Made by a program: the position numbers and the translations under genes
Source of the DNA: Thauera sp.
GTDB lineage: Bacteria > Pseudomonadota > Gammaproteobacteria > Burkholderiales > Rhodocyclaceae
NCBI GenBank assembly: GCA_017302295.1
Contig: JAFLDS010000016.1
Span: 1-64,000, forward strand
Length of the DNA: 64,000 nucleotides
Direction: 5' to 3'
The notes under the pieces: generated by a model
The model's input: only the letters and a program-made list of their open reading frames with translations
Database searches by the model: none
Told to the model about the DNA's origin: nothing
Part shown: positions 1-64,000 of the stretch, one piece after another
How positions within the stretch are numbered: the first letter of the stretch is position 1
Layout: each line of letters begins with the position of its first letter

Positions 1-354
1 ACCGTCGCCGGCACGGCTTACCTCGTCAGTCCCGGTGTGTTCCAGCGCTACGCTCAGGAGTTCCTTCAAGTCGCTGTGATGGCCAAGCAGGAGAAGCTGG
101 AGGGGTGGCAGTGGGTACAGAAGCGCTTCGAAAAGTTGGGACAGCACCGCAAGCAGCCCAGCGGGCTGAACATCTGGACCTGTGAGGTCACGGGGCCGCG
201 CAAGTCGCGCCGCCTGCACGGCTACCTGCTCAACAGCGCGGATGCGTTGTTCTGCGAAGTGCCGCCGGATAATCCCTACCTGCGGCTCATCGACGAGGCT
301 GCAAAGCGTGACAATGCAGTCCTTGGCGGCAAGGGTAATGACGATCAGGGATAG
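1..354 (+). CDS. TraI relaxase (MobH type), C-terminal part only
   Basis: The reading frame is open from the first base, so the gene starts outside the window; 117 residues are visible. The residues resemble the C-terminal domain of large ICE relaxases (TraI_2_C / DUF1528), with a WVQKRFEKL segment, a GLNIWTCEV strand and an LLNSADALF helix near the end. In that family the full protein nicks the origin of transfer and pilots DNA during conjugation, and this end domain is thought to bind DNA. Its position next to an integrase and a tRNA supports the assignment to a clc/PFGI-1-like element. Identification is from recalled family features only. Confidence 0.7.
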   Translation, partial: TVAGTAYLVSPGVFQRYAQEFLQVAVMAKQEKLEGWQWVQKRFEKLGQHRKQPSGLNIWTCEVTGPRKSRRLHGYLLNSADALFCEVPPDNPYLRLIDEAAKRDNAVLGGKGNDDQG

Positions 355-379
355 GCCGCGGTAGCCGCACGGGCGGCCT

Positions 380-685
380 TCAGTCCACGGATGGGGCCGA
401 CTCCGCCAGCTTGGCTTCGGTCAGCGTCATCAAGTGGGCGGAACTGCACTTGAGCGCACGGGCGATCTTGAGGATGAGCGGGAGCGTGGGGACATGCTCG
501 CCGCGCTCGATCTTGCCCATGTGGGACCGTTCGATGCCGGCCATGTGGGCCAGCGCTTCCTGAGCGATTCCCTGGTTGGTTCTTTCCTCCCGCACGGCAG
601 CCCCAAACGCGATGGCTGGTTTCGCTTCGTAGGTAGTGGTGCCGGTGGGGCGACCTCTTTGGATCGAACGCTTTTGCATCGCCAA
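380..685 (-). CDS. XRE-family helix-turn-helix regulator
   Basis: This 101-residue protein has a lambda-repressor-like HTH at about residues 28-85: REERTNQGIAQEALAHMAG, then ERSHMGKIERGEHVPTL, the usual 'recognition helix then GxxxP' pattern. It is almost only the DNA-binding domain. Small XRE proteins of this kind often control ICE excision or transfer genes. It is transcribed away from the neighbouring LysR-like fragment and converges on the relaxase. Target sites are not evident. ATG at 685 is used; an internal ATG at 679 is possible. Confidence 0.7.
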   Translation of the reverse strand: MAMQKRSIQRGRPTGTTTYEAKPAIAFGAAVREERTNQGIAQEALAHMAGIERSHMGKIERGEHVPTLPLILKIARALKCSSAHLMTLTEAKLAESAPSVD

Positions 686-763
686 AAGCGTCGATCGCGG
701 CCACGATCTAAACCACGTTAAACTTAACGCATAGGGCGGCCGCGACGTCAGTGGTCACAATTT

Positions 764-1411
764 TTGCCGCTTGGGGGGCTTGACTTGGTGTCGAGTGACG
801 TCACCGCCGAGATACGCATGGCCGTGCTCGGCGAATGGGTGCCGCCCCAACTTGCAAGCGTGCTCGCCCTGCAGCGTGCCGAAGAGCCGGACACCCATGT
901 CGCCCTGGCCGGATGGACAGACCCCGGTCGAGCCCCGGAACTGCCGGGCGACAGCTTCGACTTCGCGCTGTCTGCGACTGACTGGCAGTGGCCTGGCTGG
1001 ATATGCGAGCCGCTGTGGCATGACACGCTGGCGGTCGCCATGACCAAGCGCTCCCACCTGTTGGCCTATCGTGAAGTGCCGCGCCAGGAAGTGCTCAAGC
1101 AGTCCGTGATCTGCTCGCAGTCGACGGCCCATGAACCATGGCGCATGACCGCGCAGCGCGTGTTCGATGGCATGCTGCAAGAACGAGAGCAAACGGTGGC
1201 GACATTCGATGTGGCGATGACCCTGGTTGGCGCAGGGTACGGGATCGCCATTGCGCCAGCCGCGCGACTGACGGGCTACCTGCACCGCGGTGTAGCTGTG
1301 CGGCCCCTGGCCGGCGCACCGAGGATCGTGATGGCTTACCTGCTCCGCCGCAACACGCCCTTGTCGGACACCCAGGCAAGATTCGCCCGCCGCGCGCGCT
1401 TGGTGTCCTGA
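764..1411 (+). pseudogene. LysR-type regulator remnant, effector domain without HTH
   Basis: The frame (about 215 residues, opening with TTG at 764) encodes a LysR substrate-binding domain: it starts at a TAEIRMAVLGEW strand, contains the typical GAGYGIAIAP motif of the second lobe and ends with an FARRARL helix. The 60-90 residue winged HTH that normally precedes it is absent and no ATG with a ribosome-binding site is seen, so I call it a 5'-truncated gene. It lies between the XRE gene and the integrase, inside the ICE end. It could instead be expressed as an HTH-less modulator, but nothing here supports that. Confidence 0.5.
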
Positions 1412-1458
1412 CAGGTGCGCGGGGATCGCGGTTTCGCCACACGATCCCGCTTCTGCCG

Positions 1459-3312
1459 CTAGGCCACCCGAACGCGCGGCGGGGTCCAGTCGGTTTCCTT
1501 CACCGCTGTGCTCACGGTCATGACGAGCTTGTCGAGATTGCCGGCAGTCACGCCCTCCAGTGCCGAACGCCCCCGCAGCATCGAGCGCGGTTGAAGCAGT
1601 GCATGGTAGATCTGCCAAGGGTCCGCGCCCCGGCTCAGCTTCAGGATGGACTGGATCAACTCGTGCTTGAGTGGGTCGAGGTGCCAATCCGGTACGCGCT
1701 GGCCGCGGTTGCCCACGTTCAACGCCAGCAGGTTGCCTGCCTTGATCTCGTAGCTGATCCACCGGCGGGACTTGCCTGCCATCTTGGCGAACGCGGCGAC
1801 GGGAAGGTTGTGCGGCGCTTCGAATACATCGAAGAGCTCCATCCTCTCGCGCTGAATGTTCGAGGGCACCAGCGGCGCAGCCGATCTCGGGGGCGGAACT
1901 GCTGGCAGCCGCTGTGCGGCGGCAGAAACCATCGGCATGGCGTCGCCCGGCTTCGAGACGAGCAGGATTGGCGATGCGGGAACCGGTGTCGAGTGAGCGC
2001 TTGCGGGTTGCTCGCCCGGGAATGCGGGCACGCCTTCCAGATGCACGGTGAGTGGCATGCTGGCCGCCTCGACCTGATTCTGCTCGAAGAGGTCCAGGCG
2101 ATCGGCCCAGTCCTGCATCATCCGGCGACGCTGCTCCACGTACTCGGCATGGTTGTAGGTCGCGCTGACCTTGTTGGGATCGACATGCGAGAGCTGCGAA
2201 TCCACCCAGACCTTCGGGTAGCCGATCTCGTTGAGCGCAGTGGACATCGTGCCGCGGATACCGTGTCCGGTCAGACGTTCCTGATAGCCCATGCGTTTGA
2301 GAGCACCATTGAGCGTGTTCTCGCTGATGCGCTTCTTCAGGTCGCTGTCGTGCCGGAAAAGGTAGCGCTGGGCCGGCTTGAACTCATCCAGCAGGTGCCG
2401 GACGATCTCCATGGCTTGAATCGACAACGGCACGATGTATGGTGGGATGTCCGCCGGCTGCCGCCGCTTCTTGCGCATATCCAACTGGAGTTGCTTCACG
2501 ACCTCGGGCGGGATGATCCACAGCCCGCGAGCCAGATCGAATTGATCTGGCGTCGCCTGCCGCAGCTCACCGGTTCGCACGCCGGTCAGCAGCAATAGCC
2601 GCAACCCGAGCTGGGTCTGCCGCCTGCCGCGATAGCTGCGCAGCCTCTGTAACAATTTGGGCAGTTCGGCCATCCGCAGAAACGGGTTGTGCCTGACGGG
2701 TGGCAGTGGCAGCGCCACGACGTCGAGATCGGAGGCAGGGTTCTGCTCCAGGCCCGGCACGATCACCAGCGCGTAGCGGAACAGTTGGTTGAACCACGTC
2801 CTGACCTTCTCGGCGATGGAGAGCGCGCTGCGCTTCTCGATCTTGGCAATCACCTCCAGGAGATCAGGGCGCTTGATCTCATAGATCGACCGCTTCCCCA
2901 AGGTCGGGAGTACGTCCCTGTCGAAGATGCGCGGAAGCATCGCGAGGGTCGTCTGCCGGCCTTCCTTGAGGCTCAGCCCGCGATGCTCGAGCCACCCGCG
3001 GTACACCACCTCGAAGATGTTTTCGTCGGCGAGGCGCACCGCAGTCCGCTTCTGCTTGCGGTGAACACGTGGATTGATGCCCTTGGCGATCAGGGCGCGC
3101 GCTTCGTCGCGCAGGCTGCGCGCCTCGCGAAGCGTCACCTCCGGGTAGGTTCCGAGCGAGATCCGCTTCTGCTTGCCCGCCCAGTAGTAGCGGAAGTGCC
3201 AAGTCCTACCCCCCGCAGCCGTCACGGCTAGTGAGAGGCTATCCAAGTCAGGGAGGGTGTAGGCCTTGCCGGTTGCCTTGGCCTGTCGAACGACCAGGTC
3301 TGAGAGTGCCAT
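1459..3312 (-). CDS. ICE tyrosine recombinase (integrase)
   Basis: Site-specific integrase of 617 residues. Order: Arm-DNA-binding domain DUF4102 (about 1-90), core-binding domain (about 100-200), catalytic domain (about 205-400). The catalytic set is visible: R246 (TGVRTGEL), H350 and R353 (HGIRG), H376 (LSH) and the nucleophile Y386. About 215 extra residues follow, rich in Pro/Ala and then a globular part (LFDVFEAP...LQPRSMLRGRSALEG); IntB13 of ICEclc is also unusually long. ATG at 3312 is preferred over 3330 because AGGAG lies 7 bases upstream. The gene starts about 240 bp from the tRNA-Gly 3' end, the arrangement expected of an element integrated there. Confidence 0.9.
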   Translation of the reverse strand: MALSDLVVRQAKATGKAYTLPDLDSLSLAVTAAGGRTWHFRYYWAGKQKRISLGTYPEVTLREARSLRDEARALIAKGINPRVHRKQKRTAVRLADENIFEVVYRGWLEHRGLSLKEGRQTTLAMLPRIFDRDVLPTLGKRSIYEIKRPDLLEVIAKIEKRSALSIAEKVRTWFNQLFRYALVIVPGLEQNPASDLDVVALPLPPVRHNPFLRMAELPKLLQRLRSYRGRRQTQLGLRLLLLTGVRTGELRQATPDQFDLARGLWIIPPEVVKQLQLDMRKKRRQPADIPPYIVPLSIQAMEIVRHLLDEFKPAQRYLFRHDSDLKKRISENTLNGALKRMGYQERLTGHGIRGTMSTALNEIGYPKVWVDSQLSHVDPNKVSATYNHAEYVEQRRRMMQDWADRLDLFEQNQVEAASMPLTVHLEGVPAFPGEQPASAHSTPVPASPILLVSKPGDAMPMVSAAAQRLPAVPPPRSAAPLVPSNIQRERMELFDVFEAPHNLPVAAFAKMAGKSRRWISYEIKAGNLLALNVGNRGQRVPDWHLDPLKHELIQSILKLSRGADPWQIYHALLQPRSMLRGRSALEGVTAGNLDKLVMTVSTAVKETDWTPPRVRVA

Positions 3313-3549
3313 GCTCTTGCTCCTGAACATGAGTCAGGAACCAGATGCTGGTCACATCGACCTCGCCCCTCGATCAACAATCCGGAAACCGCCGTGCCCT
3401 CAAAAATGGACTTGTTTGTGGACTTAAAAGTCCCAGCTGTCGGCGGATCGCGGTGGAACACAGCAGAACGTAAAGGAGAGAAAAGTCGTTGTGCGCCAAC
3501 GACTTGCAGATTCTCCTGGACTTCTGCGGAACTCCGCAGATTGATGCGG
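3313..3549. other. ICE end region between integrase and tRNA
   Basis: No protein-coding gene is supported in these 237 bases. The stretch must hold the integrase promoter, and in related elements it also holds the outward/circular-form promoter and integrase arm sites. I could not assign individual boxes. Confidence 0.4.
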
Positions 3550-3567
3550 TGGAGCGGGTGAAGGGAA
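3550..3567 (-). other. Predicted ICE attachment site (tRNA 3' end)
   Basis: The last ~18 bases of the tRNA gene should be the att core, because tyrosine integrases of this class recombine at the tRNA 3' end and restore it. Only one copy is visible; the matching copy would be at the element's far end, left of this window. The exact length is inferred from ICEclc. Confidence 0.5.
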
Positions 3568-3624
3568 TCGAACCCTCGTCATCAGCTTGGGAAGCTGAGG
3601 TAATAGCCATTATACGACACCCGC
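3550..3624 (-). tRNA. tRNA-Gly (anticodon CCC)
   Basis: Read on the minus strand, the 75 bases fold as a complete tRNA: acceptor stem GCGGGTG (3618-3624) with CACCCGC (3554-3560), discriminator T and an encoded CCA at 3550-3552. The anticodon arm is TCAGC-TTCCCAA-GCTGA, so the anticodon is CCC (complement of 3589-3591) and reads GGG. The T arm carries GGTTCGATTC. The 3' end faces the integrase. Glycine tRNA genes are the known target of ICEclc-type elements. Confidence 0.95.
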
Positions 3625-3706
3625 CCGGCAGGCCCTGCCGGCTGGGGCCGGCTTGAAGCAGGCCGCCATTCTAATGGCGCGCGCTGCGCGGCGCAACGAG
3701 ACGGGC

Positions 3707-5440
3707 TTACTGCTGCGCCAGCCGTTCGACCGCCTCGCGCACGCGCGCCTGCTCGTCCATCTTCAGGATGCGCTGAACGCGGGGGGCGAGTTCGCCGAGG
3801 TCGGAGCGCAGCACCTGCTGCTTGATCTCGAGGATGTTCGACGGGTGCATCGAGAAGTTGCGCAGGCCCATGCCGAGCAGCAGCAGGGTGTAGTCGGGGT
3901 CGCCGGCCATTTCGCCGCACACCGACACCGGCATGCCGAAGCGGGCGCCGGCGGAGATGGTGCCGGCGACGAGCTTGAGCACCGCGGGGTGGAGCGGGTC
4001 GTAGAGGTGGACCACCGCCTCGTCGGTGCGGTCGATGGCCAGGGTGTATTGGATGAGGTCGTTGGTGCCGATCGACAGGAAGGACAGGCGGCGGATGAAC
4101 ATCCCCAGTGCGAGCGCCGCGGCGGGGATCTCGATCATGCCGCCCACCTGCACCGACTCGTTGAACTTGACCTTCTCGGCGCGCAGCTCGGCCTTGGCCA
4201 TGTCGATCAGCTTGAGCGTCTGGTCGATCTCCTGCGCATGGGCGAGCATCGGCACCATGATCTGCAACTGGCCATGCACCGAGGCGCGCAGCAGGGCGCG
4301 CAGCTGCGTCATGAACATCTGCGGTTCGGCCAGCGAGTAGCGCACTGCGCGCAGCCCCAGCGCCGGGTTGGGTTCGACACGGGAATGCGCCCGGTCGAGC
4401 GCCTTGTCGGCGCCGAGGTCGAAGGTGCGGATCGTCACCGGCTTGTCCGGAATCGCCTTCAGCACGGTGCGATAGGCTTCGAACTGCTCGTCCTCGTCGG
4501 GCAGCACGTCGCGCCCCATGAACAGGAATTCGGTGCGATACAGGCCGATGCCGTCGGCCTTCACCGCCTTCACCGCCGCCATGTCCTTGGGCGTCTCGAT
4601 GTTGCACAGCAGGTTGATGGTCTCGCCGTCCAGCGTCGTGGCGCGGGTGTCGCGCAGGCGGTTGAGCTTGGAGCGCTCGATCTCCAGCTCGCTGCGGCGC
4701 AGGCGGTATTCCTCGACGATGTGCTCGTCGGGCGCGACGATGATGATGCCGCGCGTGCCGTCGACGATGATCAGCTCGTCGTCCGCGAGCAGGTCGCGCA
4801 CATGATGGAGGCCGACGACAGCCGGAATCTTGAGGCTGCGGGCGACGATCGCGGTATGGCTGGTGGGGCCGCCGACGTCGGTGACGAAGCCGGAGATGTT
4901 GTGGTCGCGAAAGCCGATCGTGTCCGACGGCGACAGGTCGTGCGCGACGACGATGGTGCCCAGCCCGTCGCGGCGCTTGGGCGGCAGGTGGCCGGGGTGG
5001 CCGAGCAGCACCTTGACCAGGCGCTCGACCACCTGCACCACATCGGCCTGGCGCTCGCGCAGGTAGGGGTCCTCGATCAGGCGGAACTGGTCGACCAGAT
5101 GCTCCATCTGCTGGACAAGCGCCCACTCCGCATTGCAGCCGCGCGAGCGCACGAGTTCGCGCGCGGCGTCGGTCAGCATCGGGTCGGCGAGCATCATCAT
5201 CTGCAGGTCGACGAAGGCGCCGACCTCGGAATGCGCCTGGCCCGAGGTCGTCGCCGCCTTCAGCCCGACGAGCTCGCCCTGCACGGTGGCGATCGCATCG
5301 TCGAGGCGTTCGATCTCGTCCTTCAGGTGCTTGTGCGCGACGTGATAGTGATTGACCTCGAGCAGGGCGTGCGACACCAGGTGCACATGCCCGATCGCGA
5401 TGCCCTGGGAAACCGGAAGTCCATGCAGCGTGAAGGGCAT
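3707..5440 (-). CDS. ptsI: Phosphoenolpyruvate-protein phosphotransferase (enzyme I)
   Basis: Cytoplasmic enzyme I of the PTS moves phosphate from PEP to HPr. The 577 residues match the usual length. The phospho-histidine is H195 in GGPTSHTAIVAR; the PEP-binding TIM barrel follows, with the GTNDLIQY segment and a catalytic Cys in PVSVCGEMAG. It is the third gene of an EIIA-ptsH-ptsI operon and begins 4 bases after ptsH. No sugar EIIB/EIIC gene is nearby, so the relay is more likely regulatory than sugar-transporting, as is common in betaproteobacteria (inference). Confidence 0.95.
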   Translation of the reverse strand: MPFTLHGLPVSQGIAIGHVHLVSHALLEVNHYHVAHKHLKDEIERLDDAIATVQGELVGLKAATTSGQAHSEVGAFVDLQMMMLADPMLTDAARELVRSRGCNAEWALVQQMEHLVDQFRLIEDPYLRERQADVVQVVERLVKVLLGHPGHLPPKRRDGLGTIVVAHDLSPSDTIGFRDHNISGFVTDVGGPTSHTAIVARSLKIPAVVGLHHVRDLLADDELIIVDGTRGIIIVAPDEHIVEEYRLRRSELEIERSKLNRLRDTRATTLDGETINLLCNIETPKDMAAVKAVKADGIGLYRTEFLFMGRDVLPDEDEQFEAYRTVLKAIPDKPVTIRTFDLGADKALDRAHSRVEPNPALGLRAVRYSLAEPQMFMTQLRALLRASVHGQLQIMVPMLAHAQEIDQTLKLIDMAKAELRAEKVKFNESVQVGGMIEIPAAALALGMFIRRLSFLSIGTNDLIQYTLAIDRTDEAVVHLYDPLHPAVLKLVAGTISAGARFGMPVSVCGEMAGDPDYTLLLLGMGLRNFSMHPSNILEIKQQVLRSDLGELAPRVQRILKMDEQARVREAVERLAQQ

Positions 5441-5444
5441 GGGC

Positions 5445-5714
5445 TCACTCCCCTTCGCCGAACTTGTCCGCGATGAGCGCGAGGATGGATTGCAAGGCCT
5501 GGTCGGCGTCGCTGCCCTCCGTCTCGACGCTCACCGTCGCGCCGCGCGCGGCGGCCAGCATCATCACTCCCATGATGCTCTTCGCATTGACCTTGCGGCC
5601 GTTGCGCTCCAGCCAGACGTCGGCTGCAAAGCTGCTCGCCAGTTGCGTCAGCTTGGCCGAGGCGCGCGCATGCAGGCCCAGCTTGTTGACGATCTCCGCA
5701 TCTGCCTTCGGCAT
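5445..5714 (-). CDS. ptsH: Phosphocarrier protein HPr
   Basis: HPr of 89 residues accepts phosphate from enzyme I. The active-site H15 lies in NKLGLHARAS. Ser46 in the AKSIMGV segment is the residue phosphorylated by HPr kinase where that enzyme exists; hprK is not in the window. The gene follows the EIIA gene by 39 bases and precedes ptsI by 4, so the three are probably one transcript read leftward. Confidence 0.95.
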   Translation of the reverse strand: MPKADAEIVNKLGLHARASAKLTQLASSFAADVWLERNGRKVNAKSIMGVMMLAAARGATVSVETEGSDADQALQSILALIADKFGEGE

Positions 5715-5753
5715 CGTGTTCTCCCCCTTTGCACTCTTTGTCTATGCACGGTC

Positions 5754-6143
5754 TCAGCCGTTCTTCATGTGCAGCACGCCATCGCAGCCACCCGACACCG
5801 CGCGCTGCAGCAGCGTGGCCATGTCGCGATCGCGATAGGTGAGCACGCGCAGCAACATCGGCAGGTTTACGCCGGCGATGCCCTCCACGTGCCCGGGTTG
5901 CAGCAGCTTGGCGGCCACGTTGCACGGCGTGGCGCCGTAGATGTCGGTGAGGACCAGCACGCCTGCGCCGCGGTCGGTCCAGGCGAGCATCTGGCGCGCG
6001 GTGGGCAGGATGTCGAGCGGATCATCCTGCGCCGCCAGCCCGAGCTGCGCGATCTGCGGTGGACGCTTGTTCAGCACATGGCACGCACACTGGATGAGCG
6101 ATTCGCCCAGGGTGCCGTGGGTGACGAGAAAAATGCCGATCAT
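5754..6143 (-). CDS. PTS EIIA component, mannose (EIIA-Man) family
   Basis: This 129-residue protein has the EIIA-Man fold signature: MIGIFLVTHG with the phospho-acceptor H9, and the VLTDIYGATPCNVAA segment. It would take phosphate from HPr. No EIIB, EIIC or EIID of the mannose family is encoded nearby, so it probably acts as a free regulatory output of the PTS. The start ATG at 6143 is first in the operon and lies opposite the divergent pit gene, 123 bases away. Confidence 0.9.
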   Translation of the reverse strand: MIGIFLVTHGTLGESLIQCACHVLNKRPPQIAQLGLAAQDDPLDILPTARQMLAWTDRGAGVLVLTDIYGATPCNVAAKLLQPGHVEGIAGVNLPMLLRVLTYRDRDMATLLQRAVSGGCDGVLHMKNG

Positions 6144-6266
6144 GGGCCGCGTCCGTGTCTATCGTCCGATTGTAGCCGAAGCTCCGGCAGCGTCTCTCAC
6201 TGTGCCGCGAATTGCGCAGCGGCCTATGATGATGGTCCAGCACCTCGCCTGAAGAGGCCACGCATC

Positions 6267-7301
6267 TTGGATCCGGTCATCGTGCTCGTCATGCTCGCCG
6301 CGTTTGCGGTGCTGGCGTTCGATTACACCAACGGCTTTCACGATGCGGCCAACGCCGTGGCCACTGTCATCGCCTCGCGCGCGATGACGCCGGCGCAGGC
6401 CGTTCTCGTGGTGGGCGTGTTCGAGTTCCTGGGGCCGCTGCTGGGCGGCACCGCGGTCGCCAATACCATCGGCGGCTTCGTGGATCTTGGCGACTTGCCG
6501 GTGACGCTGTCCCTGGGGGTCGTGCTGGCGGCCCTGATCGGTGCCATCGCCTGGAACCTGCTGACGTGGTGGCGCGGCATTCCGTCCTCGTCCTCGCATG
6601 CGCTGGTGGGCGCTTTGGTCGGTGCCGCGGTGACGGCCTCCAGCAACGGCCACGTGGTGTGGGGCTTCGCAGCGCTGCTGCAGGGGCGGCTCGAAGGCGT
6701 GGCGAAGGTCCTGCTGGCGCTGCTGCTGTCACCCTTGCTCGGCTTCGGGGTGGGCTTCCTGCTCCACAAGTTCCTCATGCTGGCTTTTCGCGCCGCGCGT
6801 CCGTCGGTCAATCGGCATCTGCGCCGGGCGCAGTTCGTGACGGCGGCAGGCCTGGCCTTCTCGCACGGCGCCAACGACGCGCAGAAGAGCATGGGCGTCC
6901 TTACCCTGCTGTTGCTGCTGGGCGGCTTCTTGCCGCGTTTCGAGGTGCCGCTGTGGGTCATGCTGGCGTGCGCCACCGCGATGACCGTCGGCACGCTGTC
7001 GGGCGGCTGGCGCATCGTGCGTACGCTCGGCTTCGCGGTGTACAAGGTGCGCCCGCTGCACGCCTTCGATTCGCAACTGACGTCGGCGGTGGTGATCCTG
7101 TCGGCGTCACTGGCAGGGGCGCCGGTGTCCACCAGTCACGTCGTGGCGAGCTCCATCATGGGCATCGGCTGCTCGGAGCGTCCGCGCCGCGTACGCTGGG
7201 GCAAGGCCGGCGAGATCGCGCTGACCTGGGTCGTCACGCTGCCGGCTTCGGCCGCTGCCGGTGCGCTGATGCTGCTGGTGCTGCGCCCCCTGGTCGAATG
7301 A
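6267..7301 (+). CDS. Inorganic phosphate transporter, Pit family
   Basis: A 344-residue polytopic membrane protein of the PiT family, low-affinity phosphate (metal-phosphate)/H+ symport. The duplicated family signatures are seen: FDYTNGFHDAANAVATVI at the N-terminus and FSHGANDAQKSMG in the second half. I choose TTG at 6267 because GAGG (6254-6257) is 9 bases upstream and it starts just before the first helix; ATG at 6291 would cut into that helix. The DUF47 gene follows 9 bases downstream. Confidence 0.85.
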   Translation: MDPVIVLVMLAAFAVLAFDYTNGFHDAANAVATVIASRAMTPAQAVLVVGVFEFLGPLLGGTAVANTIGGFVDLGDLPVTLSLGVVLAALIGAIAWNLLTWWRGIPSSSSHALVGALVGAAVTASSNGHVVWGFAALLQGRLEGVAKVLLALLLSPLLGFGVGFLLHKFLMLAFRAARPSVNRHLRRAQFVTAAGLAFSHGANDAQKSMGVLTLLLLLGGFLPRFEVPLWVMLACATAMTVGTLSGGWRIVRTLGFAVYKVRPLHAFDSQLTSAVVILSASLAGAPVSTSHVVASSIMGIGCSERPRRVRWGKAGEIALTWVVTLPASAAAGALMLLVLRPLVE

Positions 7302-7310
7302 GGAACGAGC

Positions 7311-7952
7311 ATGAGTGAAGAACGAGGCTCCGCTTTACGAAGGCTGATCGGCCATCTCTTCCCGAAGGCGCCAAACTTTCACGCGCTGCTCAGCGAGCAG
7401 GCGGACCAGGTCGTCCACGCCGTGGGTCTGCTGGCCGAATACATGGAGCGCTTCGACCCGCAGACGGCCACGCTCATCAAGCAGGACGAACACGCCGCCG
7501 ACGCCGTCAAGGTGCGCAACCTGCACACCTTGAACGAGGCCTTCGCCACGCCCTTCGACCGTGAGGACATCTACCGCGCGATCATGCACCTCGACGACGT
7601 CGTCAATTACTGCAAGACCACCGTCAGCGAGATGGACATCCTGGGCGTGACGCCGGATGTGTTCACCACCGACATGGCGCGTGTCCTGCAGGAGGGCGTA
7701 ACGGCGCTCGCCAATGGATACGCGCAGCTCGCGACCGCACCGCTGCGCGCGGTCGATTGCGCCAACGTCGCGCGCAAGGCCGAGCGCCATGTGGAGAAGA
7801 TCTACCGCAAGGCGCTGGCGGAACTGTTCCAGGGCGACCGCTACCTCGACATGTTCAAGCGGCGCGAGATCTACCGCCACCTGTCGAACGCCGCAGACCG
7901 CATGGCGGCCTGCGCCAACACGCTGCACGACATCGTCGTGAAGAGCTGCTGA
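7311..7952 (+). CDS. DUF47 (PhoU-like) phosphate transport accessory protein
   Basis: An all-helical 213-residue protein of the DUF47/PhoU-like family. These proteins commonly pair with Pit transporters and are thought to modulate them; the biochemical role is not settled. Seen here: the HALLSEQADQVVHAVGLL helix, an EHAADAVKVRNLHTLNEAFATPFDREDIYRA core and the closing SNAADRMAACANTLHDIVVK, typical of the family. Usually the DUF47 gene precedes pit; here it follows. It converges on ybiT with a 10-base gap. Confidence 0.88.
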   Translation: MSEERGSALRRLIGHLFPKAPNFHALLSEQADQVVHAVGLLAEYMERFDPQTATLIKQDEHAADAVKVRNLHTLNEAFATPFDREDIYRAIMHLDDVVNYCKTTVSEMDILGVTPDVFTTDMARVLQEGVTALANGYAQLATAPLRAVDCANVARKAERHVEKIYRKALAELFQGDRYLDMFKRREIYRHLSNAADRMAACANTLHDIVVKSC

Positions 7953-7962
7953 AGACCCTTGC

Positions 7963-9588
<1,626 letters not shown>

Positions 9589-9675
9589 GGAAGATCCTGT
9601 TTCTGCTAGAAAATCAAGCGCGGGATTATAGCGCAGAAGGAAGTGGCGATCCCTTTGCGTGTGGCGGATGAGGCC

Positions 9676-9696
9676 CCTCCCCCTTCAAGGGGGAGG
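9676..9696. repeat. C-rich/G-rich palindrome
   Basis: CCTCCCCCTT-C-AAGGGGGAGG is a perfect 10-bp inverted repeat around one base, followed by a GGGAGGGGG run. This kind of motif is a frequent intergenic repeat in high-GC betaproteobacteria. It may form a strong RNA hairpin, but no T-tract follows on either strand. Confidence 0.6.
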
Positions 9697-9822
9697 TTGG
9701 GAGGGGGATGGGGTTCTTGTCGTTCGGGGTGCTAATCCGCGCCGGGCGGGATATTCCTTCCGCCGGCTGCCGCTACGCGGCGCGGCGGAGGTCACTCAAA
9801 TGCGCGCCTTCGCTGCGCTCGG

Positions 9823-9950
9823 CTCAGACAGTCCTCGCCGGCTCCAGGAACATCCCACCCGTCGCTCAGACCTGGTGGTTGTCAGACCGTAGGGAACCTC
9901 GGTCGTTGCGGCGTGCGGGGTATTCGTGGAAGGGGCGAGGACTGTCTGAG
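9823..9950. repeat. 17-bp perfect inverted repeat
   Basis: CTCAGACAGTCCTCGCC at 9823-9839 is the exact reverse complement of 9934-9950, giving a 17-bp stem with a 94-base loop. It interlocks with the 21-bp repeat at 9906-10001, so the two stems cannot both form in one simple nested fold. Confidence 0.7.
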
Positions 9951-10001
9951 CCCGAAGGGCGAGTTCCGCAGCCCCTGGAGCGAATACCCCGCATGCCGCA
10001 A
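9906..10001. repeat. 21-bp inverted repeat, one mismatch
   Basis: 9906-9926 (TTGCGGCGTGCGGGGTATTCG-type arm) pairs with 9981-10001 with 20 of 21 matches and a 54-base spacer. The 17-bp arm at 9934-9950 lies inside the spacer. The whole is probably one copy of a dispersed intergenic element. Confidence 0.7.
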
Positions 10002-10040
10002 CTGGAGCACGAATCCACTCGAGGGACCGAAGAAAAAGAA

Positions 10041-11444
10041 TCAGACGAAGCGTGCGATGTAGCAAGGCTCGCCCGGCGACGCCCCTTCCGGCAGCGGCAG
10101 CCACACCCGCCGCCCGCTCCCCGGCACCAACGCAACCGCCTCACCTTCCGCATTCTCGATCCGCTCCGCCACCACCGCGCGATTGCCGCCCGGCAGCACG
10201 AACTCCAGTCGGTCGCCCTGGGCAAAGCGGTTCTTCACCTCCACCTCTGCCAGGCCGCGCGCCGCGTCGAAACCCACCACCTCGCCCACCAGCAGGCTGC
10301 GGCCGGATTCGGAATGGCCGCGCAGGTAATTCTGGTGCTCGGGGGTGGAATGGCGCTGGTAGAAGCCGTCGGTGTAGCCGCGGTTGGCCAGGCCGTCCAG
10401 CTCGCCCAGCAGGCGGGTGTCGAAGCCGCGGCCAGCCACCGCGTCGTCGATCGCGCGGCGGTAGCTCTGGCTCGCGCGGGCGGCGTAGTAGGGGCTCTTG
10501 GTGCGGCCCTCGATCTTCAGCGAATCGACGCCGATCTCCACCAGCCGCTGCACATGCTCGATCGCGCGCAGATCGCGCGAGTTCAGGATGTAGGTGCCGT
10601 GCTCGTCCTCTTCGATCGGCATCAGCTCGCCCGGCCGCGTGCCCTCCTCCAGCAGCCAGACCTTGCTGCCGCCGATGTGGCGCGGACCGCCGCCCAGGCC
10701 GGAGCCCAGTTCCGTGCGGGTGGCGGTGCCCACCGTGCCGGCATCCAGCGGGTTGCCGATCGGCGTGGCGCCGCAGGCCTGCACGTCGCCGGCGCCGTTC
10801 TCGCTTGCCTCGTGCAGCTTGTAGTCCCAGCGGCAGGAATTGGTACAGCTGCCCTGGTTCGGGTCGCGGTGGTTGAAGTAGCCCGACAACAGGCAGCGCC
10901 CGGAATAGGCGATGCACAAGGCGCCGTGCACGAACACCTCCAGCTCCATCTCCGGGCAGGCGTCGCGGATCTCGGCCACTTCGTCCAGCGACAGTTCGCG
11001 CGACAGGATGATGCGTTTCACGCCCACCGACTGCCAGAAACGCACCGAGGCGTAGTTGGTCGTGTTGGCCTGCACCGACAGGTGGATGTCCATGTCGGGC
11101 CAGCGCTCGCGCACCATCATGATCAGCCCGGGGTCGGCCATGATCAGCGCGTCGGGCTTCATGTCGATCACTGGCGCCATGTCCTCGTCGAAGGTGCGGA
11201 CTTTGGCGTTGTGCGGGTAGATGTTGGCCACCACGTAAAAGGCTTTCCCCGCGGCGTGCGCTTCGTCGATGCCGGCGGCGAGCACATCGAGCTTGCCGAA
11301 GCTGTTGTTGCGCACGCGCAGCGAATAGCGCGGCTGGCCGGCGTACACCGCGTCGGCGCCGTAGGCGAATGCGGTGCGCATCATGTCGAGCGAGCCGGCG
11401 GGGGCAAGCAGTTCGGGGCGGCGGGGGGCGGGACGGGTCAACAT
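10041..11444 (-). CDS. trhP: TrhP/YegQ, U32-family tRNA hydroxylation protein
   Basis: The 467-residue product matches E. coli YegQ (TrhP), needed for prephenate-dependent 5-hydroxyuridine formation at tRNA position 34. Seen: the N-terminal PELLAPAGSLDMMRTAFAYG segment, the AYGADAVYAGQPRYSLR block, and the U32 family signature region with HGALCIAYSGRCLLSGYFN and nearby cysteines (GSCTNSCRWDY) that probably bind an Fe-S cluster. ATG at 11444 gives an N-terminus like YegQ; the frame is open further upstream, but that part shows no similarity. Confidence 0.9.
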   Translation of the reverse strand: MLTRPAPRRPELLAPAGSLDMMRTAFAYGADAVYAGQPRYSLRVRNNSFGKLDVLAAGIDEAHAAGKAFYVVANIYPHNAKVRTFDEDMAPVIDMKPDALIMADPGLIMMVRERWPDMDIHLSVQANTTNYASVRFWQSVGVKRIILSRELSLDEVAEIRDACPEMELEVFVHGALCIAYSGRCLLSGYFNHRDPNQGSCTNSCRWDYKLHEASENGAGDVQACGATPIGNPLDAGTVGTATRTELGSGLGGGPRHIGGSKVWLLEEGTRPGELMPIEEDEHGTYILNSRDLRAIEHVQRLVEIGVDSLKIEGRTKSPYYAARASQSYRRAIDDAVAGRGFDTRLLGELDGLANRGYTDGFYQRHSTPEHQNYLRGHSESGRSLLVGEVVGFDAARGLAEVEVKNRFAQGDRLEFVLPGGNRAVVAERIENAEGEAVALVPGSGRRVWLPLPEGASPGEPCYIARFV

Positions 11445-11567
11445 CGGCGGCAGACTCTTGAAACGGACGCGCATTGTAGCGCTGCTCGGCGCAGCGTCCC
11501 GTGTCGGCAGCTCACCAAGTGACTGTCGCAACGAAGAAATCCGCCGTCGCCACGACGCAGGGCGCGT

Positions 11568-11656
11568 GCCCGCGAATGGGGCGTAGAGAAGCCGGGTGGC
11601 ACCGCAATGGTGCGCGCCCGGTGCCCCGATGTGGGGATCCGGCCCGCGAATGGGGC
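11568..11656 (+). repeat. Two identical 15-mers flanking an NtrC box
   Basis: GCCCGCGAATGGGGC occurs at 11568-11582 and again at 11642-11656, 74 bp apart, on either side of the better NtrC-like box at 11599-11613. Both copies keep the shape GC-CC-N-GG-GC and may be weak activator sites or a duplicated operator. Confidence 0.5.
11599..11613 (+). promoter_or_regulatory. NtrC-binding box upstream of amt
   Basis: GCACC-GCAAT-GGTGC is a perfect dyad matching the NtrC consensus GCACC-N5-GGTGC. Its centre lies about 76 bp upstream of the -12 element of the sigma-54 promoter, a usual enhancer distance. Confidence 0.75.
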
Positions 11657-11667
11657 CGATCACGCAC

Positions 11668-11683
11668 TGGAACGGCGCTTGCT
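11668..11683 (+). promoter_or_regulatory. Sigma-54 (RpoN) promoter of amt
   Basis: TGGAAC-N5-TTGCT fits the -24/-12 consensus TGGCAC-N5-TTGCW with one mismatch. The GG (11669-11670) and GC (11681-11682) are separated by exactly 10 bp, the strict spacing for RpoN. Transcription should start near 11694, just ahead of the SD. Confidence 0.8.
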
Positions 11684-11711
11684 ACAGCGGCCCATCACCT
11701 TCGGAGGTTTC

Positions 11712-12914
11712 ATGGACGCATTCAAGTCGAGCAGCGACGTGCTGTTCATCCTGCTGGGCGCCATCATGGTGCTCGCCATGCATGCCGGCTTCGCCTTCCT
11801 CGAGGTCGGCACGGTGCGCAAGAAGAACCAGGTCAACGCGCTGGTGAAGATCCTCACCGACTTCGCCGTGTCCACGCTGGCCTATTTCTTCATCGGCTAC
11901 GGCGTCGCCTACGGCGTGCATTTCTTCAGCGGCGCCGAGACGCTGGTCGAGAAGAGCGGCTTCGATCTGACGAAGTTCTTCTTCCTGCTCACCTTCGCCG
12001 CGGCGATCCCCGCCATCATCTCCGGCGGCATCGCCGAGCGGGCGCGCTTCAAGCCGCAGCTCGCGGCCACCTTCTTCATCGTCGGCTTCGTCTATCCGCT
12101 GTTCGAGGGTATGGCCTGGAATCAGGCCTTCGGCCTCCAAGTGTGGCTGAAGGCCACCTTCGGCGCCGAGTTCCACGACTTCGCCGGCTCCATCGTGGTG
12201 CATGCGATGGGCGGCTGGATCGCGCTGCCGGCGGTGCTGCTGCTGGGCGCGCGGCACGGCCGCTACTCGCGTACCGGCGCCATCTCGGCGCATCCGCCGT
12301 CGTCGATTCCCTTTCTCGCGCTCGGCGCCTGGATTCTCATCGTCGGCTGGTTCGGCTTCAACGTGATGTCGGCGCAGACGCTGGACAAGATCTCCGGCCT
12401 GGTGGCGCTCAACTCGCTGATGGCGATGGTCGGCGGTACGCTGGCGGCGCTGGCGGCGGGCAAGAACGACCCCGGCTTCGTGCATAACGGCCCCCTCGCC
12501 GGTCTGGTCGCGGTGTGTGCAGGGTCGGACGTCATGCACCCGCTCGGTGCGCTCGTCGTCGGCGGCGTGGCCGGCGTGCTCTTCGTCGTGATGTTCACGC
12601 TCACCCAGAACCGCTGGAAGATCGACGACGTGCTTGGCGTGTGGCCGCTGCACGGCCTGTGCGGCACCTGGGGCGGGCTGGCGGCGGGCGTTTTCGGCAG
12701 CCAGGCGCTCGGCGGCCTGGGCGGCGTCGCCTTCATGCCGCAGCTCGTCATGACGCTGATCGCAATCGTCATCGCCCTCGTCGGCGGCGGCGTGGTCTAT
12801 GGCGCGCTGAAGGCCACCGTCGGCCTGCGTCTCGACCAGGAGGAGGAGTACAACGGCGCCGACCTGTCCATCCACCGCATCACCGCCACGCCGGAGCGCG
12901 AGCCGAACTGGTGA
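11712..12914 (+). CDS. amt: Ammonium transporter (Amt family)
   Basis: Integral membrane ammonium/ammonia channel of 400 residues with about eleven helices and no obvious long signal peptide. Family features seen: the FLEVGTVRKKNQVN motif after helix 1, DFAGSIVVHAMGG carrying the first pore His, and WPLHGLCGTWGGLAAG with the second pore His. ATG at 11712 has GGAGG (11703-11707) in front. No glnK/PII gene precedes or follows it, unlike the usual glnK-amtB pair. The NtrC box and sigma-54 promoter upstream indicate induction by nitrogen limitation. Confidence 0.93.
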   Translation: MDAFKSSSDVLFILLGAIMVLAMHAGFAFLEVGTVRKKNQVNALVKILTDFAVSTLAYFFIGYGVAYGVHFFSGAETLVEKSGFDLTKFFFLLTFAAAIPAIISGGIAERARFKPQLAATFFIVGFVYPLFEGMAWNQAFGLQVWLKATFGAEFHDFAGSIVVHAMGGWIALPAVLLLGARHGRYSRTGAISAHPPSSIPFLALGAWILIVGWFGFNVMSAQTLDKISGLVALNSLMAMVGGTLAALAAGKNDPGFVHNGPLAGLVAVCAGSDVMHPLGALVVGGVAGVLFVVMFTLTQNRWKIDDVLGVWPLHGLCGTWGGLAAGVFGSQALGGLGGVAFMPQLVMTLIAIVIALVGGGVVYGALKATVGLRLDQEEEYNGADLSIHRITATPEREPNW

Positions 12915-12955
12915 GGTTTGGCGCTTTCCATGAGGCTGAACCGCCGCCGTTCGGG

Positions 12956-13002
12956 CTGAGCCGGTCGAAGCCTGTGCCGGCATCGCCTTTCGACAAGCTC
13001 AG
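12956..13002. repeat. Dispersed TCGA-type inverted repeat
   Basis: CTGAGCCGGTCGAA (12956-12969) and TTCGACAAGCTCAG (12989-13002) are inverted copies with 12 of 14 matches. Short elements of this type are scattered between genes in many betaproteobacterial genomes. This copy sits at the break point of the truncated sulfate-binding gene. Confidence 0.6.
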
Positions 13003-13049
13003 GGGGTACGGCAACCAGGCGTTTAAGGGCGGGTTTCGAGCGGGGTGGC

Positions 13050-13754
13050 TTGGTGGAGGCGGACTGGCGCGCGCGTTTCCGGCACGACGCCACGCCCTAC
13101 ACCACGATGTCGGTATTCCTGGTGCGCAAGGGGAACCCTAAGAACGTAAAGGACTGGGGCGATTTCATCCGCGACGGACTGTTGGTGATCGTGCCCAATC
13201 CAAAGACTTCGGGTAACGGTCGTTACAGTTACCTCGCCGCCTGGGGCTACGCACTCGACAAGACCGGGAGCGAGGCCGGCGCGCGCGAGCTCGTCGGCAA
13301 GCTGTTCGCCAACGTGCCGGCGCTCGACGGCGGTGGTCGCGGCGCCACGACCACCTTCACTCAGCGCGATGTCGGCGATGTACTGGTCACTTTCGAGAAC
13401 GAGGCCATCCTGATCGCCCGCGAACTGGGCGAGAACCAGTTCGATGTCGCCTATCCGTCGATTTCGATCGACGCCTCGGCGCCGGTGGCGGTCGTCAAGT
13501 CGGTGGTCGCCAAGCGTGGCACCGCAAAGGTCGCCGAGGGCTACCTCAAGTACCTGTTCTCGCCGGCCGGGCAGGAGATCATTGCCAAACAGAATTTCCG
13601 CCCACGCAATGCGGCCATCCTTGCCAGGAACGCGAACAAGTTCCCGCCGATCCGGACCTTCACCGTCGATGAAAAGCTCGGCGGCTGGGCGGCCGTGCAG
13701 AAGTCGCACTTCGCCGACGGTGGCCTATTCGACCAGATCATTGTGAGCCGTTGA
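13050..13754 (+). pseudogene. Sulfate ABC transporter substrate-binding protein, 5'-truncated
   Basis: About 225 residues match the C-terminal two thirds of periplasmic sulfate/thiosulfate-binding proteins (Sbp/CysP): PYTTMSVFLVRKGNPKNVKDW, the NPKTSGNGRYSYLAAWGYAL block, and VVAKRGTAKVAEGYLKYLFSPAGQEI. The usual protein is about 335 residues with a signal peptide; both signal and first lobe are missing, and an intergenic repeat abuts the break. No cys transport genes follow. I treat it as a decayed gene. Confidence 0.8.
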
Positions 13755-13790
13755 TGGCTGCCGCCGGCATGAGCGCGCAGACTGTAATGC

Positions 13791-14475
13791 CTGCGCATCC
13801 TGCCGGAGATCAACGAGGCCGAAGCCAGCGCTGCTTCTAAACGGATCGAGGCTCATGGGTTGCTGCGCATGAACATGCCTTTGTCTTTTGGTGCGCGTTT
13901 CATCGCTCCCTTGTTGCCGGCCTTCAGTCAACGCCATCCTGCGCTGAGAGTCGAGCTGGGGCTGAACGACAGTGTCGTGGACCTGCTCTACGGTGGTTGG
14001 GGCATGGCGGTCCGGATCGGCCGGCTGGCCGGTAGTCCGCTGCAAGCGCGCAGGTTTGGCGATTGCGCGGAGAGGGTGTGCGGCGCGCCCCGTTATCTCG
14101 ACCAGTGCGGCGTGCCGCGGCGGGTGGCCGACCTGGCTCAGCACAACTGCCTGGGCTACACGCTATCGTCCTAGGTCGGCGGCAAGGAGTGGGCGTTCGG
14201 CACACATGGCAGTGTGCGCGTTGCCATCAGCGGCGATCTCGCTGCCAACAATGGTGACGCCCAGTTGGCCGCCGCCGTGGGCGGCCAGGGGCTGATCTAC
14301 CAACTGGACTTCATCGTCTCGGAGGAGGTCAAGCGCGGTGAGCTCGTTGTCCTGAAACTCGATCAGCCGACCTATGCGCTGGGTGGAATTTACGCCGTCT
14401 ACCCGCCGGACCGTCGTCAGCCGGCCAGGTTGCGGGTGATGATCGATTGCTTGGCCACGCACTTTGCCTCGCCCC
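13791..14475 (+). pseudogene. LysR-family regulator, truncated and with an in-frame stop
   Basis: In one frame the sequence reads from the linker helix (RILPEINEAEASAASKRIEA) through the effector domain (LLRMNMPLSFGARFIAPLLP ... AERVCGAPRYL ... LAQHNCLGY), typical of the LysR group that ends in YPPDRRQPARLRVMIDCLA. An in-frame TAG at 14172-14174 splits it, and the same frame continues as VGGKEWAFG. The N-terminal HTH is missing. It lies directly after the truncated sulfate-binding gene, so this stretch is a deletion scar. Confidence 0.8.
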
Positions 14476-14748
14476 CTTTGTCTGGCAGCGCAGCTGAGTC
14501 GATCTGCAGCGCAGCGCTAAGGTTCGCGAGCGACAGCGCGCCATGCAATGATCCGCTCATGACGTTTGGAAGGGACCGGCCGCCTTGGGGGGTGAGAGGC
14601 TTGTCCCCGGGAAGGCGTGGGCACTGCACCGTGTCAGCGCGGCTGGGAAGCTGACGACGCCGCGTCCGATTGCGGCCCCTCGTTGACCCCGTGCAGCGCC
14701 TGCGTGATCTCTTCGATCGTCCCAAGTTTTGATCTAGAGCAAATCTGG
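14476..14748. other. Non-coding spacer before the aromatic operon
   Basis: No gene with family similarity or a ribosome-binding site is seen here. It joins the LysR remnant to the promoter of the dioxygenase operon. Confidence 0.5.
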
Positions 14749-14777
14749 TTGACAGACCGGCAAGGTGGTGGTTAATC
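14749..14777 (+). promoter_or_regulatory. Sigma-70-like promoter of the dioxygenase operon
   Basis: A consensus -35 TTGACA (14749-14754) is followed 17 bp later by a weak -10, TTAATC (14772-14777). The predicted start falls inside the palindrome at 14781-14800, so a bound repressor would block initiation. Confidence 0.6.
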
Positions 14778-14780
14778 TTT

Positions 14781-14800
14781 AATCAAGCGCTTGCTTGATT
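14781..14800 (+). promoter_or_regulatory. Island operator, copy 1
   Basis: AATCAAGC-GCTT-GCTTGATT is an 8+8 bp perfect palindrome with a 4-base spacer, 30 bp upstream of the dioxygenase start codon. Its inner 18-mer ATCAAGCGCTTGCTTGAT recurs exactly, in inverted orientation, at 30582-30599 before the ferredoxin operon. The size and symmetry fit a TetR-family dimer site; the TetR gene at 26216 is the obvious candidate. Confidence 0.8.
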
Positions 14801-14829
14801 GATACCGAAACCATTCCCCGGAGGCTGCG

Positions 14830-16119
14830 ATGTCTGCTTTTCAACCGATTCCCGAGGCGTCCGCGCGCGCTGCTTCATCTCCCGACTACATGCAATTGAT
14901 CCAGTCCGACCGGGTGCACGCCTCGCTCTACACCAGCGAAGCGGTGTATCGCGATGAGCTGGAGAAGATCTTCTATCGCGGATGGGTGTATGTCGGCCAC
15001 GAATCGGAGATTCGCAAGCCGGGTGACTTCGTGCGGCGGAACATCGGCGAGGAGCCGGTCATTCTGCTCCGTGACAGGAAAGGTCAGTTCCAGGTTCTGA
15101 AGAATCGCTGCGCGCATCGCGCAAACCTGATCTGCAGCGACGAGAAGGGCAATGCCAAGAACTTCATGTGTCCCTACCACGGCTGGGTCTTCAGCCTCGA
15201 GGGGAGCCTGCTCGATGTGCCCTACCCGAAGGGTTTCACCCGCAACAAGGAGGACGCCGGGCTGGAGAAGCTGCCGCTGATCGACAGCTATCGCGGTTTC
15301 ATCTTCGCCAGCTTCAACGCGGACGCCGGCACGTTGGATGACCACCTCGGCAACGCCAAGGCCGTGATCGACCGTGCCGTGGAAATGTCGCCGGTGGGTG
15401 AGGTCGACCTCTCGGCGGGCTGGGCCAAGCACAAGTTCTATGCGAACTGGAAAATGCTGCCCGAGAACGATACCGACGGTTACCACGTCAATTTCGTCCA
15501 TGCCTCCTTCGCCAAGGTGCTGCGTTCGCACTATGACGACGCGGCGCTGCAGGCCGAGGAAGATCTCGAGTCGGAGACGATCGACTGGGGCAACGGTCAC
15601 ACCGAACTGAATCTGGGGCCGTCCTACAAGACCGAGATGGTCTGGCTGGGCTACAACGATTCGTCGCGATTCCCCCAATACGTTGCCGCTCTCGAGCAGG
15701 CCTACGGCCACGAAAAGGCGCACGAGTCCCTGAGGGCCGGTCCGCCGCATACGGTGATCTTCCCGAACCTCTTCATCGCGGAAATGAACATCGTGATGTT
15801 CGAGCCGCGCGGCCCCAACGAGTGTGTCCAGTGGCACACGCCGATGCTGCTCAAGGGCGTCTCCGATGACCTCAACGAACGCATCCTCAGGCAGTGCGAA
15901 GCCGCGCTGGGTCCCGCGGGCTTCCTCCTCGCCGATGACGGAACGATTTCCGAGCGGCAGCAGATCTCGCTGAAGTCGGGCAATGCATGGCTCGACGTGA
16001 GTCGCGGAGATGAGCGCGAGAAGGAGGGGCCGGGCGATGTGCGCATCGGTCACGTCACGGATGAAACGACCAACCGCGGCTTCTGGAAGCACTACCGGAA
16101 GCTGATGTCCCGCCCCTGA
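14830..16119 (+). CDS. Aromatic ring-hydroxylating dioxygenase, alpha subunit
   Basis: Catalytic large subunit of a Rieske oxygenase, 429 residues. Rieske [2Fe-2S] ligands: C94-x-H96 and C114-x2-H117. Mononuclear iron ligands H219 and H224 follow the DTDGYH motif, whose D216 is the usual bridge for electron transfer. It would insert O2 into an aromatic ring as a cis-diol, with the beta subunit and the ferredoxin/reductase at 28.9-30.6 kb. Next to a CoA ligase, SCP2 thiolase and DUF35 protein it fits an IpfA-like enzyme acting on an arylacetyl-CoA-type substrate. Start ATG at 14830 has CGGAGG 6 bases upstream. Substrate is inferred from context only. Confidence 0.9.
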   Translation: MSAFQPIPEASARAASSPDYMQLIQSDRVHASLYTSEAVYRDELEKIFYRGWVYVGHESEIRKPGDFVRRNIGEEPVILLRDRKGQFQVLKNRCAHRANLICSDEKGNAKNFMCPYHGWVFSLEGSLLDVPYPKGFTRNKEDAGLEKLPLIDSYRGFIFASFNADAGTLDDHLGNAKAVIDRAVEMSPVGEVDLSAGWAKHKFYANWKMLPENDTDGYHVNFVHASFAKVLRSHYDDAALQAEEDLESETIDWGNGHTELNLGPSYKTEMVWLGYNDSSRFPQYVAALEQAYGHEKAHESLRAGPPHTVIFPNLFIAEMNIVMFEPRGPNECVQWHTPMLLKGVSDDLNERILRQCEAALGPAGFLLADDGTISERQQISLKSGNAWLDVSRGDEREKEGPGDVRIGHVTDETTNRGFWKHYRKLMSRP

Positions 16120-16134
16120 TCTCCTCGCGCTGCA

Positions 16135-16160
16135 CCGGCCCCCTCGGAACGGCGGGCCGG
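16135..16160 (+). other. Intercistronic hairpin between dioxygenase subunits
   Basis: CCGGCCC (16135-16141) and GGGCCGG (16154-16160) form a 7-bp GC-only stem with a 12-base loop. No T-run follows, so it is more likely to stabilize mRNA or mark processing than to end transcription. Confidence 0.4.
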
Positions 16161-16194
16161 GTCCCTGCCACTTACTGAATCTGAAGGAACGACC

Positions 16195-16710
16195 ATGCAA
16201 CTCGTGTCGATGGAAGAAATGCGCCAGATCGAAGCCCTCCTTTACAAGGAGGCGCGGCTGGCCGATGAGTCCCGCTATGCCGAGTGGGAAGATCTTGTCG
16301 ATGACGACATGTACTACTGGGTCCCGGCCGGGCAGCCCGACGCCGACCCTTCGCGCACGATCTCGGTTATTGCCGACAATCGCCGTCGCTTGAAGAGCCG
16401 CATTGCGCAGTTGAAGACGGGCATGCGCCACGCGCAGCTGCCGGCGTCGCCGATGCGCCGTGTGCTGTCCAACGTCGAAGTCAGCAAGGAAGAGGCGCCG
16501 AAGCAGCAGGGCGCGCAGGAATACCAGGTCCGCGCCAACTTCGTGCTCTATGAACTGCGCGCGCAGTCGACGAACACCCTCGAAGTGTGGCCCGGCAGCG
16601 TCGAGTACCGGGTGCGTGCCAAGCCGTCTGGCGAATGGAAGATCTTCTACAAGAAGGTCTCGCTGGTGCATGGCACCGAGCCGCTGGCCACGATGGGGTT
16701 CTTGATCTGA
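16195..16710 (+). CDS. Aromatic ring-hydroxylating dioxygenase, beta subunit
   Basis: Small subunit of 171 residues with the cone-shaped NTF2-like fold of the family: an N-terminal helix (IEALLYKEARLADESRYAEW), DDDMYYWVPA, and C-terminal strands ending in EPLATMGFLI. It has no metal site and assembles with the alpha subunit as a hexamer in characterized relatives. SD AAGGAA sits 7 bases before the ATG. It is the second gene of the island. Confidence 0.9.
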   Translation: MQLVSMEEMRQIEALLYKEARLADESRYAEWEDLVDDDMYYWVPAGQPDADPSRTISVIADNRRRLKSRIAQLKTGMRHAQLPASPMRRVLSNVEVSKEEAPKQQGAQEYQVRANFVLYELRAQSTNTLEVWPGSVEYRVRAKPSGEWKIFYKKVSLVHGTEPLATMGFLI

Positions 16711-16756
16711 CGCCGTGCGTCCGCAAGGCGCAGCACGATCCTATTCAGGGGGAATG

Positions 16757-17935
16757 ATGGCAAGTCGAGGGAAGGCACGCGGTGCGATCGTCGGGCTCGG
16801 GCAGAGTGCGCTGTCGCGCAAGCCGATCGGGACGGCAAGACAGCTTGCGGTGGCGGCAGTGCGGGCAGCGATTGCCGATAGCGGCCTGAAACATGGAGAG
16901 ATCGACGGGCTGCTGATCAACCGCAGCCCCTTGGTGCCGCACGACGTGTTGCCGCTGAAGTTGCAGGACGACCTGCAGCTGACGAAGTTGCGCTTGCTGA
17001 CCTCGATCGAGGGCGAGGGATCGTCGGCCGTGCAGATGATCCAGTACGCCGCTCTCGCGATCGAGGCGGGCATGGCTACGAATGTGGTCTGTGTCTTTTC
17101 GGACGATCCCGTGGGTGTCGCCACCGGCGGGCAGGCCTTTTCGCCCTGTCTCGAGATATCCGGCATTCCAGGCTGGGAAGCGCGCTGTGGCTTGCATGGT
17201 GCGGCGGGCGCCTATGCGCTGGCGGCGCGGGAGTATCTCTGGCATTACGGCCTGGACGACGACGCGCTGGGCTGGGTCGCGGTTTCCGATCGTGCGTGGG
17301 CACAGCGAAATCCGGATGCCTTCCTGCACAAACCCCTGACGATCGACGATTACCGCCAGTCGCCGTGGGTCGTGGAGCCTTTCCGCGTGCTCGATTGCGC
17401 CTATCCGGTGAATGGCGCCATCGCCGTGGTCGTGAGCGCTGCCGGTGCCGCGGCGAACATCTCGGAGCGGCCGGTCTACCTCTATGGCATGGGGCAGGGG
17501 CATCGCGGCTTTTTGGGCTTCGCTACGCCGGGAGAACCGCTCACCGGCGCGGCGATCGCCGGCCGTGGGGCGTTCGCCATGGCGGGCGCATCGCCCGCAG
17601 ACGTGACCGCCTGTCAATTCTACGAGGCCTTCTCCTTCACGACACTGCTTGCCCTGGAGGAGTACGGCCTGTGCGGGCCCGGTGAAGCCGCAGCGTTCGT
17701 GCGGAGCGGACACACGGCTCCCGATGGCCGGCTGCCCTGCAACACCGGTGGAGGACACTTGTCCGGGTTCTACCTGCAGGGCATGACACCCGTCGCCGAG
17801 GCGGTCATCCAGGCAAGGCGGCAGGGTGGGCCGAGGCAACTCGAGAACCCCGACCTGATGCTCGTCACCGGCAACGGCGGGCGACTCGATTACCACGCGG
17901 CATTGCTCGTCGGGCCCGCGCCCTCAATCGCATGA
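16757..17935 (+). CDS. SCP2-type thiolase, probable acyl-CoA aldolase component
   Basis: A 392-residue thiolase-fold protein of the SCPx/lipid-transfer group. The segment that normally holds the nucleophilic Cys (residues 81-94, LTSIEGEGSSAVQM) has no Cys, and the C-terminal GHP motif is replaced by G333-H-L-S-G-F-Y339. Such thiolase-like proteins paired with a DUF35 partner (Ltp2-ChsH2 in steroid breakdown; IpfD-IpfE in ibuprofen breakdown) cleave beta-hydroxyacyl-CoA side chains by a retro-aldol step rather than by thiolysis. Here that would release acyl-CoA from the ring diol (inference). ATG at 16757 fits the AGGGGG at 16747-16752; 16754 is also possible. Confidence 0.85.
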   Translation: MASRGKARGAIVGLGQSALSRKPIGTARQLAVAAVRAAIADSGLKHGEIDGLLINRSPLVPHDVLPLKLQDDLQLTKLRLLTSIEGEGSSAVQMIQYAALAIEAGMATNVVCVFSDDPVGVATGGQAFSPCLEISGIPGWEARCGLHGAAGAYALAAREYLWHYGLDDDALGWVAVSDRAWAQRNPDAFLHKPLTIDDYRQSPWVVEPFRVLDCAYPVNGAIAVVVSAAGAAANISERPVYLYGMGQGHRGFLGFATPGEPLTGAAIAGRGAFAMAGASPADVTACQFYEAFSFTTLLALEEYGLCGPGEAAAFVRSGHTAPDGRLPCNTGGGHLSGFYLQGMTPVAEAVIQARRQGGPRQLENPDLMLVTGNGGRLDYHAALLVGPAPSIA

Positions 17936-17981
17936 GTGCGCGAACCCGCGGTGCGCACCGGATAACCCAGTTCCACGAGAA

Positions 17982-18368
17982 ATGACGATGAAAGACGTGA
18001 ATCAGGACGTTACGCCCGAAGCGCCTGTCGATGACGACTTCCTGGCTGGCCTGGAGCGGGGCGAGTTGCTCTACCCGCGCTGTGCCGACTGCAACGCGGC
18101 GCTGCCCTTTGGGGCGGCATCCTGCCTGCACTGCGGTTCGGCCCACCTGAAGTGGGTCGCAAGCGCCGGTGAGGGCAGCTTGCAGTCCTACGTGATCTAC
18201 CACCGCAGCTATGTGCCCGGCGTTGAAGCGCCTTATGCCGTGGGCCTTTTCCAGCTGGAAGAAGGGCCGCGTCTGCTCGCGCGGCTCGACCTGTCGGGTC
18301 AGGACCGATTCGTCCGCGGGGGCGAGTTCGCCGCCAGGGTCCAGGACGGACAGTTGACCTTCGGCTAA
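17982..18368 (+). CDS. DUF35 OB-fold/zinc-ribbon protein, partner of the thiolase
   Basis: This 128-residue protein has the DUF35 layout: an N-terminal helix (DDFLAGLERGELLYPRC), a rubredoxin-like zinc ribbon with CADC and CLHC pairs (about residues 30-50), then an OB-fold ending in GGEFAARV. DUF35 domains bind the CoA part of substrates and activate SCP2-type thiolases such as Ltp2. The gene directly follows the thiolase gene (46 bases) and corresponds in place and family to ipfE. Confidence 0.88.
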   Translation: MTMKDVNQDVTPEAPVDDDFLAGLERGELLYPRCADCNAALPFGAASCLHCGSAHLKWVASAGEGSLQSYVIYHRSYVPGVEAPYAVGLFQLEEGPRLLARLDLSGQDRFVRGGEFAARVQDGQLTFG

Positions 18369-18470
18369 GCGACCGATGCCTGCCTTCGGGCGTGCCGGAA
18401 CCCACCCACACAAGAAAAAAAGACCTTGCACCATCAAGACGCATACAGAAAACCACCTTCGGAGACAAAT

Positions 18471-20060
18471 ATGCTGCCGCGCGATTTGATCAAACGTTGT
18501 TCCCGCAATTTCCCGAACAAGCCGGCGTATCTCATGGGGGAACGCAGTGCGTCCTGGCGCAGGATGGATGAACGCTCGGACTGGCTGGCCGCCGGCTTGC
18601 AGAAACTCGGGCTCGGAAAAGGCGACGCGATCGGCGTGTTCTCGCAGGAGAGCATCGAGATCTACGAGCAGTTCCTGGCGTGCATGAAGATCGGCGCCGT
18701 TCGGGTCGGGATCAACTGGCGCTATGCCACGGAAGAGTTTCTCCACTGTGCGCGTGACAGCAGCATCAAGGCCCTGATCGTCCAGGGCAAGCTGACCGAC
18801 CAGATCCGCAAGGAACTGGAGCAGTTTGCGAAGGAGGGCGTGCTGCTCATCGGTTACGACGGTAATCATGGACTCGACCTCGACTACGAGGCGATCATCG
18901 ATCAGGGACGCCAGCGCGCGGTCGTCTACCCCGACATTGAGCGTGACGACACCTTGTTCGTGACCTACACGTCGGGCACGAGCGGGCTGCCCAAGGGCGT
19001 CGTGCTCAGCCACGGCGGCCTCTACGACGTGATCCTGCATTCGGTCCTCTCCGTCGGACTGAGCCATGACGATGTCTGGTACATGCCGGCGGCCTCGTCG
19101 TGGGTGGTGATCGCGATGAACGTGTGGGGGCTGGCCAACGGCATGACCCACGTGATTCCCGAGGGGGCCTTCGACGTCAAGGGCTATCTGCGCGACGTCG
19201 AGCGCCACCGGGTGACGGTGGTCATGCAGGTCCCGACGACGCTGCGCTGGCTGATGCGAGAGTACGCCGCGGGAGGCTACGACTTCTCGTCGGTGCGCAT
19301 GCTGGTGTTCGGCTCCTCGCCGGCGTCGCCCGAACTGATTCGCCACGTGCATGAGATGTGGCCGGAAGTCGGCTTGCTGCAGACGTATGGACAGACTGAA
19401 GTCACCGGGGGGTGGGTCACGTTCATGACCCCCGCAGACTATCGACTCGCGCTGAATGGCCGTCCGGAACTGCTCAAGTCCGTGGGACGCGTCGGCCTGC
19501 ACTTCGAGCTGAGCGTGCGCGATGCAGAGGGCAGGGAACTGCCGCCGGGCGAGATCGGCGATCTCTGGATGCGCGGCACCCCCATGATGAAGGGCTATCA
19601 GAACCTTCCGGAAAAAACCCGGGAAGTCCTGCCCGGCGACGGGTGGCTGCGCAGCCATGACATCGTGAGCATTGATGCCGACGGCTACGTCTACCTGCAC
19701 GACCGCAAGAACTTCCTGATCATCACCGGCGCGGTGAATGTCTTCCCCGCCAGCGTCGAGGCCATCGTCCTGGAGCATCCGGCGGTGGAGGAAGTCGCGG
19801 TTGTCGGGATTCCTCACCCGGAATGGGGCGAGGCGGTAGTTGCGGTCGTCAAGCCGAAGGAGGGCGAGCCGCTGACGGCGGAGGGGCTGATCGAGTTCTG
19901 TCGCCAGCATCTGAGCAAACCGGAGACGCCCAAGCACGTGCTGATCGTGCACGAGCCGCTGCCCAAGACGCTCACCGCGAAGCTGAGGAAGGACGAGATA
20001 CGCCGCCAGGTGCTTGCGGATGCCGGGAAGCTGCCGTGGTCCCTGACCGAGGGGAACTGA
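18471..20060 (+). CDS. AMP-forming acyl/aryl-CoA ligase
   Basis: A 529-residue adenylate-forming ligase that would turn an aromatic carboxylic acid into its CoA thioester with ATP. Motifs: P-loop-like YTSGTSGLPKG at residues 166-176, the YGQTEV block near the adenylate, and the hinge/C-terminal region HDRKNFLIITGAVNVFP. The usual catalytic Lys motif reads TAKLRKDEIR. In family and position it corresponds to ipfF. ATG at 18471 follows GGAGA; an upstream in-frame start at 18426 lacks a good SD. Confidence 0.9.
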   Translation: MLPRDLIKRCSRNFPNKPAYLMGERSASWRRMDERSDWLAAGLQKLGLGKGDAIGVFSQESIEIYEQFLACMKIGAVRVGINWRYATEEFLHCARDSSIKALIVQGKLTDQIRKELEQFAKEGVLLIGYDGNHGLDLDYEAIIDQGRQRAVVYPDIERDDTLFVTYTSGTSGLPKGVVLSHGGLYDVILHSVLSVGLSHDDVWYMPAASSWVVIAMNVWGLANGMTHVIPEGAFDVKGYLRDVERHRVTVVMQVPTTLRWLMREYAAGGYDFSSVRMLVFGSSPASPELIRHVHEMWPEVGLLQTYGQTEVTGGWVTFMTPADYRLALNGRPELLKSVGRVGLHFELSVRDAEGRELPPGEIGDLWMRGTPMMKGYQNLPEKTREVLPGDGWLRSHDIVSIDADGYVYLHDRKNFLIITGAVNVFPASVEAIVLEHPAVEEVAVVGIPHPEWGEAVVAVVKPKEGEPLTAEGLIEFCRQHLSKPETPKHVLIVHEPLPKTLTAKLRKDEIRRQVLADAGKLPWSLTEGN

Positions 20061-20062
20061 AC

Positions 20063-20494
20063 TTGAACGCCCCGCTTGAAATGTGCGCAGGCCTGCGCAG
20101 TGTCTTCGAGTCACATTCGATGCGCACGCTCGACATGCGGATCGTGGAGGCTGGCGACGGCTTTGCGAAGGGCAGATGGCTTCCTCCGGACTGCCTTCTC
20201 AACGGCAACGGCGTGGTGCAGGGGGGCTTCGTCGGCGCCGCTTGCGACCAGATGATGGCGGCTGCCATCGCTTCGGCAGTCGGGACACAGAAGTTCGCAT
20301 CGATCAATCTGCAGATGACGTATCACCGTGCCGTGGGGCAGGAAGAGTACGAAGTCACCGCGCAATTGGTTCGCGCTGGAAAGCGTCTCGCATACCTCAC
20401 CGCCGAAGTGCGGCGCGGGGATGACCTCTTCGTCAGCTGCCAAAGCTCGTTGATGCTGCAAGGAGAGAGGCCCGACCCGAGCGAAACCCCGTAA
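20063..20494 (+). CDS. PaaI-family hotdog thioesterase
   Basis: A 143-residue single hotdog-fold protein. The active-site helix region is NGNGVVQGGFVGAACDQMM, with the V-x-G-G-F motif in place of the classical HGG; the Asp of ACDQ fits the catalytic acid. It probably hydrolyses dead-end aryl-CoA or acyl-CoA to free trapped CoA, as PaaI does in phenylacetate breakdown (inference). TTG at 20063 is chosen because GAGGGG lies 9 bases upstream; ATG at 20081 has no SD. Confidence 0.8.
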   Translation: MNAPLEMCAGLRSVFESHSMRTLDMRIVEAGDGFAKGRWLPPDCLLNGNGVVQGGFVGAACDQMMAAAIASAVGTQKFASINLQMTYHRAVGQEEYEVTAQLVRAGKRLAYLTAEVRRGDDLFVSCQSSLMLQGERPDPSETP

Positions 20495-20555
20495 TGACGC
20501 TTTGACCGATAAGAAAGACAGACAGAAAGACAGACGCACTCAAAAGGAAGAGACC

Positions 20556-21740
20556 ATGAAGAGACAAAATCAGGAACGCACGAAGTCGATCGTTGGGAAC
20601 ATTCTCAAGGCAGCGTTCGGGCTGTCGATCGGGGTGATGACGACAGTCTCGATCGCAGCCGACGCCGTCAAGATCGGTGTGGTTACCACCAGCACCGGGC
20701 CGGGTTCCTATCTCGGCGAAGCTGAGGAGAAGACCATCAAGCTGATGGTGGACACCCTGAACAAGCAGGGCGGGGTTCTCGGGCGCAAGATCGAGCTCGT
20801 CCACTATGACGACGGCACGAACGCGGATCGGGCGCGGACGTTGATGCAGCGCCTGGTGACCGAGGATGAAGTCAGCCTGGTCATCGGCAGCAGCACCACG
20901 CCCAATACGCTGTCGATGGCCGATGTCGCGACACGCAGCAAGGTGCCGCTGATCTCCATGGCCGGCGCGAAGGTGCTGACCGAGCCGCTGCGGCCGTGGC
21001 TGTTCGTCATCCCGGAAAATGACGTCATGGCATTGGGGGTGATGTTCGATCACCTCGCCAAGCACAAGCTGAACAATGTAGCGCTGCTGTCGAGCACCTC
21101 CGGCTTTGGCCGCGCCGCGCGCGAAGTCGCGCTCGAGCTGAGCGCGAAGCGAGGCGACGTCAAGGTCGTCGCGGACGAAACCTACGCCGCGGGCGACACC
21201 GACATGTCGGCCCAGCTGACCCGCATTCGGTCAAACGGCCAGGTTCAGGCGGTGATCAATCTCGATTTCGGCAATCAGCCGGCCATCGTCACGCGCAATC
21301 ACGCGGCGTTGGGGATCAAGGCGCCGCTTTATCTGAGTCATTCGACGGCCGCGCCGAAGTATCCGGAACTGGCGGGACCCGCGTCGGAAGGTGCGCGCCT
21401 TGCGGTGCCGTCCCTGATGGTGGTCGACCAGCTTCCCGATTCGGCGCCGGAGAAGGCAAAGGCGCTCGAGTTCCGCACGCTCTACCAGGAGCGCTACAAG
21501 GAGCTGCCGCATGGCTTCCATGGCTATGGCTATGACGGCTTGCTGGTCGCGGTGGATGCTATCAAGCGTGCGGGCTCGACCGATGGCCAGGCCCTGAAGG
21601 ACGCGCTCGAGAAGACGAAAGGCCTCCCGGGCGTAACCGGCGAGTACAACTACTCGGCCACCAACCATGGCGGGTACGTGCCCAAGAGCAAGCTCCACAT
21701 GACCGAGATCCGCAACGGCAAGTTCGTGATGATCGATTGA
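20556..21740 (+). CDS. ABC transporter substrate-binding protein (HAAT family)
   Basis: Periplasmic binding protein of 394 residues, type I fold, of the branched-chain amino acid/amide group. The N-terminus has a basic start and a hydrophobic stretch (IVGNILKAAFGLSIGVMTTV) ending near SIAADAVKIG, a likely signal peptide. Features: STGPGSYLGEAEEKTI ligand loop, DDGTNADRARTLMQRL, and YDGLLVAVDAIKRAGS. Many members placed in aromatic clusters bind aromatic acids, and the operon suggests that here. ATG at 20556 follows AAGGAAGAGA. Confidence 0.88.
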   Translation: MKRQNQERTKSIVGNILKAAFGLSIGVMTTVSIAADAVKIGVVTTSTGPGSYLGEAEEKTIKLMVDTLNKQGGVLGRKIELVHYDDGTNADRARTLMQRLVTEDEVSLVIGSSTTPNTLSMADVATRSKVPLISMAGAKVLTEPLRPWLFVIPENDVMALGVMFDHLAKHKLNNVALLSSTSGFGRAAREVALELSAKRGDVKVVADETYAAGDTDMSAQLTRIRSNGQVQAVINLDFGNQPAIVTRNHAALGIKAPLYLSHSTAAPKYPELAGPASEGARLAVPSLMVVDQLPDSAPEKAKALEFRTLYQERYKELPHGFHGYGYDGLLVAVDAIKRAGSTDGQALKDALEKTKGLPGVTGEYNYSATNHGGYVPKSKLHMTEIRNGKFVMID

Positions 21741-21747
21741 GCGCTCC

Positions 21748-21785
21748 ATGTGGCCCCATCGTCGCACGCCACGATGGGGCCACAT
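21748..21785 (+). other. Perfect 15-bp hairpin after the binding-protein gene
   Basis: ATGTGGCCCCATCGT (21748-21762) is the exact reverse complement of 21771-21785 with an 8-base loop. It lies in the 104-base gap between the binding-protein and permease genes. It lacks a T-run, so it probably acts as an mRNA 3' stabilizer or partial terminator that keeps binding protein in excess over permease, as in mal and his operons. Confidence 0.7.
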
Positions 21786-21844
21786 CGAAGAGCGTCTGTG
21801 CCCCCGCATGCCAGAAGTGATGCGCCTCGCCGGAGAAGCCTGAA

Positions 21845-22717
21845 ATGACGGAATTACTGCAGTACGTGATAACGGGGGTGACCGTAGGCTCGATCTACGG
21901 CCTGATCGCCCTGGGATTCGTGCTCGTCTACAACTCGAGCCATGTGATCAACTTTGCCCAGGGCGATCTGCAGATGGTCGGCGGCATGATCGCGGTCGCC
22001 GTCCTGACGGCCGGCCTGCCGCTGCCCGTCGCCGTGGTCGTCGGCACGCTGGGCGGCGCGGTCGCGGGCTTCCTGCTCTACAAGGCCGCGATCGAACCGG
22101 CGGGCGATGCCGGGCCGCTGCCGCTGGTGGTGATCACGCTGGGCGCCGCGCTCGTCCTGCGGGGCGTCGTCGAGCTGATCTGGGGACGCGGGTATTACTC
22201 GTTGCCGGCCTTTTCCGGCGACGAGGCCATCCAGTTCCTCGGCGTGACGATCGTGCCCCAAAGTCTGTGGGTTCTGGGCTTGACCGCCGCGGTCGTGGTC
22301 GTGCTCACCTACTTCTTCAATTCGACCAAGACGGGCAAGGCCATCCTTGCGACCTCCATCGACCCCGACGCAGCGACGCTCATGGGCATCAACACCCGCC
22401 GGATGAAACTGCTCTGCTTTGGCCTGGGTGGTTTCCTCGGTGCGGTTGCCGGCGTCGCCATCGCGCCGATCGCGTTCACCTACTCGATGGTAGGCCTGAT
22501 GCTGGGGCTCAAGGGCTTCGTGGCTGCCGTTCTCGGCGGCTTGGGCAACTTCAAGGGCGCAGTCATCGGCGGGCTGATCCTCGGTGTAACCGAGACGATG
22601 ATGTCCGGGTATGGCGCCTCCGATTACAAGGACGCGATCGCGTTCCTGCTGATCCTCGTGATCCTGATCTTCATGCCACGCGGGCTGCTCGGGGCATCCG
22701 GAGTGGAGAGAGTCTGA
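21845..22717 (+). CDS. livH: ABC transporter permease, LivH family
   Basis: Inner-membrane permease of 290 residues with about eight helices. Family features: LLQYVITGVTVGSIYGLIAL at the N-terminus, HVINFAQGDLQMVGGM and the cytoplasmic FVAAVLGGLGNFKGAVIGG loop that contacts the ATPase. It pairs with the LivM-type permease whose ATG overlaps its stop codon (TGATG). Confidence 0.9.
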   Translation: MTELLQYVITGVTVGSIYGLIALGFVLVYNSSHVINFAQGDLQMVGGMIAVAVLTAGLPLPVAVVVGTLGGAVAGFLLYKAAIEPAGDAGPLPLVVITLGAALVLRGVVELIWGRGYYSLPAFSGDEAIQFLGVTIVPQSLWVLGLTAAVVVVLTYFFNSTKTGKAILATSIDPDAATLMGINTRRMKLLCFGLGGFLGAVAGVAIAPIAFTYSMVGLMLGLKGFVAAVLGGLGNFKGAVIGGLILGVTETMMSGYGASDYKDAIAFLLILVILIFMPRGLLGASGVERV

Positions 22718-23730
22718 TGACGAACATGAATGAAGCGGTGGCGCCAGCGCAGTCCGCACCCATTGCGACGCCGCCCGCGCTGAAGTTGAAGGCCGATTCG
22801 CTTCGACGACTCGGTCCGGTCGTGGCGCTCGGCCTTGCCATTGCACTGGTCCCGCTCATCGCCGGTTCTGCCTATCACATGCACATGGCCGTGATGATCG
22901 GCATCCATGCCGTGATTGCGATCAGCCTGAACCTGCTCGTGGGCTATGCGGGGCAGATCAGCCTCGGGCATGCCGGGTTCATGGCCATCGGTGCGTACGG
23001 AACGGCGATCCTGTCCGCCCGATACGGCTGGCCTCCGTTGCTCGGACTTGGGGTGTCGTCGATCGCCGCCGGGCTGCTTGCCTTCGCGGTGGGACGCCCG
23101 ATCCTGCGCCTGAAGGGCTATTACCTCGCGATGGCGACCCTGGGTCTCGGGATGATCATCTATCTCGTGATCAGCAATGAGGTCTGGTTGACGGGCGGGC
23201 CGGATGGCATGTCGCTGTCGGTTCTCACTGTGTTCGGCATCGAGCTCGACAGTGCCGGGAAGTGGTACTGGATCGTCGGCGCGATCCTGCTCCTGACCTA
23301 CTGGATGGCGCGGAACCTGGTGGACGCACCCATCGGGCGCGCCCTGCGTGCGCTCGAAGGGCCCGACGCACTGGCGGCATCGGCCGGGATCGACATCTCG
23401 TGGAACAAGGTCCGCATCTTCGCGGTGTCCGCCGCGCTGACCGCGCTGATGGGTGGCGTCGGCGCGCTGTACTCGGGCTTCATCACGCCCAAGAGCGCGG
23501 ATTTCATGCAGTCCATCGAACTGATCCTGATGGTGATTCTCGGCGGCATGGGATCGGTGTTCGGTGCCGTTGTCGGCGCCGGCATCGTGACGATGCTGCC
23601 TCAGGTCCTCACGTCGCTCGAGCACTACGAGTCCCTGGTGTATGGCGTGATCCTGATTCTCGTCATGGTGTTCATGCCGAAGGGGCTCGTTCCCACCACT
23701 GCGCATCTGATCAGGAAGTTCCGCCGATGA
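22717..23730 (+). CDS. livM: ABC transporter permease, LivM family
   Basis: Second permease, 337 residues. After a cytoplasmic N-terminus of about 35 residues come some nine helices; the family blocks ISLNLLVGYAGQISLGHAGF and LILMVILGGMGSVFGAVVGA are clear. The gene starts inside the livH stop codon (22715-22719) and overlaps the next gene by ATGA, so translation of the four transporter genes is coupled. Confidence 0.9.
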   Translation: MTNMNEAVAPAQSAPIATPPALKLKADSLRRLGPVVALGLAIALVPLIAGSAYHMHMAVMIGIHAVIAISLNLLVGYAGQISLGHAGFMAIGAYGTAILSARYGWPPLLGLGVSSIAAGLLAFAVGRPILRLKGYYLAMATLGLGMIIYLVISNEVWLTGGPDGMSLSVLTVFGIELDSAGKWYWIVGAILLLTYWMARNLVDAPIGRALRALEGPDALAASAGIDISWNKVRIFAVSAALTALMGGVGALYSGFITPKSADFMQSIELILMVILGGMGSVFGAVVGAGIVTMLPQVLTSLEHYESLVYGVILILVMVFMPKGLVPTTAHLIRKFRR

Positions 23731-24488
23731 GCGATCTCCAAGTTGTTGCACTCAGCAAGGTGTTCGGGGGCCTGCGGGCAACGGACGATGTGTCGTTCAG
23801 CATCGAAGCTGGAACGGTGAACTCGATCATCGGCCCGAACGGTGCAGGCAAGACGACCTTGCTCAACCTCATAACGGGGATCTATGAACCCAGCAGCGGC
23901 GATGTCCGTCTGGGGGGAAAGAGCCTGATCGGCAAGCCCACCCACGTCCGCGTCGGGATGGGATTGGGGCGCACGTTCCAGACCCCGCAGATCTGTCACA
24001 ACATGTCGGCGATCGAGAACGTGATGCTCGGCAGTCATCTGCAGCTCGACAGTCGCCTCGCACCGGCTGCGTTGCGCCGCCGCTCTATCGTGAGCGCTGA
24101 CAAGCAGTGTCGCGCGCGTGCAGCCGAACTGATGAACTATGTGGGTCTCGGTCGCTACCTGGAAGAGAGCCCCGGTGCGATGCCCTATGGCGCGCTCAAG
24201 CGCCTCGAGATCGCGCGTGCGCTCGCCGGGTCGCCCAAGCTGATCCTGCTCGATGAGCCTGCGGCGGGTCTTGGCGCGCCCGAGAAGGCGGAACTGTCGC
24301 AGCTCATCTCGAAGCTGAGCGAGTCCGGCGTCACGACCGTATTGGTGGAGCATGACATGAAGCTGGTGATGTCCGTGTCGAAACACATCGTCGTGCTCAA
24401 CTACGGCAAGAAACTTGCGGAAGGAACGCCGGATGTGGTTCGCGACAATCCGGAAGTCATTGCAGCATATCTGGGACGGGCGGCGTGA
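23727..24488 (+). CDS. livG: ABC transporter ATPase, LivG family
   Basis: ATPase of 253 residues. Walker A is GPNGAGKTT, Walker B is LILLDEPAAGL, and the H-loop is in VEHDMKLVM. The signature motif is MPYGALKRLEIARAL instead of the common LSYGQQRRLEIARAL, a tolerated LivG variant. It drives import together with the LivF ATPase. ATGA overlap with livM and TGATG overlap with livF. Confidence 0.9.
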   Translation: MSDLQVVALSKVFGGLRATDDVSFSIEAGTVNSIIGPNGAGKTTLLNLITGIYEPSSGDVRLGGKSLIGKPTHVRVGMGLGRTFQTPQICHNMSAIENVMLGSHLQLDSRLAPAALRRRSIVSADKQCRARAAELMNYVGLGRYLEESPGAMPYGALKRLEIARALAGSPKLILLDEPAAGLGAPEKAELSQLISKLSESGVTTVLVEHDMKLVMSVSKHIVVLNYGKKLAEGTPDVVRDNPEVIAAYLGRAA

Positions 24489-25273
24489 TGAGTGCAGATA
24501 CAGGAGTTCTGGAGCGGACGCGCGCGGTTGGGGCGCCAGCAGCAATCCGGCGCGAGGGCGAACTTATCCTGAAGGTCGATGGGCTGTCCGTGCATCACGG
24601 CAGCGTCTGCGCGCTGGATGGCGTGTCACTGGAGGTGCGAAAGGGCGAGCTGGTCGCGCTGGTTGGAAGCAACGGAGCAGGGAAATCCACCCTTCTGCGC
24701 ACGCTGTCGGGATTGCATACCCCCAGGGCGGGGACCATCCACTATCTGCATCAAGACGTCGCGACGCTGAAGCCGGCGCAGCGGGTCGAGGTGGGCATGG
24801 CGCACGTTCCCGAGGGGCGAAGGGTTTTCGCACCGCTGACGGTCGAGGACAACCTGATGCTGGGGGCGTTCTCAAGACGAGACCGGCGGGATGTGCTGCT
24901 CGGGGACCTCGAAGAAATCTATGGTCTCTTCCCGATCCTTCGTGAGAAGCGCACGCTGGCTGCCGGAACACTGTCTGGCGGGCAGCAGCAGATGCTCGCT
25001 ATCGGCCGCGCGCTGATGGGCAAGCCTCGGCTTCTTCTGCTCGATGAGCCGAGCATGGGCCTGGCGCCACTGCTCATTGCCGAGGTCTTCAATGTCGTGA
25101 GGAGATTGCAGCAGCAGGGCATGACGATCCTCATCGTCGAGCAGAATGCGACTGCAGCGCTGGAACTGGCCGATTTCGGCTACGTCCTGGAAGCCGGGCG
25201 TGTCACCAAGGCCGGGAAAGGCTTTGCGTTGAGCAACGATGAGGAGGTCAAGAAGGCCTACCTCGGCATCTGA
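24488..25273 (+). CDS. livF: ABC transporter ATPase, LivF family
   Basis: Second ATPase, 261 residues. Walker A GSNGAGKST, signature LSGGQQQMLAIGRAL, Walker B LLLLDEPSMGLAP. The N-terminal 25 residues before the first beta strand are longer than usual. It ends the transporter block; a 6-bp stem (25285-25290 with 25297-25302) follows but has no T-run, so read-through into the nitroreductase-family gene is likely. Confidence 0.9.
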   Translation: MSADTGVLERTRAVGAPAAIRREGELILKVDGLSVHHGSVCALDGVSLEVRKGELVALVGSNGAGKSTLLRTLSGLHTPRAGTIHYLHQDVATLKPAQRVEVGMAHVPEGRRVFAPLTVEDNLMLGAFSRRDRRDVLLGDLEEIYGLFPILREKRTLAAGTLSGGQQQMLAIGRALMGKPRLLLLDEPSMGLAPLLIAEVFNVVRRLQQQGMTILIVEQNATAALELADFGYVLEAGRVTKAGKGFALSNDEEVKKAYLGI

Positions 25274-25405
25274 GGTGGAACGGAACGGCAAGAGCGTGCC
25301 GTCGGTCGTGAGGTCTATGGGCTAATCCTTTTCCTGATTGGCAGTGGCGGTCAGGCATGATCATGAACCGACCCAGACTTCAGTCGGGCGTTATGCGCGT
25401 GGCCC

Positions 25406-26110
25406 ATGGATATCCTGGGAAAACCGAACATGTCGTTTGCACTTGATGACGTAATCCTCGGTCGTCGCGCGGTCAGGGCATTCCTTCCGAAGCCTGTGCC
25501 GCGCGAGGCAATCGATCAGATTCTCGAACTTGCCGCACGCGCGCCGTCGGGCAGTAATATTCAGCCCTGGCGCGTGCATGTGCTGACGGGAGAGGTCCGT
25601 CAGGCCTTATGCGATGTGGTTTTTGCCGCCTACGGGCGGGGAGATGTCGATCAACGCGCTGAGTACGACTACTATCCCCGCGAGTTCTTCGAGCCTTATC
25701 TGGGCAGGCGACGACAAAATGGCTGGTCGCTGTATGGCTTGCTTGGTATCGCGCGGAAGGACAAGGCGAGGATGAAAGCCCAGCTGGGCAAGAATTTCCA
25801 GTTCTTCGGGGCACCGGTTGGGCTGATCTTCACGATTGATCGTCGCTTGTCCCAAGGCAGCTGGATTGACTATGGCATGTTTCTGCAGAATCTGATGCTC
25901 GTCGCGACATCGCGCGGGTTGGCGACATGCCCTCAGGCAGCCTGGATCGACTATCACGAAATCATCGGCAGGCAGCTCGGTTTCAAGGCAGACGAGCAAT
26001 TGGTGTGTGGCATGGCCATGGGATATGAGGATCAGGAAGCGATTGAGAGCCGTTTCCGTACTGAACGGGTGCCGCTCTCCGACTTTGTTGTACACCATGC
26101 CGGACGCTGA
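25406..26110 (+). CDS. Nitroreductase-family flavoprotein
   Basis: A 234-residue FMN-dependent NADH-type oxidoreductase fold. Family features: LGRRAVRAFLPKPVPREAIDQIL, the FMN-binding ARAPSGSNIQPWRVHVLTG block, and MLVATSRGLATCPQAAWIDY near the C-terminus. Its role in the island is unknown: it might reduce an unsaturated or quinoid intermediate, or act on nitroaromatics. It is in the same direction as the transporter genes, 132 bases downstream. Starts at 25406 and 25430 are both possible; neither has a strong SD. Confidence 0.8.
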   Translation: MDILGKPNMSFALDDVILGRRAVRAFLPKPVPREAIDQILELAARAPSGSNIQPWRVHVLTGEVRQALCDVVFAAYGRGDVDQRAEYDYYPREFFEPYLGRRRQNGWSLYGLLGIARKDKARMKAQLGKNFQFFGAPVGLIFTIDRRLSQGSWIDYGMFLQNLMLVATSRGLATCPQAAWIDYHEIIGRQLGFKADEQLVCGMAMGYEDQEAIESRFRTERVPLSDFVVHHAGR

Positions 26111-26215
26111 CTGGCGTTCGCCTTGCGCGCATCTTTACACCCTTGTGTCCTCGGTTTTATGCAATGAAGATAACGCCGCCCGGGTCGTGACTCGGGTGCG
26201 CTGAGAACCAGAAAA

Positions 26216-26923
26216 ATGACGAAGATGAATCCAGTTCTTTCGCCCGGCAGATCCGAGACGGCCGCTCGGCGGCGAGGCCGTCCCGGTGACTATCAGGGGG
26301 ATCGTCAGCAGGCACTCGTGCTGGCGGCGGCCAAACTGTTCTACAAGCTTGGATACGAAGGGGCGACGGTCAGGGAAATCGCCAAGGAAGCCGGCATCAC
26401 CTCCGGCAGCATCTTTTATCACTTCGAGTCGAAGGAAGAGATCCTGGCGGAAGTGCTTCGGCAGGGGATGGAAGACGGTGTCGCCATCGTCCGGACGACG
26501 CTCGACGGAGTCGAAGGTGCGCGGGCGCGATTCGACGCACTCATTCTAGGGCACTTGCGCGCACTCCATGGCGAGAAGACGCACTTCCATCACATCTGGT
26601 TGAAGGATTTGCGCGCCCTGCCCGAGGACATGCAGGCGCCATTGCTGGTGTTGAGCCGCAACTACAGAAGCCTGTGGTACCAAGTGCTCGACGAAATGAA
26701 AGCAGCCGGGCTGATCCGCGGCGACAAGAATGTCTTCCGCAAGGTCGCCATCGGCGCGCTCAACTGGACTGCGCAGTGGGTGCATGGTCCGACGCCCGCG
26801 CAGATCGACGAGCTGGCGCGTGCGATGAGCCTGTCGCTGCTGAACGAACCCGACCTGACCCCCTTCAAGATGCTGGAAGGCCGCGAGAGCCTTTCGGGTA
26901 CGAGCAGCGACGGGGACTTCTAA
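26216..26923 (+). CDS. TetR-family regulator, candidate island repressor
   Basis: A 235-residue protein with an N-terminal TetR HTH (about 30-80): QALVLAAAKLFYKLGYEGA, then TVREIAKEAGITSGSIFYHF and the SKEEILAEVL start of helix 4. The remaining two thirds form a ligand domain like those of KstR2/FadR-type acyl-CoA sensors (inference). It is the last gene of the rightward operon and converges on the CaiB gene. Two identical palindromes at the outer promoters of the island are its probable binding sites; a CoA thioester from the pathway would be a fitting inducer. Confidence 0.85.
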   Translation: MTKMNPVLSPGRSETAARRRGRPGDYQGDRQQALVLAAAKLFYKLGYEGATVREIAKEAGITSGSIFYHFESKEEILAEVLRQGMEDGVAIVRTTLDGVEGARARFDALILGHLRALHGEKTHFHHIWLKDLRALPEDMQAPLLVLSRNYRSLWYQVLDEMKAAGLIRGDKNVFRKVAIGALNWTAQWVHGPTPAQIDELARAMSLSLLNEPDLTPFKMLEGRESLSGTSSDGDF

Positions 26924-26952
26924 TGGCGTCTTCTTTTTCTGAAGGTCAGCAC

Positions 26953-26988
26953 GACGCCTTCTTGCGCCAGCGAGCGCAGGAAGGCGTC
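26953..26988. terminator. Possible bidirectional terminator
   Basis: GACGCCTTC (26953-26961) pairs with GAAGGCGTC (26980-26988), a 9-bp stem with an 18-base loop that can extend with a GCGC/GCGC inner pair. It lies between convergent genes (TetR and CaiB). No clear T-tract is present, so the call is tentative. Confidence 0.4.
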
Positions 26989-27002
26989 TTCTGGGTGAAT
27001 GC

Positions 27003-28175
27003 TCAGGCCGTCTCGGGCTGAACGAATACCGCTTTTTGCGTCAGGAGAGCGTCGATCTCCGCGCCCGAGAAGCCGTGGCCCTGGAGGACCGATAGTGTCT
27101 GGTCGCCGACGCACGGCACCGCACTCGCCATGCGGGGGGGAGTCCGGGAGAGGCGGGGGGCAGGGGCCGGAATCCGCGCGTCGAGCATCGTGACGAAGTT
27201 CCCACGCGCGAGGTTGTGCGGATGGCGCGGTGCCTCCGCCATGTCCAGCACAGGTGTGCAGCAGGCATCGCTGCCGTCGAACACGGCCGTCCACGTATCC
27301 CGCGTCCGCTCCAGGAAGCGGCTTGCGATCCGCGCCTTGATCTTCTCCCACGTTTCCCGTCGCCACTGCGCCGAGAGGTCGATGTCGTCGATCTGCAGCA
27401 AAGCGAGCAGCTGCCGGTAGAACGGTGCCTCGATCGCGCCAACGGCCATGAACTTGTCGTCGGCGCAGCGGTAGGTGCAATAGAAGGGCGCTGCGCCATC
27501 GAGAAAGTTCGAATGACGTTCGACGCTCCAGTGCTTGCGTCCGAGCATCGCATAGATCGGGCTCATCAACAGTGCCGCGCCGTCGCTCATCGCCGCGTCG
27601 AGAACCTGCCCCTGGCCGGACTTCGCCGCCTCGAACAGCGCGCACACGATGCCGTAGGCCATGACCATTCCGCCGCCGCCGTAGTCACCCACCAGGTTCA
27701 GCGGGGGCGGTGGGGGCGCGTTGCTGTCTCCCATGGCATACAGGGCGCCGCTCAGCCCGATGTAGTTGATGTCATGTCCGGCCGTCCGGGCGAGCGGGCC
27801 GGACTGTCCCCACCCTGTCATCCGCGCAAAGATCAGGCGCGGATTGAGGCTGGCGCACATCTCGGGGCCGAAGCCCAGCTTTTCGGCGACGCCGGGCCTG
27901 AATCCCTCGATCAGCACGTCGGCTTCGCGCACGAGTCGCAGCAGGGTCTCCACGCCACGCTCATGGCGCAGATCGATGCAGATCGATTCCCGGCCGCGGT
28001 TGACCGGGCCGTCAGCGATGTCATTCATGCCACCGTCGGCACCTGCGGGCGGGCGGTCGATGCGGATGACCCGCGCGCCCATGTCCGATAGCAGCATGCC
28101 GCAGAAGGGGGCAGGCCCGAGTCCTGCCAGTTCGATGACGGTGATGCCGTCCAGTGGTCTCTTCGAAGTGTCCAT
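27003..28175 (-). CDS. CaiB/BaiF family, alpha-methylacyl-CoA racemase-like
   Basis: A 390-residue class III CoA-transferase-fold protein. Sequence blocks resemble alpha-methylacyl-CoA racemases (AMACR/MCR) rather than formyl-CoA transferases: VIELAGLGPAPFCGMLLSDM, GHDINYIGLSGALYAMG, LNLVGDYGGGGMVMAYG and VLDAAMSDGAALL. In MCR the catalytic pair is a His near the GHDINY block and an Asp in GDYGGGG. It would interconvert the alpha-carbon stereoisomers of a 2-methylacyl-CoA such as a 2-arylpropionyl-CoA. It is last in the leftward operon with the dioxygenase electron chain. A CoA-transferase role cannot be excluded. Confidence 0.8.
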   Translation of the reverse strand: MDTSKRPLDGITVIELAGLGPAPFCGMLLSDMGARVIRIDRPPAGADGGMNDIADGPVNRGRESICIDLRHERGVETLLRLVREADVLIEGFRPGVAEKLGFGPEMCASLNPRLIFARMTGWGQSGPLARTAGHDINYIGLSGALYAMGDSNAPPPPPLNLVGDYGGGGMVMAYGIVCALFEAAKSGQGQVLDAAMSDGAALLMSPIYAMLGRKHWSVERHSNFLDGAAPFYCTYRCADDKFMAVGAIEAPFYRQLLALLQIDDIDLSAQWRRETWEKIKARIASRFLERTRDTWTAVFDGSDACCTPVLDMAEAPRHPHNLARGNFVTMLDARIPAPAPRLSRTPPRMASAVPCVGDQTLSVLQGHGFSGAEIDALLTQKAVFVQPETA

Positions 28176-28265
28176 GGGGGTTTGTTCTCTTTGATTTTCT
28201 TGAGGCGCCTCGGGTTTGCGCTATCCGCATGCCGTCGGCGGTGAGATTGGCGTGCGGGCTGCGGC

Positions 28266-28835
28266 CTAGCCGAGTCCAATCGGTTGCGGCGCAGTCGCCA
28301 CGATCAGGGAGAACATGCCGTCGAACGTCGACTTGTTGTCTCCCCTGAACCGCGGGTCGCCGTTCTCGCCGAACGCTTCGTCGATGCGACGCCAGTCGGC
28401 TTCATCGAGGTGCCTCTCGGCGAGCGGAAGAAGAAGGCGCTCTTCCTCCGTCATGTGACGCCACTGCAGGTCTGCGAAGCGGTCGACGCTCGCGAGAAAA
28501 CGGTCTGCGGCACCTTCGACCCCGTTCGCCAGGTCCGTCAGCTGCGCCTTGAGGGTCGCGGTCAGGGACAGGTCATCCTCATGCTGCGCGTGCAGCCTCT
28601 CGATGATGGGCTCGGCCTCGACTCCGCGCCCGAGCAGGGCGGAGAAGATGTACGTCTCTTCCTTGACGTGGTGGAGCGTCTGCGGGAACTGCTCGATGTA
28701 GTCGAGCATTGTCCTGAGCAGCTCGACGTTGGGCGGGTGGTGCAGAGCCTCCTTGGCGAAATGCTGGAGGCCGTGAACCACCGCCCCGATCGCGCGGTGC
28801 TCTTCGTGGATCTGCAGAATTACGGCGTTCTTCAT
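28266..28835 (-). CDS. Hemerythrin-like (HHE domain) protein
   Basis: A 189-residue four-helix protein with hemerythrin-type ligands: HEEHRAIG with H at helix 1, HHVKEETYIF in helix 2, RLHAQHEDDL in helix 3 and WRHMTEEERLLLP in helix 4. Such domains bind a di-iron site and sense or carry O2, or handle iron and NO stress. It is inside the ferredoxin-reductase-CaiB operon; a link to the oxygen demand of the dioxygenase or to Fe-S protection is plausible but unproven. The start is ATG 28835; upstream residues in the frame show no similarity. Confidence 0.8.
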   Translation of the reverse strand: MKNAVILQIHEEHRAIGAVVHGLQHFAKEALHHPPNVELLRTMLDYIEQFPQTLHHVKEETYIFSALLGRGVEAEPIIERLHAQHEDDLSLTATLKAQLTDLANGVEGAADRFLASVDRFADLQWRHMTEEERLLLPLAERHLDEADWRRIDEAFGENGDPRFRGDNKSTFDGMFSLIVATAPQPIGLG

Positions 28836-28935
28836 TCCGGAAATTACCTTGGCTGAGGATGAGATGAATGGCCGCCGGGTGCACGTGGAGGGCAGCGGCG
28901 CGATGGGCGACCAAATGGCGACCAATGGGCGACCT

Positions 28936-30192
28936 CTAGCGGAGCAGGGCCTTGAGATCAAAAGCAGGATCGGAGAGGTCGTCGTCCTTCACCTCGGTCC
29001 TCCGCGCGATCAGGCGCTCGATCGTGCGGCGATCACGGCCAGAATTCACAAGGGTGGCGGCCACCAGGGCGTCTCCGTCTTTCTCGAAAAGCGTCCACTT
29101 CCCCGCGGCGACATCGCCCCGGATCACGCAGCGGCTTCTGTCGGACGTGTGCCCAAGGAATTGCAGGTTGAGGTCGTACTGGTCGGTCCACACCCATGGC
29201 ACCTCCTGGTACGGCTCTTCCGCGCCGCAGGCATTCCGGGCTGCGGTCTCGCCCATGACGCGGGCCGCCTGCCAATGCTCCATGCGCAAGGCGGGCGCCA
29301 GATTCGCCGACCTGATGCGCGCGACATCGCCAATGGCATAGATCGACGGCTCGCTCGTCCTGCAGAATTCATCGACCAGAATGCCGTTGTCGCATTCGAG
29401 TCCCGCTGCGGCAGCCAGCGAGTCATTGGCCGTGGTTCCGATGCCGGCCACCACCAGGTCGCCGTGTATTCTCCGTCCGTCCTCAATCCTGATTTCGAGT
29501 CCGGGCCCGGTGCGCGAGATGCGCTCCGCCTGTGCCCCGAGCTCGAACCTGACTCCCTCGCGATCGTGGCGCGCCCTGAGGAATTGTGCGACAAGCGCGG
29601 GGGCGCCTCGCGAGACGATACGCGAGCCTGCTTCGACGACCGAGACATTGCAGCCGAGCCGTCGTGCTGCTGCTGCGACTTCCAGGCCGATGAAGCCCGC
29701 GCCGATCACGACGAGCCGGGAGCCGACCGCGTCGGCCAAGCGTCGTCGCAAGGACAGTGCGTCGCCGAGGGTCTTCAGATAGAGCAGATCTGCTTCGACT
29801 CCCGCGTCGACGATCGCCGGATCGAGTGTTCGGGCCTTCGAGCCGGTGGCGATGATGAGGCTGCGGTAGGCACACACGGACCCATCCGACAACTGGACCG
29901 TTCTGGCGTGCGGGTCAAGGTGTGCAGCGTGGATTCCAGACTTGATGACAAGTCGCGGATGCGCACGCAAGGTCTCGTCGATAAGCTGGAAGTCGCCGGT
30001 ATCCGAGTCTCCGAGCAGAACGTCCTTGGAGAGTGGAGGGCGGTCGTAGGGTTCCCACTCTTCCTCGTTCACGAGGAGAACCCTCTGCGTGTCATCGCAT
30101 GACAGAGCGGACTTGGCGGCACTCGACCCGCCGACGCCTGCGCCGATGATGAGGGTGTCAAAACTGTTGGACGCAGCGTTCATTGTGCTCAC
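28936..30192 (-). CDS. FAD-dependent ferredoxin reductase (oxygenase-coupled)
   Basis: A 418-residue two-dinucleotide-domain flavoprotein of the BphA4/putidaredoxin reductase group: FAD motif LIIGAGVGGSSAA near residue 17, PPLSKDVLLG, the NAD motif VVIGAGFIGLEVAA near 155, and YAIGDVARIRS before the C-terminal domain. It would pass electrons from NADH to the Rieske ferredoxin encoded just upstream. The GTG at 30192 overlaps the ferredoxin stop (GTGA), giving coupling; ATG at 30183 is an alternative. Confidence 0.9.
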   Translation of the reverse strand: MSTMNAASNSFDTLIIGAGVGGSSAAKSALSCDDTQRVLLVNEEEWEPYDRPPLSKDVLLGDSDTGDFQLIDETLRAHPRLVIKSGIHAAHLDPHARTVQLSDGSVCAYRSLIIATGSKARTLDPAIVDAGVEADLLYLKTLGDALSLRRRLADAVGSRLVVIGAGFIGLEVAAAARRLGCNVSVVEAGSRIVSRGAPALVAQFLRARHDREGVRFELGAQAERISRTGPGLEIRIEDGRRIHGDLVVAGIGTTANDSLAAAAGLECDNGILVDEFCRTSEPSIYAIGDVARIRSANLAPALRMEHWQAARVMGETAARNACGAEEPYQEVPWVWTDQYDLNLQFLGHTSDRSRCVIRGDVAAGKWTLFEKDGDALVAATLVNSGRDRRTIERLIARRTEVKDDDLSDPAFDLKALLR

Positions 30193-30551
30193 TCATGCAT
30201 CGGCAGTGCGGTGTAAAGGACGCCTTCATCGGCGATGGCCTCGTATGTCTGCAGTTTCTTGGTGCAGGGGCGGTCGACGGGCTCCCCGGTCCTGATGTCG
30301 AACGAACCCGAGTGAAACGGGCAGATGACGAGCCCGTCCTCGATGTCACCTTCGGAGAGGGACGCGTTGCCGTGCGTGCAGGTGTCGTCGGTGACGAAGC
30401 ACTCTCCGGCGATGCGGAATACGGCGAGCGGTGCGTGCTCGGGAAGCGTGACCTGGAGGGCGCTCCCCTCGGGGATATCTTCGATCTTGCAGAGCCGAAT
30501 CAGCGTCCTGGATTGCACGGGGGCCTCGGTGCGGGGGCAGGCGTTATTCAC
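30189..30551 (-). CDS. Rieske-type [2Fe-2S] ferredoxin
   Basis: A 120-residue ferredoxin with Rieske ligands C58-x-H60 and C77-x2-H80, the wording CTHGNASL ... CPFHSGSFD typical of BphA3-like dioxygenase ferredoxins. It carries electrons from the reductase to the dioxygenase alpha subunit. GTG at 30551 is chosen because GGAGA lies 8 bases before it and it is the first codon after the promoter-operator; an internal GTG at 30518 has no SD. It is the first gene of the leftward operon. Confidence 0.9.
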   Translation of the reverse strand: MNNACPRTEAPVQSRTLIRLCKIEDIPEGSALQVTLPEHAPLAVFRIAGECFVTDDTCTHGNASLSEGDIEDGLVICPFHSGSFDIRTGEPVDRPCTKKLQTYEAIADEGVLYTALPMHE

Positions 30552-30579
30552 TTGACGTTCTCCATCAGATAGTAGCGCA

Positions 30580-30601
30580 ATATCAAGCAAGCGCTTGATA
30601 T
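30580..30601 (-). promoter_or_regulatory. Island operator, copy 2
   Basis: ATATCAAGC-AAGC-GCTTGATAT is a 9+9 bp palindrome. Read on the minus strand its core is ATCAAGCGCTTGCTTGAT, identical over 18 bp, spacer included, to copy 1 at 14782-14799. It starts 2 bp after the -10 of the ferredoxin promoter, the same geometry as copy 1. Confidence 0.82.
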
Positions 30602-30603
30602 AA

Positions 30604-30632
30604 ATACTAGCAAAGCTGGATACGGTCTGCAA
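30604..30632 (-). promoter_or_regulatory. Sigma-70-like promoter of the ferredoxin operon
   Basis: On the minus strand: -35 TTGCAG (30627-30632), 17-bp spacer, -10 TAGTAT (30604-30609), each 4 of 6 to consensus. The start point falls in operator copy 2. Confidence 0.6.
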
Positions 30633-30679
30633 CGATCGTTCGAAGGCGGATAACTGCGCCGTTTCATGGGCCGGCCGCT

Positions 30680-33600
30680 TCAGGTCGGCAGCACGTAGCC
30701 CTTTTCCTTCACCAGCCGGACGGTGGCGTCGACCACCTCGGTTGCGTAAAGTCTGCCCCGGTTGCCCACGACCTCGAGCAGGGCTGCTTCCAGTCCGACC
30801 GAGGCGCGGTAGGGGCGATGGGAGGCCATCGATTCGATGACGTCGGCCACCGCCAGCACGCGCGCTTCGGGCAGGATCTCCTCGCCTTTCAGCCCGCGGG
30901 GATAGCCGCTGCCGTCCATGCGCTCGTGGTGCTGGCGGATGATCTCGGCGACGGGGGTGGCAAAGGGCACGTCCTTCAGGATGTCGTATCCCGCCTCTGC
31001 GTGGCCCCGCATCATCTCCATTTCGAGCTTCGACAGCCGCGTCGGCTTGGTGAGGATCTCGGAGGGGACGGAGATCTTGCCGATGTCGTGCACCAGTCCC
31101 AGCAGTTCCAGGCTCTCGCAGCGATCGGGGGGCCAGCCCATTTCCTGCGCGATCGCGCTCGCGATCAGGCCGACGCGGCGCTCGTGGCCGGCGGTGTAGG
31201 GGTCGCGGATCTCGACCATGTTGGAGACGGCCTGGAAGGTCCCCCGCATCGCCGCCTCGAGCTGTTTCACGTAAGCGGCGATCTGCGCTTCGGCATGCTG
31301 GCGTTCGGTGATGTCTTCGGCCATGACGATGGTGGCCGGCAGGCCGTCGTCCCAGGTGACGATCCGCGCGGTGAGGCCCAACTGGATGTATTGGCCGTCG
31401 CGGCGGCGGAAGGGCACGATGTACGAGATGCTGCGCCGCTGGCCCTTCCTCAGTTCGGCCCAGGCTTCCCGGATGCGCTGCAGGTTCTCCTCGTCCGGGG
31501 AGGTGAAGTCGAGCACGTCCCTGCCGATCAGCGCTTCGGCCGGCCAGCCGGTGATCTCGGCGTACCGCGGGTTGACGTAGATGTAATGCCCCTTGCGGCG
31601 CACGTACATGCCGGTCAGCGTCTGCTCGACCATGCTGCGGAAGCGCTGTTCGCTCTCGCGCAGTGCCTTTTCGCCTTCGCGGATGGTGGTGAGGTCGGTC
31701 CAGGCGACGATCGCGTCGTCGCCAAGGACGGTCACCGTGCCCACCGCGGTGCGCAACCTGCCGTCCTTGCACCGGAGCGTGAGCTCCGGCGAGTTGAGCG
31801 GCTCGCCCGGGCGTGCCCGGGCGATGTTCGTCTTCCAATGGGCGTGAAGCGCGTCCCTCGCGTCATCGATGAAGGCGCGCTGGAACCATTCGTCCTCAGT
31901 TGCGATCTCTTCCAGCGTGTAGCCGAGCCAGGCGCAATGCGCATCGTTGATCGCCCGCACGCGATGCTGCTTCAGATCCATGATCTGCATCGCCGCAGGC
32001 GATGACTTGAAGACTTCCCGGAAGCGCACTTCCAGCATCTGTGCCTGCTGCGAGGTTTCACGGAACTTCTGCCGCTGCGCGAGATTGTCCAGTGCGAAGG
32101 CGATGTCCCCGGCGATCTCCCGCAACAGCTGGCGTTGTTCTTCGTCGAACACCGCGCCGGTCGCATAGATGACTGCCACCCCGATCAGTTTCTCCTCGCA
32201 CATGAGCGGGAGGATCGCGCGCTCGACAACGCCTTGTATCTGCAAGTACGCGCGCCACTGTCTCACTTCGGCGATGTTCCGCTCGCCGGCGTCGTCGGGC
32301 AGTTGTTGCAGTGCCTCGCAGAACACCTCGCCCCTTGCGACTTCTCCGAGGAGGGCACGCAAGGGCGTGGGCGGATCGCCGATCATCCTTTCGAGCAGTG
32401 GCAAGTGTTCCACGGCGATGCCGTGGTGCGATTTCAGATGCAGCGGCCACGGATCGCCACTGCTTTCGGCGATGAAGACGATCGGAAACGTATCGTGCGC
32501 CACGAGGGCGTTCATCAGGCCGTCGAGCAGGGCTTCGCTGGTCTGGCTGTGCACCACCGAGCGGTTCGTGGCGCTGAGCATCTCGTAGAGGTAGCGCAGC
32601 CGCTGGATCCGTTCATCGGCCTGGCGCCGCTTGATCGCGTCGCTCACGTGGCGGGCGATGTTGCGCAGCAGCGAGATTTCTTCGGGCAGGAAGCGAGCGT
32701 CGCCGGGCACGCCGTCATCGGGATACCAGAGGGTGATGCGACCGACTTCCCGGTCGTCCACGCGCATGGACTGCGAAATTTCGTTATGCGGCTTTAGGGC
32801 GGGGCTCTGTGCGCCGAAATGGCCCCATTGGCTTTCGATGCGGGCCTTTGCCAACGCCGGAGATACGAGGGCCGCCGGCAGAATTTCGACGATCCCCTGC
32901 AGCAGTTGCGGCATGGGTAGCGCCTGCCTTTCGAGCAGATCGGATACCGTGCCCAGGCATTGCAGTTCCTTGATGCGCTCGCCCAGGTCGTGTAATGCCC
33001 GTTCGCGTTCGCGTCCCAGGAGTTCCCGCTCGCGGACTTCATCCTGCAACTGGATGAAGGGCTCATGCACGGTATGGCGGACCAGCGCGATGAAGACGAA
33101 CCAGTAGGCGTGGATCTTGAGCAGGTGTCCGATCAGGTTTGCTTCGGCATAGACGTTCACGTACTGCGTGAAGGCGAACTCGGACAGCATCATGGCCACG
33201 ATGGCCGCAAGCATCCCGTAAAGGACCGACGGCGACATGCGCAGCCGCCGCTGCCACAGCAGGACGGCCGACACGCCGAGCAGCGCGATGATTACGTATT
33301 CGCTGTATATCTTGAAGGCCGTGAGGCCTTCGCCGTCGATGTAGGCGTCGGGGAAGTATCCGAGGAAGATCAGCAACGCGAAGGTCGTCGCGCAGGTTCC
33401 GAAGGCGAGGTGGATCCACGCGATGCCCACCGGGGCCAGCAGGATGGGCGCGATCAACAATGCGGTCGCCTGCATGAAGCGCGCGGCGATCCAGAGTTGC
33501 GTCGCCGGGTTGGCGCTGTCCCCCGGCAGCAGCTGCATGCCTTTGAAGGCGAGGGTGTGCAACAGGTCCAGCGCTGCGCACCAGCCGATCGCCACCGACA

Positions 33601-33808
33601 CGAACGCCACGAAATGGTTGCGCGTGTAGCGCATCGACGAGGTGGCGACCACCAGCGCGCAAAAGGCCACGCCGATGGAAAACAGCTCGGCAAGGGAGTG
33701 GAAAAGCAGATAGCTGCTCTTCGCGCCCACCCAGCTCGCGATCGAGAGCAGGAGTGGGGGCCAGAGCACGCTGAGCAGCGCTTTCGAGGTTGACTGCAGG
33801 GGATTCAT
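30680..33808 (-). CDS. Membrane-bound sensor with GAF, PAS and HD-GYP domains
   Basis: A 1042-residue signalling protein. An N-terminal membrane region of about eight helices (roughly residues 10-270) resembles a MASE3-type sensor. Then come a coiled linker, one or two GAF-like regions, two PAS domains (one around the QIMDLKQHRVRAINDAH segment, one around YIYVNPRYAEITGWP) and a C-terminal HD-GYP domain with LVHDIGK and DGSGYPRG. HD-GYP enzymes hydrolyse cyclic-di-GMP. ATG at 33808 is before the first helix; the frame is open for 67 more codons without similarity. It lies just outside the aromatic island and may be unrelated to it. Confidence 0.85.
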   Translation of the reverse strand: MNPLQSTSKALLSVLWPPLLLSIASWVGAKSSYLLFHSLAELFSIGVAFCALVVATSSMRYTRNHFVAFVSVAIGWCAALDLLHTLAFKGMQLLPGDSANPATQLWIAARFMQATALLIAPILLAPVGIAWIHLAFGTCATTFALLIFLGYFPDAYIDGEGLTAFKIYSEYVIIALLGVSAVLLWQRRLRMSPSVLYGMLAAIVAMMLSEFAFTQYVNVYAEANLIGHLLKIHAYWFVFIALVRHTVHEPFIQLQDEVRERELLGRERERALHDLGERIKELQCLGTVSDLLERQALPMPQLLQGIVEILPAALVSPALAKARIESQWGHFGAQSPALKPHNEISQSMRVDDREVGRITLWYPDDGVPGDARFLPEEISLLRNIARHVSDAIKRRQADERIQRLRYLYEMLSATNRSVVHSQTSEALLDGLMNALVAHDTFPIVFIAESSGDPWPLHLKSHHGIAVEHLPLLERMIGDPPTPLRALLGEVARGEVFCEALQQLPDDAGERNIAEVRQWRAYLQIQGVVERAILPLMCEEKLIGVAVIYATGAVFDEEQRQLLREIAGDIAFALDNLAQRQKFRETSQQAQMLEVRFREVFKSSPAAMQIMDLKQHRVRAINDAHCAWLGYTLEEIATEDEWFQRAFIDDARDALHAHWKTNIARARPGEPLNSPELTLRCKDGRLRTAVGTVTVLGDDAIVAWTDLTTIREGEKALRESEQRFRSMVEQTLTGMYVRRKGHYIYVNPRYAEITGWPAEALIGRDVLDFTSPDEENLQRIREAWAELRKGQRRSISYIVPFRRRDGQYIQLGLTARIVTWDDGLPATIVMAEDITERQHAEAQIAAYVKQLEAAMRGTFQAVSNMVEIRDPYTAGHERRVGLIASAIAQEMGWPPDRCESLELLGLVHDIGKISVPSEILTKPTRLSKLEMEMMRGHAEAGYDILKDVPFATPVAEIIRQHHERMDGSGYPRGLKGEEILPEARVLAVADVIESMASHRPYRASVGLEAALLEVVGNRGRLYATEVVDATVRLVKEKGYVLPT

Positions 33809-34073
33809 CGGTCCGAACAGGCCGGCGGAAGTGTCGATATGGTATTCCCCATTGTGGGCACAAGACGAGACAGATTCCGCTTTTTGGGCATTTTTCCTGG
33901 CTGCACGCCCGTGTCCTGTGATCGCGACTTCGAGATGCGGCGCTGAATTCCCGTTTACCGATATGCAGCGCGATCCAGCCGCGAATGGGCGGGAATTGAG
34001 CCACCTCAATGTAGCGCGTCAATAGTGGAGTAATCTTGTCGGGTATCCGCTCTCCCCTAATGCAGCAGACATC
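33809..34073. other. Intergenic region between divergent genes
   Basis: The 265 bases separate the HD-GYP gene from the DUF3079 gene and should hold both promoters. No box stands out clearly. Confidence 0.4.
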
Positions 34074-34286
34074 ATGGCCAAGAAGTTCCCCCTCCACCCG
34101 AAGAACCCCGAGCGCATCTGCTGGGGCTGCGACAAGTACTGCCCGGCCGAGTCGCTCGGTTGCGGCAACGGTTCGGGGCGCACGCAGCACCCGATGGAGC
34201 TGCTGGGCGAGGATTGGTACGAGTATGGCGACTGGGGCCTCGAGATCGAGGAGGGCGCCAGGTCGGTGGGAGGAAAACCGCGCTGA
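34074..34286 (+). CDS. DUF3079 small cysteine-rich protein
   Basis: A 70-residue protein with ERICWGCDKYCPAESLGCGNG, four cysteines in 16 residues, and a conserved Trp/Tyr-rich LLGEDWYEYGDW segment. This matches the DUF3079 family, whose function is unknown; the cysteine pattern suggests metal binding. ATG at 34074 is the only start. Confidence 0.75.
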   Translation: MAKKFPLHPKNPERICWGCDKYCPAESLGCGNGSGRTQHPMELLGEDWYEYGDWGLEIEEGARSVGGKPR

Positions 34287-34452
34287 AGGCTGTGGTATGC
34301 CCTGGCCCGCGGCGTCGGGGGCGCGGCAGCCGTCGCATGAGGGATTTGGCGTTGTCGGCGTGAAGGGCTAGGCTGATCGATGACGGCTTCGCCAACGCCC
34401 GGCAGCGAGGGATGCGTGGCGGAGTGTGCCTACCTCCTGCCCAGGATCGACC

Positions 34453-35544
34453 ATGAACGCTCCCGCCGTTGCCGGCGTCGACTTCGCGCGCCTCGCCGTT
34501 CAATACCGCGAGCGCGCGCAGAAATGCGAGCACACCGCGAAGGTCTACCTGCGCATCATCATCGGCGTGCTGTCGGCCTGCATCCTGATCTTCGCCGGGG
34601 CGGACCGGCTCGCCGGCGCGCTGTTCAAGACGGCGGCAGAGCGCGAGGCGGAAGCGCTGCTGAGCCATGCGACGACGCAGATTCTGCGCAACCTGTCGGC
34701 GGCCTCGGAGCAGATGCGGAACTCGACCGCGGCCCAGGGCGAGGCGCCGCAGCCGGATGCCTCGAAGCCGGATGCCTCGAAGCCGGATGCCTCGAAGCCG
34801 TCCTTGCCTGTACCGCCGCCTGCCAACGGCGCGGTCCTTCGACCGCCGGCAGCCCCGTTCGCGGCGGCGGCAGGGCCCGCTCCACCGGCGCCTGTTGCCG
34901 CCGGGCCTGCGGCGCCCGCGGCGAAGCCGGTACGGCCGCCGGTGGAGAGGACGCCTTCGACCAGCGAGGCGCTGCGCCGGACCGTCAAGCAGTTGTACGA
35001 AGACAACGCCGCGCTGCAGCAGCAGCTGGCACAGGCGCGCGATCGCCTCGGCGAAGAGGGCGACCGGCTGGCGGTGGAGGAGGTGCGCAAGGACACCGCG
35101 GTCGAGGTGGCGCAGATCCGCGCCAGTGCGGACGAAACCCGCGCCTGGGCCGACCGCGACGTCGCCCAGACGAGGGCGGACGCCGAGCGCGATGTCGCGC
35201 AGGCGAAGGCGGATGCCGAACGCGCGGTGGCCGAAGAGGGCACCCGTCGCGCGGAGGATCTCAACGCGCTGATCGCCAGTTCGGTCGCACGTGTCGGCTC
35301 GGCGGTGATCGTCGTGCTGCTGGTGCGCATCTTCCTGCGCGACCGCCAGCGCTTGATCCTGCTGGCGGGCTTCTACGCCGGGCTGGCGGACGCGCTGGAG
35401 ATCAGCGCGGGCGATCCGGCGCGGCTCAGAGAGTGGCTGCCGCAGCTGGTGCCGCCGGCGATGGCGACGGCGGACGATGTGGCGACGCCGATCGAGACGG
35501 TCATGCAGGCGGTGGTGGAGCTGGCGAAGCGCAGTCGCACCTGA
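34453..35544 (+). CDS. Membrane-anchored coiled-coil protein of unknown function
   Basis: A 363-residue protein I do not recognise. It has a transmembrane helix near residues 33-55 (VYLRIIIGVLSACILIFAGA), a Pro/Ala-rich linker with three PDASK repeats, a long charged coiled coil (about 180-275) with ~10-residue repeats such as DVAQTRADAERDVAQAKADA, and a second hydrophobic helix (ARVGSAVIVVLLVRIFL) followed by a soluble tail. The layout suggests a scaffold or mechanosensing-type protein; no enzyme motif is visible. Confidence 0.7.
   Translation: MNAPAVAGVDFARLAVQYRERAQKCEHTAKVYLRIIIGVLSACILIFAGADRLAGALFKTAAEREAEALLSHATTQILRNLSAASEQMRNSTAAQGEAPQPDASKPDASKPDASKPSLPVPPPANGAVLRPPAAPFAAAAGPAPPAPVAAGPAAPAAKPVRPPVERTPSTSEALRRTVKQLYEDNAALQQQLAQARDRLGEEGDRLAVEEVRKDTAVEVAQIRASADETRAWADRDVAQTRADAERDVAQAKADAERAVAEEGTRRAEDLNALIASSVARVGSAVIVVLLVRIFLRDRQRLILLAGFYAGLADALEISAGDPARLREWLPQLVPPAMATADDVATPIETVMQAVVELAKRSRT
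34756..34800 (+). repeat. Three perfect 15-bp tandem repeats inside the coiled-coil gene
   Basis: GATGCCTCGAAGCCG is repeated three times without change at 34756-34770, 34771-34785 and 34786-34800, encoding DASKP x3. In-frame units of 15 bp can vary in number by slippage without breaking the gene. Confidence 0.9.
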
Positions 35545-35634
35545 GCGCCGGTCGCGCAGGCGTTGCGGTCCGCCGGGCGTAAGGCCCCCCCGCCCACCCG
35601 TGCCCAGCAGCCGGGGCACGGGCGTGCAGGGATG

Positions 35635-36501
35635 CTAGTGCCGCGTCACCACGACCTCCAGATACTCGCCTGGCACCACCAGCGAGCCGCCTCCGCCGAC
35701 GTTGCGCGACTCCAGCAGTGTGAGCAGGTCGGCCTGCAAGCGTGCCTGGCCGTCGCCGTCGAGTGCCGCGAAGGCCTTGTGTGTGGGGCCGTAATAGGTG
35801 CGGAAGACCTCGACCCAGTGCGCCGGCGAGCGGTAGCGGAAGTTGAAGATGCGGCGGCTGCAGCGGATGTCGTCGGCGTGCGGGCCAAACAGCTCGACGA
35901 CATAGGGTTCGTCGCCCCACTTGACCGGAGAGCGGAGGCCCGCGGGCGGCGGCACGTGGCTGCCGACCAGGCGGAACAGCTGGCCGATGAAGCCTTCCGG
36001 CGTCCACGCCGCAAAGCCGATGCGCCCGCCCGGGCGTACGACGCGCAGCAGCTCGGCGGCGGTGCGGGCGTGGTCGGGTGCGAACATCGCGCCGAAGGTG
36101 GACAGCGCCACGTCGAAGCTGCCGTCGGCAAAGGGCAGCGCCTCGACATCGGCCGCCTGGAAGCTCACCGCGAGCCCTTCGGCCTGCGCGCGCGCCGCGC
36201 CCTTGTCGAGCAGATGCGGCACGTAGTCGGTGGAGGTGACCGCGGCGAAGCGACGCGCCGCGGCGAGCGTGGCGTTGCCGTTGCCCGCGGCGACGTCCAG
36301 CACGCGCTCGCCGGCGCGCACGTCCGCTGCCTCGGCCAGCGTTTCGCCGACGATCTGCAGCGTGGTGCCGATGACGGCATAGTCGCCGCTCGCCCAAGTG
36401 GCCTGCTGGCGCGTCTTGATCGCGGCGAGGTCGGGAGCGGGGCTGGGGGCAGCTTGCGGTGCGGCTTGCGTGAGCGTGCACGTTTCGATGGGGGCGTTCA
36501 T
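35635..36501 (-). CDS. SAM-dependent class I methyltransferase
   Basis: A 288-residue protein with a Rossmann-like methyltransferase fold of the UbiE/Methyltransf_11 type: motif I VLDVAAGNGNATLAAA, motif II AADVEALPFADGSFDV, and motif post-I VVRPGGRIGFAAW. The substrate is unknown. It is divergent from an AraC regulator 192 bases away, which may control it. Confidence 0.85.
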   Translation of the reverse strand: MNAPIETCTLTQAAPQAAPSPAPDLAAIKTRQQATWASGDYAVIGTTLQIVGETLAEAADVRAGERVLDVAAGNGNATLAAARRFAAVTSTDYVPHLLDKGAARAQAEGLAVSFQAADVEALPFADGSFDVALSTFGAMFAPDHARTAAELLRVVRPGGRIGFAAWTPEGFIGQLFRLVGSHVPPPAGLRSPVKWGDEPYVVELFGPHADDIRCSRRIFNFRYRSPAHWVEVFRTYYGPTHKAFAALDGDGQARLQADLLTLLESRNVGGGGSLVVPGEYLEVVVTRH

Positions 36502-36692
36502 GGTTGGTCTCCGTTGGGGTTGGGGCGGGCCGCTGCGGGCTCTTGCCGGGGGGCGGGGTACCCCTTTCCGACGCCTTCATTCTTTCGCTGGAGCGGATTC
36601 GATGCTTGACTGAGAGTCGGGCGAACTTGCTCGTGCGTCCGCCATTGGCGGCGGCGCGTCCCGCGAGCGGGAATCTTCTGGAGCCGAGCGCG

Positions 36693-37694
36693 ATGAGCCG
36701 CGACACGCTGTCCGATCTGCTGGGCGCCGTGCGCCTGCGCGGCGCGGTGTTCTACTACGTGAGCTGCTGGCACGACTGGGCGGCCGAGGCGCCGCCTGCG
36801 CGCGAGATCGCCGACGCGGTGATGCCGGGCGCCGAGCATGTGATGGAGTTCCACATGGTCGCCCGCGGCCGCGGCTGGGCCGCGGTGAGCGGGTTGCCGC
36901 CGGTGCGGCTGGAAACCGGCGATATCATCGTCGTGCCGCATGGCGACGGCCATGTTCTCTCGAGCGCGCCGCATGTGAAGCCGGTGCGAATCGAGGCGGA
37001 GTGGGTGTTCGCCACCCGGCACGAGCCCAAGCCCTTGCCGATCGCCTTTCACCATGGCGACAGCGCCGTGGGCGCGCCGGCCCCGGCGAGCGACGCCGAC
37101 ACCGTGCTGGTGTGCGGCTTCCTCGGCTGCGACCTGCGCCCGTTCAACCCGCTGGTGGCGGCGCTGCCGCGCCTGCTGCATCTGCCGGCGGCAAACGCCG
37201 GTGGCTGGGTCGAGCGCGTCATCGACCAGGCGGCGCAGGAGTCGGCCGAACGGCGGCCGGGTGCCGACGCGGTGCTCGAGCGCCTGGCGGAGATGATGTT
37301 CGTCGATACCGCGCGCCGCTATCTCGACACCCTGCCCACGGAAGCCACCGGCTGGCTGGCCGGACTGCGTGACCGCCATGTCGGCCGCGCGCTGGCGCTG
37401 CTGCACGAGTTTCCGGACCGGCCCTGGACCATGGACGAACTGGGTCACCAGGTCGGCCTGTCGCGCTCGGCCCTGCACGAGCGCTTCACGCAGTTCCTGG
37501 CCCAGCCGCCGATGCACTACCTCGCCAGCTGGCGCATCCAGCTCGGCTCGCGCCTGCTGCGCGAGACGCGCCGCAGCGTGGCGTCGATTGCGGTGGAAGT
37601 CGGCTACGAGTCCGAGGCCGCGTTCTCGCGCGCCTTCAAGCGCCTCGTCGGCCTGCCGCCGGCGACCTGGCGGCGCAATATGGCAGCGGCCTGA
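36693..37694 (+). CDS. AraC-family regulator with cupin N-terminus
   Basis: A 333-residue regulator. The N-terminal half is a cupin-type sensor (VMEFHMVARGRGWAAV ... LETGDIIVVPHGDGHVL), as in the cupin_6 group that often responds to reactive chlorine species or acts on neighbouring oxidoreductases. The C-terminal 100 residues contain two HTHs: WTMDELGHQVGLSRSALHER and VASIAVEVGYESEAAFSRAF. ATG at 36693 follows GGAG 10 bases away. Divergent from the methyltransferase gene. Confidence 0.85.
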   Translation: MSRDTLSDLLGAVRLRGAVFYYVSCWHDWAAEAPPAREIADAVMPGAEHVMEFHMVARGRGWAAVSGLPPVRLETGDIIVVPHGDGHVLSSAPHVKPVRIEAEWVFATRHEPKPLPIAFHHGDSAVGAPAPASDADTVLVCGFLGCDLRPFNPLVAALPRLLHLPAANAGGWVERVIDQAAQESAERRPGADAVLERLAEMMFVDTARRYLDTLPTEATGWLAGLRDRHVGRALALLHEFPDRPWTMDELGHQVGLSRSALHERFTQFLAQPPMHYLASWRIQLGSRLLRETRRSVASIAVEVGYESEAAFSRAFKRLVGLPPATWRRNMAAA

Positions 37695-37822
37695 GCGCGG
37701 CACCCGCCGACGAGCGTCGCATGGTGTGCCGCCTTGCACGCTAAAGGCGCGAATTGATATTGCGTTGCAACAGAAGTGCTAATCTGTTGTCCGACAGTGT
37801 CACCGTCCCGTTGAGCCGCACC

Positions 37823-40141
37823 ATGAGCGAAATCGATCTCCACAAGTTCTTCCTCGAGCAGGTCCGCCTGTTCGAAAGCTTCCCCGCCGACAAGGTCGAG
37901 GAAATCGTCGGCAAGTCCCGTCTCGTCACCTTCGAGGGCAACGAGGCCATCATGGAGACCGGCGACCGCGGCCGCTTCATCGGCGTCATCGTCAGCGGCC
38001 ACGCCGAAGTCTCGGTCACCGACAACACCGGTGTGCGTACCGTCATCCAGCAACTCGGGCCGGGCGACATCTGCGGCGCGATTTCGCTGCTCACCGGTGA
38101 CCCCATCATCGCCGACGTGATCGCCGGCAACCGCTGCTTCGTGCTGACGATCCCGCAGGAGGTCGTGCATGCGCACATCCTCGGCAATCCGAAGGCGGTG
38201 GCCTATCTGTCGCGCGTGCTGACCGACGTCACCCGGGCGATGTCGGTGGACATCGTCACCGCCAGGGCGCGCGCGGTGGCCAAATCCGTGGATCCCTACG
38301 CGCTGTCGCTGAAGACCGAGATGCCGGGCAAGGTGGTGGTGCTCAATGTCGGCCTGAGCCAGATCCACTTCGGCATCTACGACACGCAGGACCTCGGCGC
38401 CGACGTGCAGGGCGTGATCGACAACACCGATGCGAGCGTTGCCCGCGTCAGCGTGCGCGTGGGCACGCAGAGCCGGACTTACGAGCGCGCGTCGTTCCCG
38501 CACTCCGAACTGTTCGCGGTGATGCAGGAAGCGGCGGAAAAGCTCGGCAGCCACTTCGCCTTCCATCTGCCTGACGTGATCGCCGTCGGCCATCGCGTGG
38601 TGCATGGCGGCAGCCGTTTTTCCAGCGCGGTCGTCATCACCGCCAGCGTGATCGCCGACATCGAGGCGCTGGCGCCGTTCGCACCGCTGCACAACCCGCA
38701 GAACCTCGCCGGTATCGAAGTGGCGATGAAGCAGCTGCCTCACGTACCCCATGTGGCGGTGTTCGACACCGCCTTCCACCAGACGCTGCCGCCTTACGCC
38801 TATCTGTACGGACTGCCGTACGAGCTCTACAAGCAGGAAGGCATCCGCCGCTACGGCTTCCACGGCACCTCGCACCGCTACGTGTCGCTGAAGTCCGCCG
38901 AGGTGCTCAAGCGCTCGCTGGGCGAGCTCGAGATCGTGTCCTGCCACCTCGGCGTCGGCGCATCCATGTGCGCGATCGACCACGGCCGCTCGGTCGACAC
39001 CACCATGGGCATGACGCCGACCGATGGCCTGATCATGCCGTCGCGGGCCGGCAGCCTCGACCCGGCGGTCATGATCAGGCTCATGGAGCACTACAAGATG
39101 TCGCCGGCGGAACTGTCCGACCTGGTGAACAAGCAAAGCGGCCTGAAGGGCATCTCGGGCCTGTCGGGCGACATCCGCGAGATCGAGGAAGCGGCCAACG
39201 ACGGCCACCACCGCGCGCTGCTCGCGCACAAGGCCTTCTGCTACCAGATCCGCAAGAACATCGGCGCCTACGTCGCGGCGATGGGCGGCATCGACGTGCT
39301 CGCCTTCACCGGCGACGTCGGCGAGACCAGCGCCGCGGTGCGCAGCCTGGCCTGCCAGGGCCTGGGCTACATGGGCATCAAGCTCGACGAGGAGCGCAAC
39401 CGCAATCTCGGCCGGCTGAGCTCGCACGCCATCATCTCGGCCGACGACTCGCCGGTGAAGATCCTCGTCATCGCCAACGACAACGAGCGCCTCGTCGCCT
39501 GGGAAACCCTGCGCGCGATCGAGCGCAACGAGCTGCTCGTGGGCACGGACGAGAAGAAGCACCCGATCCCGATCGAGATCTCCGCCCACCACGTGCATCT
39601 GTCGCAGGCCGATGTGGACAAGCTGTTCGGCCCCGGTCACCAGCTCACGCCGCAGCACGAACTGTCCCAACCCGGGCAGTACGCCTGCGCGGAGAAGGTG
39701 CATCTGGTCGGCCCCAAGGGGCGCATCGCCAACGTGCGCGTGCTCGGCCCGACGCGCAAGGAAACCCAGGTCGAGATCGCGATGACCGAGCAGTTCAAGG
39801 TCGGCATCCAGCCGCCGATCCGAGAATCGGGCGACCTCGCCAACACGCCGGGCATCACGCTGGAAGGCCCGGCCGGCAGCACCACCATCGAGCGCGGCGT
39901 GATCTGCGCCCAGCGTCACATCCACATGACGCCGGAAGACGCGCTGCGCCTGCATGTGCGCGACAAGTACATCGTGCGCGTGCGCATCGAGGGCGAGCGC
40001 GAGCTGATCTACGGCGACGTGGTGGTGCGCGTCAGCCCCTCCTACCGTCTGGCGATGCACATCGACACCGACGAAGGCAACGCGGCGAACATCCGCACCG
40101 GCATGGTCGGCTACATCGACGCGATCCAGAGCCGTCACTGA
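37823..40141 (+). CDS. Fusion: cyclic-nucleotide-binding, acetate/propionate kinase and PduL-type phosphotransacylase
   Basis: A 772-residue three-part protein. Residues 1-150 form a cNMP-binding beta-roll (ETGDRGRFIGVIVSGHAEV). Residues 168-560 are an acetate-kinase fold with N175, R258, D315, H347, R408 and E501 at the catalytic positions; the first loop reads LNVGLSQIH instead of the usual INCGSSSLK, and HLGNGAS is HLGVGAS. Residues 580-772 are a PduL-type phosphate acyltransferase with Zn-ligand motifs H589-H-V-H592 and H699-I-H701. One chain could thus convert acyl-CoA plus phosphate to acyl phosphate and then make ATP, under nucleotide control. ATG at 37823. Confidence 0.85.
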   Translation: MSEIDLHKFFLEQVRLFESFPADKVEEIVGKSRLVTFEGNEAIMETGDRGRFIGVIVSGHAEVSVTDNTGVRTVIQQLGPGDICGAISLLTGDPIIADVIAGNRCFVLTIPQEVVHAHILGNPKAVAYLSRVLTDVTRAMSVDIVTARARAVAKSVDPYALSLKTEMPGKVVVLNVGLSQIHFGIYDTQDLGADVQGVIDNTDASVARVSVRVGTQSRTYERASFPHSELFAVMQEAAEKLGSHFAFHLPDVIAVGHRVVHGGSRFSSAVVITASVIADIEALAPFAPLHNPQNLAGIEVAMKQLPHVPHVAVFDTAFHQTLPPYAYLYGLPYELYKQEGIRRYGFHGTSHRYVSLKSAEVLKRSLGELEIVSCHLGVGASMCAIDHGRSVDTTMGMTPTDGLIMPSRAGSLDPAVMIRLMEHYKMSPAELSDLVNKQSGLKGISGLSGDIREIEEAANDGHHRALLAHKAFCYQIRKNIGAYVAAMGGIDVLAFTGDVGETSAAVRSLACQGLGYMGIKLDEERNRNLGRLSSHAIISADDSPVKILVIANDNERLVAWETLRAIERNELLVGTDEKKHPIPIEISAHHVHLSQADVDKLFGPGHQLTPQHELSQPGQYACAEKVHLVGPKGRIANVRVLGPTRKETQVEIAMTEQFKVGIQPPIRESGDLANTPGITLEGPAGSTTIERGVICAQRHIHMTPEDALRLHVRDKYIVRVRIEGERELIYGDVVVRVSPSYRLAMHIDTDEGNAANIRTGMVGYIDAIQSRH

Positions 40142-40146
40142 GGCGG

Positions 40147-42294
40147 CTAACGCCGCAACAGGTCCGGCACCAGCGCCTCTGCGGCGAAAGCGCCGGAGAT
40201 CATCACCGCCTCGATGCCGGGGCCGTGGGTGGCAGCCCCCGCCACCACGAGGTTTCGCACCGGCGAGCGGGTGGGGATCTTGCCGCGCTCGGCCTTCACC
40301 CCGTAGATGCTGCCGTCGCTGGTCCAGCCGTAGCGGTGGAAGGTGACGGGGCTGGCATCGGTTCGATAGACGATGCGCGCGTCGATGTCGGGAATTGCCT
40401 GTTTGGCCAGGGCGATCATGCGGTCGCCTGCGGCCCGCTTGCGTGCGAGATAGGCGGCCGATCGGCGATGCGCCCGATACTCGCCGTTGCCCCGGGCGAC
40501 GCCGTCATCATCGGCCGGGATTCCGGGGAACCAGGACGGCGCCTCCTTCGAGCCGATCAGCGTCAGCAACTCGACCGTCGAATAGCCGGCCTGCGCGCAG
40601 TCCGGATCGACCCTGGACGGGATGACCATCGAAACGTCACCGGCCGTGCCCTGGATATGGATGATGGGCGGTAGGTCGAGCTCACCGCGCAAGGCGAGGC
40701 TGACGGCGAAAGCCGAGCAGGCCGGCCGCAGCGGTCCGACCTGCTCCTCCAGCCGCCGCGCCAGGGGTTCGTCGGCGAGCAGGTGATGCAAGCTCGTGCG
40801 CAGGTCGGCGTTCGTGACGACCGCGCGAGCCCGCACGCAGCGTTCCGGTGCGCCGCGCTTGCTTGTCACGACGCCGCAGGCGGCACCTTCCGCGGTGAGG
40901 ATGCGGCTGACCGCCGTGTGCAGATTGACCGCGCCGCCGCGTGCTTCGATCGCGTCCACGAGCCGCTGCGCGATGCGCCCCGATCCCCCCAGCGGGTAGT
41001 ACCCGCCGCGGAAGTGGTAGCCGAAGATCGGGACCATTTCGCGCACCAGGGTGTGTTCGAGGTCGTCCGTGATGTAGCCGGCCAGGGCCGAGATCCGCCT
41101 CAGTACCGCCGCATCGCGCACGTGGCGGCCGACGAATGCCTGCCAGGGGCGATCGAGCCAGGTCGCGGCGAGCGGATGACGGCGCGCGAAATCGAGCAGG
41201 CCCCGCGGCGTCGAGGGCGTCCCGGGAATCCCGCCGCGCTCTGCGGCAGTCGAGAACATCGCCTCGTACACGGCGTGGATGTCGTCGAAAAGCGCGCGCA
41301 GGCCCGCCGCTTCGGCCGGGAACTCGTTTGCCAGCAGGCCCACGTAGGCGTGCCAGTCGCGCGGTACGTCAATCGCGTGACCATCCTGGATGTAGCGGTG
41401 ATCGAGACGCACCCACTGCGCCTCGTCGGCGATCCCCAGGCGTTCGAACACGCTGCGCACGGTGCCGCCCGGGTGCCAGCCCGAGACGTCATGCACACCG
41501 GCGTCGAAACGGAAGTTCAGTGCTTCTCCGGTCTGGGGATCGCGCAAGCGAGCCCGGCGTAGCCAGGTGTGGGAGAAACCGCCTGGCACCACGTGCTGCT
41601 CGAAGACCGCGACCTTGAGGCCCGCGTCGGCAAGCAGCGCAGCGGCAGTCAGCCCGCCGATGCCCGCGCCGATCACCGCCACGTCGCAATCATCCGGATC
41701 GTCGCTCGCGACTGGCGCCGCGCGGAAGTCAGGCGCAGGCCAGTCATTCCGGCGATCGCCCGCGGCCATCTTGCGCAAGCCGCGTGCGGCGAGCAGCTGC
41801 GGCAGCAGGATGGACGCGACGCCGCCGAGCGCGGCGGGCAGCCAGTGGGCAGGCGCTGGCAGCGCCAACCACGCCGCTGCGGCAAGCCAGGTGAACAAGG
41901 CCGCCCACAGGGCCGACAGCTTCATGTTGACCGCGACGAAGAGCGGAGCTTCACTGGCGCCGCCAAAGTCGGCGGCCGAGAACTCCGCGGTCCATGGCTG
42001 TCGCCGGACAAGGCCGACGACGGCGCCCATCGCGAGGCAAGCCATGACGATGGCCATCGCGCGGGACGTGACGGTGACCGCGCCGCTTGCGAGCGCCGCA
42101 GCGGCCAGACCGAAACCGACGATCAGGCCGGCCTCGAACGTTGGCGGGAGCTGACGGCCACGCTTCAGCAAGGACGCGCCCAGTGCCCAGCCGAAGGCGG
42201 CAAGCGCGCCCGGCATGGGATACCCTTGCGACGCCGCGATCAGGAAGATCGGCAGTGGAATCAGCAACAGATTGACGTGGAGGAAGGTCTTCAT
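40147..42294 (-). CDS. Membrane-anchored FAD oxidoreductase, phytoene desaturase/retinol saturase-like
   Basis: A 715-residue protein. The first 170 residues are five or so membrane helices. A Rossmann FAD site follows, G209-x-G211-x2-G214 (VIGAGIGGLTAA), and the rest resembles the CrtI/carotenoid isomerase/retinol saturase family, ending with the typical GIEAVMISGAFAAEAL FAD-binding tail. Substrate unknown; a lipid or isoprenoid is likely. Start at ATG 42294; ATG 42330 would put the operator in the coding region. Divergent from a TetR gene and likely controlled by it through the two palindromes between them. Confidence 0.8.
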   Translation of the reverse strand: MKTFLHVNLLLIPLPIFLIAASQGYPMPGALAAFGWALGASLLKRGRQLPPTFEAGLIVGFGLAAAALASGAVTVTSRAMAIVMACLAMGAVVGLVRRQPWTAEFSAADFGGASEAPLFVAVNMKLSALWAALFTWLAAAAWLALPAPAHWLPAALGGVASILLPQLLAARGLRKMAAGDRRNDWPAPDFRAAPVASDDPDDCDVAVIGAGIGGLTAAALLADAGLKVAVFEQHVVPGGFSHTWLRRARLRDPQTGEALNFRFDAGVHDVSGWHPGGTVRSVFERLGIADEAQWVRLDHRYIQDGHAIDVPRDWHAYVGLLANEFPAEAAGLRALFDDIHAVYEAMFSTAAERGGIPGTPSTPRGLLDFARRHPLAATWLDRPWQAFVGRHVRDAAVLRRISALAGYITDDLEHTLVREMVPIFGYHFRGGYYPLGGSGRIAQRLVDAIEARGGAVNLHTAVSRILTAEGAACGVVTSKRGAPERCVRARAVVTNADLRTSLHHLLADEPLARRLEEQVGPLRPACSAFAVSLALRGELDLPPIIHIQGTAGDVSMVIPSRVDPDCAQAGYSTVELLTLIGSKEAPSWFPGIPADDDGVARGNGEYRAHRRSAAYLARKRAAGDRMIALAKQAIPDIDARIVYRTDASPVTFHRYGWTSDGSIYGVKAERGKIPTRSPVRNLVVAGAATHGPGIEAVMISGAFAAEALVPDLLRR

Positions 42295-42330
42295 CGCACT
42301 CACCCAGCCGGACGCGTCCCGGCGAATCAT

Positions 42331-42345
42331 GTTTACGCTGTAAAC
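42331..42345. promoter_or_regulatory. TetR operator, palindrome 1
   Basis: GTTTAC-GCT-GTAAAC, a perfect 6+6 dyad in the intergenic region between the oxidoreductase and TetR genes. A second copy lies 27 bp away centre to centre. Confidence 0.75.
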
Positions 42346-42357
42346 ATAGATCGTGCC

Positions 42358-42372
42358 GTTTACGATGTAAAC
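42358..42372. promoter_or_regulatory. TetR operator, palindrome 2
   Basis: GTTTAC-GAT-GTAAAC, same half-sites as palindrome 1. Two sites between divergent genes suggest one protein controls both directions. Confidence 0.75.
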
Positions 42373-42393
42373 ACGATTCGCCATACTGCCGCC

Positions 42394-43014
42394 ATGAACA
42401 AGGCGCGCAACGCGAAAGAAGCTGCTCAGCAGGGCGACCTGCGCGAACGGTTGCTCGACGAGGCGATCACCATCCTGGAGGCGCAGGGTCCGGAGGCGCT
42501 CACGCTGCGGGCAGTGGCTGGCGCGGCAGGTGTCTCGCACATGGCGCCGTACCGCCATTTCGCCGACAAGGAGGCGCTGCTGGCTGCGATTGCCGAGCGG
42601 GGCTTTCGCGCGCTGTCGGCAGCCATGGGCGATGCGGGGAGGTCCGGTCAGGACCTGCTGTCGCAGTTGCACGCTTTCGGCTTGGCTTACCTTGCCTTCG
42701 CCCGCCGCCGCCCGGCGCTGTACCGGCTGATGTTCGGTCCGGCGCTGGCGGGTAAGCCGCAGTACGCGGCGCTGGCGCAGGCGGGCGGCGAGGCGTTCGC
42801 GCACTGCGCCGATGCGGTCGCCGCGATCCTGCGCGAACGCGCTGTTGTGGCGGACGCCGAGCCGCAGGCCTTGGCCGTCGCCACCTGGGCGCTCGTCCAC
42901 GGACTGGCCATGCTGCTGATCGACGGCAGGCTCGCCATTACCGAGGGCGGAGCGGAGGAGGATGCGTTGATCGCGCACGTCCTGGCTTTGCACGCCAGGA
43001 CGTTTCGCGGGTGA
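42394..43014 (+). CDS. TetR-family regulator
   Basis: A 206-residue regulator with HTH at about residues 15-65: RLLDEAITILEAQGPEALTL, RAVAGAAGVSHMAPYRHFAD, KEALLAAIAERGF. The C-terminal domain is of the TetR_C_13/WHG type (LHAFGLAYLAFARRRPALYRLMF). It is divergent from the membrane-bound oxidoreductase gene, and the two GTTTAC-N3-GTAAAC sites lie between them. ATG at 42394 fits the HTH spacing. Confidence 0.85.
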   Translation: MNKARNAKEAAQQGDLRERLLDEAITILEAQGPEALTLRAVAGAAGVSHMAPYRHFADKEALLAAIAERGFRALSAAMGDAGRSGQDLLSQLHAFGLAYLAFARRRPALYRLMFGPALAGKPQYAALAQAGGEAFAHCADAVAAILRERAVVADAEPQALAVATWALVHGLAMLLIDGRLAITEGGAEEDALIAHVLALHARTFRG

Positions 43015-43102
43015 CGTTGCTGCACGCAGCGGGGCTGAGCGGGCGGTGCCGGCGACGGCGCGGTGTCCGGGTGGCCGGCGGTGCGCGGGCTCGGCGGCGT
43101 CC

Positions 43103-44434
43103 TCAGCGCATCTCGAACGCTTCCTGGTGGAAGCGCATTCCGCCCATCCCGATCGACCGCAAGCCGGCCCGAAGCGTATCGGCGAGTCCTTGCGGACCGC
43201 AGAACCAGATCTCGGCGCGCTTGCCGTGCCGCCCGCGCTCGCGCAGGGTCTCGGCGCTGAGCCGCTCCTTGCGTTCGCTGCACAGGATGTGCAGCCGCAC
43301 CGAGGGCAGCGTTGCGCACAGGGCCTCGAGCCGTGCGACGAAGGGGTCCGATTCGCGCTGGCGCACGCTGTAGTAGAAGTCCACATCCGGCGCCTTGTCG
43401 GGCGTTGCCTGCAGACTCTCGAGCCAGGCGAGGAAGGGCGTCACGCCGATGCCGCCGGCGATCCAGACCTGATCGCGCCTGTGCGGCCCTGAAGGCAGGT
43501 TGAAGCAGCCGTAGGGCCCTTCGATGCGCACCGGCTGCCCGGGCTGCAACCGCCGCGCGAGGCCCTTCGTGTAGTCGCCCAGGGCCTTGATCTCGAAGCG
43601 CACCCGGCCGTCGCCGCGGTCGGCGCTGGCGATGGTGAAGGGGTGGGCGCCTTCGAACTTGTCGAAGGTGACGAAGGCGAACTGCCCGGCTCGGTGTCCG
43701 CGCCAGCCCTCGTTCAGCCGGCAGGTGACTTCGGTCAGTCCGGCGCCGGGCTCGCGCACCGATTCGACCACGCCCTCGACCCGCCGGCGCTGGCCGATCC
43801 AGCCGGCGAGCGCCTGCACGCTGGCCACCGAGCCGCCGGCGATGAGCAGCGCCAGCAGCGCGCCCACCGGCTGACCCCAGTAATCGAGCGGCGCGAGGAA
43901 GGCCGCATGGAAGGCCAGCGTCAGGTACAGCACCGGCATGATCTTGTGCAGATAACGCCAGATCTTGAACGGAAAGCGTTTCCACAGCGTCAGCACCAGC
44001 ATCGCCAGCAGCGCGTAGATGGCGAACTCGCCGAGTTCCTCGGCGACGTCGCGCATCGCTTCGAGGACGCTGCCGCCGTGGTCCTTGGGCAGACGGCCCT
44101 CACGGCCGACGAGCGCCTTGATCACGTCATCGGACATCTCCACCAGCCAATGCAGCGCGGCGAAGCTGATGGCGAGGATGCCCGCCCACTTGTGCACCCG
44201 GTAGATGCGGTCCATGCCGCCGAACGGGCGCTCCAGCCAGGCCGGCCGGGTGGCGAGCACCATCGCCAGCGACATCAGCGAGAATGACCACAGGCCGGTG
44301 AGCGTCAACGCGTGCTCGCGCACCGCCCAGGCGTTGACGGGCGCGACGGCTGACACGCCGGCTGCGGGTGCCAGCAGGTTCCAGCCCCACGCCAGGGTGA
44401 CCAGCGCGATGAATGCAGCGAGAAAGCGTTTCAT
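43103..44434 (-). CDS. Ferric reductase-like flavocytochrome b
   Basis: A 443-residue membrane flavocytochrome. Six or so helices of the ferric-reductase-like/cytochrome b domain (about 1-215) contain His residues placed for two hemes (HKWAGILAISFAALHWL and KIMPVLYLTLAFHAAF). Then an FAD-binding domain (HPFTIAS) and a NAD-binding domain (WIAGGIGVTPFLAWL ... FCGPQGLAD). It would send NAD(P)H electrons across the membrane, here probably to the diheme cytochrome encoded upstream. Start at ATG 44434. Confidence 0.85.
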   Translation of the reverse strand: MKRFLAAFIALVTLAWGWNLLAPAAGVSAVAPVNAWAVREHALTLTGLWSFSLMSLAMVLATRPAWLERPFGGMDRIYRVHKWAGILAISFAALHWLVEMSDDVIKALVGREGRLPKDHGGSVLEAMRDVAEELGEFAIYALLAMLVLTLWKRFPFKIWRYLHKIMPVLYLTLAFHAAFLAPLDYWGQPVGALLALLIAGGSVASVQALAGWIGQRRRVEGVVESVREPGAGLTEVTCRLNEGWRGHRAGQFAFVTFDKFEGAHPFTIASADRGDGRVRFEIKALGDYTKGLARRLQPGQPVRIEGPYGCFNLPSGPHRRDQVWIAGGIGVTPFLAWLESLQATPDKAPDVDFYYSVRQRESDPFVARLEALCATLPSVRLHILCSERKERLSAETLRERGRHGKRAEIWFCGPQGLADTLRAGLRSIGMGGMRFHQEAFEMR

Positions 44435-44447
44435 GATCCGTGCTCCT

Positions 44448-44939
44448 TCAGTCGTCCTCGAAGTAACCCTTCGCGGCGTCGATGTGGCAGGCGGTGCAGT
44501 TGGCCTTGCTGCCCACGTCCTTGCGTGTCCAGTCGGTTTTGGGCACCTCGCGGTGCTCACGCGCCCATTTCGGCAGTTCGGTGATCCGTAGCGGCGCCTC
44601 GCCCGGCTTCATGCCGCGCAGCAGCTTGCTGGCGTGGCCCGGCGCATCCCCTGCGTTGAGCGTCAGATAGCGGGTGATGGCAGCGGCCGTGTCGGCATCG
44701 ACGCTGGCGTCGTCGCCGAAGTGGTTCTGCAGGTCGCCCATCATGCGTTTCCACGAGGCGCCCGGCAGCATCGACGGCGGAAAGGCCAGGTGGCAGCTGC
44801 CGCACTCCTGCAGCGTCAGCTTGTCGGTGACCGGGGGGTAGTACTCGTCGTCGCCGGCCTGTGCCCGGCCGAGCAGCAGCGCAGTGACCGCCAGCGCAGC
44901 GATGCCGACGGCGAGCGGGCGGATGATGTTCGTTGTCAT
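44448..44939 (-). CDS. Diheme cytochrome c (DHC type)
   Basis: A 163-residue exported cytochrome with a signal peptide (IIRPLAVGIAALAVTALLLGRAQA). Heme sites: C46-G-S-C49-H50 and C148-T-A-C151-H152. It matches the DHC family found beside SHP genes in Rhodobacter and Shewanella, where it is the electron donor to SHP. The gene follows the SHP-like gene by 22 bases and precedes the flavocytochrome by 13. Confidence 0.88.
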   Translation of the reverse strand: MTTNIIRPLAVGIAALAVTALLLGRAQAGDDEYYPPVTDKLTLQECGSCHLAFPPSMLPGASWKRMMGDLQNHFGDDASVDADTAAAITRYLTLNAGDAPGHASKLLRGMKPGEAPLRITELPKWAREHREVPKTDWTRKDVGSKANCTACHIDAAKGYFEDD

Positions 44940-44961
44940 GACGGATCTCCTTGGCCTTCGC

Positions 44962-45378
44962 TTACTGCTTCATCATCCAGGCGAGCCAGTCGCCCTTCTC
45001 GCGTGCGCTGCATTCGCGCCCCAGCACTTCGGTGCAGTTGCGCTTGAACCACTTCTCGACCTTGGCCGCGTCGGTGTAGCGCGTCGGCGAGACGGACACG
45101 GCCATCGGCTCGATCGCCTTGCCGGCGCGGGTGCGGCCGGCGGTGCGCGCATCCTCGCCATGGCACGAAGTACAGGCAGGCGTATCCGGTTTGCCGCCGC
45201 CATGGCGGCTGCGATGGAGGGCTTCGCCGCGTGCGGCGCTGAAGCCGGCGAAGGCCGGGTCGGCGGCGCGGGCTTCTGCGGTGTAGCGGGCGATCAGGTC
45301 TTCGCCCTCGCCGGCAAAGGCGGGCATGTGCAGGCCGGCGGCGCACAGCATCACAAGGGCCTGGCAGGTTCTGGTCAT
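44962..45378 (-). CDS. SHP-like oxygen-binding cytochrome c (DUF1924)
   Basis: A 138-residue cytochrome with a signal peptide ending near AFAGEG, a single heme site C69-T-S-C72-H73 and a C-terminal FKRNCTEVLGRECSAREKGDW segment. SHP of Rhodobacter sphaeroides has an Asn as sixth heme ligand that leaves on reduction and lets O2 or NO bind; N114 here lies at the matching place, and C115/C123 could form the known disulfide. First gene of a three-gene leftward operon. Confidence 0.85.
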   Translation of the reverse strand: MTRTCQALVMLCAAGLHMPAFAGEGEDLIARYTAEARAADPAFAGFSAARGEALHRSRHGGGKPDTPACTSCHGEDARTAGRTRAGKAIEPMAVSVSPTRYTDAAKVEKWFKRNCTEVLGRECSAREKGDWLAWMMKQ

Positions 45379-45589
45379 GGTGGGATCCTCGGCAGGTGAA
45401 GGGGCCGGGTCTGGGCTGCGCGGGGCGCGGCCTTGCCCGAAACTTGCCGCCAGTGTGCGGACCGACGACTGAAGCGAAGCTGAAAATCCCCACCGGCTTC
45501 CAGCCGATTTACGCGTGCGATGTTGCGCGCCACAATGGGGCGCTCATCGGTGGCCAGCCGGCTCCCCTTCCGTACTCTTGTCCGAACGC

Positions 45590-46447
45590 ATGACGACCCT
45601 TACGCCCAAGCAAGCACTGCTGCTTTCGATTGCAGCGGCCCTGACCACCATCGCGATGAAGAGCGGCGCCTGGTGGATGACGGGCTCGGTCGGCTACCTG
45701 TCCGATGCGCTCGAGTCACTGGTGAACCTCGCCGGCGCCGGCTTTGCGCTGTGGATGGTGTCGTATGCACAGCAGCCGCCGGACCGCCAGCATCCCTATG
45801 GCCACGGCAAGGCCGAGTACTTTTCGGCCGCATTCGAGGGCGGGCTCATCTTCATCGCCTCGCTCGCCATCCTCGCCACGGCGAGCGAACGCCTGCTCAA
45901 TCCGCAGCCCATCGGCCAGCTCGGTTTCGGCACCGCGCTGTCGGTCGGGGCGAGCCTGATCAACTTCCTCGTCGCGCGCGTGCTGTTGCAGGTCGGGCGT
46001 GCGCACCGCTCGCTCGCGCTCGAGGCCGACGCGCGCCACCTGATGACCGACGTGTGGACCACCGCCGGCGTGGTGCTCGGCGTGGCGCTGGCCGGGTTCT
46101 CCGGCTGGCACTGGCTCGATCCGCTGGTGGCCGGCGCGGTGGCGGTCAACATCCTGCGCGAGGGGTGGGAGCTGATGCGCCGCTCGGTCGATGGCCTGAT
46201 GGACCGTGCGCAGAGCGACGAGGAGATCGCGGCCATCGCGGCGGTGCTGGATGCCTTCGCGACGGACGGCTGCACCTGGGCCAACCTGACGACACGGGTG
46301 GCCGGCACGCTGCGCTTCGCTCATGTCGATGTGCGGGTGCCGGGCGAATGGACGGTGACCCATGCCCACGCACTGGCCGACGCGATCGAGCGCAGCGTCG
46401 AGGAGCGCACCGGCACGCGCCTGCGGACGCACGTCGAGCCGGTTTGA
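45590..46447 (+). CDS. Cation diffusion facilitator (CDF) metal transporter
   Basis: A 285-residue metal/H+ antiporter with six helices and a cytoplasmic C-terminal domain. Metal-site residues: YLSDALESLVNL in helix 2 and ARHLMTDVWTTAG (H-x3-D) in helix 5; the loop HPYGHGKAEYFSAAFEG is the family signature. Zn, Fe or Mn export is likely; the metal cannot be told from the sequence. ATG at 45590. Divergent from the SHP operon by 211 bases. Confidence 0.88.
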   Translation: MTTLTPKQALLLSIAAALTTIAMKSGAWWMTGSVGYLSDALESLVNLAGAGFALWMVSYAQQPPDRQHPYGHGKAEYFSAAFEGGLIFIASLAILATASERLLNPQPIGQLGFGTALSVGASLINFLVARVLLQVGRAHRSLALEADARHLMTDVWTTAGVVLGVALAGFSGWHWLDPLVAGAVAVNILREGWELMRRSVDGLMDRAQSDEEIAAIAAVLDAFATDGCTWANLTTRVAGTLRFAHVDVRVPGEWTVTHAHALADAIERSVEERTGTRLRTHVEPV

Positions 46448-46579
46448 CATACGGGGCGTCGCCACGGCGGCCAAGCTGCCCGGATTGGGCAGATGAACAC
46501 GCCGCCAAGTTGGAATACGATGGCATCGTTCGGTCTCCCTCGCCGGAGTGTCCGGCGAGGGCACCGCCCGTTGCCTACG

Positions 46580-48055
46580 ATGCCCATGATTGCCTTCGAG
46601 ATCTTCCCGTGGAATGCGCATTTCGAGACGGGCATAGCGCTGATCGATCAGCAGCACCATACCTTGGTCGACCTGCTCAACCGGCTGGCCCGCCAGCTCG
46701 CGCACGACAGCGACGCGACTTCGCTGATGGCGCTGTTCGACGAGCTGACAAGCTACGCCGCGCGCCACTTCGAGTCGGAGGAGGCGATCTGGGCGCAGTA
46801 CCTGCCGGGTGACGATTGGGAAAGCGAGCACAAGGACAGTCACCAGCAGTTTCTCGCTGAAGTGCTCAGGCTGCGCGAAGAGGGAAGCGGCAAGTCGATC
46901 GACGAGGTGGTGAAAGCTGTCGCCGCTTACCTGACGCGCTGGCTCACCTTCCACATCCTTTCCAGCGACATGCGCCTCGCAAGGGCCGTGCATGCCGTGC
47001 AGTCCGGGCTGTCGGTGGCGGATGCCAAGGCGCAGGCCGAGCGTGAGATGCGCAGCGCGATGGACGTGCTGATCGGCGCCATCCTGTCGATGTACGACAG
47101 GCTTTCGTCACGAACGCTCGAGCTGATTCAGGAGATCAACGAGCGCAAGCGCGTCGAGCAGCGGCTCCGGCTGGCGTCCACAATCGTGCAGAACACCATG
47201 GACGCCATCTGTATCACCGACGCGGGTGGCTGCATCATCGAAGCCAATCCCGCCTTCCTCGAGACCAACGGATGGTCGCTCGAAGGGCTGGCCGGGCGGT
47301 CGCTGCGCGAGCTGAAGTTCGGCGAGGTGGAGGCCGATCCCTGCGCCGAGTCGGCCCGCATCGGCCACTGGAGCGGCGACGTCAGGAGCCGCACGCGCAG
47401 CGGCAAGCGCTGCGCGGAATGGCTTACTTTGTCGGCAATCAGGGATGAACAGGGCGAGATCAGCAACTATGTGGCGGTCTTTTCCGACATCACGCAGCTT
47501 GTGAACCTGCACCAGAAGCTGAGCCGCATCGCGCACTACGATTCGCTGACGGAACTGCCGAATCGCGTGCTGCTGTTCGATCGCATGCAGGCCGCTTTCG
47601 CGGCGGCGCAGCGTTCGCAGAGTCTGCTGGCAGTCTGCTATCTCGACCTCGACGGATTCAAGGCGGTCAACGACACCCTCGGCCATTCCGCGGGCGATCA
47701 GTTGCTGCGCGAGGTGGCGCAGCGGCTGCACCACGTGCTGCGTGGCATCGACACGGTTGCGCGGCTCGGCGGCGACGAATTCGTCATGCTCATGGGCAAC
47801 CTTCATGGCATCGACGCCTGCAGGGAGTTGCTGCAGCGCGTGCTGGCGGCGGTCGATCAGCCGGTGTACACACAGGAGGGCGAGGCCCGGGTGTCGGCCA
47901 GCATCGGCGTGGCCTTTTACCCGCGCGACAGTCGCAGCGCCGACGAGTTGCTGGCGCTGGCTGACCGCGCCCTGTACCGGGCGAAGCGCTCGGGGCGGTC
48001 GTGTATCGTCTTCCATGACCCGCTCGCCGAGGCCAGCCCGCCGGATCAGAACTAA
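46580..48055 (+). CDS. Hemerythrin-PAS-GGDEF diguanylate cyclase
   Basis: A 491-residue soluble protein. N-terminal bacteriohemerythrin (about 10-135) with IDQQHHTLV, HFESEEAIW, HKDSHQQFL and HILSSDM ligands; a helical linker; a PAS domain (about 225-320); and a C-terminal GGDEF domain with intact RLGGDEFV. It should make cyclic-di-GMP in response to O2 or redox state of the di-iron site, as in the Bhr-DGC type known from Vibrio. ATG 46580 or 46586 fits the start of the hemerythrin fold. Confidence 0.88.
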   Translation: MPMIAFEIFPWNAHFETGIALIDQQHHTLVDLLNRLARQLAHDSDATSLMALFDELTSYAARHFESEEAIWAQYLPGDDWESEHKDSHQQFLAEVLRLREEGSGKSIDEVVKAVAAYLTRWLTFHILSSDMRLARAVHAVQSGLSVADAKAQAEREMRSAMDVLIGAILSMYDRLSSRTLELIQEINERKRVEQRLRLASTIVQNTMDAICITDAGGCIIEANPAFLETNGWSLEGLAGRSLRELKFGEVEADPCAESARIGHWSGDVRSRTRSGKRCAEWLTLSAIRDEQGEISNYVAVFSDITQLVNLHQKLSRIAHYDSLTELPNRVLLFDRMQAAFAAAQRSQSLLAVCYLDLDGFKAVNDTLGHSAGDQLLREVAQRLHHVLRGIDTVARLGGDEFVMLMGNLHGIDACRELLQRVLAAVDQPVYTQEGEARVSASIGVAFYPRDSRSADELLALADRALYRAKRSGRSCIVFHDPLAEASPPDQN

Positions 48056-48113
48056 ATCCGGCGCCTTCGATCGAACGCCGGGTCCGGACATACTAGTTCT
48101 CAAGGAGTGGGGA

Positions 48114-48704
48114 TTGAAGCGCATCCAGCCAGGTCTGATCGGCACGTGCCTGTGCCTTTCCATGTTTGCCGGGGGGGCCGGCGCGGTGGAGCCGATGGCG
48201 CCGCTCGCCACCATCGAGACGCTCGATGTGCCGCGTTACATGGGCAAGTGGTACGAGGTGGCGAAATTTCCCAACTGGTTCCAGAAGACGTGTGTCGGCG
48301 AGACGAATGCGGAATACCGCCAGCTCGACGACGGCCGGGTGCAGGTGGCCAACCGCTGTCGGCTGGAGAGCGGCGAGATGAACGAGGCGCTGGGCGTGGC
48401 GCGCCAGGTCGGGCCGGCGAACTCGCCCCGGCTAGAGGTGCGCTTTGCGCCCGCGTGGCTGAGCTTCATCCCGGCGGTGTGGGGCGATTACTGGGTGATC
48501 GATCTCGATCCCGACTACAGCCTGGTGGCGGTCAGCGAGCCGCGGCGCGAATATCTGTGGGTGCTGTCGCGCACGCCCCGGGTCGATCCGCAACGCTATG
48601 AGGCCCTGCGCGCGCGGCTCGCGGCGAAGGGCTTCGACCTGAGCCGGCTCGAGCTGACCTCGCAGGGCTCGGCGTCGCAAGGTCCGGCGGCTCAGGCCAA
48701 CTGA
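48114..48704 (+). CDS. blc: Bacterial lipocalin (Blc family)
   Basis: A 196-residue lipocalin with a signal peptide (LIGTCLCLSMFAGGAGA) but no clear lipobox, so probably soluble in the periplasm. The lipocalin G-x-W motif is in RYMGKWYEVAKFPNWFQ and the second motif in WGDYWVIDLDPDY; it ends with RLAAKGFDLSRLELT. Family members bind fatty acids or lysophospholipids under envelope stress. TTG at 48114 is supported by AAGGAG 6 bases upstream. Confidence 0.88.
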   Translation: MKRIQPGLIGTCLCLSMFAGGAGAVEPMAPLATIETLDVPRYMGKWYEVAKFPNWFQKTCVGETNAEYRQLDDGRVQVANRCRLESGEMNEALGVARQVGPANSPRLEVRFAPAWLSFIPAVWGDYWVIDLDPDYSLVAVSEPRREYLWVLSRTPRVDPQRYEALRARLAAKGFDLSRLELTSQGSASQGPAAQAN

Positions 48705-48711
48705 GCGGCTG

Positions 48712-50178
48712 TTGAACCTGTTGCCCGACTTCCTCGCTGGCGGCATCGCCTTCGTCGATATCGAGACGACGGGCGGACCGGCCCAGCGCGAATCGATCAC
48801 CGAGATCGGCATCGTCGAGGTCGACGAGGGTGGCGTGCGCGAGTGGTCGACGCTGGTGCGGCCGGCCATGCGCATCCCCGAGCACATCGAGCGCCTCACC
48901 GGCATCAGCAACGACATGGTGGCCGACGCACCGCCTTTCGAGGACATCGCCGACGAGGTGTTCGACCGGCTGCAAGGGCGGCTCTTCGTCGCTCACAACG
49001 CGCGCTTCGACCACGGCTACCTGCGCGCGGCCTTCCGGCGCGCCGGCATGGACATCCGGCCGCGCGTGCTGTGCACGGTGAAGTTGTCGCGACGTCTGTT
49101 TCCCGACCACCGCCGGCACAGCCTCGACCACCTGATCGAGCGCCACGGCCTGGACGTAAGCGCGCGTCACCGCGCGCTGGGCGACGCGCAGCTGCTGTGG
49201 CAGTTCTGGCAGCGGCTGCACGAGCGTTTTGCGCCCGGCACGATCGCCGACGCGGTGCGCGAACTCATTGGCCAGCCCAGCCTGCCGCCGCAGCTCGACC
49301 CCGAGGCGCTGGCGGACATGCCTGATGCGCCCGGCGTGTATCTGTTCTACGGCGATAACGAGCTGCCGCTCTACGTCGGCAAGAGCCTGCACCTGCGCAC
49401 CCGCGTGCTGTCGCATTTTTCCGCCGACCACCGCAACGACCGCGAGCTGAGCCTGAGCCAGCAGGTGAAACGCGTCGACTGGATCGAGACCGCGGGCGAG
49501 CTGGGCGCGCTGCTGAAGGAGGCCGAGCTGGTCAAGCGCCTGCAGCCGACCCACAACCGCCTGCTGCGGCGCAACCGCGACCTGTGCGCGTGGCGGCTGC
49601 AGGCCGACATGATCGGCGACTGGCGGCTGGAGCTGGCGCATGCGGCCGAGCTCGACCTCGGCCGCCAGGACGATCTCTACGGCTTCTTCCGCAGCCGGCG
49701 CGAGGCCACGACCCGGCTGCGCGCGATCGCCGCCGAACACGCACTATGCCCGCCGCTGCTCGGGCTGGAGAAGCACGCGCCAGGGCAGCGCTGCTTTACC
49801 TACCAGCTGAAGAAGTGCCGCGGCGCCTGTCATGGCACCGAGTCGCGCCAGGCGCACGGCGTGCGCCTGGTCGAGGCGCTGCATGCGCTGAAGGTGAAGG
49901 TCTGGCCCCACGACGGGCCGATCGGCATCCGCGAGGGTGACACGCTGCACGTGGTCGACGCCTGGTGCTACCTCGGCGCGGCGCGCGACGACGAGGGCCT
50001 GGCCGAGCTGCTGCGCGCCGGCCGCCCCGCCTTCGATCTCGACATCTACAAGCTGCTCGTCAAGGCGCTGGCGCGCTCGCGTGCAGTGGTGCCGCTCGGC
50101 CGCCTGAAGGCGGCGTCCGCCGAGGTGCCGGATCCAGGGCGCGAAGATAACCAGGTCGATGCTGAAGTAGTTGACTGA
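48712..50178 (+). CDS. Fused DnaQ-like exonuclease and GIY-YIG (UvrC/Cho-like) nuclease
   Basis: A 488-residue protein. Residues 1-170 are a DEDDh 3'-5' exonuclease with D16, E18, D100, H153 and D158. Residues 200-290 are a GIY-YIG endonuclease domain (GVYLF ... LYVGKSLHLRTRV), like the N-terminus of UvrC and Cho; the rest (YQLKKCRGACHG) also resembles Cho. It may process damaged DNA by incising and trimming. TTG at 48712, 7 bases after the blc stop, is the only start before the first motif. Confidence 0.85.
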   Translation: MNLLPDFLAGGIAFVDIETTGGPAQRESITEIGIVEVDEGGVREWSTLVRPAMRIPEHIERLTGISNDMVADAPPFEDIADEVFDRLQGRLFVAHNARFDHGYLRAAFRRAGMDIRPRVLCTVKLSRRLFPDHRRHSLDHLIERHGLDVSARHRALGDAQLLWQFWQRLHERFAPGTIADAVRELIGQPSLPPQLDPEALADMPDAPGVYLFYGDNELPLYVGKSLHLRTRVLSHFSADHRNDRELSLSQQVKRVDWIETAGELGALLKEAELVKRLQPTHNRLLRRNRDLCAWRLQADMIGDWRLELAHAAELDLGRQDDLYGFFRSRREATTRLRAIAAEHALCPPLLGLEKHAPGQRCFTYQLKKCRGACHGTESRQAHGVRLVEALHALKVKVWPHDGPIGIREGDTLHVVDAWCYLGAARDDEGLAELLRAGRPAFDLDIYKLLVKALARSRAVVPLGRLKAASAEVPDPGREDNQVDAEVVD

Positions 50179-50208
50179 ATCAGTGGGTTTATCTACATTT
50201 CGGTTGTC

Positions 50209-50343
50209 CCAAGGGGGAGTAGCTCTCCGCCGCGGTGTCGTCAATTCGGAACGGCTCGAAACCTGAGCCTTCCCGGCGCCCGGGCAGTCGTCGCCAGACG
50301 GCTGTGAGCAAGACCTTTGCCGCGATGGCGGAGGTCCCCTTGT
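50209..50343 (+). ncRNA. yybP-ykoY (manganese) riboswitch
   Basis: The region has the conserved core AAGGGGGAGTAGC at 50211-50223 and the partner GAGCAAGACCTTTGCC...GGAGGTCCCCTT ending at 50341. AAGGGG (50211-50216) pairs with CCCCTT (50336-50341) as P1. This pattern matches the yybP-ykoY class, which senses Mn2+ and precedes TerC/Alx-type genes, as here. Confidence 0.85.
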
Positions 50344-50354
50344 CGGAAGTACAG

Positions 50355-50399
50355 CGGCCCTTCGTCCTCGTTGGACAAAGGGCCGTTCCGTTTTCTGCT
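50355..50399 (+). terminator. Intrinsic terminator / attenuator before terC
   Basis: CGGCCCTT (50355-50362) pairs with AAGGGCCG (50378-50385), with an inner GTCC/GGAC stem, followed by TTCCGTTTT. It sits just after the riboswitch and 70-odd bases before terC, so it is the likely expression platform. Confidence 0.75.
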
Positions 50400-50471
50400 G
50401 CCGGATTCGCTTCGTGGTCGCCGGCGGCAGCCAAGGGAACGGAAAACCGTACCGACAAGGAGCTTCAATTC

Positions 50472-51467
50472 ATGGAATCAATCGGCACCTGGTGGATGTG
50501 GGCGGGATTCTTCGCCATCGTCCTCGTCATGCTCGCCATCGACCTGTTCGTGGTCGGCGGCGGCAAGCAGCATCGCGTTTCGTTCAAGGAGGCGGCCACC
50601 TGGTCGGGCGTCTGGGTCGCGGTGTCCATGCTCTTCGCCGGCGCGCTGTGGTGGTACCTCGACGGCGCGATGGGGCGCGAGCTGGCCAACCAGAAGGCGC
50701 TGGAGTTCGTCACCGGCTACCTGATCGAGAAATCGCTCGCGGTCGACAACGTCTTCGTGTGGCTGATGTTGTTCAGCTTCTTCGCCATCCCGCTGGAGCT
50801 GCAGAAGCGCGTGCTGGTGTTCGGCGTGCTGGGCGCGATCGTGCTGCGCACCATCATGATCTTCGCCGGCGTGTGGCTCATCGCGCAGTTCCACTGGCTG
50901 CTGTACGTGTTCGGCGCCTTCCTGCTGATCACCGGCATCAAGATGTGGTGGTTCGCCGAGCAGGAGCCCGATTTGGCGAAGAACCCCCTCATCAAGTGGA
51001 TCCGCCGCCACATGAAGGTCACCGACGAGCTGCACGGCGAGCGCTTCTTCGTCATGAAGCAGGAGGGCGGCAAGTGGGTGCGCTATGTCACGCCGCTGTT
51101 CCTGGTGCTGGTGCTGGTGGAGTTCAGCGACGTGATCTTCGCGGTGGATTCGATCCCGGCCATCTTCGCCATCACCACCGACCCCTTCATCGTGCTCACC
51201 TCGAACGTGTTCGCGATCCTGGGCCTGCGCGCGATGTACTTCCTGCTCGCCGGCATGGCCGACCGCTTCTCGCTGCTGAAATATGGCCTGGCGCTGGTGC
51301 TGGTGTTCATTGGCGCCAAGATGCTGCTGATCGATCTCTACAAGATCCCGGTCGGCGTCTCGCTCGGTGTGGTGGCGGCGATCATCGGCACCTCGGTCGT
51401 GCTGTCCCTGCGTCGCACTGCCCGCGAGCAAGCGTCAGGCAAGCCGGTCGAGGACAGCGCCGGCTGA
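50472..51467 (+). CDS. TerC/Alx family membrane protein
   Basis: A 331-residue protein with about nine helices. TerC signatures: [21 protein letters not shown] and [21 protein letters not shown], with the conserved acidic residues inside the membrane. E. coli Alx, behind the same riboswitch, exports Mn2+ and is induced at high pH; the same role is likely. ATG at 50472 follows AAGGAG. ftsH starts 27 bases downstream. Confidence 0.9.
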
Positions 51468-51494
51468 CGACCGGCGCCTGACAGGAGACGAATC

Positions 51495-53330
51495 ATGGAA
51501 AAGAAGACGCAGTTTTCCGTCTGGTACTTCGCCTTCGCGCTGCTGGCGATGGTGTTCCTGAACGACCTGTGGCAGGGCGCGCGCACCACCGCGCCCATCC
51601 CCTACAGCGAGTTCCAGACCCTGGTGGAGGAGGGCAAGGTCGCCGACATCGCCATCGCCGACAACCAGATCCACGGCACCTTCAAGACACCGGTGGACGG
51701 CAAGACGCGCTTCGTCACGACGCGGGTCGACCCGGCGCTGGCGAAGGATCTGGCGCAGTACGACGTGAAGTTCACCGGCGTCGTGCCCAACACCTTCCTC
51801 ACCGACCTGCTCGGGTGGGTGCTGCCGGCGGTGATCTTCGTCGGCATCTGGATCTTCGCCATGCGCAAGTTCGCCGGCAAGATGGGTGGCGGTGGCTTCA
51901 TGAACATCGGCAAGAGCAAGGCCAAGGTCTACGTCGAGACCGACACCAAGGTGAATTTCGCCGACGTGGCCGGGGTCGACGAGGCCAAGGACGAACTCAA
52001 GGAGATCGTCGGTTTCCTGAAGGACCCGCAGCGCTTCGGCCGCCTCGGCGGACGCGCGCCCAAGGGCGTGCTGCTGGTCGGCCCGCCGGGAACCGGCAAG
52101 ACGCTGCTGGCCAAGGCGGTAGCGGGCGAGGCCGGCGTGCCCTTCTTCTCGATCTCCGGCTCGGAGTTCGTCGAGATGTTCGTCGGTGTCGGCGCCGCGC
52201 GGGTGCGCGATCTGTTCGAGCAGGCGCGCGCCAAGGCGCCGGCCATCATCTTCATCGACGAGCTCGATGCGCTCGGCCGCGCGCGCGCCGCCGGCGGCAT
52301 GATGGGCGGTCACGACGAGAAGGAGCAGACGCTGAACCAGCTGCTGGTCGAGCTCGACGGCTTCGACGGCGCCAAGGGCCTGGTGCTGCTCGGTGCAACC
52401 AACCGCCCCGAGGTGCTGGACCCGGCCTTGCTGCGCGCCGGCCGCTTCGATCGTCAGGTGGTGGTCGACCGTCCGGACAAGCTCGGGCGCATCGCCATCC
52501 TCGACGTGCATATGCAGAAAATCCGCCTCGCCGACGACGTGGATCGCGCCAAGGTGGCGGACCTGACGCCGGGCTTCACCGGCGCGGAGCTCGCCAACCT
52601 GTGCAACGAGGCGGCGCTGGCGGCGACGCGGCGCAACGCCGATGCGGTGACGCTGGCCGACTTCACCGTGGCCATCGAGCGCATCGTCGCCGGCCTGGAG
52701 AAGCGCAACCGCGTGCTGTCGCCGCTCGAGCGCGAGACGGTGGCGCACCACGAGATGGGCCACGCCATCGCCGCCATGGCGCTGCCGGGTGCCGACCCGG
52801 TGCACAAGGTGTCGATCATTCCGCGCGGGGTGGGCGCGCTGGGCTACACCATCCAGCGCCCGACCGAGGAGCGCTACCTGATGACGCGCGCCGAACTCGA
52901 GCGCCGCATGATGGTGCTGCTGGGCGGCCGCGCCGCGGAGGAGATCATCTACGGCCACTTCTCCACCGGCGCCGCCGACGACCTGCAGCGCGTGTCGCAG
53001 ATCGCGCGCGCCATCGTCACCCGCTACGGCATGGACGACGACCTCGGCCACGTGGTGTACGAGAAGGAGCAGAGCAACTTCCTCGGCCAGGCGGCGCCGC
53101 AGTTCGACAAGGGCTACAGCGAGGCCACCGCGCGCGAGATCGACCTGGCGGTGCGCGCCATCGTGCAGGACGCCTACCGCCGCACGCTCGCCTTGTTGCG
53201 CGCACGGGAGACGCTGCTGCGTGAATCGGCCGCCGAGCTTCTTGAACGCGAGACGCTGGGCGAAGCCGAACTCGAGCGCATCCGCAGCGTCGCGGCCAAA
53301 GCCGGCCAGCCCGCGCAGCTGGCCGCTTGA
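51495..53330 (+). CDS. ftsH: ATP-dependent zinc metalloprotease FtsH
   Basis: A 611-residue AAA+ membrane protease. Two N-terminal helices (about 8-25 and 103-123), Walker A 196-203 (GPPGTGKT), Walker B D255-E256, SRH region [22 protein letters not shown], and the zinc site H419-E420-M-G-H423 with D497-type acidic ligand in AADDLQRV. It degrades membrane proteins. Located behind terC, and without the usual rlmE/folP neighbours, it is probably a second, stress-linked FtsH rather than the housekeeping copy (inference). Converges on the next gene with a 2-base gap. Confidence 0.9.
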
Positions 53331-53332
53331 GA

Positions 53333-54244
53333 TCAGGCGGCGAGGTTGCTCCGCGTTCGCGCGCTGGCCGCAACGATGGCGGCCAGCGCGGGGTGCGGGA
53401 TGCGCCGCTGAGCAGAGATCGCGTGCCAGCCCTGGCGCACGCCGGCCACCGTTCCGACCGGTTGGGCGTCGTACTGGTCCGCGATCTCGTCGCGCATGTT
53501 CGCGGGGGCTGGAAACAGGCCCAGGCCGGCGCGCGCGAAGGTCTTCATCAAGGCGCTGTCGGAAAACTCCCCCACCACCACCGGCTGCAGGTTGCGCGCC
53601 TCGAGCCACGCATCGAGCGTGTTGCGCAAAGGGTTGCCGCGCGCAGGCAGCAGGATGGGCGCCCCTGTGAGCTGCGCCGGGAAGTCGTCGGCGTAGCGCT
53701 CGCGGAGCGGCGACGTTGCAAACAGGTCGATCTCCGCTTCACCCAGCAATTCGGACTGAAGCCTGAGGTTGGCACGTTGCGGCGCCGGCTGGTCGGCGAG
53801 CATCAGATCGAGGCGGTTCAGCGCCAGCTCGCCCAACAGGTACTCGAAATGCCCCTCGCTGCACTCCAGTCTGACCTCCAGGGGCGGGCGCAGCACGCCC
53901 TCCAGCAGCCGGAAGGCCACCACCTTGGGCACCGTATCGGTGAGCCCGACCGCCAGCCGCGGCCGTGGATTGCGGCTCTCGGCGAGCGCATGGCGCAACT
54001 TGTCGGCAAGCTGGAAGATCTGCTCCGCATGGCCCAGCACGATGCGGCCCGCGTCGGTCAGCCCCAGGGAGCGGCCCTGCGGCGCAAACAAGGTCCGTCC
54101 GAGCTGACTCTCGAGCAGGCTCAACTGCGTGCTGATGGTCTGCACCGACAGGTTCAGGCGCGCGGCGGCGCGGGTGATGCTGCCTTCCTTCGCCACCGCC
54201 CAGAAGTAGAGCAGGTGGCGGAAGTTGAGATCGTTCGGGGTCAT
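53333..54244 (-). CDS. LysR-family regulator, NhaR-like
   Basis: A 303-residue LysR regulator with winged HTH in the first 65 residues (LLYFWAVAKEGSITRAAARLNLSVQTISTQ) and a ligand domain. The MTPNDLNFRHLLYFW opening and the SVQTISTQLSLLESQLG wording are those of NhaR, which activates Na+/H+ antiporter genes. It lies near the mrp operon and may control it or terC/ftsH. ATG at 54244. Confidence 0.85.
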   Translation of the reverse strand: MTPNDLNFRHLLYFWAVAKEGSITRAAARLNLSVQTISTQLSLLESQLGRTLFAPQGRSLGLTDAGRIVLGHAEQIFQLADKLRHALAESRNPRPRLAVGLTDTVPKVVAFRLLEGVLRPPLEVRLECSEGHFEYLLGELALNRLDLMLADQPAPQRANLRLQSELLGEAEIDLFATSPLRERYADDFPAQLTGAPILLPARGNPLRNTLDAWLEARNLQPVVVGEFSDSALMKTFARAGLGLFPAPANMRDEIADQYDAQPVGTVAGVRQGWHAISAQRRIPHPALAAIVAASARTRSNLAA

Positions 54245-54371
54245 CGGACTCTTCCAAAAAATGGGAAACGGTTGTCCAGATTCTTCGCTTCCTTGGAAAA
54301 CCGGCAAACCTTAACGTTCCTCCTGCCGAGCGGGTGTTCTCCCGCGCCGGCGATGCCGACAGGAGACGGAA

Positions 54372-54593
54372 ATGATCACGCTGGAAGACTGCACCGCGTT
54401 CTGCGACGCCTCTGAACTCGATGTCGCGCGGATTGCGCGCGAGCGGCAGCTGACGATGGCGGCCGCCATTGCCTGCGCCCACGCGCACCACCTCGCGCGC
54501 GCCGAGCGCAAGCGCAAGTCAGCCCACCGCGAGCCGCGGGTGCATGAAACCACCGGCGGCAAGCGCGTCGAGACAGCGCCGCTGCAGGCCTGA
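54372..54593 (+). CDS. Small hypothetical protein
   Basis: A 73-residue protein I do not recognise: LEDCTAFCDASELDVARIAR then an Ala/His-rich helix (LTMAAAIACAHAHHLARAER) and a basic tail. It is divergent from the nhaR-like gene and preceded by AGGAGA 7 bases before the ATG, which supports expression. No membrane segment. Confidence 0.6.
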   Translation: MITLEDCTAFCDASELDVARIARERQLTMAAAIACAHAHHLARAERKRKSAHREPRVHETTGGKRVETAPLQA

Positions 54594-54644
54594 GGCATCA
54601 CCTCCCCGGCGGCGGGTGCCGGCGTTCGGCATCCGCTGCCGCCA

Positions 54645-54935
54645 TCACTCCCGCCCGTCCGGGCACATTTCCTCGACGCCGGCGCGCGCAAGCGCATGCG
54701 AGGCGAGCGGCAGCGTGACCAGCAGCACCAGCGCCAGCACGAGCAGCCGCCAGGTCCAGGCGCCATCCCAGGCCAGCACGCCGATCCCGATCGCGAAGCT
54801 CAGCACCGCAAGGGTGACCGCCTTGGTGCCGGCGTGCTGGCGCGACAACGCGTCGGGCAGGCGGACGAGGCCGACCGCGGCGACGAGCAGGATGGTGGCG
54901 CCCAGTGCGCAAAGGAACCAGCCGATCGCGCTCAT
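54645..54935 (-). CDS. mnhG: Na+/H+ antiporter subunit G (MrpG/MnhG)
   Basis: A 96-residue subunit with three helices, GWFLCALGATILLVAAVGLV first, then LPDALSRQHAGTKAV, the family signature. Last gene of the seven-gene mrp operon; GGAGG lies 5 bases before the ATG, which overlaps the mnhF stop. Confidence 0.88.
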   Translation of the reverse strand: MSAIGWFLCALGATILLVAAVGLVRLPDALSRQHAGTKAVTLAVLSFAIGIGVLAWDGAWTWRLLVLALVLLVTLPLASHALARAGVEEMCPDGRE

Positions 54936-55210
54936 GCAGACCTCCGCGAGGAATTCAGCTGGCCGTGGCGGATCGTGCGCGCCCACGCCAGCGTGGCGAC
55001 GAAGCCGACCAGCGCCAGGCCGATCGCGACGTCGAGGAACACGGTGCGCCCGCTGGCCCACGCAGCGCACAGGCTGAGGACGATCGCGGCGGCGAACAGC
55101 ACGTCCAGCCCCACGACGCGGTCGGTCTGCGTCGGCCCGGCCAGCAGCCGGTAAGTGCCCATCAAGGCGCTGGCGCCGGCCATCACCACGAACAGCATGA
55201 TCAGGGTCAT
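54932..55210 (-). CDS. mnhF: Na+/H+ antiporter subunit F (MrpF/MnhF)
   Basis: A 92-residue three-helix subunit with GPTQTDRVVGLDVLFAAAIV and FLDVAIGLALVGFVATLAWA, typical of MrpF. ATG at 55210 overlaps the mnhE stop as ATGA and has GGAGG 6 bases upstream; ATG 55216 would overlap the SD. Confidence 0.9.
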   Translation of the reverse strand: MTLIMLFVVMAGASALMGTYRLLAGPTQTDRVVGLDVLFAAAIVLSLCAAWASGRTVFLDVAIGLALVGFVATLAWARTIRHGQLNSSRRSA

Positions 55211-55542
55211 TTCCATCCTCCCGCGATGATGCGCACCGGTTCGATGAGGTCGCGGCGGATGGCCGCCTGGGTGGCCTCCGCCGCGTCGAGATCGAGCAGG
55301 TGCAACAGGTACTCCCGGCGCAGGGGATCGATATCTACCGTGCTGGTGCCCGGTGTCAGCGTGATCAGCGCACCCACCGCCAGCGCCGCGCCTTCGGGCA
55401 GGTCGCCGTAGGGCATGCGCACGAGGCCGGGACGCAGCGTCCGGCTGCCGCGAAGGATCAGCGCGGTGGTGGTGGCACCCGACATGACCAGATCCTTGGC
55501 GAAGTGCAGCACCAGCCGCAGCAGTGCGCCCAGTCGATTCAT
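55207..55542 (-). CDS. mnhE: Na+/H+ antiporter subunit E (MrpE/MnhE)
   Basis: A 111-residue subunit with the MrpE motif GALITLTPGTSTVDID and the closing LHLLDLD. Shorter than the common ~160 residues: the first membrane helix pair is reduced, although the core motif is intact. ATG overlaps the mnhD stop (ATGA). Confidence 0.85.
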   Translation of the reverse strand: MNRLGALLRLVLHFAKDLVMSGATTTALILRGSRTLRPGLVRMPYGDLPEGAALAVGALITLTPGTSTVDIDPLRREYLLHLLDLDAAEATQAAIRRDLIEPVRIIAGGWK

Positions 55543-57020
55543 CGTGGTCCTCCGACGAGCCACAGCGTCTGCGTCGCCAGCTCGAGATGGCGCAGCGCCG
55601 CCTCCGGGTAAAGTCCGAGCGCGACGATGGGGACAGTCAGCGCCAGCACGCCGGCGTACGCGGCGGGGTGGAGCGCCGCATGCGCAGGGGCGCCCTCCGG
55701 GCGGGCGGCCGGGTGCGGCTTCCAGAAGCCTTCCAGCCAGATCTTGCTCATGGAGTAGAGCGTGAGCAGGCCGACCCCCAGCGCCGCGCCGCCCCAGACG
55801 AGGCGGTCCTGAGCGAAGGCCTCGCGCACCAGCAGCAGCTTGCCCCAGAAGCCGGAGCTGGGCGGGACGCCCACCAGCGAGAAGGCGCCGATCAGGAACA
55901 GCACCGCGAGCAGCGGCCGCGCCACGTAGAGCCCGCCGATGCGGCGCAGGTCGTGATGGCCGGCCGCCATCCAGATCAGGGCGCAGATCAGGAACAGCTG
56001 CGCCTTCACGAGCACGTTGTGGACTAGGAAGAAGGCCGTGCCCGCTGCGCCCGCCGGACTGGCAAGCGCCACGCCGAGCAGCAGGTAGCCGATCTGGCTG
56101 ACGATGTGGAAGGCGAGGATGCGGCGAATGTCCCAGTGGTAGGCCGCGCCCAGCACGCCGCTGATCATGGTGATCACCGCCAGCCAGCCGAGCGCTTCGG
56201 CGAGCAGCCCCGGCATCCCGGCGAAGACTCCGCCCAGAAGCCGCATCACCACATACAGCGCGACCTTCGTCAGCAGGCCGCCGATCAGGGCCAGCGCCGC
56301 CGCCGGCAGCGTATGGTAGCTCGCCGGTAGCCAGAGGAAGAGGGGGAAGACGCCGGCCTTCAGCAGCAGCGCGAGCAGCAGCAGCGTCACAGGGGCGGGC
56401 AGGGCCGCGGCGACCTGCGGGTCGCGCATCGCGCCCTGCAGCGCAGAGAAATTGAGGTGTCCGGTCGCGCCGTAGATCAGCCCCACGGCGGCAAGCATCA
56501 ACAGCGTGCCGAGCATGCTCGTCGCAAAGTACTTCAGCGCGGCCTCGGCGTGGCGACGCTCGGCACCCAGCACCAGCAGGCCCAGCGTCGCGATCAGCAT
56601 CAGCTCGAACCAGACGTAGAGGTTGAACAGGTCGCCCGCCAGGAACACGGCCATGACCGCAGCCAGCAGCGCGTGCAGCAGGGGGTGCAGCCCGGCGCGC
56701 GCCTGCTCGGCAGGCTCGGTGCCCGCTGCGGTGGCGAGGGCGTGCGCGATCACGCACAGGCCGAGCAGCGCGGCCGTCAGCACCAGGGCCGTGCCGAGGC
56801 CGTCGGCGACGAACTCGATCGCGTAGGGCAGCGGCCAGTTGCCCAGGGCCACGGACATTGCGCCGTCCTGATGCACGTGAAGGAACAGCGCCACCGCACT
56901 GGCCAGCAGCGCCAGCGCGCCGGCGAGGCTCGTGATGCCGCGCAGCCGGGGGTGATGCGGCAGCGATGCCGTCAGCAGGGCGGTGAGCAGCGGCACGAGG
57001 ACGGGGGCGAGGGGCAGCAT
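55539..57020 (-). CDS. mnhD: Na+/H+ antiporter subunit D (MrpD/MnhD)
   Basis: A 493-residue antiporter-like subunit related to complex I NuoN/NuoM, about 14 helices. Seen: the FVADGLGTALVLTAAL segment, GDLFNLYVWFELMLIATLGL with the essential Glu, and KAGVFPLFLWLPASYHTLP with the key Lys. ATG at 57020 overlaps the mnhC stop (TGATG). Confidence 0.92.
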   Translation of the reverse strand: MLPLAPVLVPLLTALLTASLPHHPRLRGITSLAGALALLASAVALFLHVHQDGAMSVALGNWPLPYAIEFVADGLGTALVLTAALLGLCVIAHALATAAGTEPAEQARAGLHPLLHALLAAVMAVFLAGDLFNLYVWFELMLIATLGLLVLGAERRHAEAALKYFATSMLGTLLMLAAVGLIYGATGHLNFSALQGAMRDPQVAAALPAPVTLLLLALLLKAGVFPLFLWLPASYHTLPAAALALIGGLLTKVALYVVMRLLGGVFAGMPGLLAEALGWLAVITMISGVLGAAYHWDIRRILAFHIVSQIGYLLLGVALASPAGAAGTAFFLVHNVLVKAQLFLICALIWMAAGHHDLRRIGGLYVARPLLAVLFLIGAFSLVGVPPSSGFWGKLLLVREAFAQDRLVWGGAALGVGLLTLYSMSKIWLEGFWKPHPAARPEGAPAHAALHPAAYAGVLALTVPIVALGLYPEAALRHLELATQTLWLVGGPR

Positions 57021-57406
57021 CAATCCTCCAGGATGGGCGGCTTGACCGCGTCGCTCGCGGCCGGCTCGGTGGTGCGCAGGCGATCCACGTCGGCATGGCG
57101 CTGCCGGCGCGCCAGCCAGGCGGCCAGCACGAGCGAGAAGCACAACAGCGCGAAGCCGATGACGATGGCGGTCAGCACCAGCGCCTGCGGCAGCGCATTC
57201 ACCGCGTCGGCCGGCAGCGTGGCGACGCCCGGCGCGATCACCGGTGGCGTAAGGCTGGCGGGCCGCGCCGTCATGAACACCACCAGGTTGACCGTGCTGC
57301 CCAGCATCGCCAGGCCGATCACCAGGCGGAACAGTTCGCCCGACAGCACGAGCAGGACCCCGGCCGCGACGGTGATCGAGATCGTGATCGCCAGCATCAG
57401 CTCCAT
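57020..57406 (-). CDS. mnhC: Na+/H+ antiporter subunit C (MrpC/MnhC)
   Basis: A 128-residue three-helix subunit related to NuoK: FRLVIGLAMLGSTVNLVVFM and DAVNALPQALVLTAIVIGFA are clear family blocks. ATG 57406 has AGGAGAG upstream. Confidence 0.9.
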   Translation of the reverse strand: MELMLAITISITVAAGVLLVLSGELFRLVIGLAMLGSTVNLVVFMTARPASLTPPVIAPGVATLPADAVNALPQALVLTAIVIGFALLCFSLVLAAWLARRQRHADVDRLRTTEPAASDAVKPPILED

Positions 57407-57416
57407 GCGGCTCTCC

Positions 57417-57830
57417 TCATTGCGCCGCCTGCCCGTTGTCGGCGAGCAGCGCATACACATAGCCGGTGAGCGCCCCCCAGACGGCGAGGAACACGCCCGC
57501 ATCGAACAGCATCACGGTGGAAACGCCCCATGCGGTCCACAGATGGGTGAGATAAGGCGCGCCGGTCGCGGCGCCGGCGAGGCCGGACAACATCGCCAGC
57601 CCGACCCCGAGCATCGCCAGCGGCAGCGGTGCGAGCGGCTGCAGCCGGCGCGCCGCAGCGGTATCGAGGGCGATCGCCACCAGGCTGCTGGCGGCCACCG
57701 CCACCAGTCCGCCGATGAAGCCGCCACCGGGCTCGTTGTGGCCGCGCAGCAGGATCCACAGCGCGGCGGCGAGCAGCAGCCAGTAGAGGGGCCGCGCGGC
57801 GAACGCGAGCAGGGCGGAGCGTGGGGTCAT
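57417..57830 (-). CDS. mnhB: Na+/H+ antiporter subunit B (MrpB/MnhB)
   Basis: A 137-residue four-helix subunit with [20 protein letters not shown], the MrpB signature. ATG overlaps the mnhA stop (ATGA). Confidence 0.9.
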
Positions 57831-60094
57831 GGCTGGCGGTCTCCGCGCAGTCCGGCCAGCAGCGGCATCGCGGCCAGCAGCGAGAAGGCGACCACCGCGA
57901 TCTCGCCCAGCGTGTCGAGGGCGCGAAAGTCCACGATGATCACGTTCACCACGTTGCGTCCGCGGCCTTCCGGCAGGCTGTTGGCGGCGAACCAGTCCGC
58001 CAGCTGAGTGTCCGGCGTCAGGCCGGCAAGCTGGGTCAGCAGCACGAAGCAGCCGAGGCCGGCGGCGACCGCAAGCGCCAGGTCAGTGGCGCGCCAGCGC
58101 CGCCGGGCGGGGGAGGGCGCGGCGCCGACGAACTGCGGCAGCAGGCTGGCGGCGACCACCACCAGCGCGGTCTCGACCATGAACTGGGTGAAGGCGAGGT
58201 CCGGCGCGCCGGCGAACAGGAACAGCACTGCCGAGCCGTAGCCGATCAGTCCGCTCGCCATCAGCACCGCGAGCCGGTCGCGCAGCGACACCGCGGCCAG
58301 AGCGCCGGTCGCGATCAGCACGCAGGCCGCCAGCCAGGCCCAGCCCTGCGGCGCCCATTGCCACTCCAGCTGCAGCGCAGGGACGGTCAGCAGCCAGCCG
58401 AAGCTGCCCATGGCGAGCAGCGCTGCCAGCATCAGCCGCAGATAGCCCGTCAGCCCACCGTGCTGGATGGCGCGCGTATGCCAGGCGGCAAGCCGCGCGA
58501 GGCCGTGCAGCAGCGCTTCATACAGGGCCGCGGGGCCGTAGCGGTCCAGCCAGTGCTGGCGGTGCAGCACCTCGTGCAGGTGGTCCCAGAAGACGAACAG
58601 CAGCAGCCCGATGCCTACGGCGATGCCGGAGGTCGACAGCAGCGTGGCGAGGTCATGCGTGGCCTGGAGATCGACCTGCCCGAGCGCCGGCGAGATCGAC
58701 TGCGCGGCAGCGAGCAGCAGCGGGTTGGCGACATTCGGGATGAGCTCGAACTCGAGGCCGAGCAGCACGATCAGCAGCGGCGGCGCCAGCATCGTCCAGT
58801 GTGCTTCATGAACCTTGCCGCGCGGCCACTCCGGCGGCCCCCAGAACACGCGGATCGCGGCCACGCCGGCGACCGCCACCGCGATCGCGTTGACCAGCAC
58901 CAGCGCGTAGCTCGCGAGCGCGAACAGCTCGGCCTCGGCCTTGGCGACGGCCATCACGTCCTTGGCGACGAAGCCGAAGGACAGCGGCAGCCCGGCCATG
59001 GACAGGCCGGCGAGGATGGCGACGGCGGCGGTCCACGGCATGGCGTGGCGCAGGCCCATCAGGTGGTCGATGCTGCGGGTGCCGGTGGCGTGGTCGATGT
59101 TGCCCGCGACCATGAACAGCGGCGCCTTGTAGAGCGCGTGGGCGAACAGGAAGGCGGCCACCGCGAGGCCGGCCCCGGGAGTGGACAGGCCGATCAGCAG
59201 TGTCAGGGTGCCGAGCGCCGACACCGTGGTGCGCGCCAGGATGCGCTTGAGGTCGCGCTCGCGCAGTGCCAGCACCGCGCCCCATACCGCCGTGATGGTG
59301 CCTACCGTGATCAGGGTCGATTCCCACAGCGGCAGGTCGTTGAAGCTGGCGTCGAAGCGCGCCAGCAGGTAGATGCCCAGCTTCACCATGGTGGCCGAAT
59401 GCAGGTAGGCGCTCACCGGGGTGGGGGCCGACATCGCGTTCGGTAGCCAGAAGTGGAAGGGAAACTGGGCCGACTTGGTGAAGGCGCCGATCATCACCAG
59501 CACCACCGCCAGCGGCAGCAGCGGGTCGTGCATGATCGCCGGGGCGGCGGCCTGCACGCCGGAAAGCGACCACGTGCCGGCCATGCGCGCGAGCAACACG
59601 AAGCCGCCCAGCAGCGCGAGCCCGCCGCCCATCGTGACCAGCAGCGCCTGACGTGCCGAGGCGCGTGCATGGGCATCGTCGTGCTTGAAGCCCACCAGGA
59701 GGAAGGAGCTCAGGCTGGTCAGCTCCCAGAACAGGAACAGCACGATCAGGTTGTCGGCCGTGACCGCGCCGATCATGGCCAGCATGAAGAGCAGCAGCAC
59801 GCCGAGCAGCCGGCCGCGTCGCGCTTCGTGGGCCAGGTAGCCGCTGGCATAGACGAACACCAGCGTACCGATGCCGGTGATGAGCGCCAGCATCTGCGCG
59901 CTCAGGCCGTCGATACGGAAAGCGAGGCTCACGCCCAGCGACGGCACCCAGGCCACTTCGCCCTGCCATGGCAGCTCGTGATGTAGCACCCCCCACGCCA
60001 GCGCCGAGAACAGCGCCAGCGGCAACAGCGCAACCCACAGGCAGGCGTGTCCGCCATGGTGCTCAGGATGGTCCAGGTGGAGTGGCGCGGGCAT
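57827..60094 (-). CDS. mnhA: Na+/H+ antiporter subunit A (MrpA/MnhA)
   Basis: The 755-residue largest subunit, related to NuoL, with about 20 helices. Blocks seen: [20 protein letters not shown] with the essential Glu, [33 protein letters not shown] with key Lys/His residues, and a C-terminal MrpB-like part ([19 protein letters not shown]). First gene of a compact leftward operon A-B-C-D-E-F-G in canonical order, with overlaps at most joints. The complex exports Na+ for H+ and supports growth at high pH or salt. Confidence 0.93.
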
Positions 60095-60103
60095 GGCGAA
60101 GGC

Positions 60104-61186
60104 TCAGCGCGGCGCCGCGCGCCACTGGCGCATGGCGAGCACGAACAGCGTGATGAAGGTCAGCGGCAGCGCGAAGCCGGCAGTGATGAGGCCGAAGGCC
60201 TGCAGCGCGTCGTGCTCGCGCGCCGCCAGGATCAGGTAGGCGGTGTAGGCGAGGTAGTAGGCGAAGAACAGCGCGCCTTCCCAGCGCCCGATCACACGCC
60301 CGGTGAAGAACACCGGCAGGCAGGCGAGCGCCACCGCGACCATCACCGGCAGGTCGAACACCGGCATCGACGGTGCCACGGCGAGGCCGGCCGGCGACAC
60401 CATCGCCGACACGCCGAGCACGCCCAGGATGTTGAACACGTTGCTGCCCACCACGTTGCCCACCGCGATGTCGCGCTCGCCGCGCAGTGCGGCGGTGATC
60501 GAGGTCGCGACCTCCGGCAGCGAGGTGCCGGCGGCGATCAGCGTCAATCCGATCACCAGCTCGCTCACCCCGAGCGCGCGCGCGAAGCCCACCGCCGCCT
60601 CGACGAGCCAGTTGGAGCCGAGCACCAGCAGCGCGAGCCCCGCCGCGATGAAGGCGATCTGCAGCGCCCAGTGACCGCCTGCGCTGGCGGCGGCGTCCTG
60701 CGGCGCTGCTTCGGCATTTGTTGCGGCGGCTGCGGAACGTTGCGCGGTCTCGCGGCGGCTGGCGCGGATCAAGACCACCGTGTAGCCGATCAGCAGGCCG
60801 GCGAGCAGGATGCCGTCGAGGCGGCTAATGGTGCCGTCGGCAGCCAGCGCCCACAGCAGCAGCGACACGCCGATCATCACCGGCACCTCGCGCCGCACGA
60901 GCTGCTCATCCACCAGCAGCGGCGTGATCATCGCCGACAGGCCGAGGATGAAGAGCACGTTGAAGATGTTGCTCCCCACCACGTTGCCGAGCGCGATGTC
61001 CACCTGCCCTGACCACGCCGACTGCACCGACACCGACAGTTCCGGCGAGCTGGTGCCGAACGCGACCACAGTCAGCCCCACCACCAGGGGCGAGATGCCG
61101 ACCGCAATGGCGATGCGTGAAGCGCCGCGGACCAGCAGTTCGGCGCCCAGGATCAGCGCAAGCAGACCGACGATGAACCACAGCAT
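60104..61186 (-). CDS. Calcium/sodium antiporter (YrbG-like)
   Basis: A 360-residue CaCA-family exchanger with two homologous halves. Alpha repeats: VVGLTVVAFGTSSPELSVSV and VIGLTLIAAGTSLPEVATSI, each followed by GNVVGSNIFN / GNVVGSNVFN. It exchanges Ca2+ (or K+) for Na+ or H+. ATG 61186 follows GGGAGGTG. It lies 9 bases upstream of mnhA in the same direction, so it may be the first gene of the antiporter operon. Confidence 0.92.
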   Translation of the reverse strand: MLWFIVGLLALILGAELLVRGASRIAIAVGISPLVVGLTVVAFGTSSPELSVSVQSAWSGQVDIALGNVVGSNIFNVLFILGLSAMITPLLVDEQLVRREVPVMIGVSLLLWALAADGTISRLDGILLAGLLIGYTVVLIRASRRETAQRSAAAATNAEAAPQDAAASAGGHWALQIAFIAAGLALLVLGSNWLVEAAVGFARALGVSELVIGLTLIAAGTSLPEVATSITAALRGERDIAVGNVVGSNVFNILGVLGVSAMVSPAGLAVAPSMPVFDLPVMVAVALACLPVFFTGRVIGRWEGALFFAYYLAYTAYLILAAREHDALQAFGLITAGFALPLTFITLFVLAMRQWRAAPR

Positions 61187-61516
61187 GTCCAACACCTCCC
61201 CGGGTTTGACGGCTCGACGCCGCAGCGCGAATGCCTGGATGATGCGATGGCGATGAACAGGCCGCGTCGTCTCTGAAGACAGGGCGCGGCGGCGCAAGTT
61301 CAGCCCCGCGGGCGGCAAGCTCGTCATGCCATGTCGATGCTCCAAGTAGTGAACTTTTCGGATCACCGGGTGGTCGAAACCGCCATTCCGACAAGCTCAC
61401 CGGACACCGCATCCCTCTGCGATGCACGTGGCTTGCGGATGGGCGGTCATCGAACTCCGCCAGGAGCGCCAGGCCTCCCGAGCGATTGTGCGGAGCGTTT
61501 CGTTTTGCCGGAGCGG
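61187..61516. other. Stretch without a supported gene
   Basis: These 330 bases separate the Ca/Na antiporter from a doubtful small ORF. The antiporter promoter must be here. Reading frames present have no family similarity. Confidence 0.4.
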
Positions 61517-61741
61517 ATGCAGATCCGGCTCGATTGCAGGGGACAGGTCATGCGACCCATTACGCTACCCATGTTGATGATCTCGGCGCTCGACTTCAGC
61601 CTGTCACTGGCGATTGCCGCATTGCGGTTTCAGCACAATCTCATTACCGGACACCGCCTCACCGGCCTGGGCTGGACGCCTGTGAGGCGGGAGCCGGAGT
61701 CCTTGCACCAGAAGCCGCTCCAAGTGGACGAGTCGACGTGA
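61517..61741 (+). CDS. Possible small hypothetical protein
   Basis: A 74-residue frame starting at ATG 61517 has one hydrophobic helix (ITLPMLMISALDFSLSLAIAAL) and a basic tail. There is no clear SD and no recognisable family, so it may be chance. It is kept because a membrane-like segment in a frame of otherwise normal composition is compatible with a small membrane protein. Confidence 0.25.
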   Translation: MQIRLDCRGQVMRPITLPMLMISALDFSLSLAIAALRFQHNLITGHRLTGLGWTPVRREPESLHQKPLQVDEST

Positions 61742-61823
61742 GGCGCTGCCGTCCGCCACGGCGCCCTCAGGGCGGCGTGGGCGCGCTGCCGAACGTGACG
61801 ATTTCGCCCTGCCTGCGGCCGCT

Positions 61824-62735
61824 TCAAGCCAGGTGGGCGGCGCGCCACTCCGTCAGCGCGTTCACACTGTCCGCGAGGCTGGAGACGATGCGGATCCCTG
61901 GCAAGCGCTTCTCTTTGCCCTTCACCGCCTCGCCGCCTGCCCAGATCGCGATCGTTGCAGGGAGCGTCATGCGCAGCTGGAGCAGATCGTCTATCGCCTG
62001 TCGTGATGGATAGGCGGCACTGAAGGACAGTCCGACGACATCGAAGCCGCCATCGATGGCGGCGGTACGCAGGTCGGGCAGGGGCGTGCGTGTCCCCAGC
62101 GACAGGCAGCAGGCGCCTTCCGCGACCAGCGTCGCCTCGACCATCAGCAGGCCCAGCACGTGTTCCTCGTCAGGGAAAGTGGTGAGCAGCACCCGCGGGC
62201 GCGTGCCGACGCCCGCGTGCGCGCCGATCGCGCCGCGCAGCACGTTCTGCACCTGCTCGGTGTACAGGTGTTCCTCCGGCACGTCGATTTCACCGCGCAT
62301 CCACGCCTCGCCGATGGCTTCGTTCAGCGGCGCCACGGTTTCGGCCGCAAAGCGCTGCAGCCCCTGCTTCAGCAAGGCCTGCCGCAGGGCCGCCGCGAGT
62401 TCGGCGCCGCGATGAAGGCGCACGTATTGCAACATCGACGTATCCGCCGCTGCCGCCTGGCGCGGGGTGTTCGCAACTTCGATCATGGCCAGGAGGGCTT
62501 CACTGCTGGCGCCGATGATTTTCGCCGGTCGTTTGCCCTGGTCGATCAGGCGGCGGATCAGGCGCAGCTTCTCGACCTGATCGGCCGGGTAGAGGCGGTC
62601 GCCGCTGGCGTCACGCTCGGGCACCGGAAAGCCGTAGCGGCGCTCCCACACGCGCAGGGTGTCTTTGGAGATTCCGGTATCGCGCTCGACGGCAGCGATG
62701 CTCGACGCGGAGTCGAGTTTAGGTTGAATTTCCAT
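61824..62735 (-). CDS. B12-dependent MerR-family photoreceptor regulator (CarH/LitR type)
   Basis: A 303-residue regulator. Residues 10-80 are a MerR HTH (DTGISKDTLRVWERRYGFP). The helical bundle carries the W145-x9-E155-H156 motif that caps adenosylcobalamin in CarH, and the B12 domain has E190-E-H192-x2-G195 with the lower-ligand His. CarH/LitR proteins bind DNA as tetramers in the dark and fall apart in light. ATG 62735 has AGGA 6 bases upstream and is preferred over 62771, which lacks an SD. Confidence 0.88.
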   Translation of the reverse strand: MEIQPKLDSASSIAAVERDTGISKDTLRVWERRYGFPVPERDASGDRLYPADQVEKLRLIRRLIDQGKRPAKIIGASSEALLAMIEVANTPRQAAAADTSMLQYVRLHRGAELAAALRQALLKQGLQRFAAETVAPLNEAIGEAWMRGEIDVPEEHLYTEQVQNVLRGAIGAHAGVGTRPRVLLTTFPDEEHVLGLLMVEATLVAEGACCLSLGTRTPLPDLRTAAIDGGFDVVGLSFSAAYPSRQAIDDLLQLRMTLPATIAIWAGGEAVKGKEKRLPGIRIVSSLADSVNALTEWRAAHLA

Positions 62736-62736
62736 T

Positions 62737-62749
62737 TTGTCCTGGACAA
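62737..62749. promoter_or_regulatory. Palindrome at the regulator start, site 1
   Basis: TTGTCC-T-GGACAA, a 6+6 dyad that includes the SD of the CarH-like gene. The same half-sites recur at 62810-62824. Likely autoregulatory binding site. Confidence 0.7.
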
Positions 62750-62764
62750 TCGTTCTCGTTGTGC

Positions 62765-62793
62765 TTGACATCGGGGTGCTGTGTTCCTATCTT
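62765..62793 (+). promoter_or_regulatory. Promoter toward the small exported protein / gpx / folE2
   Basis: TTGACA (62765-62770), 17-bp spacer, TATCTT (62788-62793). It overlaps the -10 of the opposing promoter, so the two compete for RNA polymerase. Confidence 0.6.
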
Positions 62794-62817
62794 AGGGGTG
62801 CATCCTTTTTTTGTCCA
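62789..62817 (-). promoter_or_regulatory. Promoter toward the CarH-like gene
   Basis: On the minus strand TGGACA (62812-62817), 17-bp spacer, TAAGAT (62789-62794). Its -35 is inside palindrome site 2, so a protein bound there would block it. Confidence 0.55.
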
Positions 62818-62824
62818 GGACAAA
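62810..62824. promoter_or_regulatory. Palindrome, site 2
   Basis: TTTGTCC-A-GGACAAA, a perfect 7+7 dyad between the divergent genes, covering the SD of the small exported protein gene and the -35 of the regulator gene. Confidence 0.75.
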
Positions 62825-62828
62825 GACC

Positions 62829-63068
62829 ATGAGTACAAAATCAATCAAAGCGTGTCGGAACGTCGCCGCCGGGACAGCATTGGCGTTGATGCTCGTGGTG
62901 TTCACAAACCCGGCCGAGGAGGTCGGCGCGAGTGCTCTTGCTGGTTCCGACGCTGCTGTGTCGAAAGAGTTTGTCCACGACAATGATCAGAAACACAGCC
63001 TTCAGACCATGCTCTTCCTGCATCGCCAGGGCATCATCGGCGCGCCCGTCGGAGGTGCGGACAAGTGA
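62829..63068 (+). CDS. Small exported protein of unknown function
   Basis: A 79-residue protein with a likely signal peptide (VAAGTALALMLVVFTNPAE) and a short tail with HDNDQKHSLQTMLFLHRQG. I do not recognise a family. It is the first gene after the CarH-regulated promoter and overlaps the glutathione peroxidase start (GTGA), so it is co-expressed with it. ATG 62829 has AGGA 8 bases upstream. Confidence 0.7.
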   Translation: MSTKSIKACRNVAAGTALALMLVVFTNPAEEVGASALAGSDAAVSKEFVHDNDQKHSLQTMLFLHRQGIIGAPVGGADK

Positions 63069-63655
63069 CCGCCATCCGTTCGCGCATGCGCCGCGTCGCG
63101 GCGGCAGCCCTGGTTTCGCTCGGGGCCGGATTGTCGACCGCGGTCCAGGCTGCGGAGCCGGCCCCGGCGTCCTGTCCGGCGCTCCTCGATCACCGCTTTC
63201 CCGCCTTGCAGGACGAGAGCCAGCAATCGTTGTGCCAGTACGCTGGCAAGGTGGTGCTGGTGGTCAACACCGCCAGCTATTGCGGCTACACCTCGCAATA
63301 CGACGGCCTCGAGCGCCTCTATGACAAGTACCGCGCGCGCGGCTTGGTGGTGCTCGGCTTCCCGTCGAACGACTTCAAGCAGGAACCCGGCAGCAACCAG
63401 GAGATTGCGGAGTTCTGTCGCAGCACCTACGGCGTGCGCTTCCCGATGTTCGCGCGCAGCACGGTAGCGGGTCGCCAGGCCAACCCGCTGTTCCTGCGCC
63501 TGGCCGAACTGAGCGGCGAACGCCCGCAATGGAATTTCCACAAGTACCTGATCGATCGCAGCGGCAGCAAGGTGACGAGCTTCCCCAGCCAGGTCTCGCC
63601 CGAGAGCCGCATCCTCGTCGGCAGCATCGAGAAGCTGCTCGACACCCAACCTTGA
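63065..63655 (+). CDS. Exported glutathione peroxidase-family protein
   Basis: A 196-residue thiol peroxidase with a signal peptide ending near AVQAAEP. The catalytic Cys is C73 in NTASYCGYTSQY, with Q106 and W156-N157 completing the tetrad. Export to the periplasm is unusual compared with the cytoplasmic BtuE-type enzymes. It would reduce lipid or organic hydroperoxides, fitting photo-oxidative stress under the CarH-like regulator. GTG start overlaps the upstream stop. Confidence 0.88.
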   Translation: MTAIRSRMRRVAAAALVSLGAGLSTAVQAAEPAPASCPALLDHRFPALQDESQQSLCQYAGKVVLVVNTASYCGYTSQYDGLERLYDKYRARGLVVLGFPSNDFKQEPGSNQEIAEFCRSTYGVRFPMFARSTVAGRQANPLFLRLAELSGERPQWNFHKYLIDRSGSKVTSFPSQVSPESRILVGSIEKLLDTQP

Positions 63656-63704
63656 ACGCAGCACTTCTGCAACTCAGTCCAAGGCGAAGCCGCCGGGAGA
63701 CCTC

Positions 63705-64000
63705 ATGAACGCACCAGACAAGTTCTTCCTGCCCGACGTGCAGGCCAGTAACGACACCCGAGCCCTCGCGATCCAGCAGGTCGGTGTGCGAGGCCTGCGC
63801 TACCCGCTGAGCGTGAGCGACGCGGACGGCCGCGTACAGCACACCGTGGCCACGATCGAAATGACGGTCGGGTTGCCGCCGCAGGTCAAGGGCACCCACA
63901 TGTCGCGCTTCGTCGAAGTGCTCGAGGCGGAGCGCGGCGCGCTGAGCCTGGAAGGGCTGCGCGTGCTGTTCGTCGGCATGCTGCAGCGCCTCGAGGCGCG
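63705..64000 (+). CDS. folE2: GTP cyclohydrolase FolE2, N-terminal part
   Basis: 98 codons are visible before the window ends. The N-terminus (PDVQASNDTRALAIQQVGVRG, then VATIEMTVGLPPQVKGTHMSRFVEVL) matches type IB GTP cyclohydrolase (FolE2/DUF198), which makes dihydroneopterin triphosphate for folate and pterin synthesis without needing zinc. In LitR/CarH regulons folE genes recur, probably to supply pterin for photolyase-type proteins. GGGAGA lies 6 bases before ATG 63705. Confidence 0.88.
   Translation, partial: MNAPDKFFLPDVQASNDTRALAIQQVGVRGLRYPLSVSDADGRVQHTVATIEMTVGLPPQVKGTHMSRFVEVLEAERGALSLEGLRVLFVGMLQRLEA

Follow-up and report, generated by a model that had tools for sequence, protein, structure and literature searches.

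Ibuprofen is a common water pollutant. The ipf gene cluster is reported to convert it into isobutylcatechol (PMC9195938), and Sphingomonas Ibu-2 is reported also to remove the side chains of 2-phenylpropionate, tolylacetates and 2-(4-tolyl)propionate (PMC6063337). Clusters with the gene order ipfABDEF were listed outside Sphingomonas in 2018, including one in Pseudoxanthomonas spadix (PMC6063337). As regards the origin of the ibuprofen-degradation genes, no account was found in those portions of the literature that our search covered. Here we compare with these systems an island in the window, i.e. the whole 64,000-nucleotide stretch of Thauera DNA that was analysed. Since such clusters were in print by 2018, the island adds another example of a known cluster type and, as far as its sequence indicates, is a fuller relative of the known ibuprofen-degradation pathway and no new kind of system.

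Results

All 17 genes named by the initial annotation are present at the places and in the order claimed, according to an open-reading-frame listing and Pfam and NCBIfam profile matches (Table 1), and each of the ends that it had set, 14749 and 30632, coincides with the first base of a putative sigma-70-like −35 box read by eye. The island carries a complete HAAT set (substrate-binding protein, two permeases and two ATPases) as well as both a ferredoxin and a reductase, which fall below their equivalog cut-offs and are assigned at the family level only. The hotdog thioesterase call is weak, its TIGR00369 score of 33.8 bits falling short of the 36.6 cut-off. The nitroreductase and hemerythrin genes have no place in the scheme proposed below.

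Table 1 Features of the island, with positions in the window
Feature	Position	Strand	Basis or remark
Sigma-70-like promoter, rightward operon, TTGACA-N17-TTAATC	14749..14777	+	Putative, read by eye
Operator palindrome TCAAGCGCTTGCTTGA, directly past −10 box	14783..14798	+	Sequence search; TetR binding inferred
Rieske dioxygenase alpha subunit, IpfA-like	14830..16119	+	Pfam/NCBIfam, identity, tree
Dioxygenase beta subunit, IpfB-like	16195..16710	+	Profile match, comparison with related loci
SCP2-thiolase-fold protein, IpfD-like, probable Ltp2-like retro-aldolase	16715..17935	+	Start uncertain
DUF35 (ChsH2-type) partner, IpfE-like, four-cysteine zinc-ribbon pattern	17982..18368	+	Profile match and alignment
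AMP-forming acyl/aryl-CoA ligase, IpfF-like	18426..20060	+	Profile match
Hotdog-fold thioesterase, PaaI-like	20081..20494	+	Start 20036 or 20081, uncertain
HAAT ABC transporter substrate-binding protein	20502..21740	+	Profile match
HAAT permease, LivH-like	21845..22717	+	Profile match
HAAT permease, LivM-like	22717..23730	+	Profile match
HAAT ATPase, LivG-like	23727..24488	+	Profile match
HAAT ATPase, LivF-like	24485..25273	+	Profile match
Nitroreductase-family flavoprotein	25406..26110	+	Profile match
TetR-family regulator, predicted binder of both palindromes	26216..26923	+	Profile match
CaiB, alpha-methylacyl-CoA racemase-like	27003..28175	-	Profile match, 1x74 alignment
Hemerythrin HHE protein	28266..28835	-	Conserved in G001 from ~28835; open frame to 28961
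Ferredoxin reductase, IpfH-like role	28936..30192	-	35% to pIBU218 reductase
Rieske ferredoxin, IpfI-like role	30189..30551	-	Start 30551 or 30518
Operator palindrome, second copy, before ferredoxin gene	30583..30598	-	Sequence search
Sigma-70-like promoter, leftward operon, TTGCAG-N17-TAGTAT	30604..30632	-	Putative, read by eye

Comparison with the Ipf proteins of plasmid pIBU218 from Rhizorhabdus wittichii MPO218, whose system corresponds to that of Sphingomonas Ibu-2, bore out the claim that the core has the ipfABDEF order: the same five families lie in the same order on one strand, with identities of 34–55% (alpha 54.5%, beta 55%, thiolase 55%, DUF35 34% and ligase 54%), and the ferredoxin and reductase share 41 and 35% with their plasmid counterparts. 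On pIBU218 the parts are scattered across a region that contains IS6100 copies, and all that follows the ligase there is a gene for a substrate-binding protein, whereas the window links a whole transporter, the racemase, the regulator and the electron chain. A second described relative, on plasmid pBN3 of Paraburkholderia aromaticivorans BN5 (locus L002), has an alpha subunit of 58% identity, a TetR protein of 44% and a racemase-like CaiB of 50%, together with beta, thiolase, DUF35, ligase, a PaaI-type thioesterase and a ferredoxin; it differs in that all genes run in one direction, the reductase and LivF are present as fragments (approx. 68 and 97 residues matched) and neither hemerythrin nor nitroreductase is matched. 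The P. spadix locus (L034) has an alpha subunit of 70% identity, an identical core order, the thioesterase, a substrate-binding protein, LivH and LivM, but its substrate-binding proteins number two, a DcaP-type outer-membrane protein is also encoded, and the stretch available ends inside LivM. Thus the proposal that the island is more complete than the described set stands against the ibuprofen plasmids and pBN3, but not as a unique property, because several further genera likewise have transporter genes after the core.

The alpha subunits were placed in a tree of 73 rows with benzoate, anthranilate, naphthalene and phenylpropionate dioxygenase types as outgroups, the long branches of which were flagged by the program; loci L096–L099 (alpha below 500 bits) and others, e.g. 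L043, L070, L074, L076, L080, L082 and L084, were left out. The window alpha and true IpfA fall together in a starred 34-row clade (99/96) within an ipf-like clade of 67 rows, which is separate from HcaE, NdoB, XylX, the host BenA- and AntA-type enzymes and the host C18 enzyme. Hence alpha groups with IpfA and not, as the initial annotation had allowed for, with a non-CoA dioxygenase family, and its matches to the HcaE and BenA models are family-level ones, all far below the cut-offs (HcaE 196.3 against 830 bits). As the window alpha and IpfA lie in different sub-clades, and the 73-row tree does not fix the branching order of the five sub-clades, their substrates may differ.

The closest solved structure to the window ‘thiolase’ is the steroid side-chain aldolase Ltp2 (6ok1, 1.7e-48), with a second entry titled ‘Thiolase’ (4u4e, 1.2e-45) scoring nearly as well. 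The catalytic tyrosine residues of Ltp2 are reported as 294 and 344 (PMC12329534), and in a 47-row family alignment these correspond to window Y303 and Y353, with tyrosine in every row that has a residue at the position (44 of 44 and 43 of 43, respectively). With Ltp2 the closest relative and both catalytic tyrosines kept, retro-aldol cleavage by this protein is likely. The oxyanion-hole histidine of the Ltp2 YDHF motif is alanine in the window (YEAF); across the 12 rows aligned at this position, ten have alanine and both Rhodococcus rows have proline. We therefore call the protein Ltp2-like and not Ltp2. A different substrate class is expected for it. The ChsH2-type DUF35 protein, a putative partner by homology and adjacency, is encoded next to the aldolase, and its four cysteine residues are kept in only 29, 20, 29 and 25 of 39 rows. 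A structure prediction for the aldolase from a five-row alignment was set aside (mean pLDDT 34.2).

For CaiB, the closest solved structure is the racemase MCR (1x74, 1.1e-106), one PDB name of which includes ‘2-arylpropionyl’. In the MCR alignment CaiB keeps GHDINY, NLVGDYGGG (the GD-GGG motif) and GAIE, at which positions we take the histidine, aspartate and glutamate to be the catalytic residues of MCR. This resemblance to alpha-methylacyl-CoA racemases points to chiral 2-arylpropionyl-CoA substrates. A linked CaiB of at least 40% identity was present in L002, L071 and L100 only, out of 75 loci, most of which were covered for at most 10 kb per side, and a second racemase-like protein (40%) is encoded elsewhere in the host genome. 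The structure, motif and profile matches thus favour the earlier aldolase, racemase and ferredoxin/reductase readings.

A search of the 4.11 Mb genome found exact copies of a perfect 16-bp palindrome at the two island promoters only, and the same palindrome occurs at both homologous places in the congener G001, which suggests that both operons belong to a single regulon, with the TetR protein as the probable binder of both palindromes. A related palindrome, ACCAAGC-N4-GCTTGGT, lies near alpha in L034. This class was picked post hoc, once L033 and L034 had been seen, so that its expected value serves as a guide only, and no palindrome of the kind sought was present near alpha in nine of the 18 loci examined, including the true IpfA locus.

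The full five-gene order (alpha–beta–thiolase–DUF35–ligase) was found in 31 of 68 related loci, by a count sorted on open-frame starts, in which the ‘alpha>lig>beta’ entries L003 and L070 are in fact alpha–beta–ligase. The other 37 are non-canonical, some being cut by contig ends and others having no linked aldolase despite approx. 10 kb following, e.g. the Binatia loci L077, L078 and L095. Profiles for the related loci were built on stop-to-stop frames; that for the nitroreductase was contaminated by a shadow frame and its matches were disregarded, nitroreductase matches being limited to L077 (27%) and L100. The five core proteins diverge together (Mantel rho 0.38–0.78 over 29 non-redundant loci, retained from 38 after removal of rows lying within 8% in alpha; the N-termini of the stop-to-stop frames add noise), and in none of the ten pairs did any of 2000 permutations attain the observed value, a correlation that shared host ancestry can also cause.

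The synteny check that had been suggested showed that the block 14722–30497 aligns nearly whole to a congener chromosome, in four long pieces of 71–80% DNA identity with unrelated flanks, which indicates that the gene set is more than chance. In six other congener stretches synteny stops at approx. 12912–12923, just past the ammonium transporter (L148 reaches less than 2 kb beyond). Within these six stretches there is no sign of the island or of the right flank to 45000, so that an empty-site search among them gave no clean insertion point and no duplication. Separately, Polaromonas AER18D-145 carries a 4,146-bp tract of DNA that is 97.3% identical to plasmid ipf. This match suggests that the ibuprofen genes came from a betaproteobacterium.

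The absence of a catechol ring-cleavage gene from the window was confirmed by a profile search of the genome, in which all seven matches of the catechol 2,3-dioxygenase type lie on contigs other than that of the window. Three of them exceed the TIGR03211 cut-off and are catechol 2,3-dioxygenases, and intradiol dioxygenase matches number zero in the whole genome. Ring cleavage is thus distant from the island, unlike in the pIBU218/Ibu-2 system. In a near relative, Acidocella L032, a meta-cleavage gene set precedes alpha in the same orientation, but it also directly follows a benzoate-dioxygenase-like alpha gene (which scores 589.5 bits, below the cut-off of 780.95) and may serve that enzyme instead.

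Discussion

We consider it probable, on sequence grounds, that the island is a self-contained ipf-type upper pathway under TetR control, which combines racemase, CoA ligation, ipso-dioxygenation and retro-aldol steps. From the genes, homologies, catalytic positions and palindrome observed, we infer its reactions, direction of regulation and substrate as follows. The HAAT transporter would take up an aryl-alkanoic acid, the AMP-forming ligase would couple it to CoA and the racemase-like CaiB would interconvert the alpha-methyl epimers. Fed by the island's ferredoxin and reductase, the alpha–beta Rieske dioxygenase would then place two oxygens on the side-chain-bearing ring carbon and its neighbour, and the Ltp2-like aldolase with DUF35 would remove the side chain by a retro-aldol reaction. 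The products would be a catechol and propionyl-CoA, with acetyl-CoA in place of the latter where the methyl group is lacking. The catechol would pass to meta-cleavage enzymes encoded at other sites in the genome. TetR is predicted to repress both operons via the common palindrome, with relief by an acyl-CoA of the pathway or by the acid. The alpha clade, gene order and enzyme homologies support the original suggestion of ipf chemistry on a 2-arylpropionate or arylacetate, and 2-arylpropionates such as 2-phenylpropionate or 2-(4-tolyl)propionate are the likeliest substrates. Plain phenylacetate would need no such island, since the host genome encodes a phenylacetyl-CoA epoxidase.

The same enzymes might instead act on an unbranched substituted arylacetate, such as tolylacetate or the acid left at the end of beta-oxidation of an alkylbenzene; acetyl-CoA would then be the leaving group and the racemase would serve something else. 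Ibu-2 is indeed reported to accept tolylacetates (PMC6063337) and a linked racemase is rare among the related core clusters, but we regard this as unlikely, given that the racemase keeps the MCR motifs, belongs to the palindrome-marked operon pair in both genomes and is linked in the pBN3 cluster too. Much less probable still is a pathway acting on the side chain of a larger ring compound (a steroid or diterpenoid acid), as might be read from the resemblance of the aldolase and DUF35 to Ltp2–ChsH2 and from a steroid side-chain aldolase being the best solved match; the linked oxygenase is an alpha–beta ring dioxygenase that groups with IpfA, the profile matches include no steroid-type hydratase in the island, and the aldolase has YEAF, not YDHF. 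That the cluster encodes a conventional aromatic acid dioxygenase not dependent on CoA, with unrelated CoA genes beside it, a reading to which the family-level HcaE and BenA matches might point, is scarcely credible in view of the recurrent five-gene order, the correlated divergence and the separate alpha clade.

Beyond the proposal of an upper pathway for 2-arylpropionates, we tentatively suggest, at slightly under an even chance, that the ipf genes form a long-standing natural route for 2-arylpropionates and substituted arylacetates, which Proteobacteria keep whole as a mobile, operator-marked island. The ibuprofen genes on sphingomonad plasmids would be a fragment of that module, acquired recently from a Polaromonas-type betaproteobacterium and broken up by IS6100. 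The plasmid substrate-binding-protein gene after the ligase, and the LivF and reductase fragments of pBN3, would then be remnants of the transporter-bearing form. If this is true, the window island shows the ancestor type of a drug-degrading fragment, including the uptake, racemase and repressor functions that are lost or scattered on the plasmids. Because the island is intact and includes uptake, racemase and operator, the assembly of a pathway for a synthetic drug could be studied cleanly in it, and it is a candidate gene set for engineered ibuprofen removal.

Gene content of the island and its relation to ipf

Within bases 1–64000 of contig C8 (whole genome 4.11 Mb in 53 contigs), 17 genes occupy 14.8–30.6 kb, and both operons were recovered with the make-up proposed in the initial annotation: a rightward operon (dioxygenase alpha and beta, SCP2-type thiolase, DUF35, ligase, thioesterase, five HAAT transporter genes, nitroreductase and TetR) and a leftward one (Rieske ferredoxin, reductase, hemerythrin and CaiB). 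The parallel drawn there with ipfABDEF, five families in one order, also holds, as a stretch of the ibuprofen plasmid pIBU218 carries the same five kinds of gene, arranged in the order of the core (alpha to ligase); in a protein search of plasmid records, the alpha subunit was 58.3% identical to that of pBN3 (Paraburkholderia aromaticivorans BN5) and 54.5% to that of pIBU218. As ipfABDEF clusters were reported earlier in ten other strains, e.g. P. spadix, Noviherbaspirillum Root189 and Cycloclasticus (PMC6063337; repeated in PMC10004696; partial texts), the island belongs to an already known cluster type.

In a 73-row tree of alpha subunits, the window protein falls in a starred four-row clade (100/99) with the congener genome G001 (86%), Pseudoxanthomonas spadix and an Acidocella genome, and true IpfA sits in a separate twelve-row clade (100/99). 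Both belong to a set of five sub-clades with unresolved branching order, all inside a starred 34-row clade (99/96). Outside the 67-row ipf-like group, the root of which is unsure because the tree program flagged the outgroup branches as long, lie HcaE, NdoB, XylX, the host's benzoate- and anthranilate-type enzymes and the host's C18 enzyme; the alpha subunit thus does not cluster with a non-CoA dioxygenase family. C94, H96, C114 and H117, which from family motifs we take to be the Rieske ligands, are kept in 72 or 73 of 74 rows, and D216, H219, H224 and D370, presumably the iron site, in 75/75. A second, unassigned dioxygenase alpha, 36% identical, is encoded in a region that neighbours the island within a few kb in G001 and sits on a different contig in the own genome. 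The hemerythrin-like protein is conserved in G001 (76%), had no blastp match in the other related loci searched and has no solved relative at E 0.001.

Features discussed in the text, with coordinates
Feature	Record	Coordinates
Phage-type integrase gene with tRNA-Gly(ccc)	window	1459-3624
tRNA-Gly(ccc)	window	3550-3624
Interval preceding island	window	12917-14722
SBP_bac_11 frame	window	13050-13754
Block aligned to G001	window; G001	14722-30497; 4686762-4670959
Exact palindromes	window	14783-14798; 30583-30598
Three-mismatch palindrome	window	38907
DUF35	window	17982-18368
Nitroreductase	window; G001 (L100)	25406-26110; 12706-13440
Hemerythrin-like protein	window	28266-28835
MASE3-GAF-PAS-HD sensor	window	30680-34009
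Third gapped palindrome	G000:C11 (L127)	58247-58262
Second dioxygenase alpha	G000:C18 (L102)	4798-6018
ipf-matching DNA	Polaromonas L049	9760-13904
Substrate-binding-protein gene	pIBU218 (L001); pRW412a (L122)	20389-21399; 13260-14399
LivF and reductase pieces	pBN3 (L002)	22364-22927

Conservation, flanks and distribution

Synteny with a congener, a check suggested in the initial annotation, was found in G001, to which the block aligns in four long pieces (71–80% DNA identity) and one 199-base piece (68%), with gaps around DUF35 and nitroreductase; the rest of the window gave no alignment to the 90 kb of G001 compared. DUF35 has only 48% identity to its G001 counterpart, whereas alpha, beta, thiolase and ligase have 82–86%, and from this comparison a local replacement of its gene seems likely. 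In G001 the nitroreductase gene separates thiolase from DUF35, in the window it comes after the transporter, and the two proteins are only about 35% identical, which suggests that it was recruited or moved separately, by two recruitments or a shuffle. Congener synteny stops directly after an ammonium transporter; a short SBP_bac_11 frame lies ahead of the island, and a long sensor protein, absent from the 90 kb of G001 compared, directly adjoins it. The integrase/tRNA stretch may mark the border of a further mobile element.

An alpha subunit this close was present in 2 of 29 same-genus genomes (own included), where the next best full-length matches were 36%. Among 297 genomes drawn at family level, evidently without G001 and with at most six candidates scored per genome, a thiolase match at 1e-60 came from the own genome alone. 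Scanning named genomes with two peptide patterns, and so short of a census, yielded 68 loci; the complete order alpha-beta-thiolase-DUF35-ligase was seen in 31 of them. In Noviherbaspirillum, Extensimonas, Caenimonas and Pseudoxanthomonas, the core is followed by HAAT genes. The five core proteins have correlated pairwise distances (rho 0.38–0.78; 29 non-redundant loci; 0/2000 permutations for each of 10 pairs), a correlation to which shared host ancestry contributes.

A palindrome shared by both operons

In both operons the promoter-like sequence is followed by the palindrome TCAAGCGCTTGCTTGA. Allowing three mismatches or fewer gives four matches in the window against 0.69 expected, a number reached in 0/100 shuffles: the two exact sites, one on the opposite strand that overlaps the first of them, and one at three mismatches elsewhere. 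The gapped form TCAAGC-N4-GCTTGA occurs at three places in the own genome and five in G001, the exact 16-mer being confined to the two operon sites and their two homologues respectively, and was found in none of 124 loci besides the window and G001, save two pieces of the same genomes (L007 and L013). Because the exact palindrome marks both operons in the window and G001, they look like one regulon in each, and the TetR encoded within the island is its likely reader. The third gapped palindrome of the genome has the large subunit gene of an anthranilate 1,2-dioxygenase approx. 2.8 kb away.

Noviherbaspirillum (L033) and Pseudoxanthomonas (L034) have looser relatives of it close to alpha. For this looser class, 4/12 palindromes (window and G001 counted) fall between −300 and +150 relative to the start of the alpha frame, against 0.30 expected if uniform (76 sequences), an expectation qualified by the class having been picked after the fact. 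Near alpha, 9 of 18 loci examined, true IpfA among them, had no palindrome of the required length.

Putative aldolase and racemase, and likely substrate

The closest solved structure to the thiolase is the steroid side-chain aldolase Ltp2 (1.7e-48), with 4u4e, titled 'Thiolase', near behind (1.2e-45). Tyr294 and Tyr344, through which Ltp2 removes a three-carbon steroid side chain by a retro-aldol reaction (PMC12329534, partial text), align with Y303 and Y353, present in 44/44 and 43/43 thiolase-family rows having a letter there; YDHF of Ltp2 reads YEAF here, so that the oxyanion-hole histidine is missing. By our own comparison, an ipso-hydroxylated 2-arylpropionyl-CoA is closely analogous to the compound that Ltp2 acts on, a CoA thioester with an alpha-methyl group and a ring carbon bearing a tertiary hydroxyl; retro-aldolase use by ipf is already published (PMC9195938, partial text). 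CaiB matches alpha-methylacyl-CoA racemase (1x74) at 1.1e-106 with its motifs kept; a chiral substrate with an alpha-methyl group is therefore likely. Phenylacetate itself is probably handled elsewhere, as the host genome encodes phenylacetyl-CoA epoxidase. The shared operator, racemase link, IpfD tyrosine pair and Polaromonas match were not met in the literature searched (one library, partial texts).

Ring cleavage

The window contains no ring-cleavage gene, in agreement with the initial annotation for catechol. Elsewhere in the genome, three catechol 2,3-dioxygenases score above cut-off (C1, C10 and C3) and a fourth just below (309.1 against 320.2); no intradiol enzyme was found in it. Acidocella (L032) has a co-directional meta-cleavage set upstream of alpha, with catechol 2,3-dioxygenase (385.2 bits; cut-off 320.2), 2-hydroxymuconic semialdehyde dehydrogenase (833.1; cut-off 693.25), acetaldehyde dehydrogenase and hydroxy-oxovalerate aldolase above cut-off and hydratase and decarboxylase relatives below. 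This set lends moderate support to a catechol as product in the window's clade; as a benzoate-dioxygenase-like alpha gene precedes it, it may serve that enzyme as well or instead.

Origin of the ibuprofen genes

Over 4,146 bp, DNA of Polaromonas sp. AER18D-145, a strain from uranium tailings (PMC9022503, partial text), matches the ipf genes of pIBU218 at 97.3% identity, as far as the end of the Polaromonas contig; an extradiol-type gene and lower-pathway homologues (a meta-cleavage-type set) lie ahead of the core there. Searching the literature, seen in partial texts, for Polaromonas with ibuprofen and ipf gave nothing beyond a biofilm review. The tree neighbours of true IpfA are Polaromonas, Extensimonas, Caenimonas, Noviherbaspirillum and Paraburkholderia rows and two alphaproteobacterial metagenome/enrichment genomes. 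On the ibuprofen plasmids pIBU218 and pRW412a, the ligase is followed by a HAAT-type substrate-binding-protein gene and then IS6100, and this gene looks like a remnant of a transporter-bearing island. The pBN3 cluster likewise looks like a decayed form of such an island, having after its ferredoxin gene a 97-residue LivF piece (residues 166–262, 61%) and a 68-residue reductase piece (about residues 4–70, 44%). Taken together, these observations suggest that a transporter-bearing island decayed and that its core passed from a betaproteobacterium to sphingomonads, a direction that we infer; the sphingomonads may owe their ibuprofen genes to DNA such as that of Polaromonas AER18D-145.
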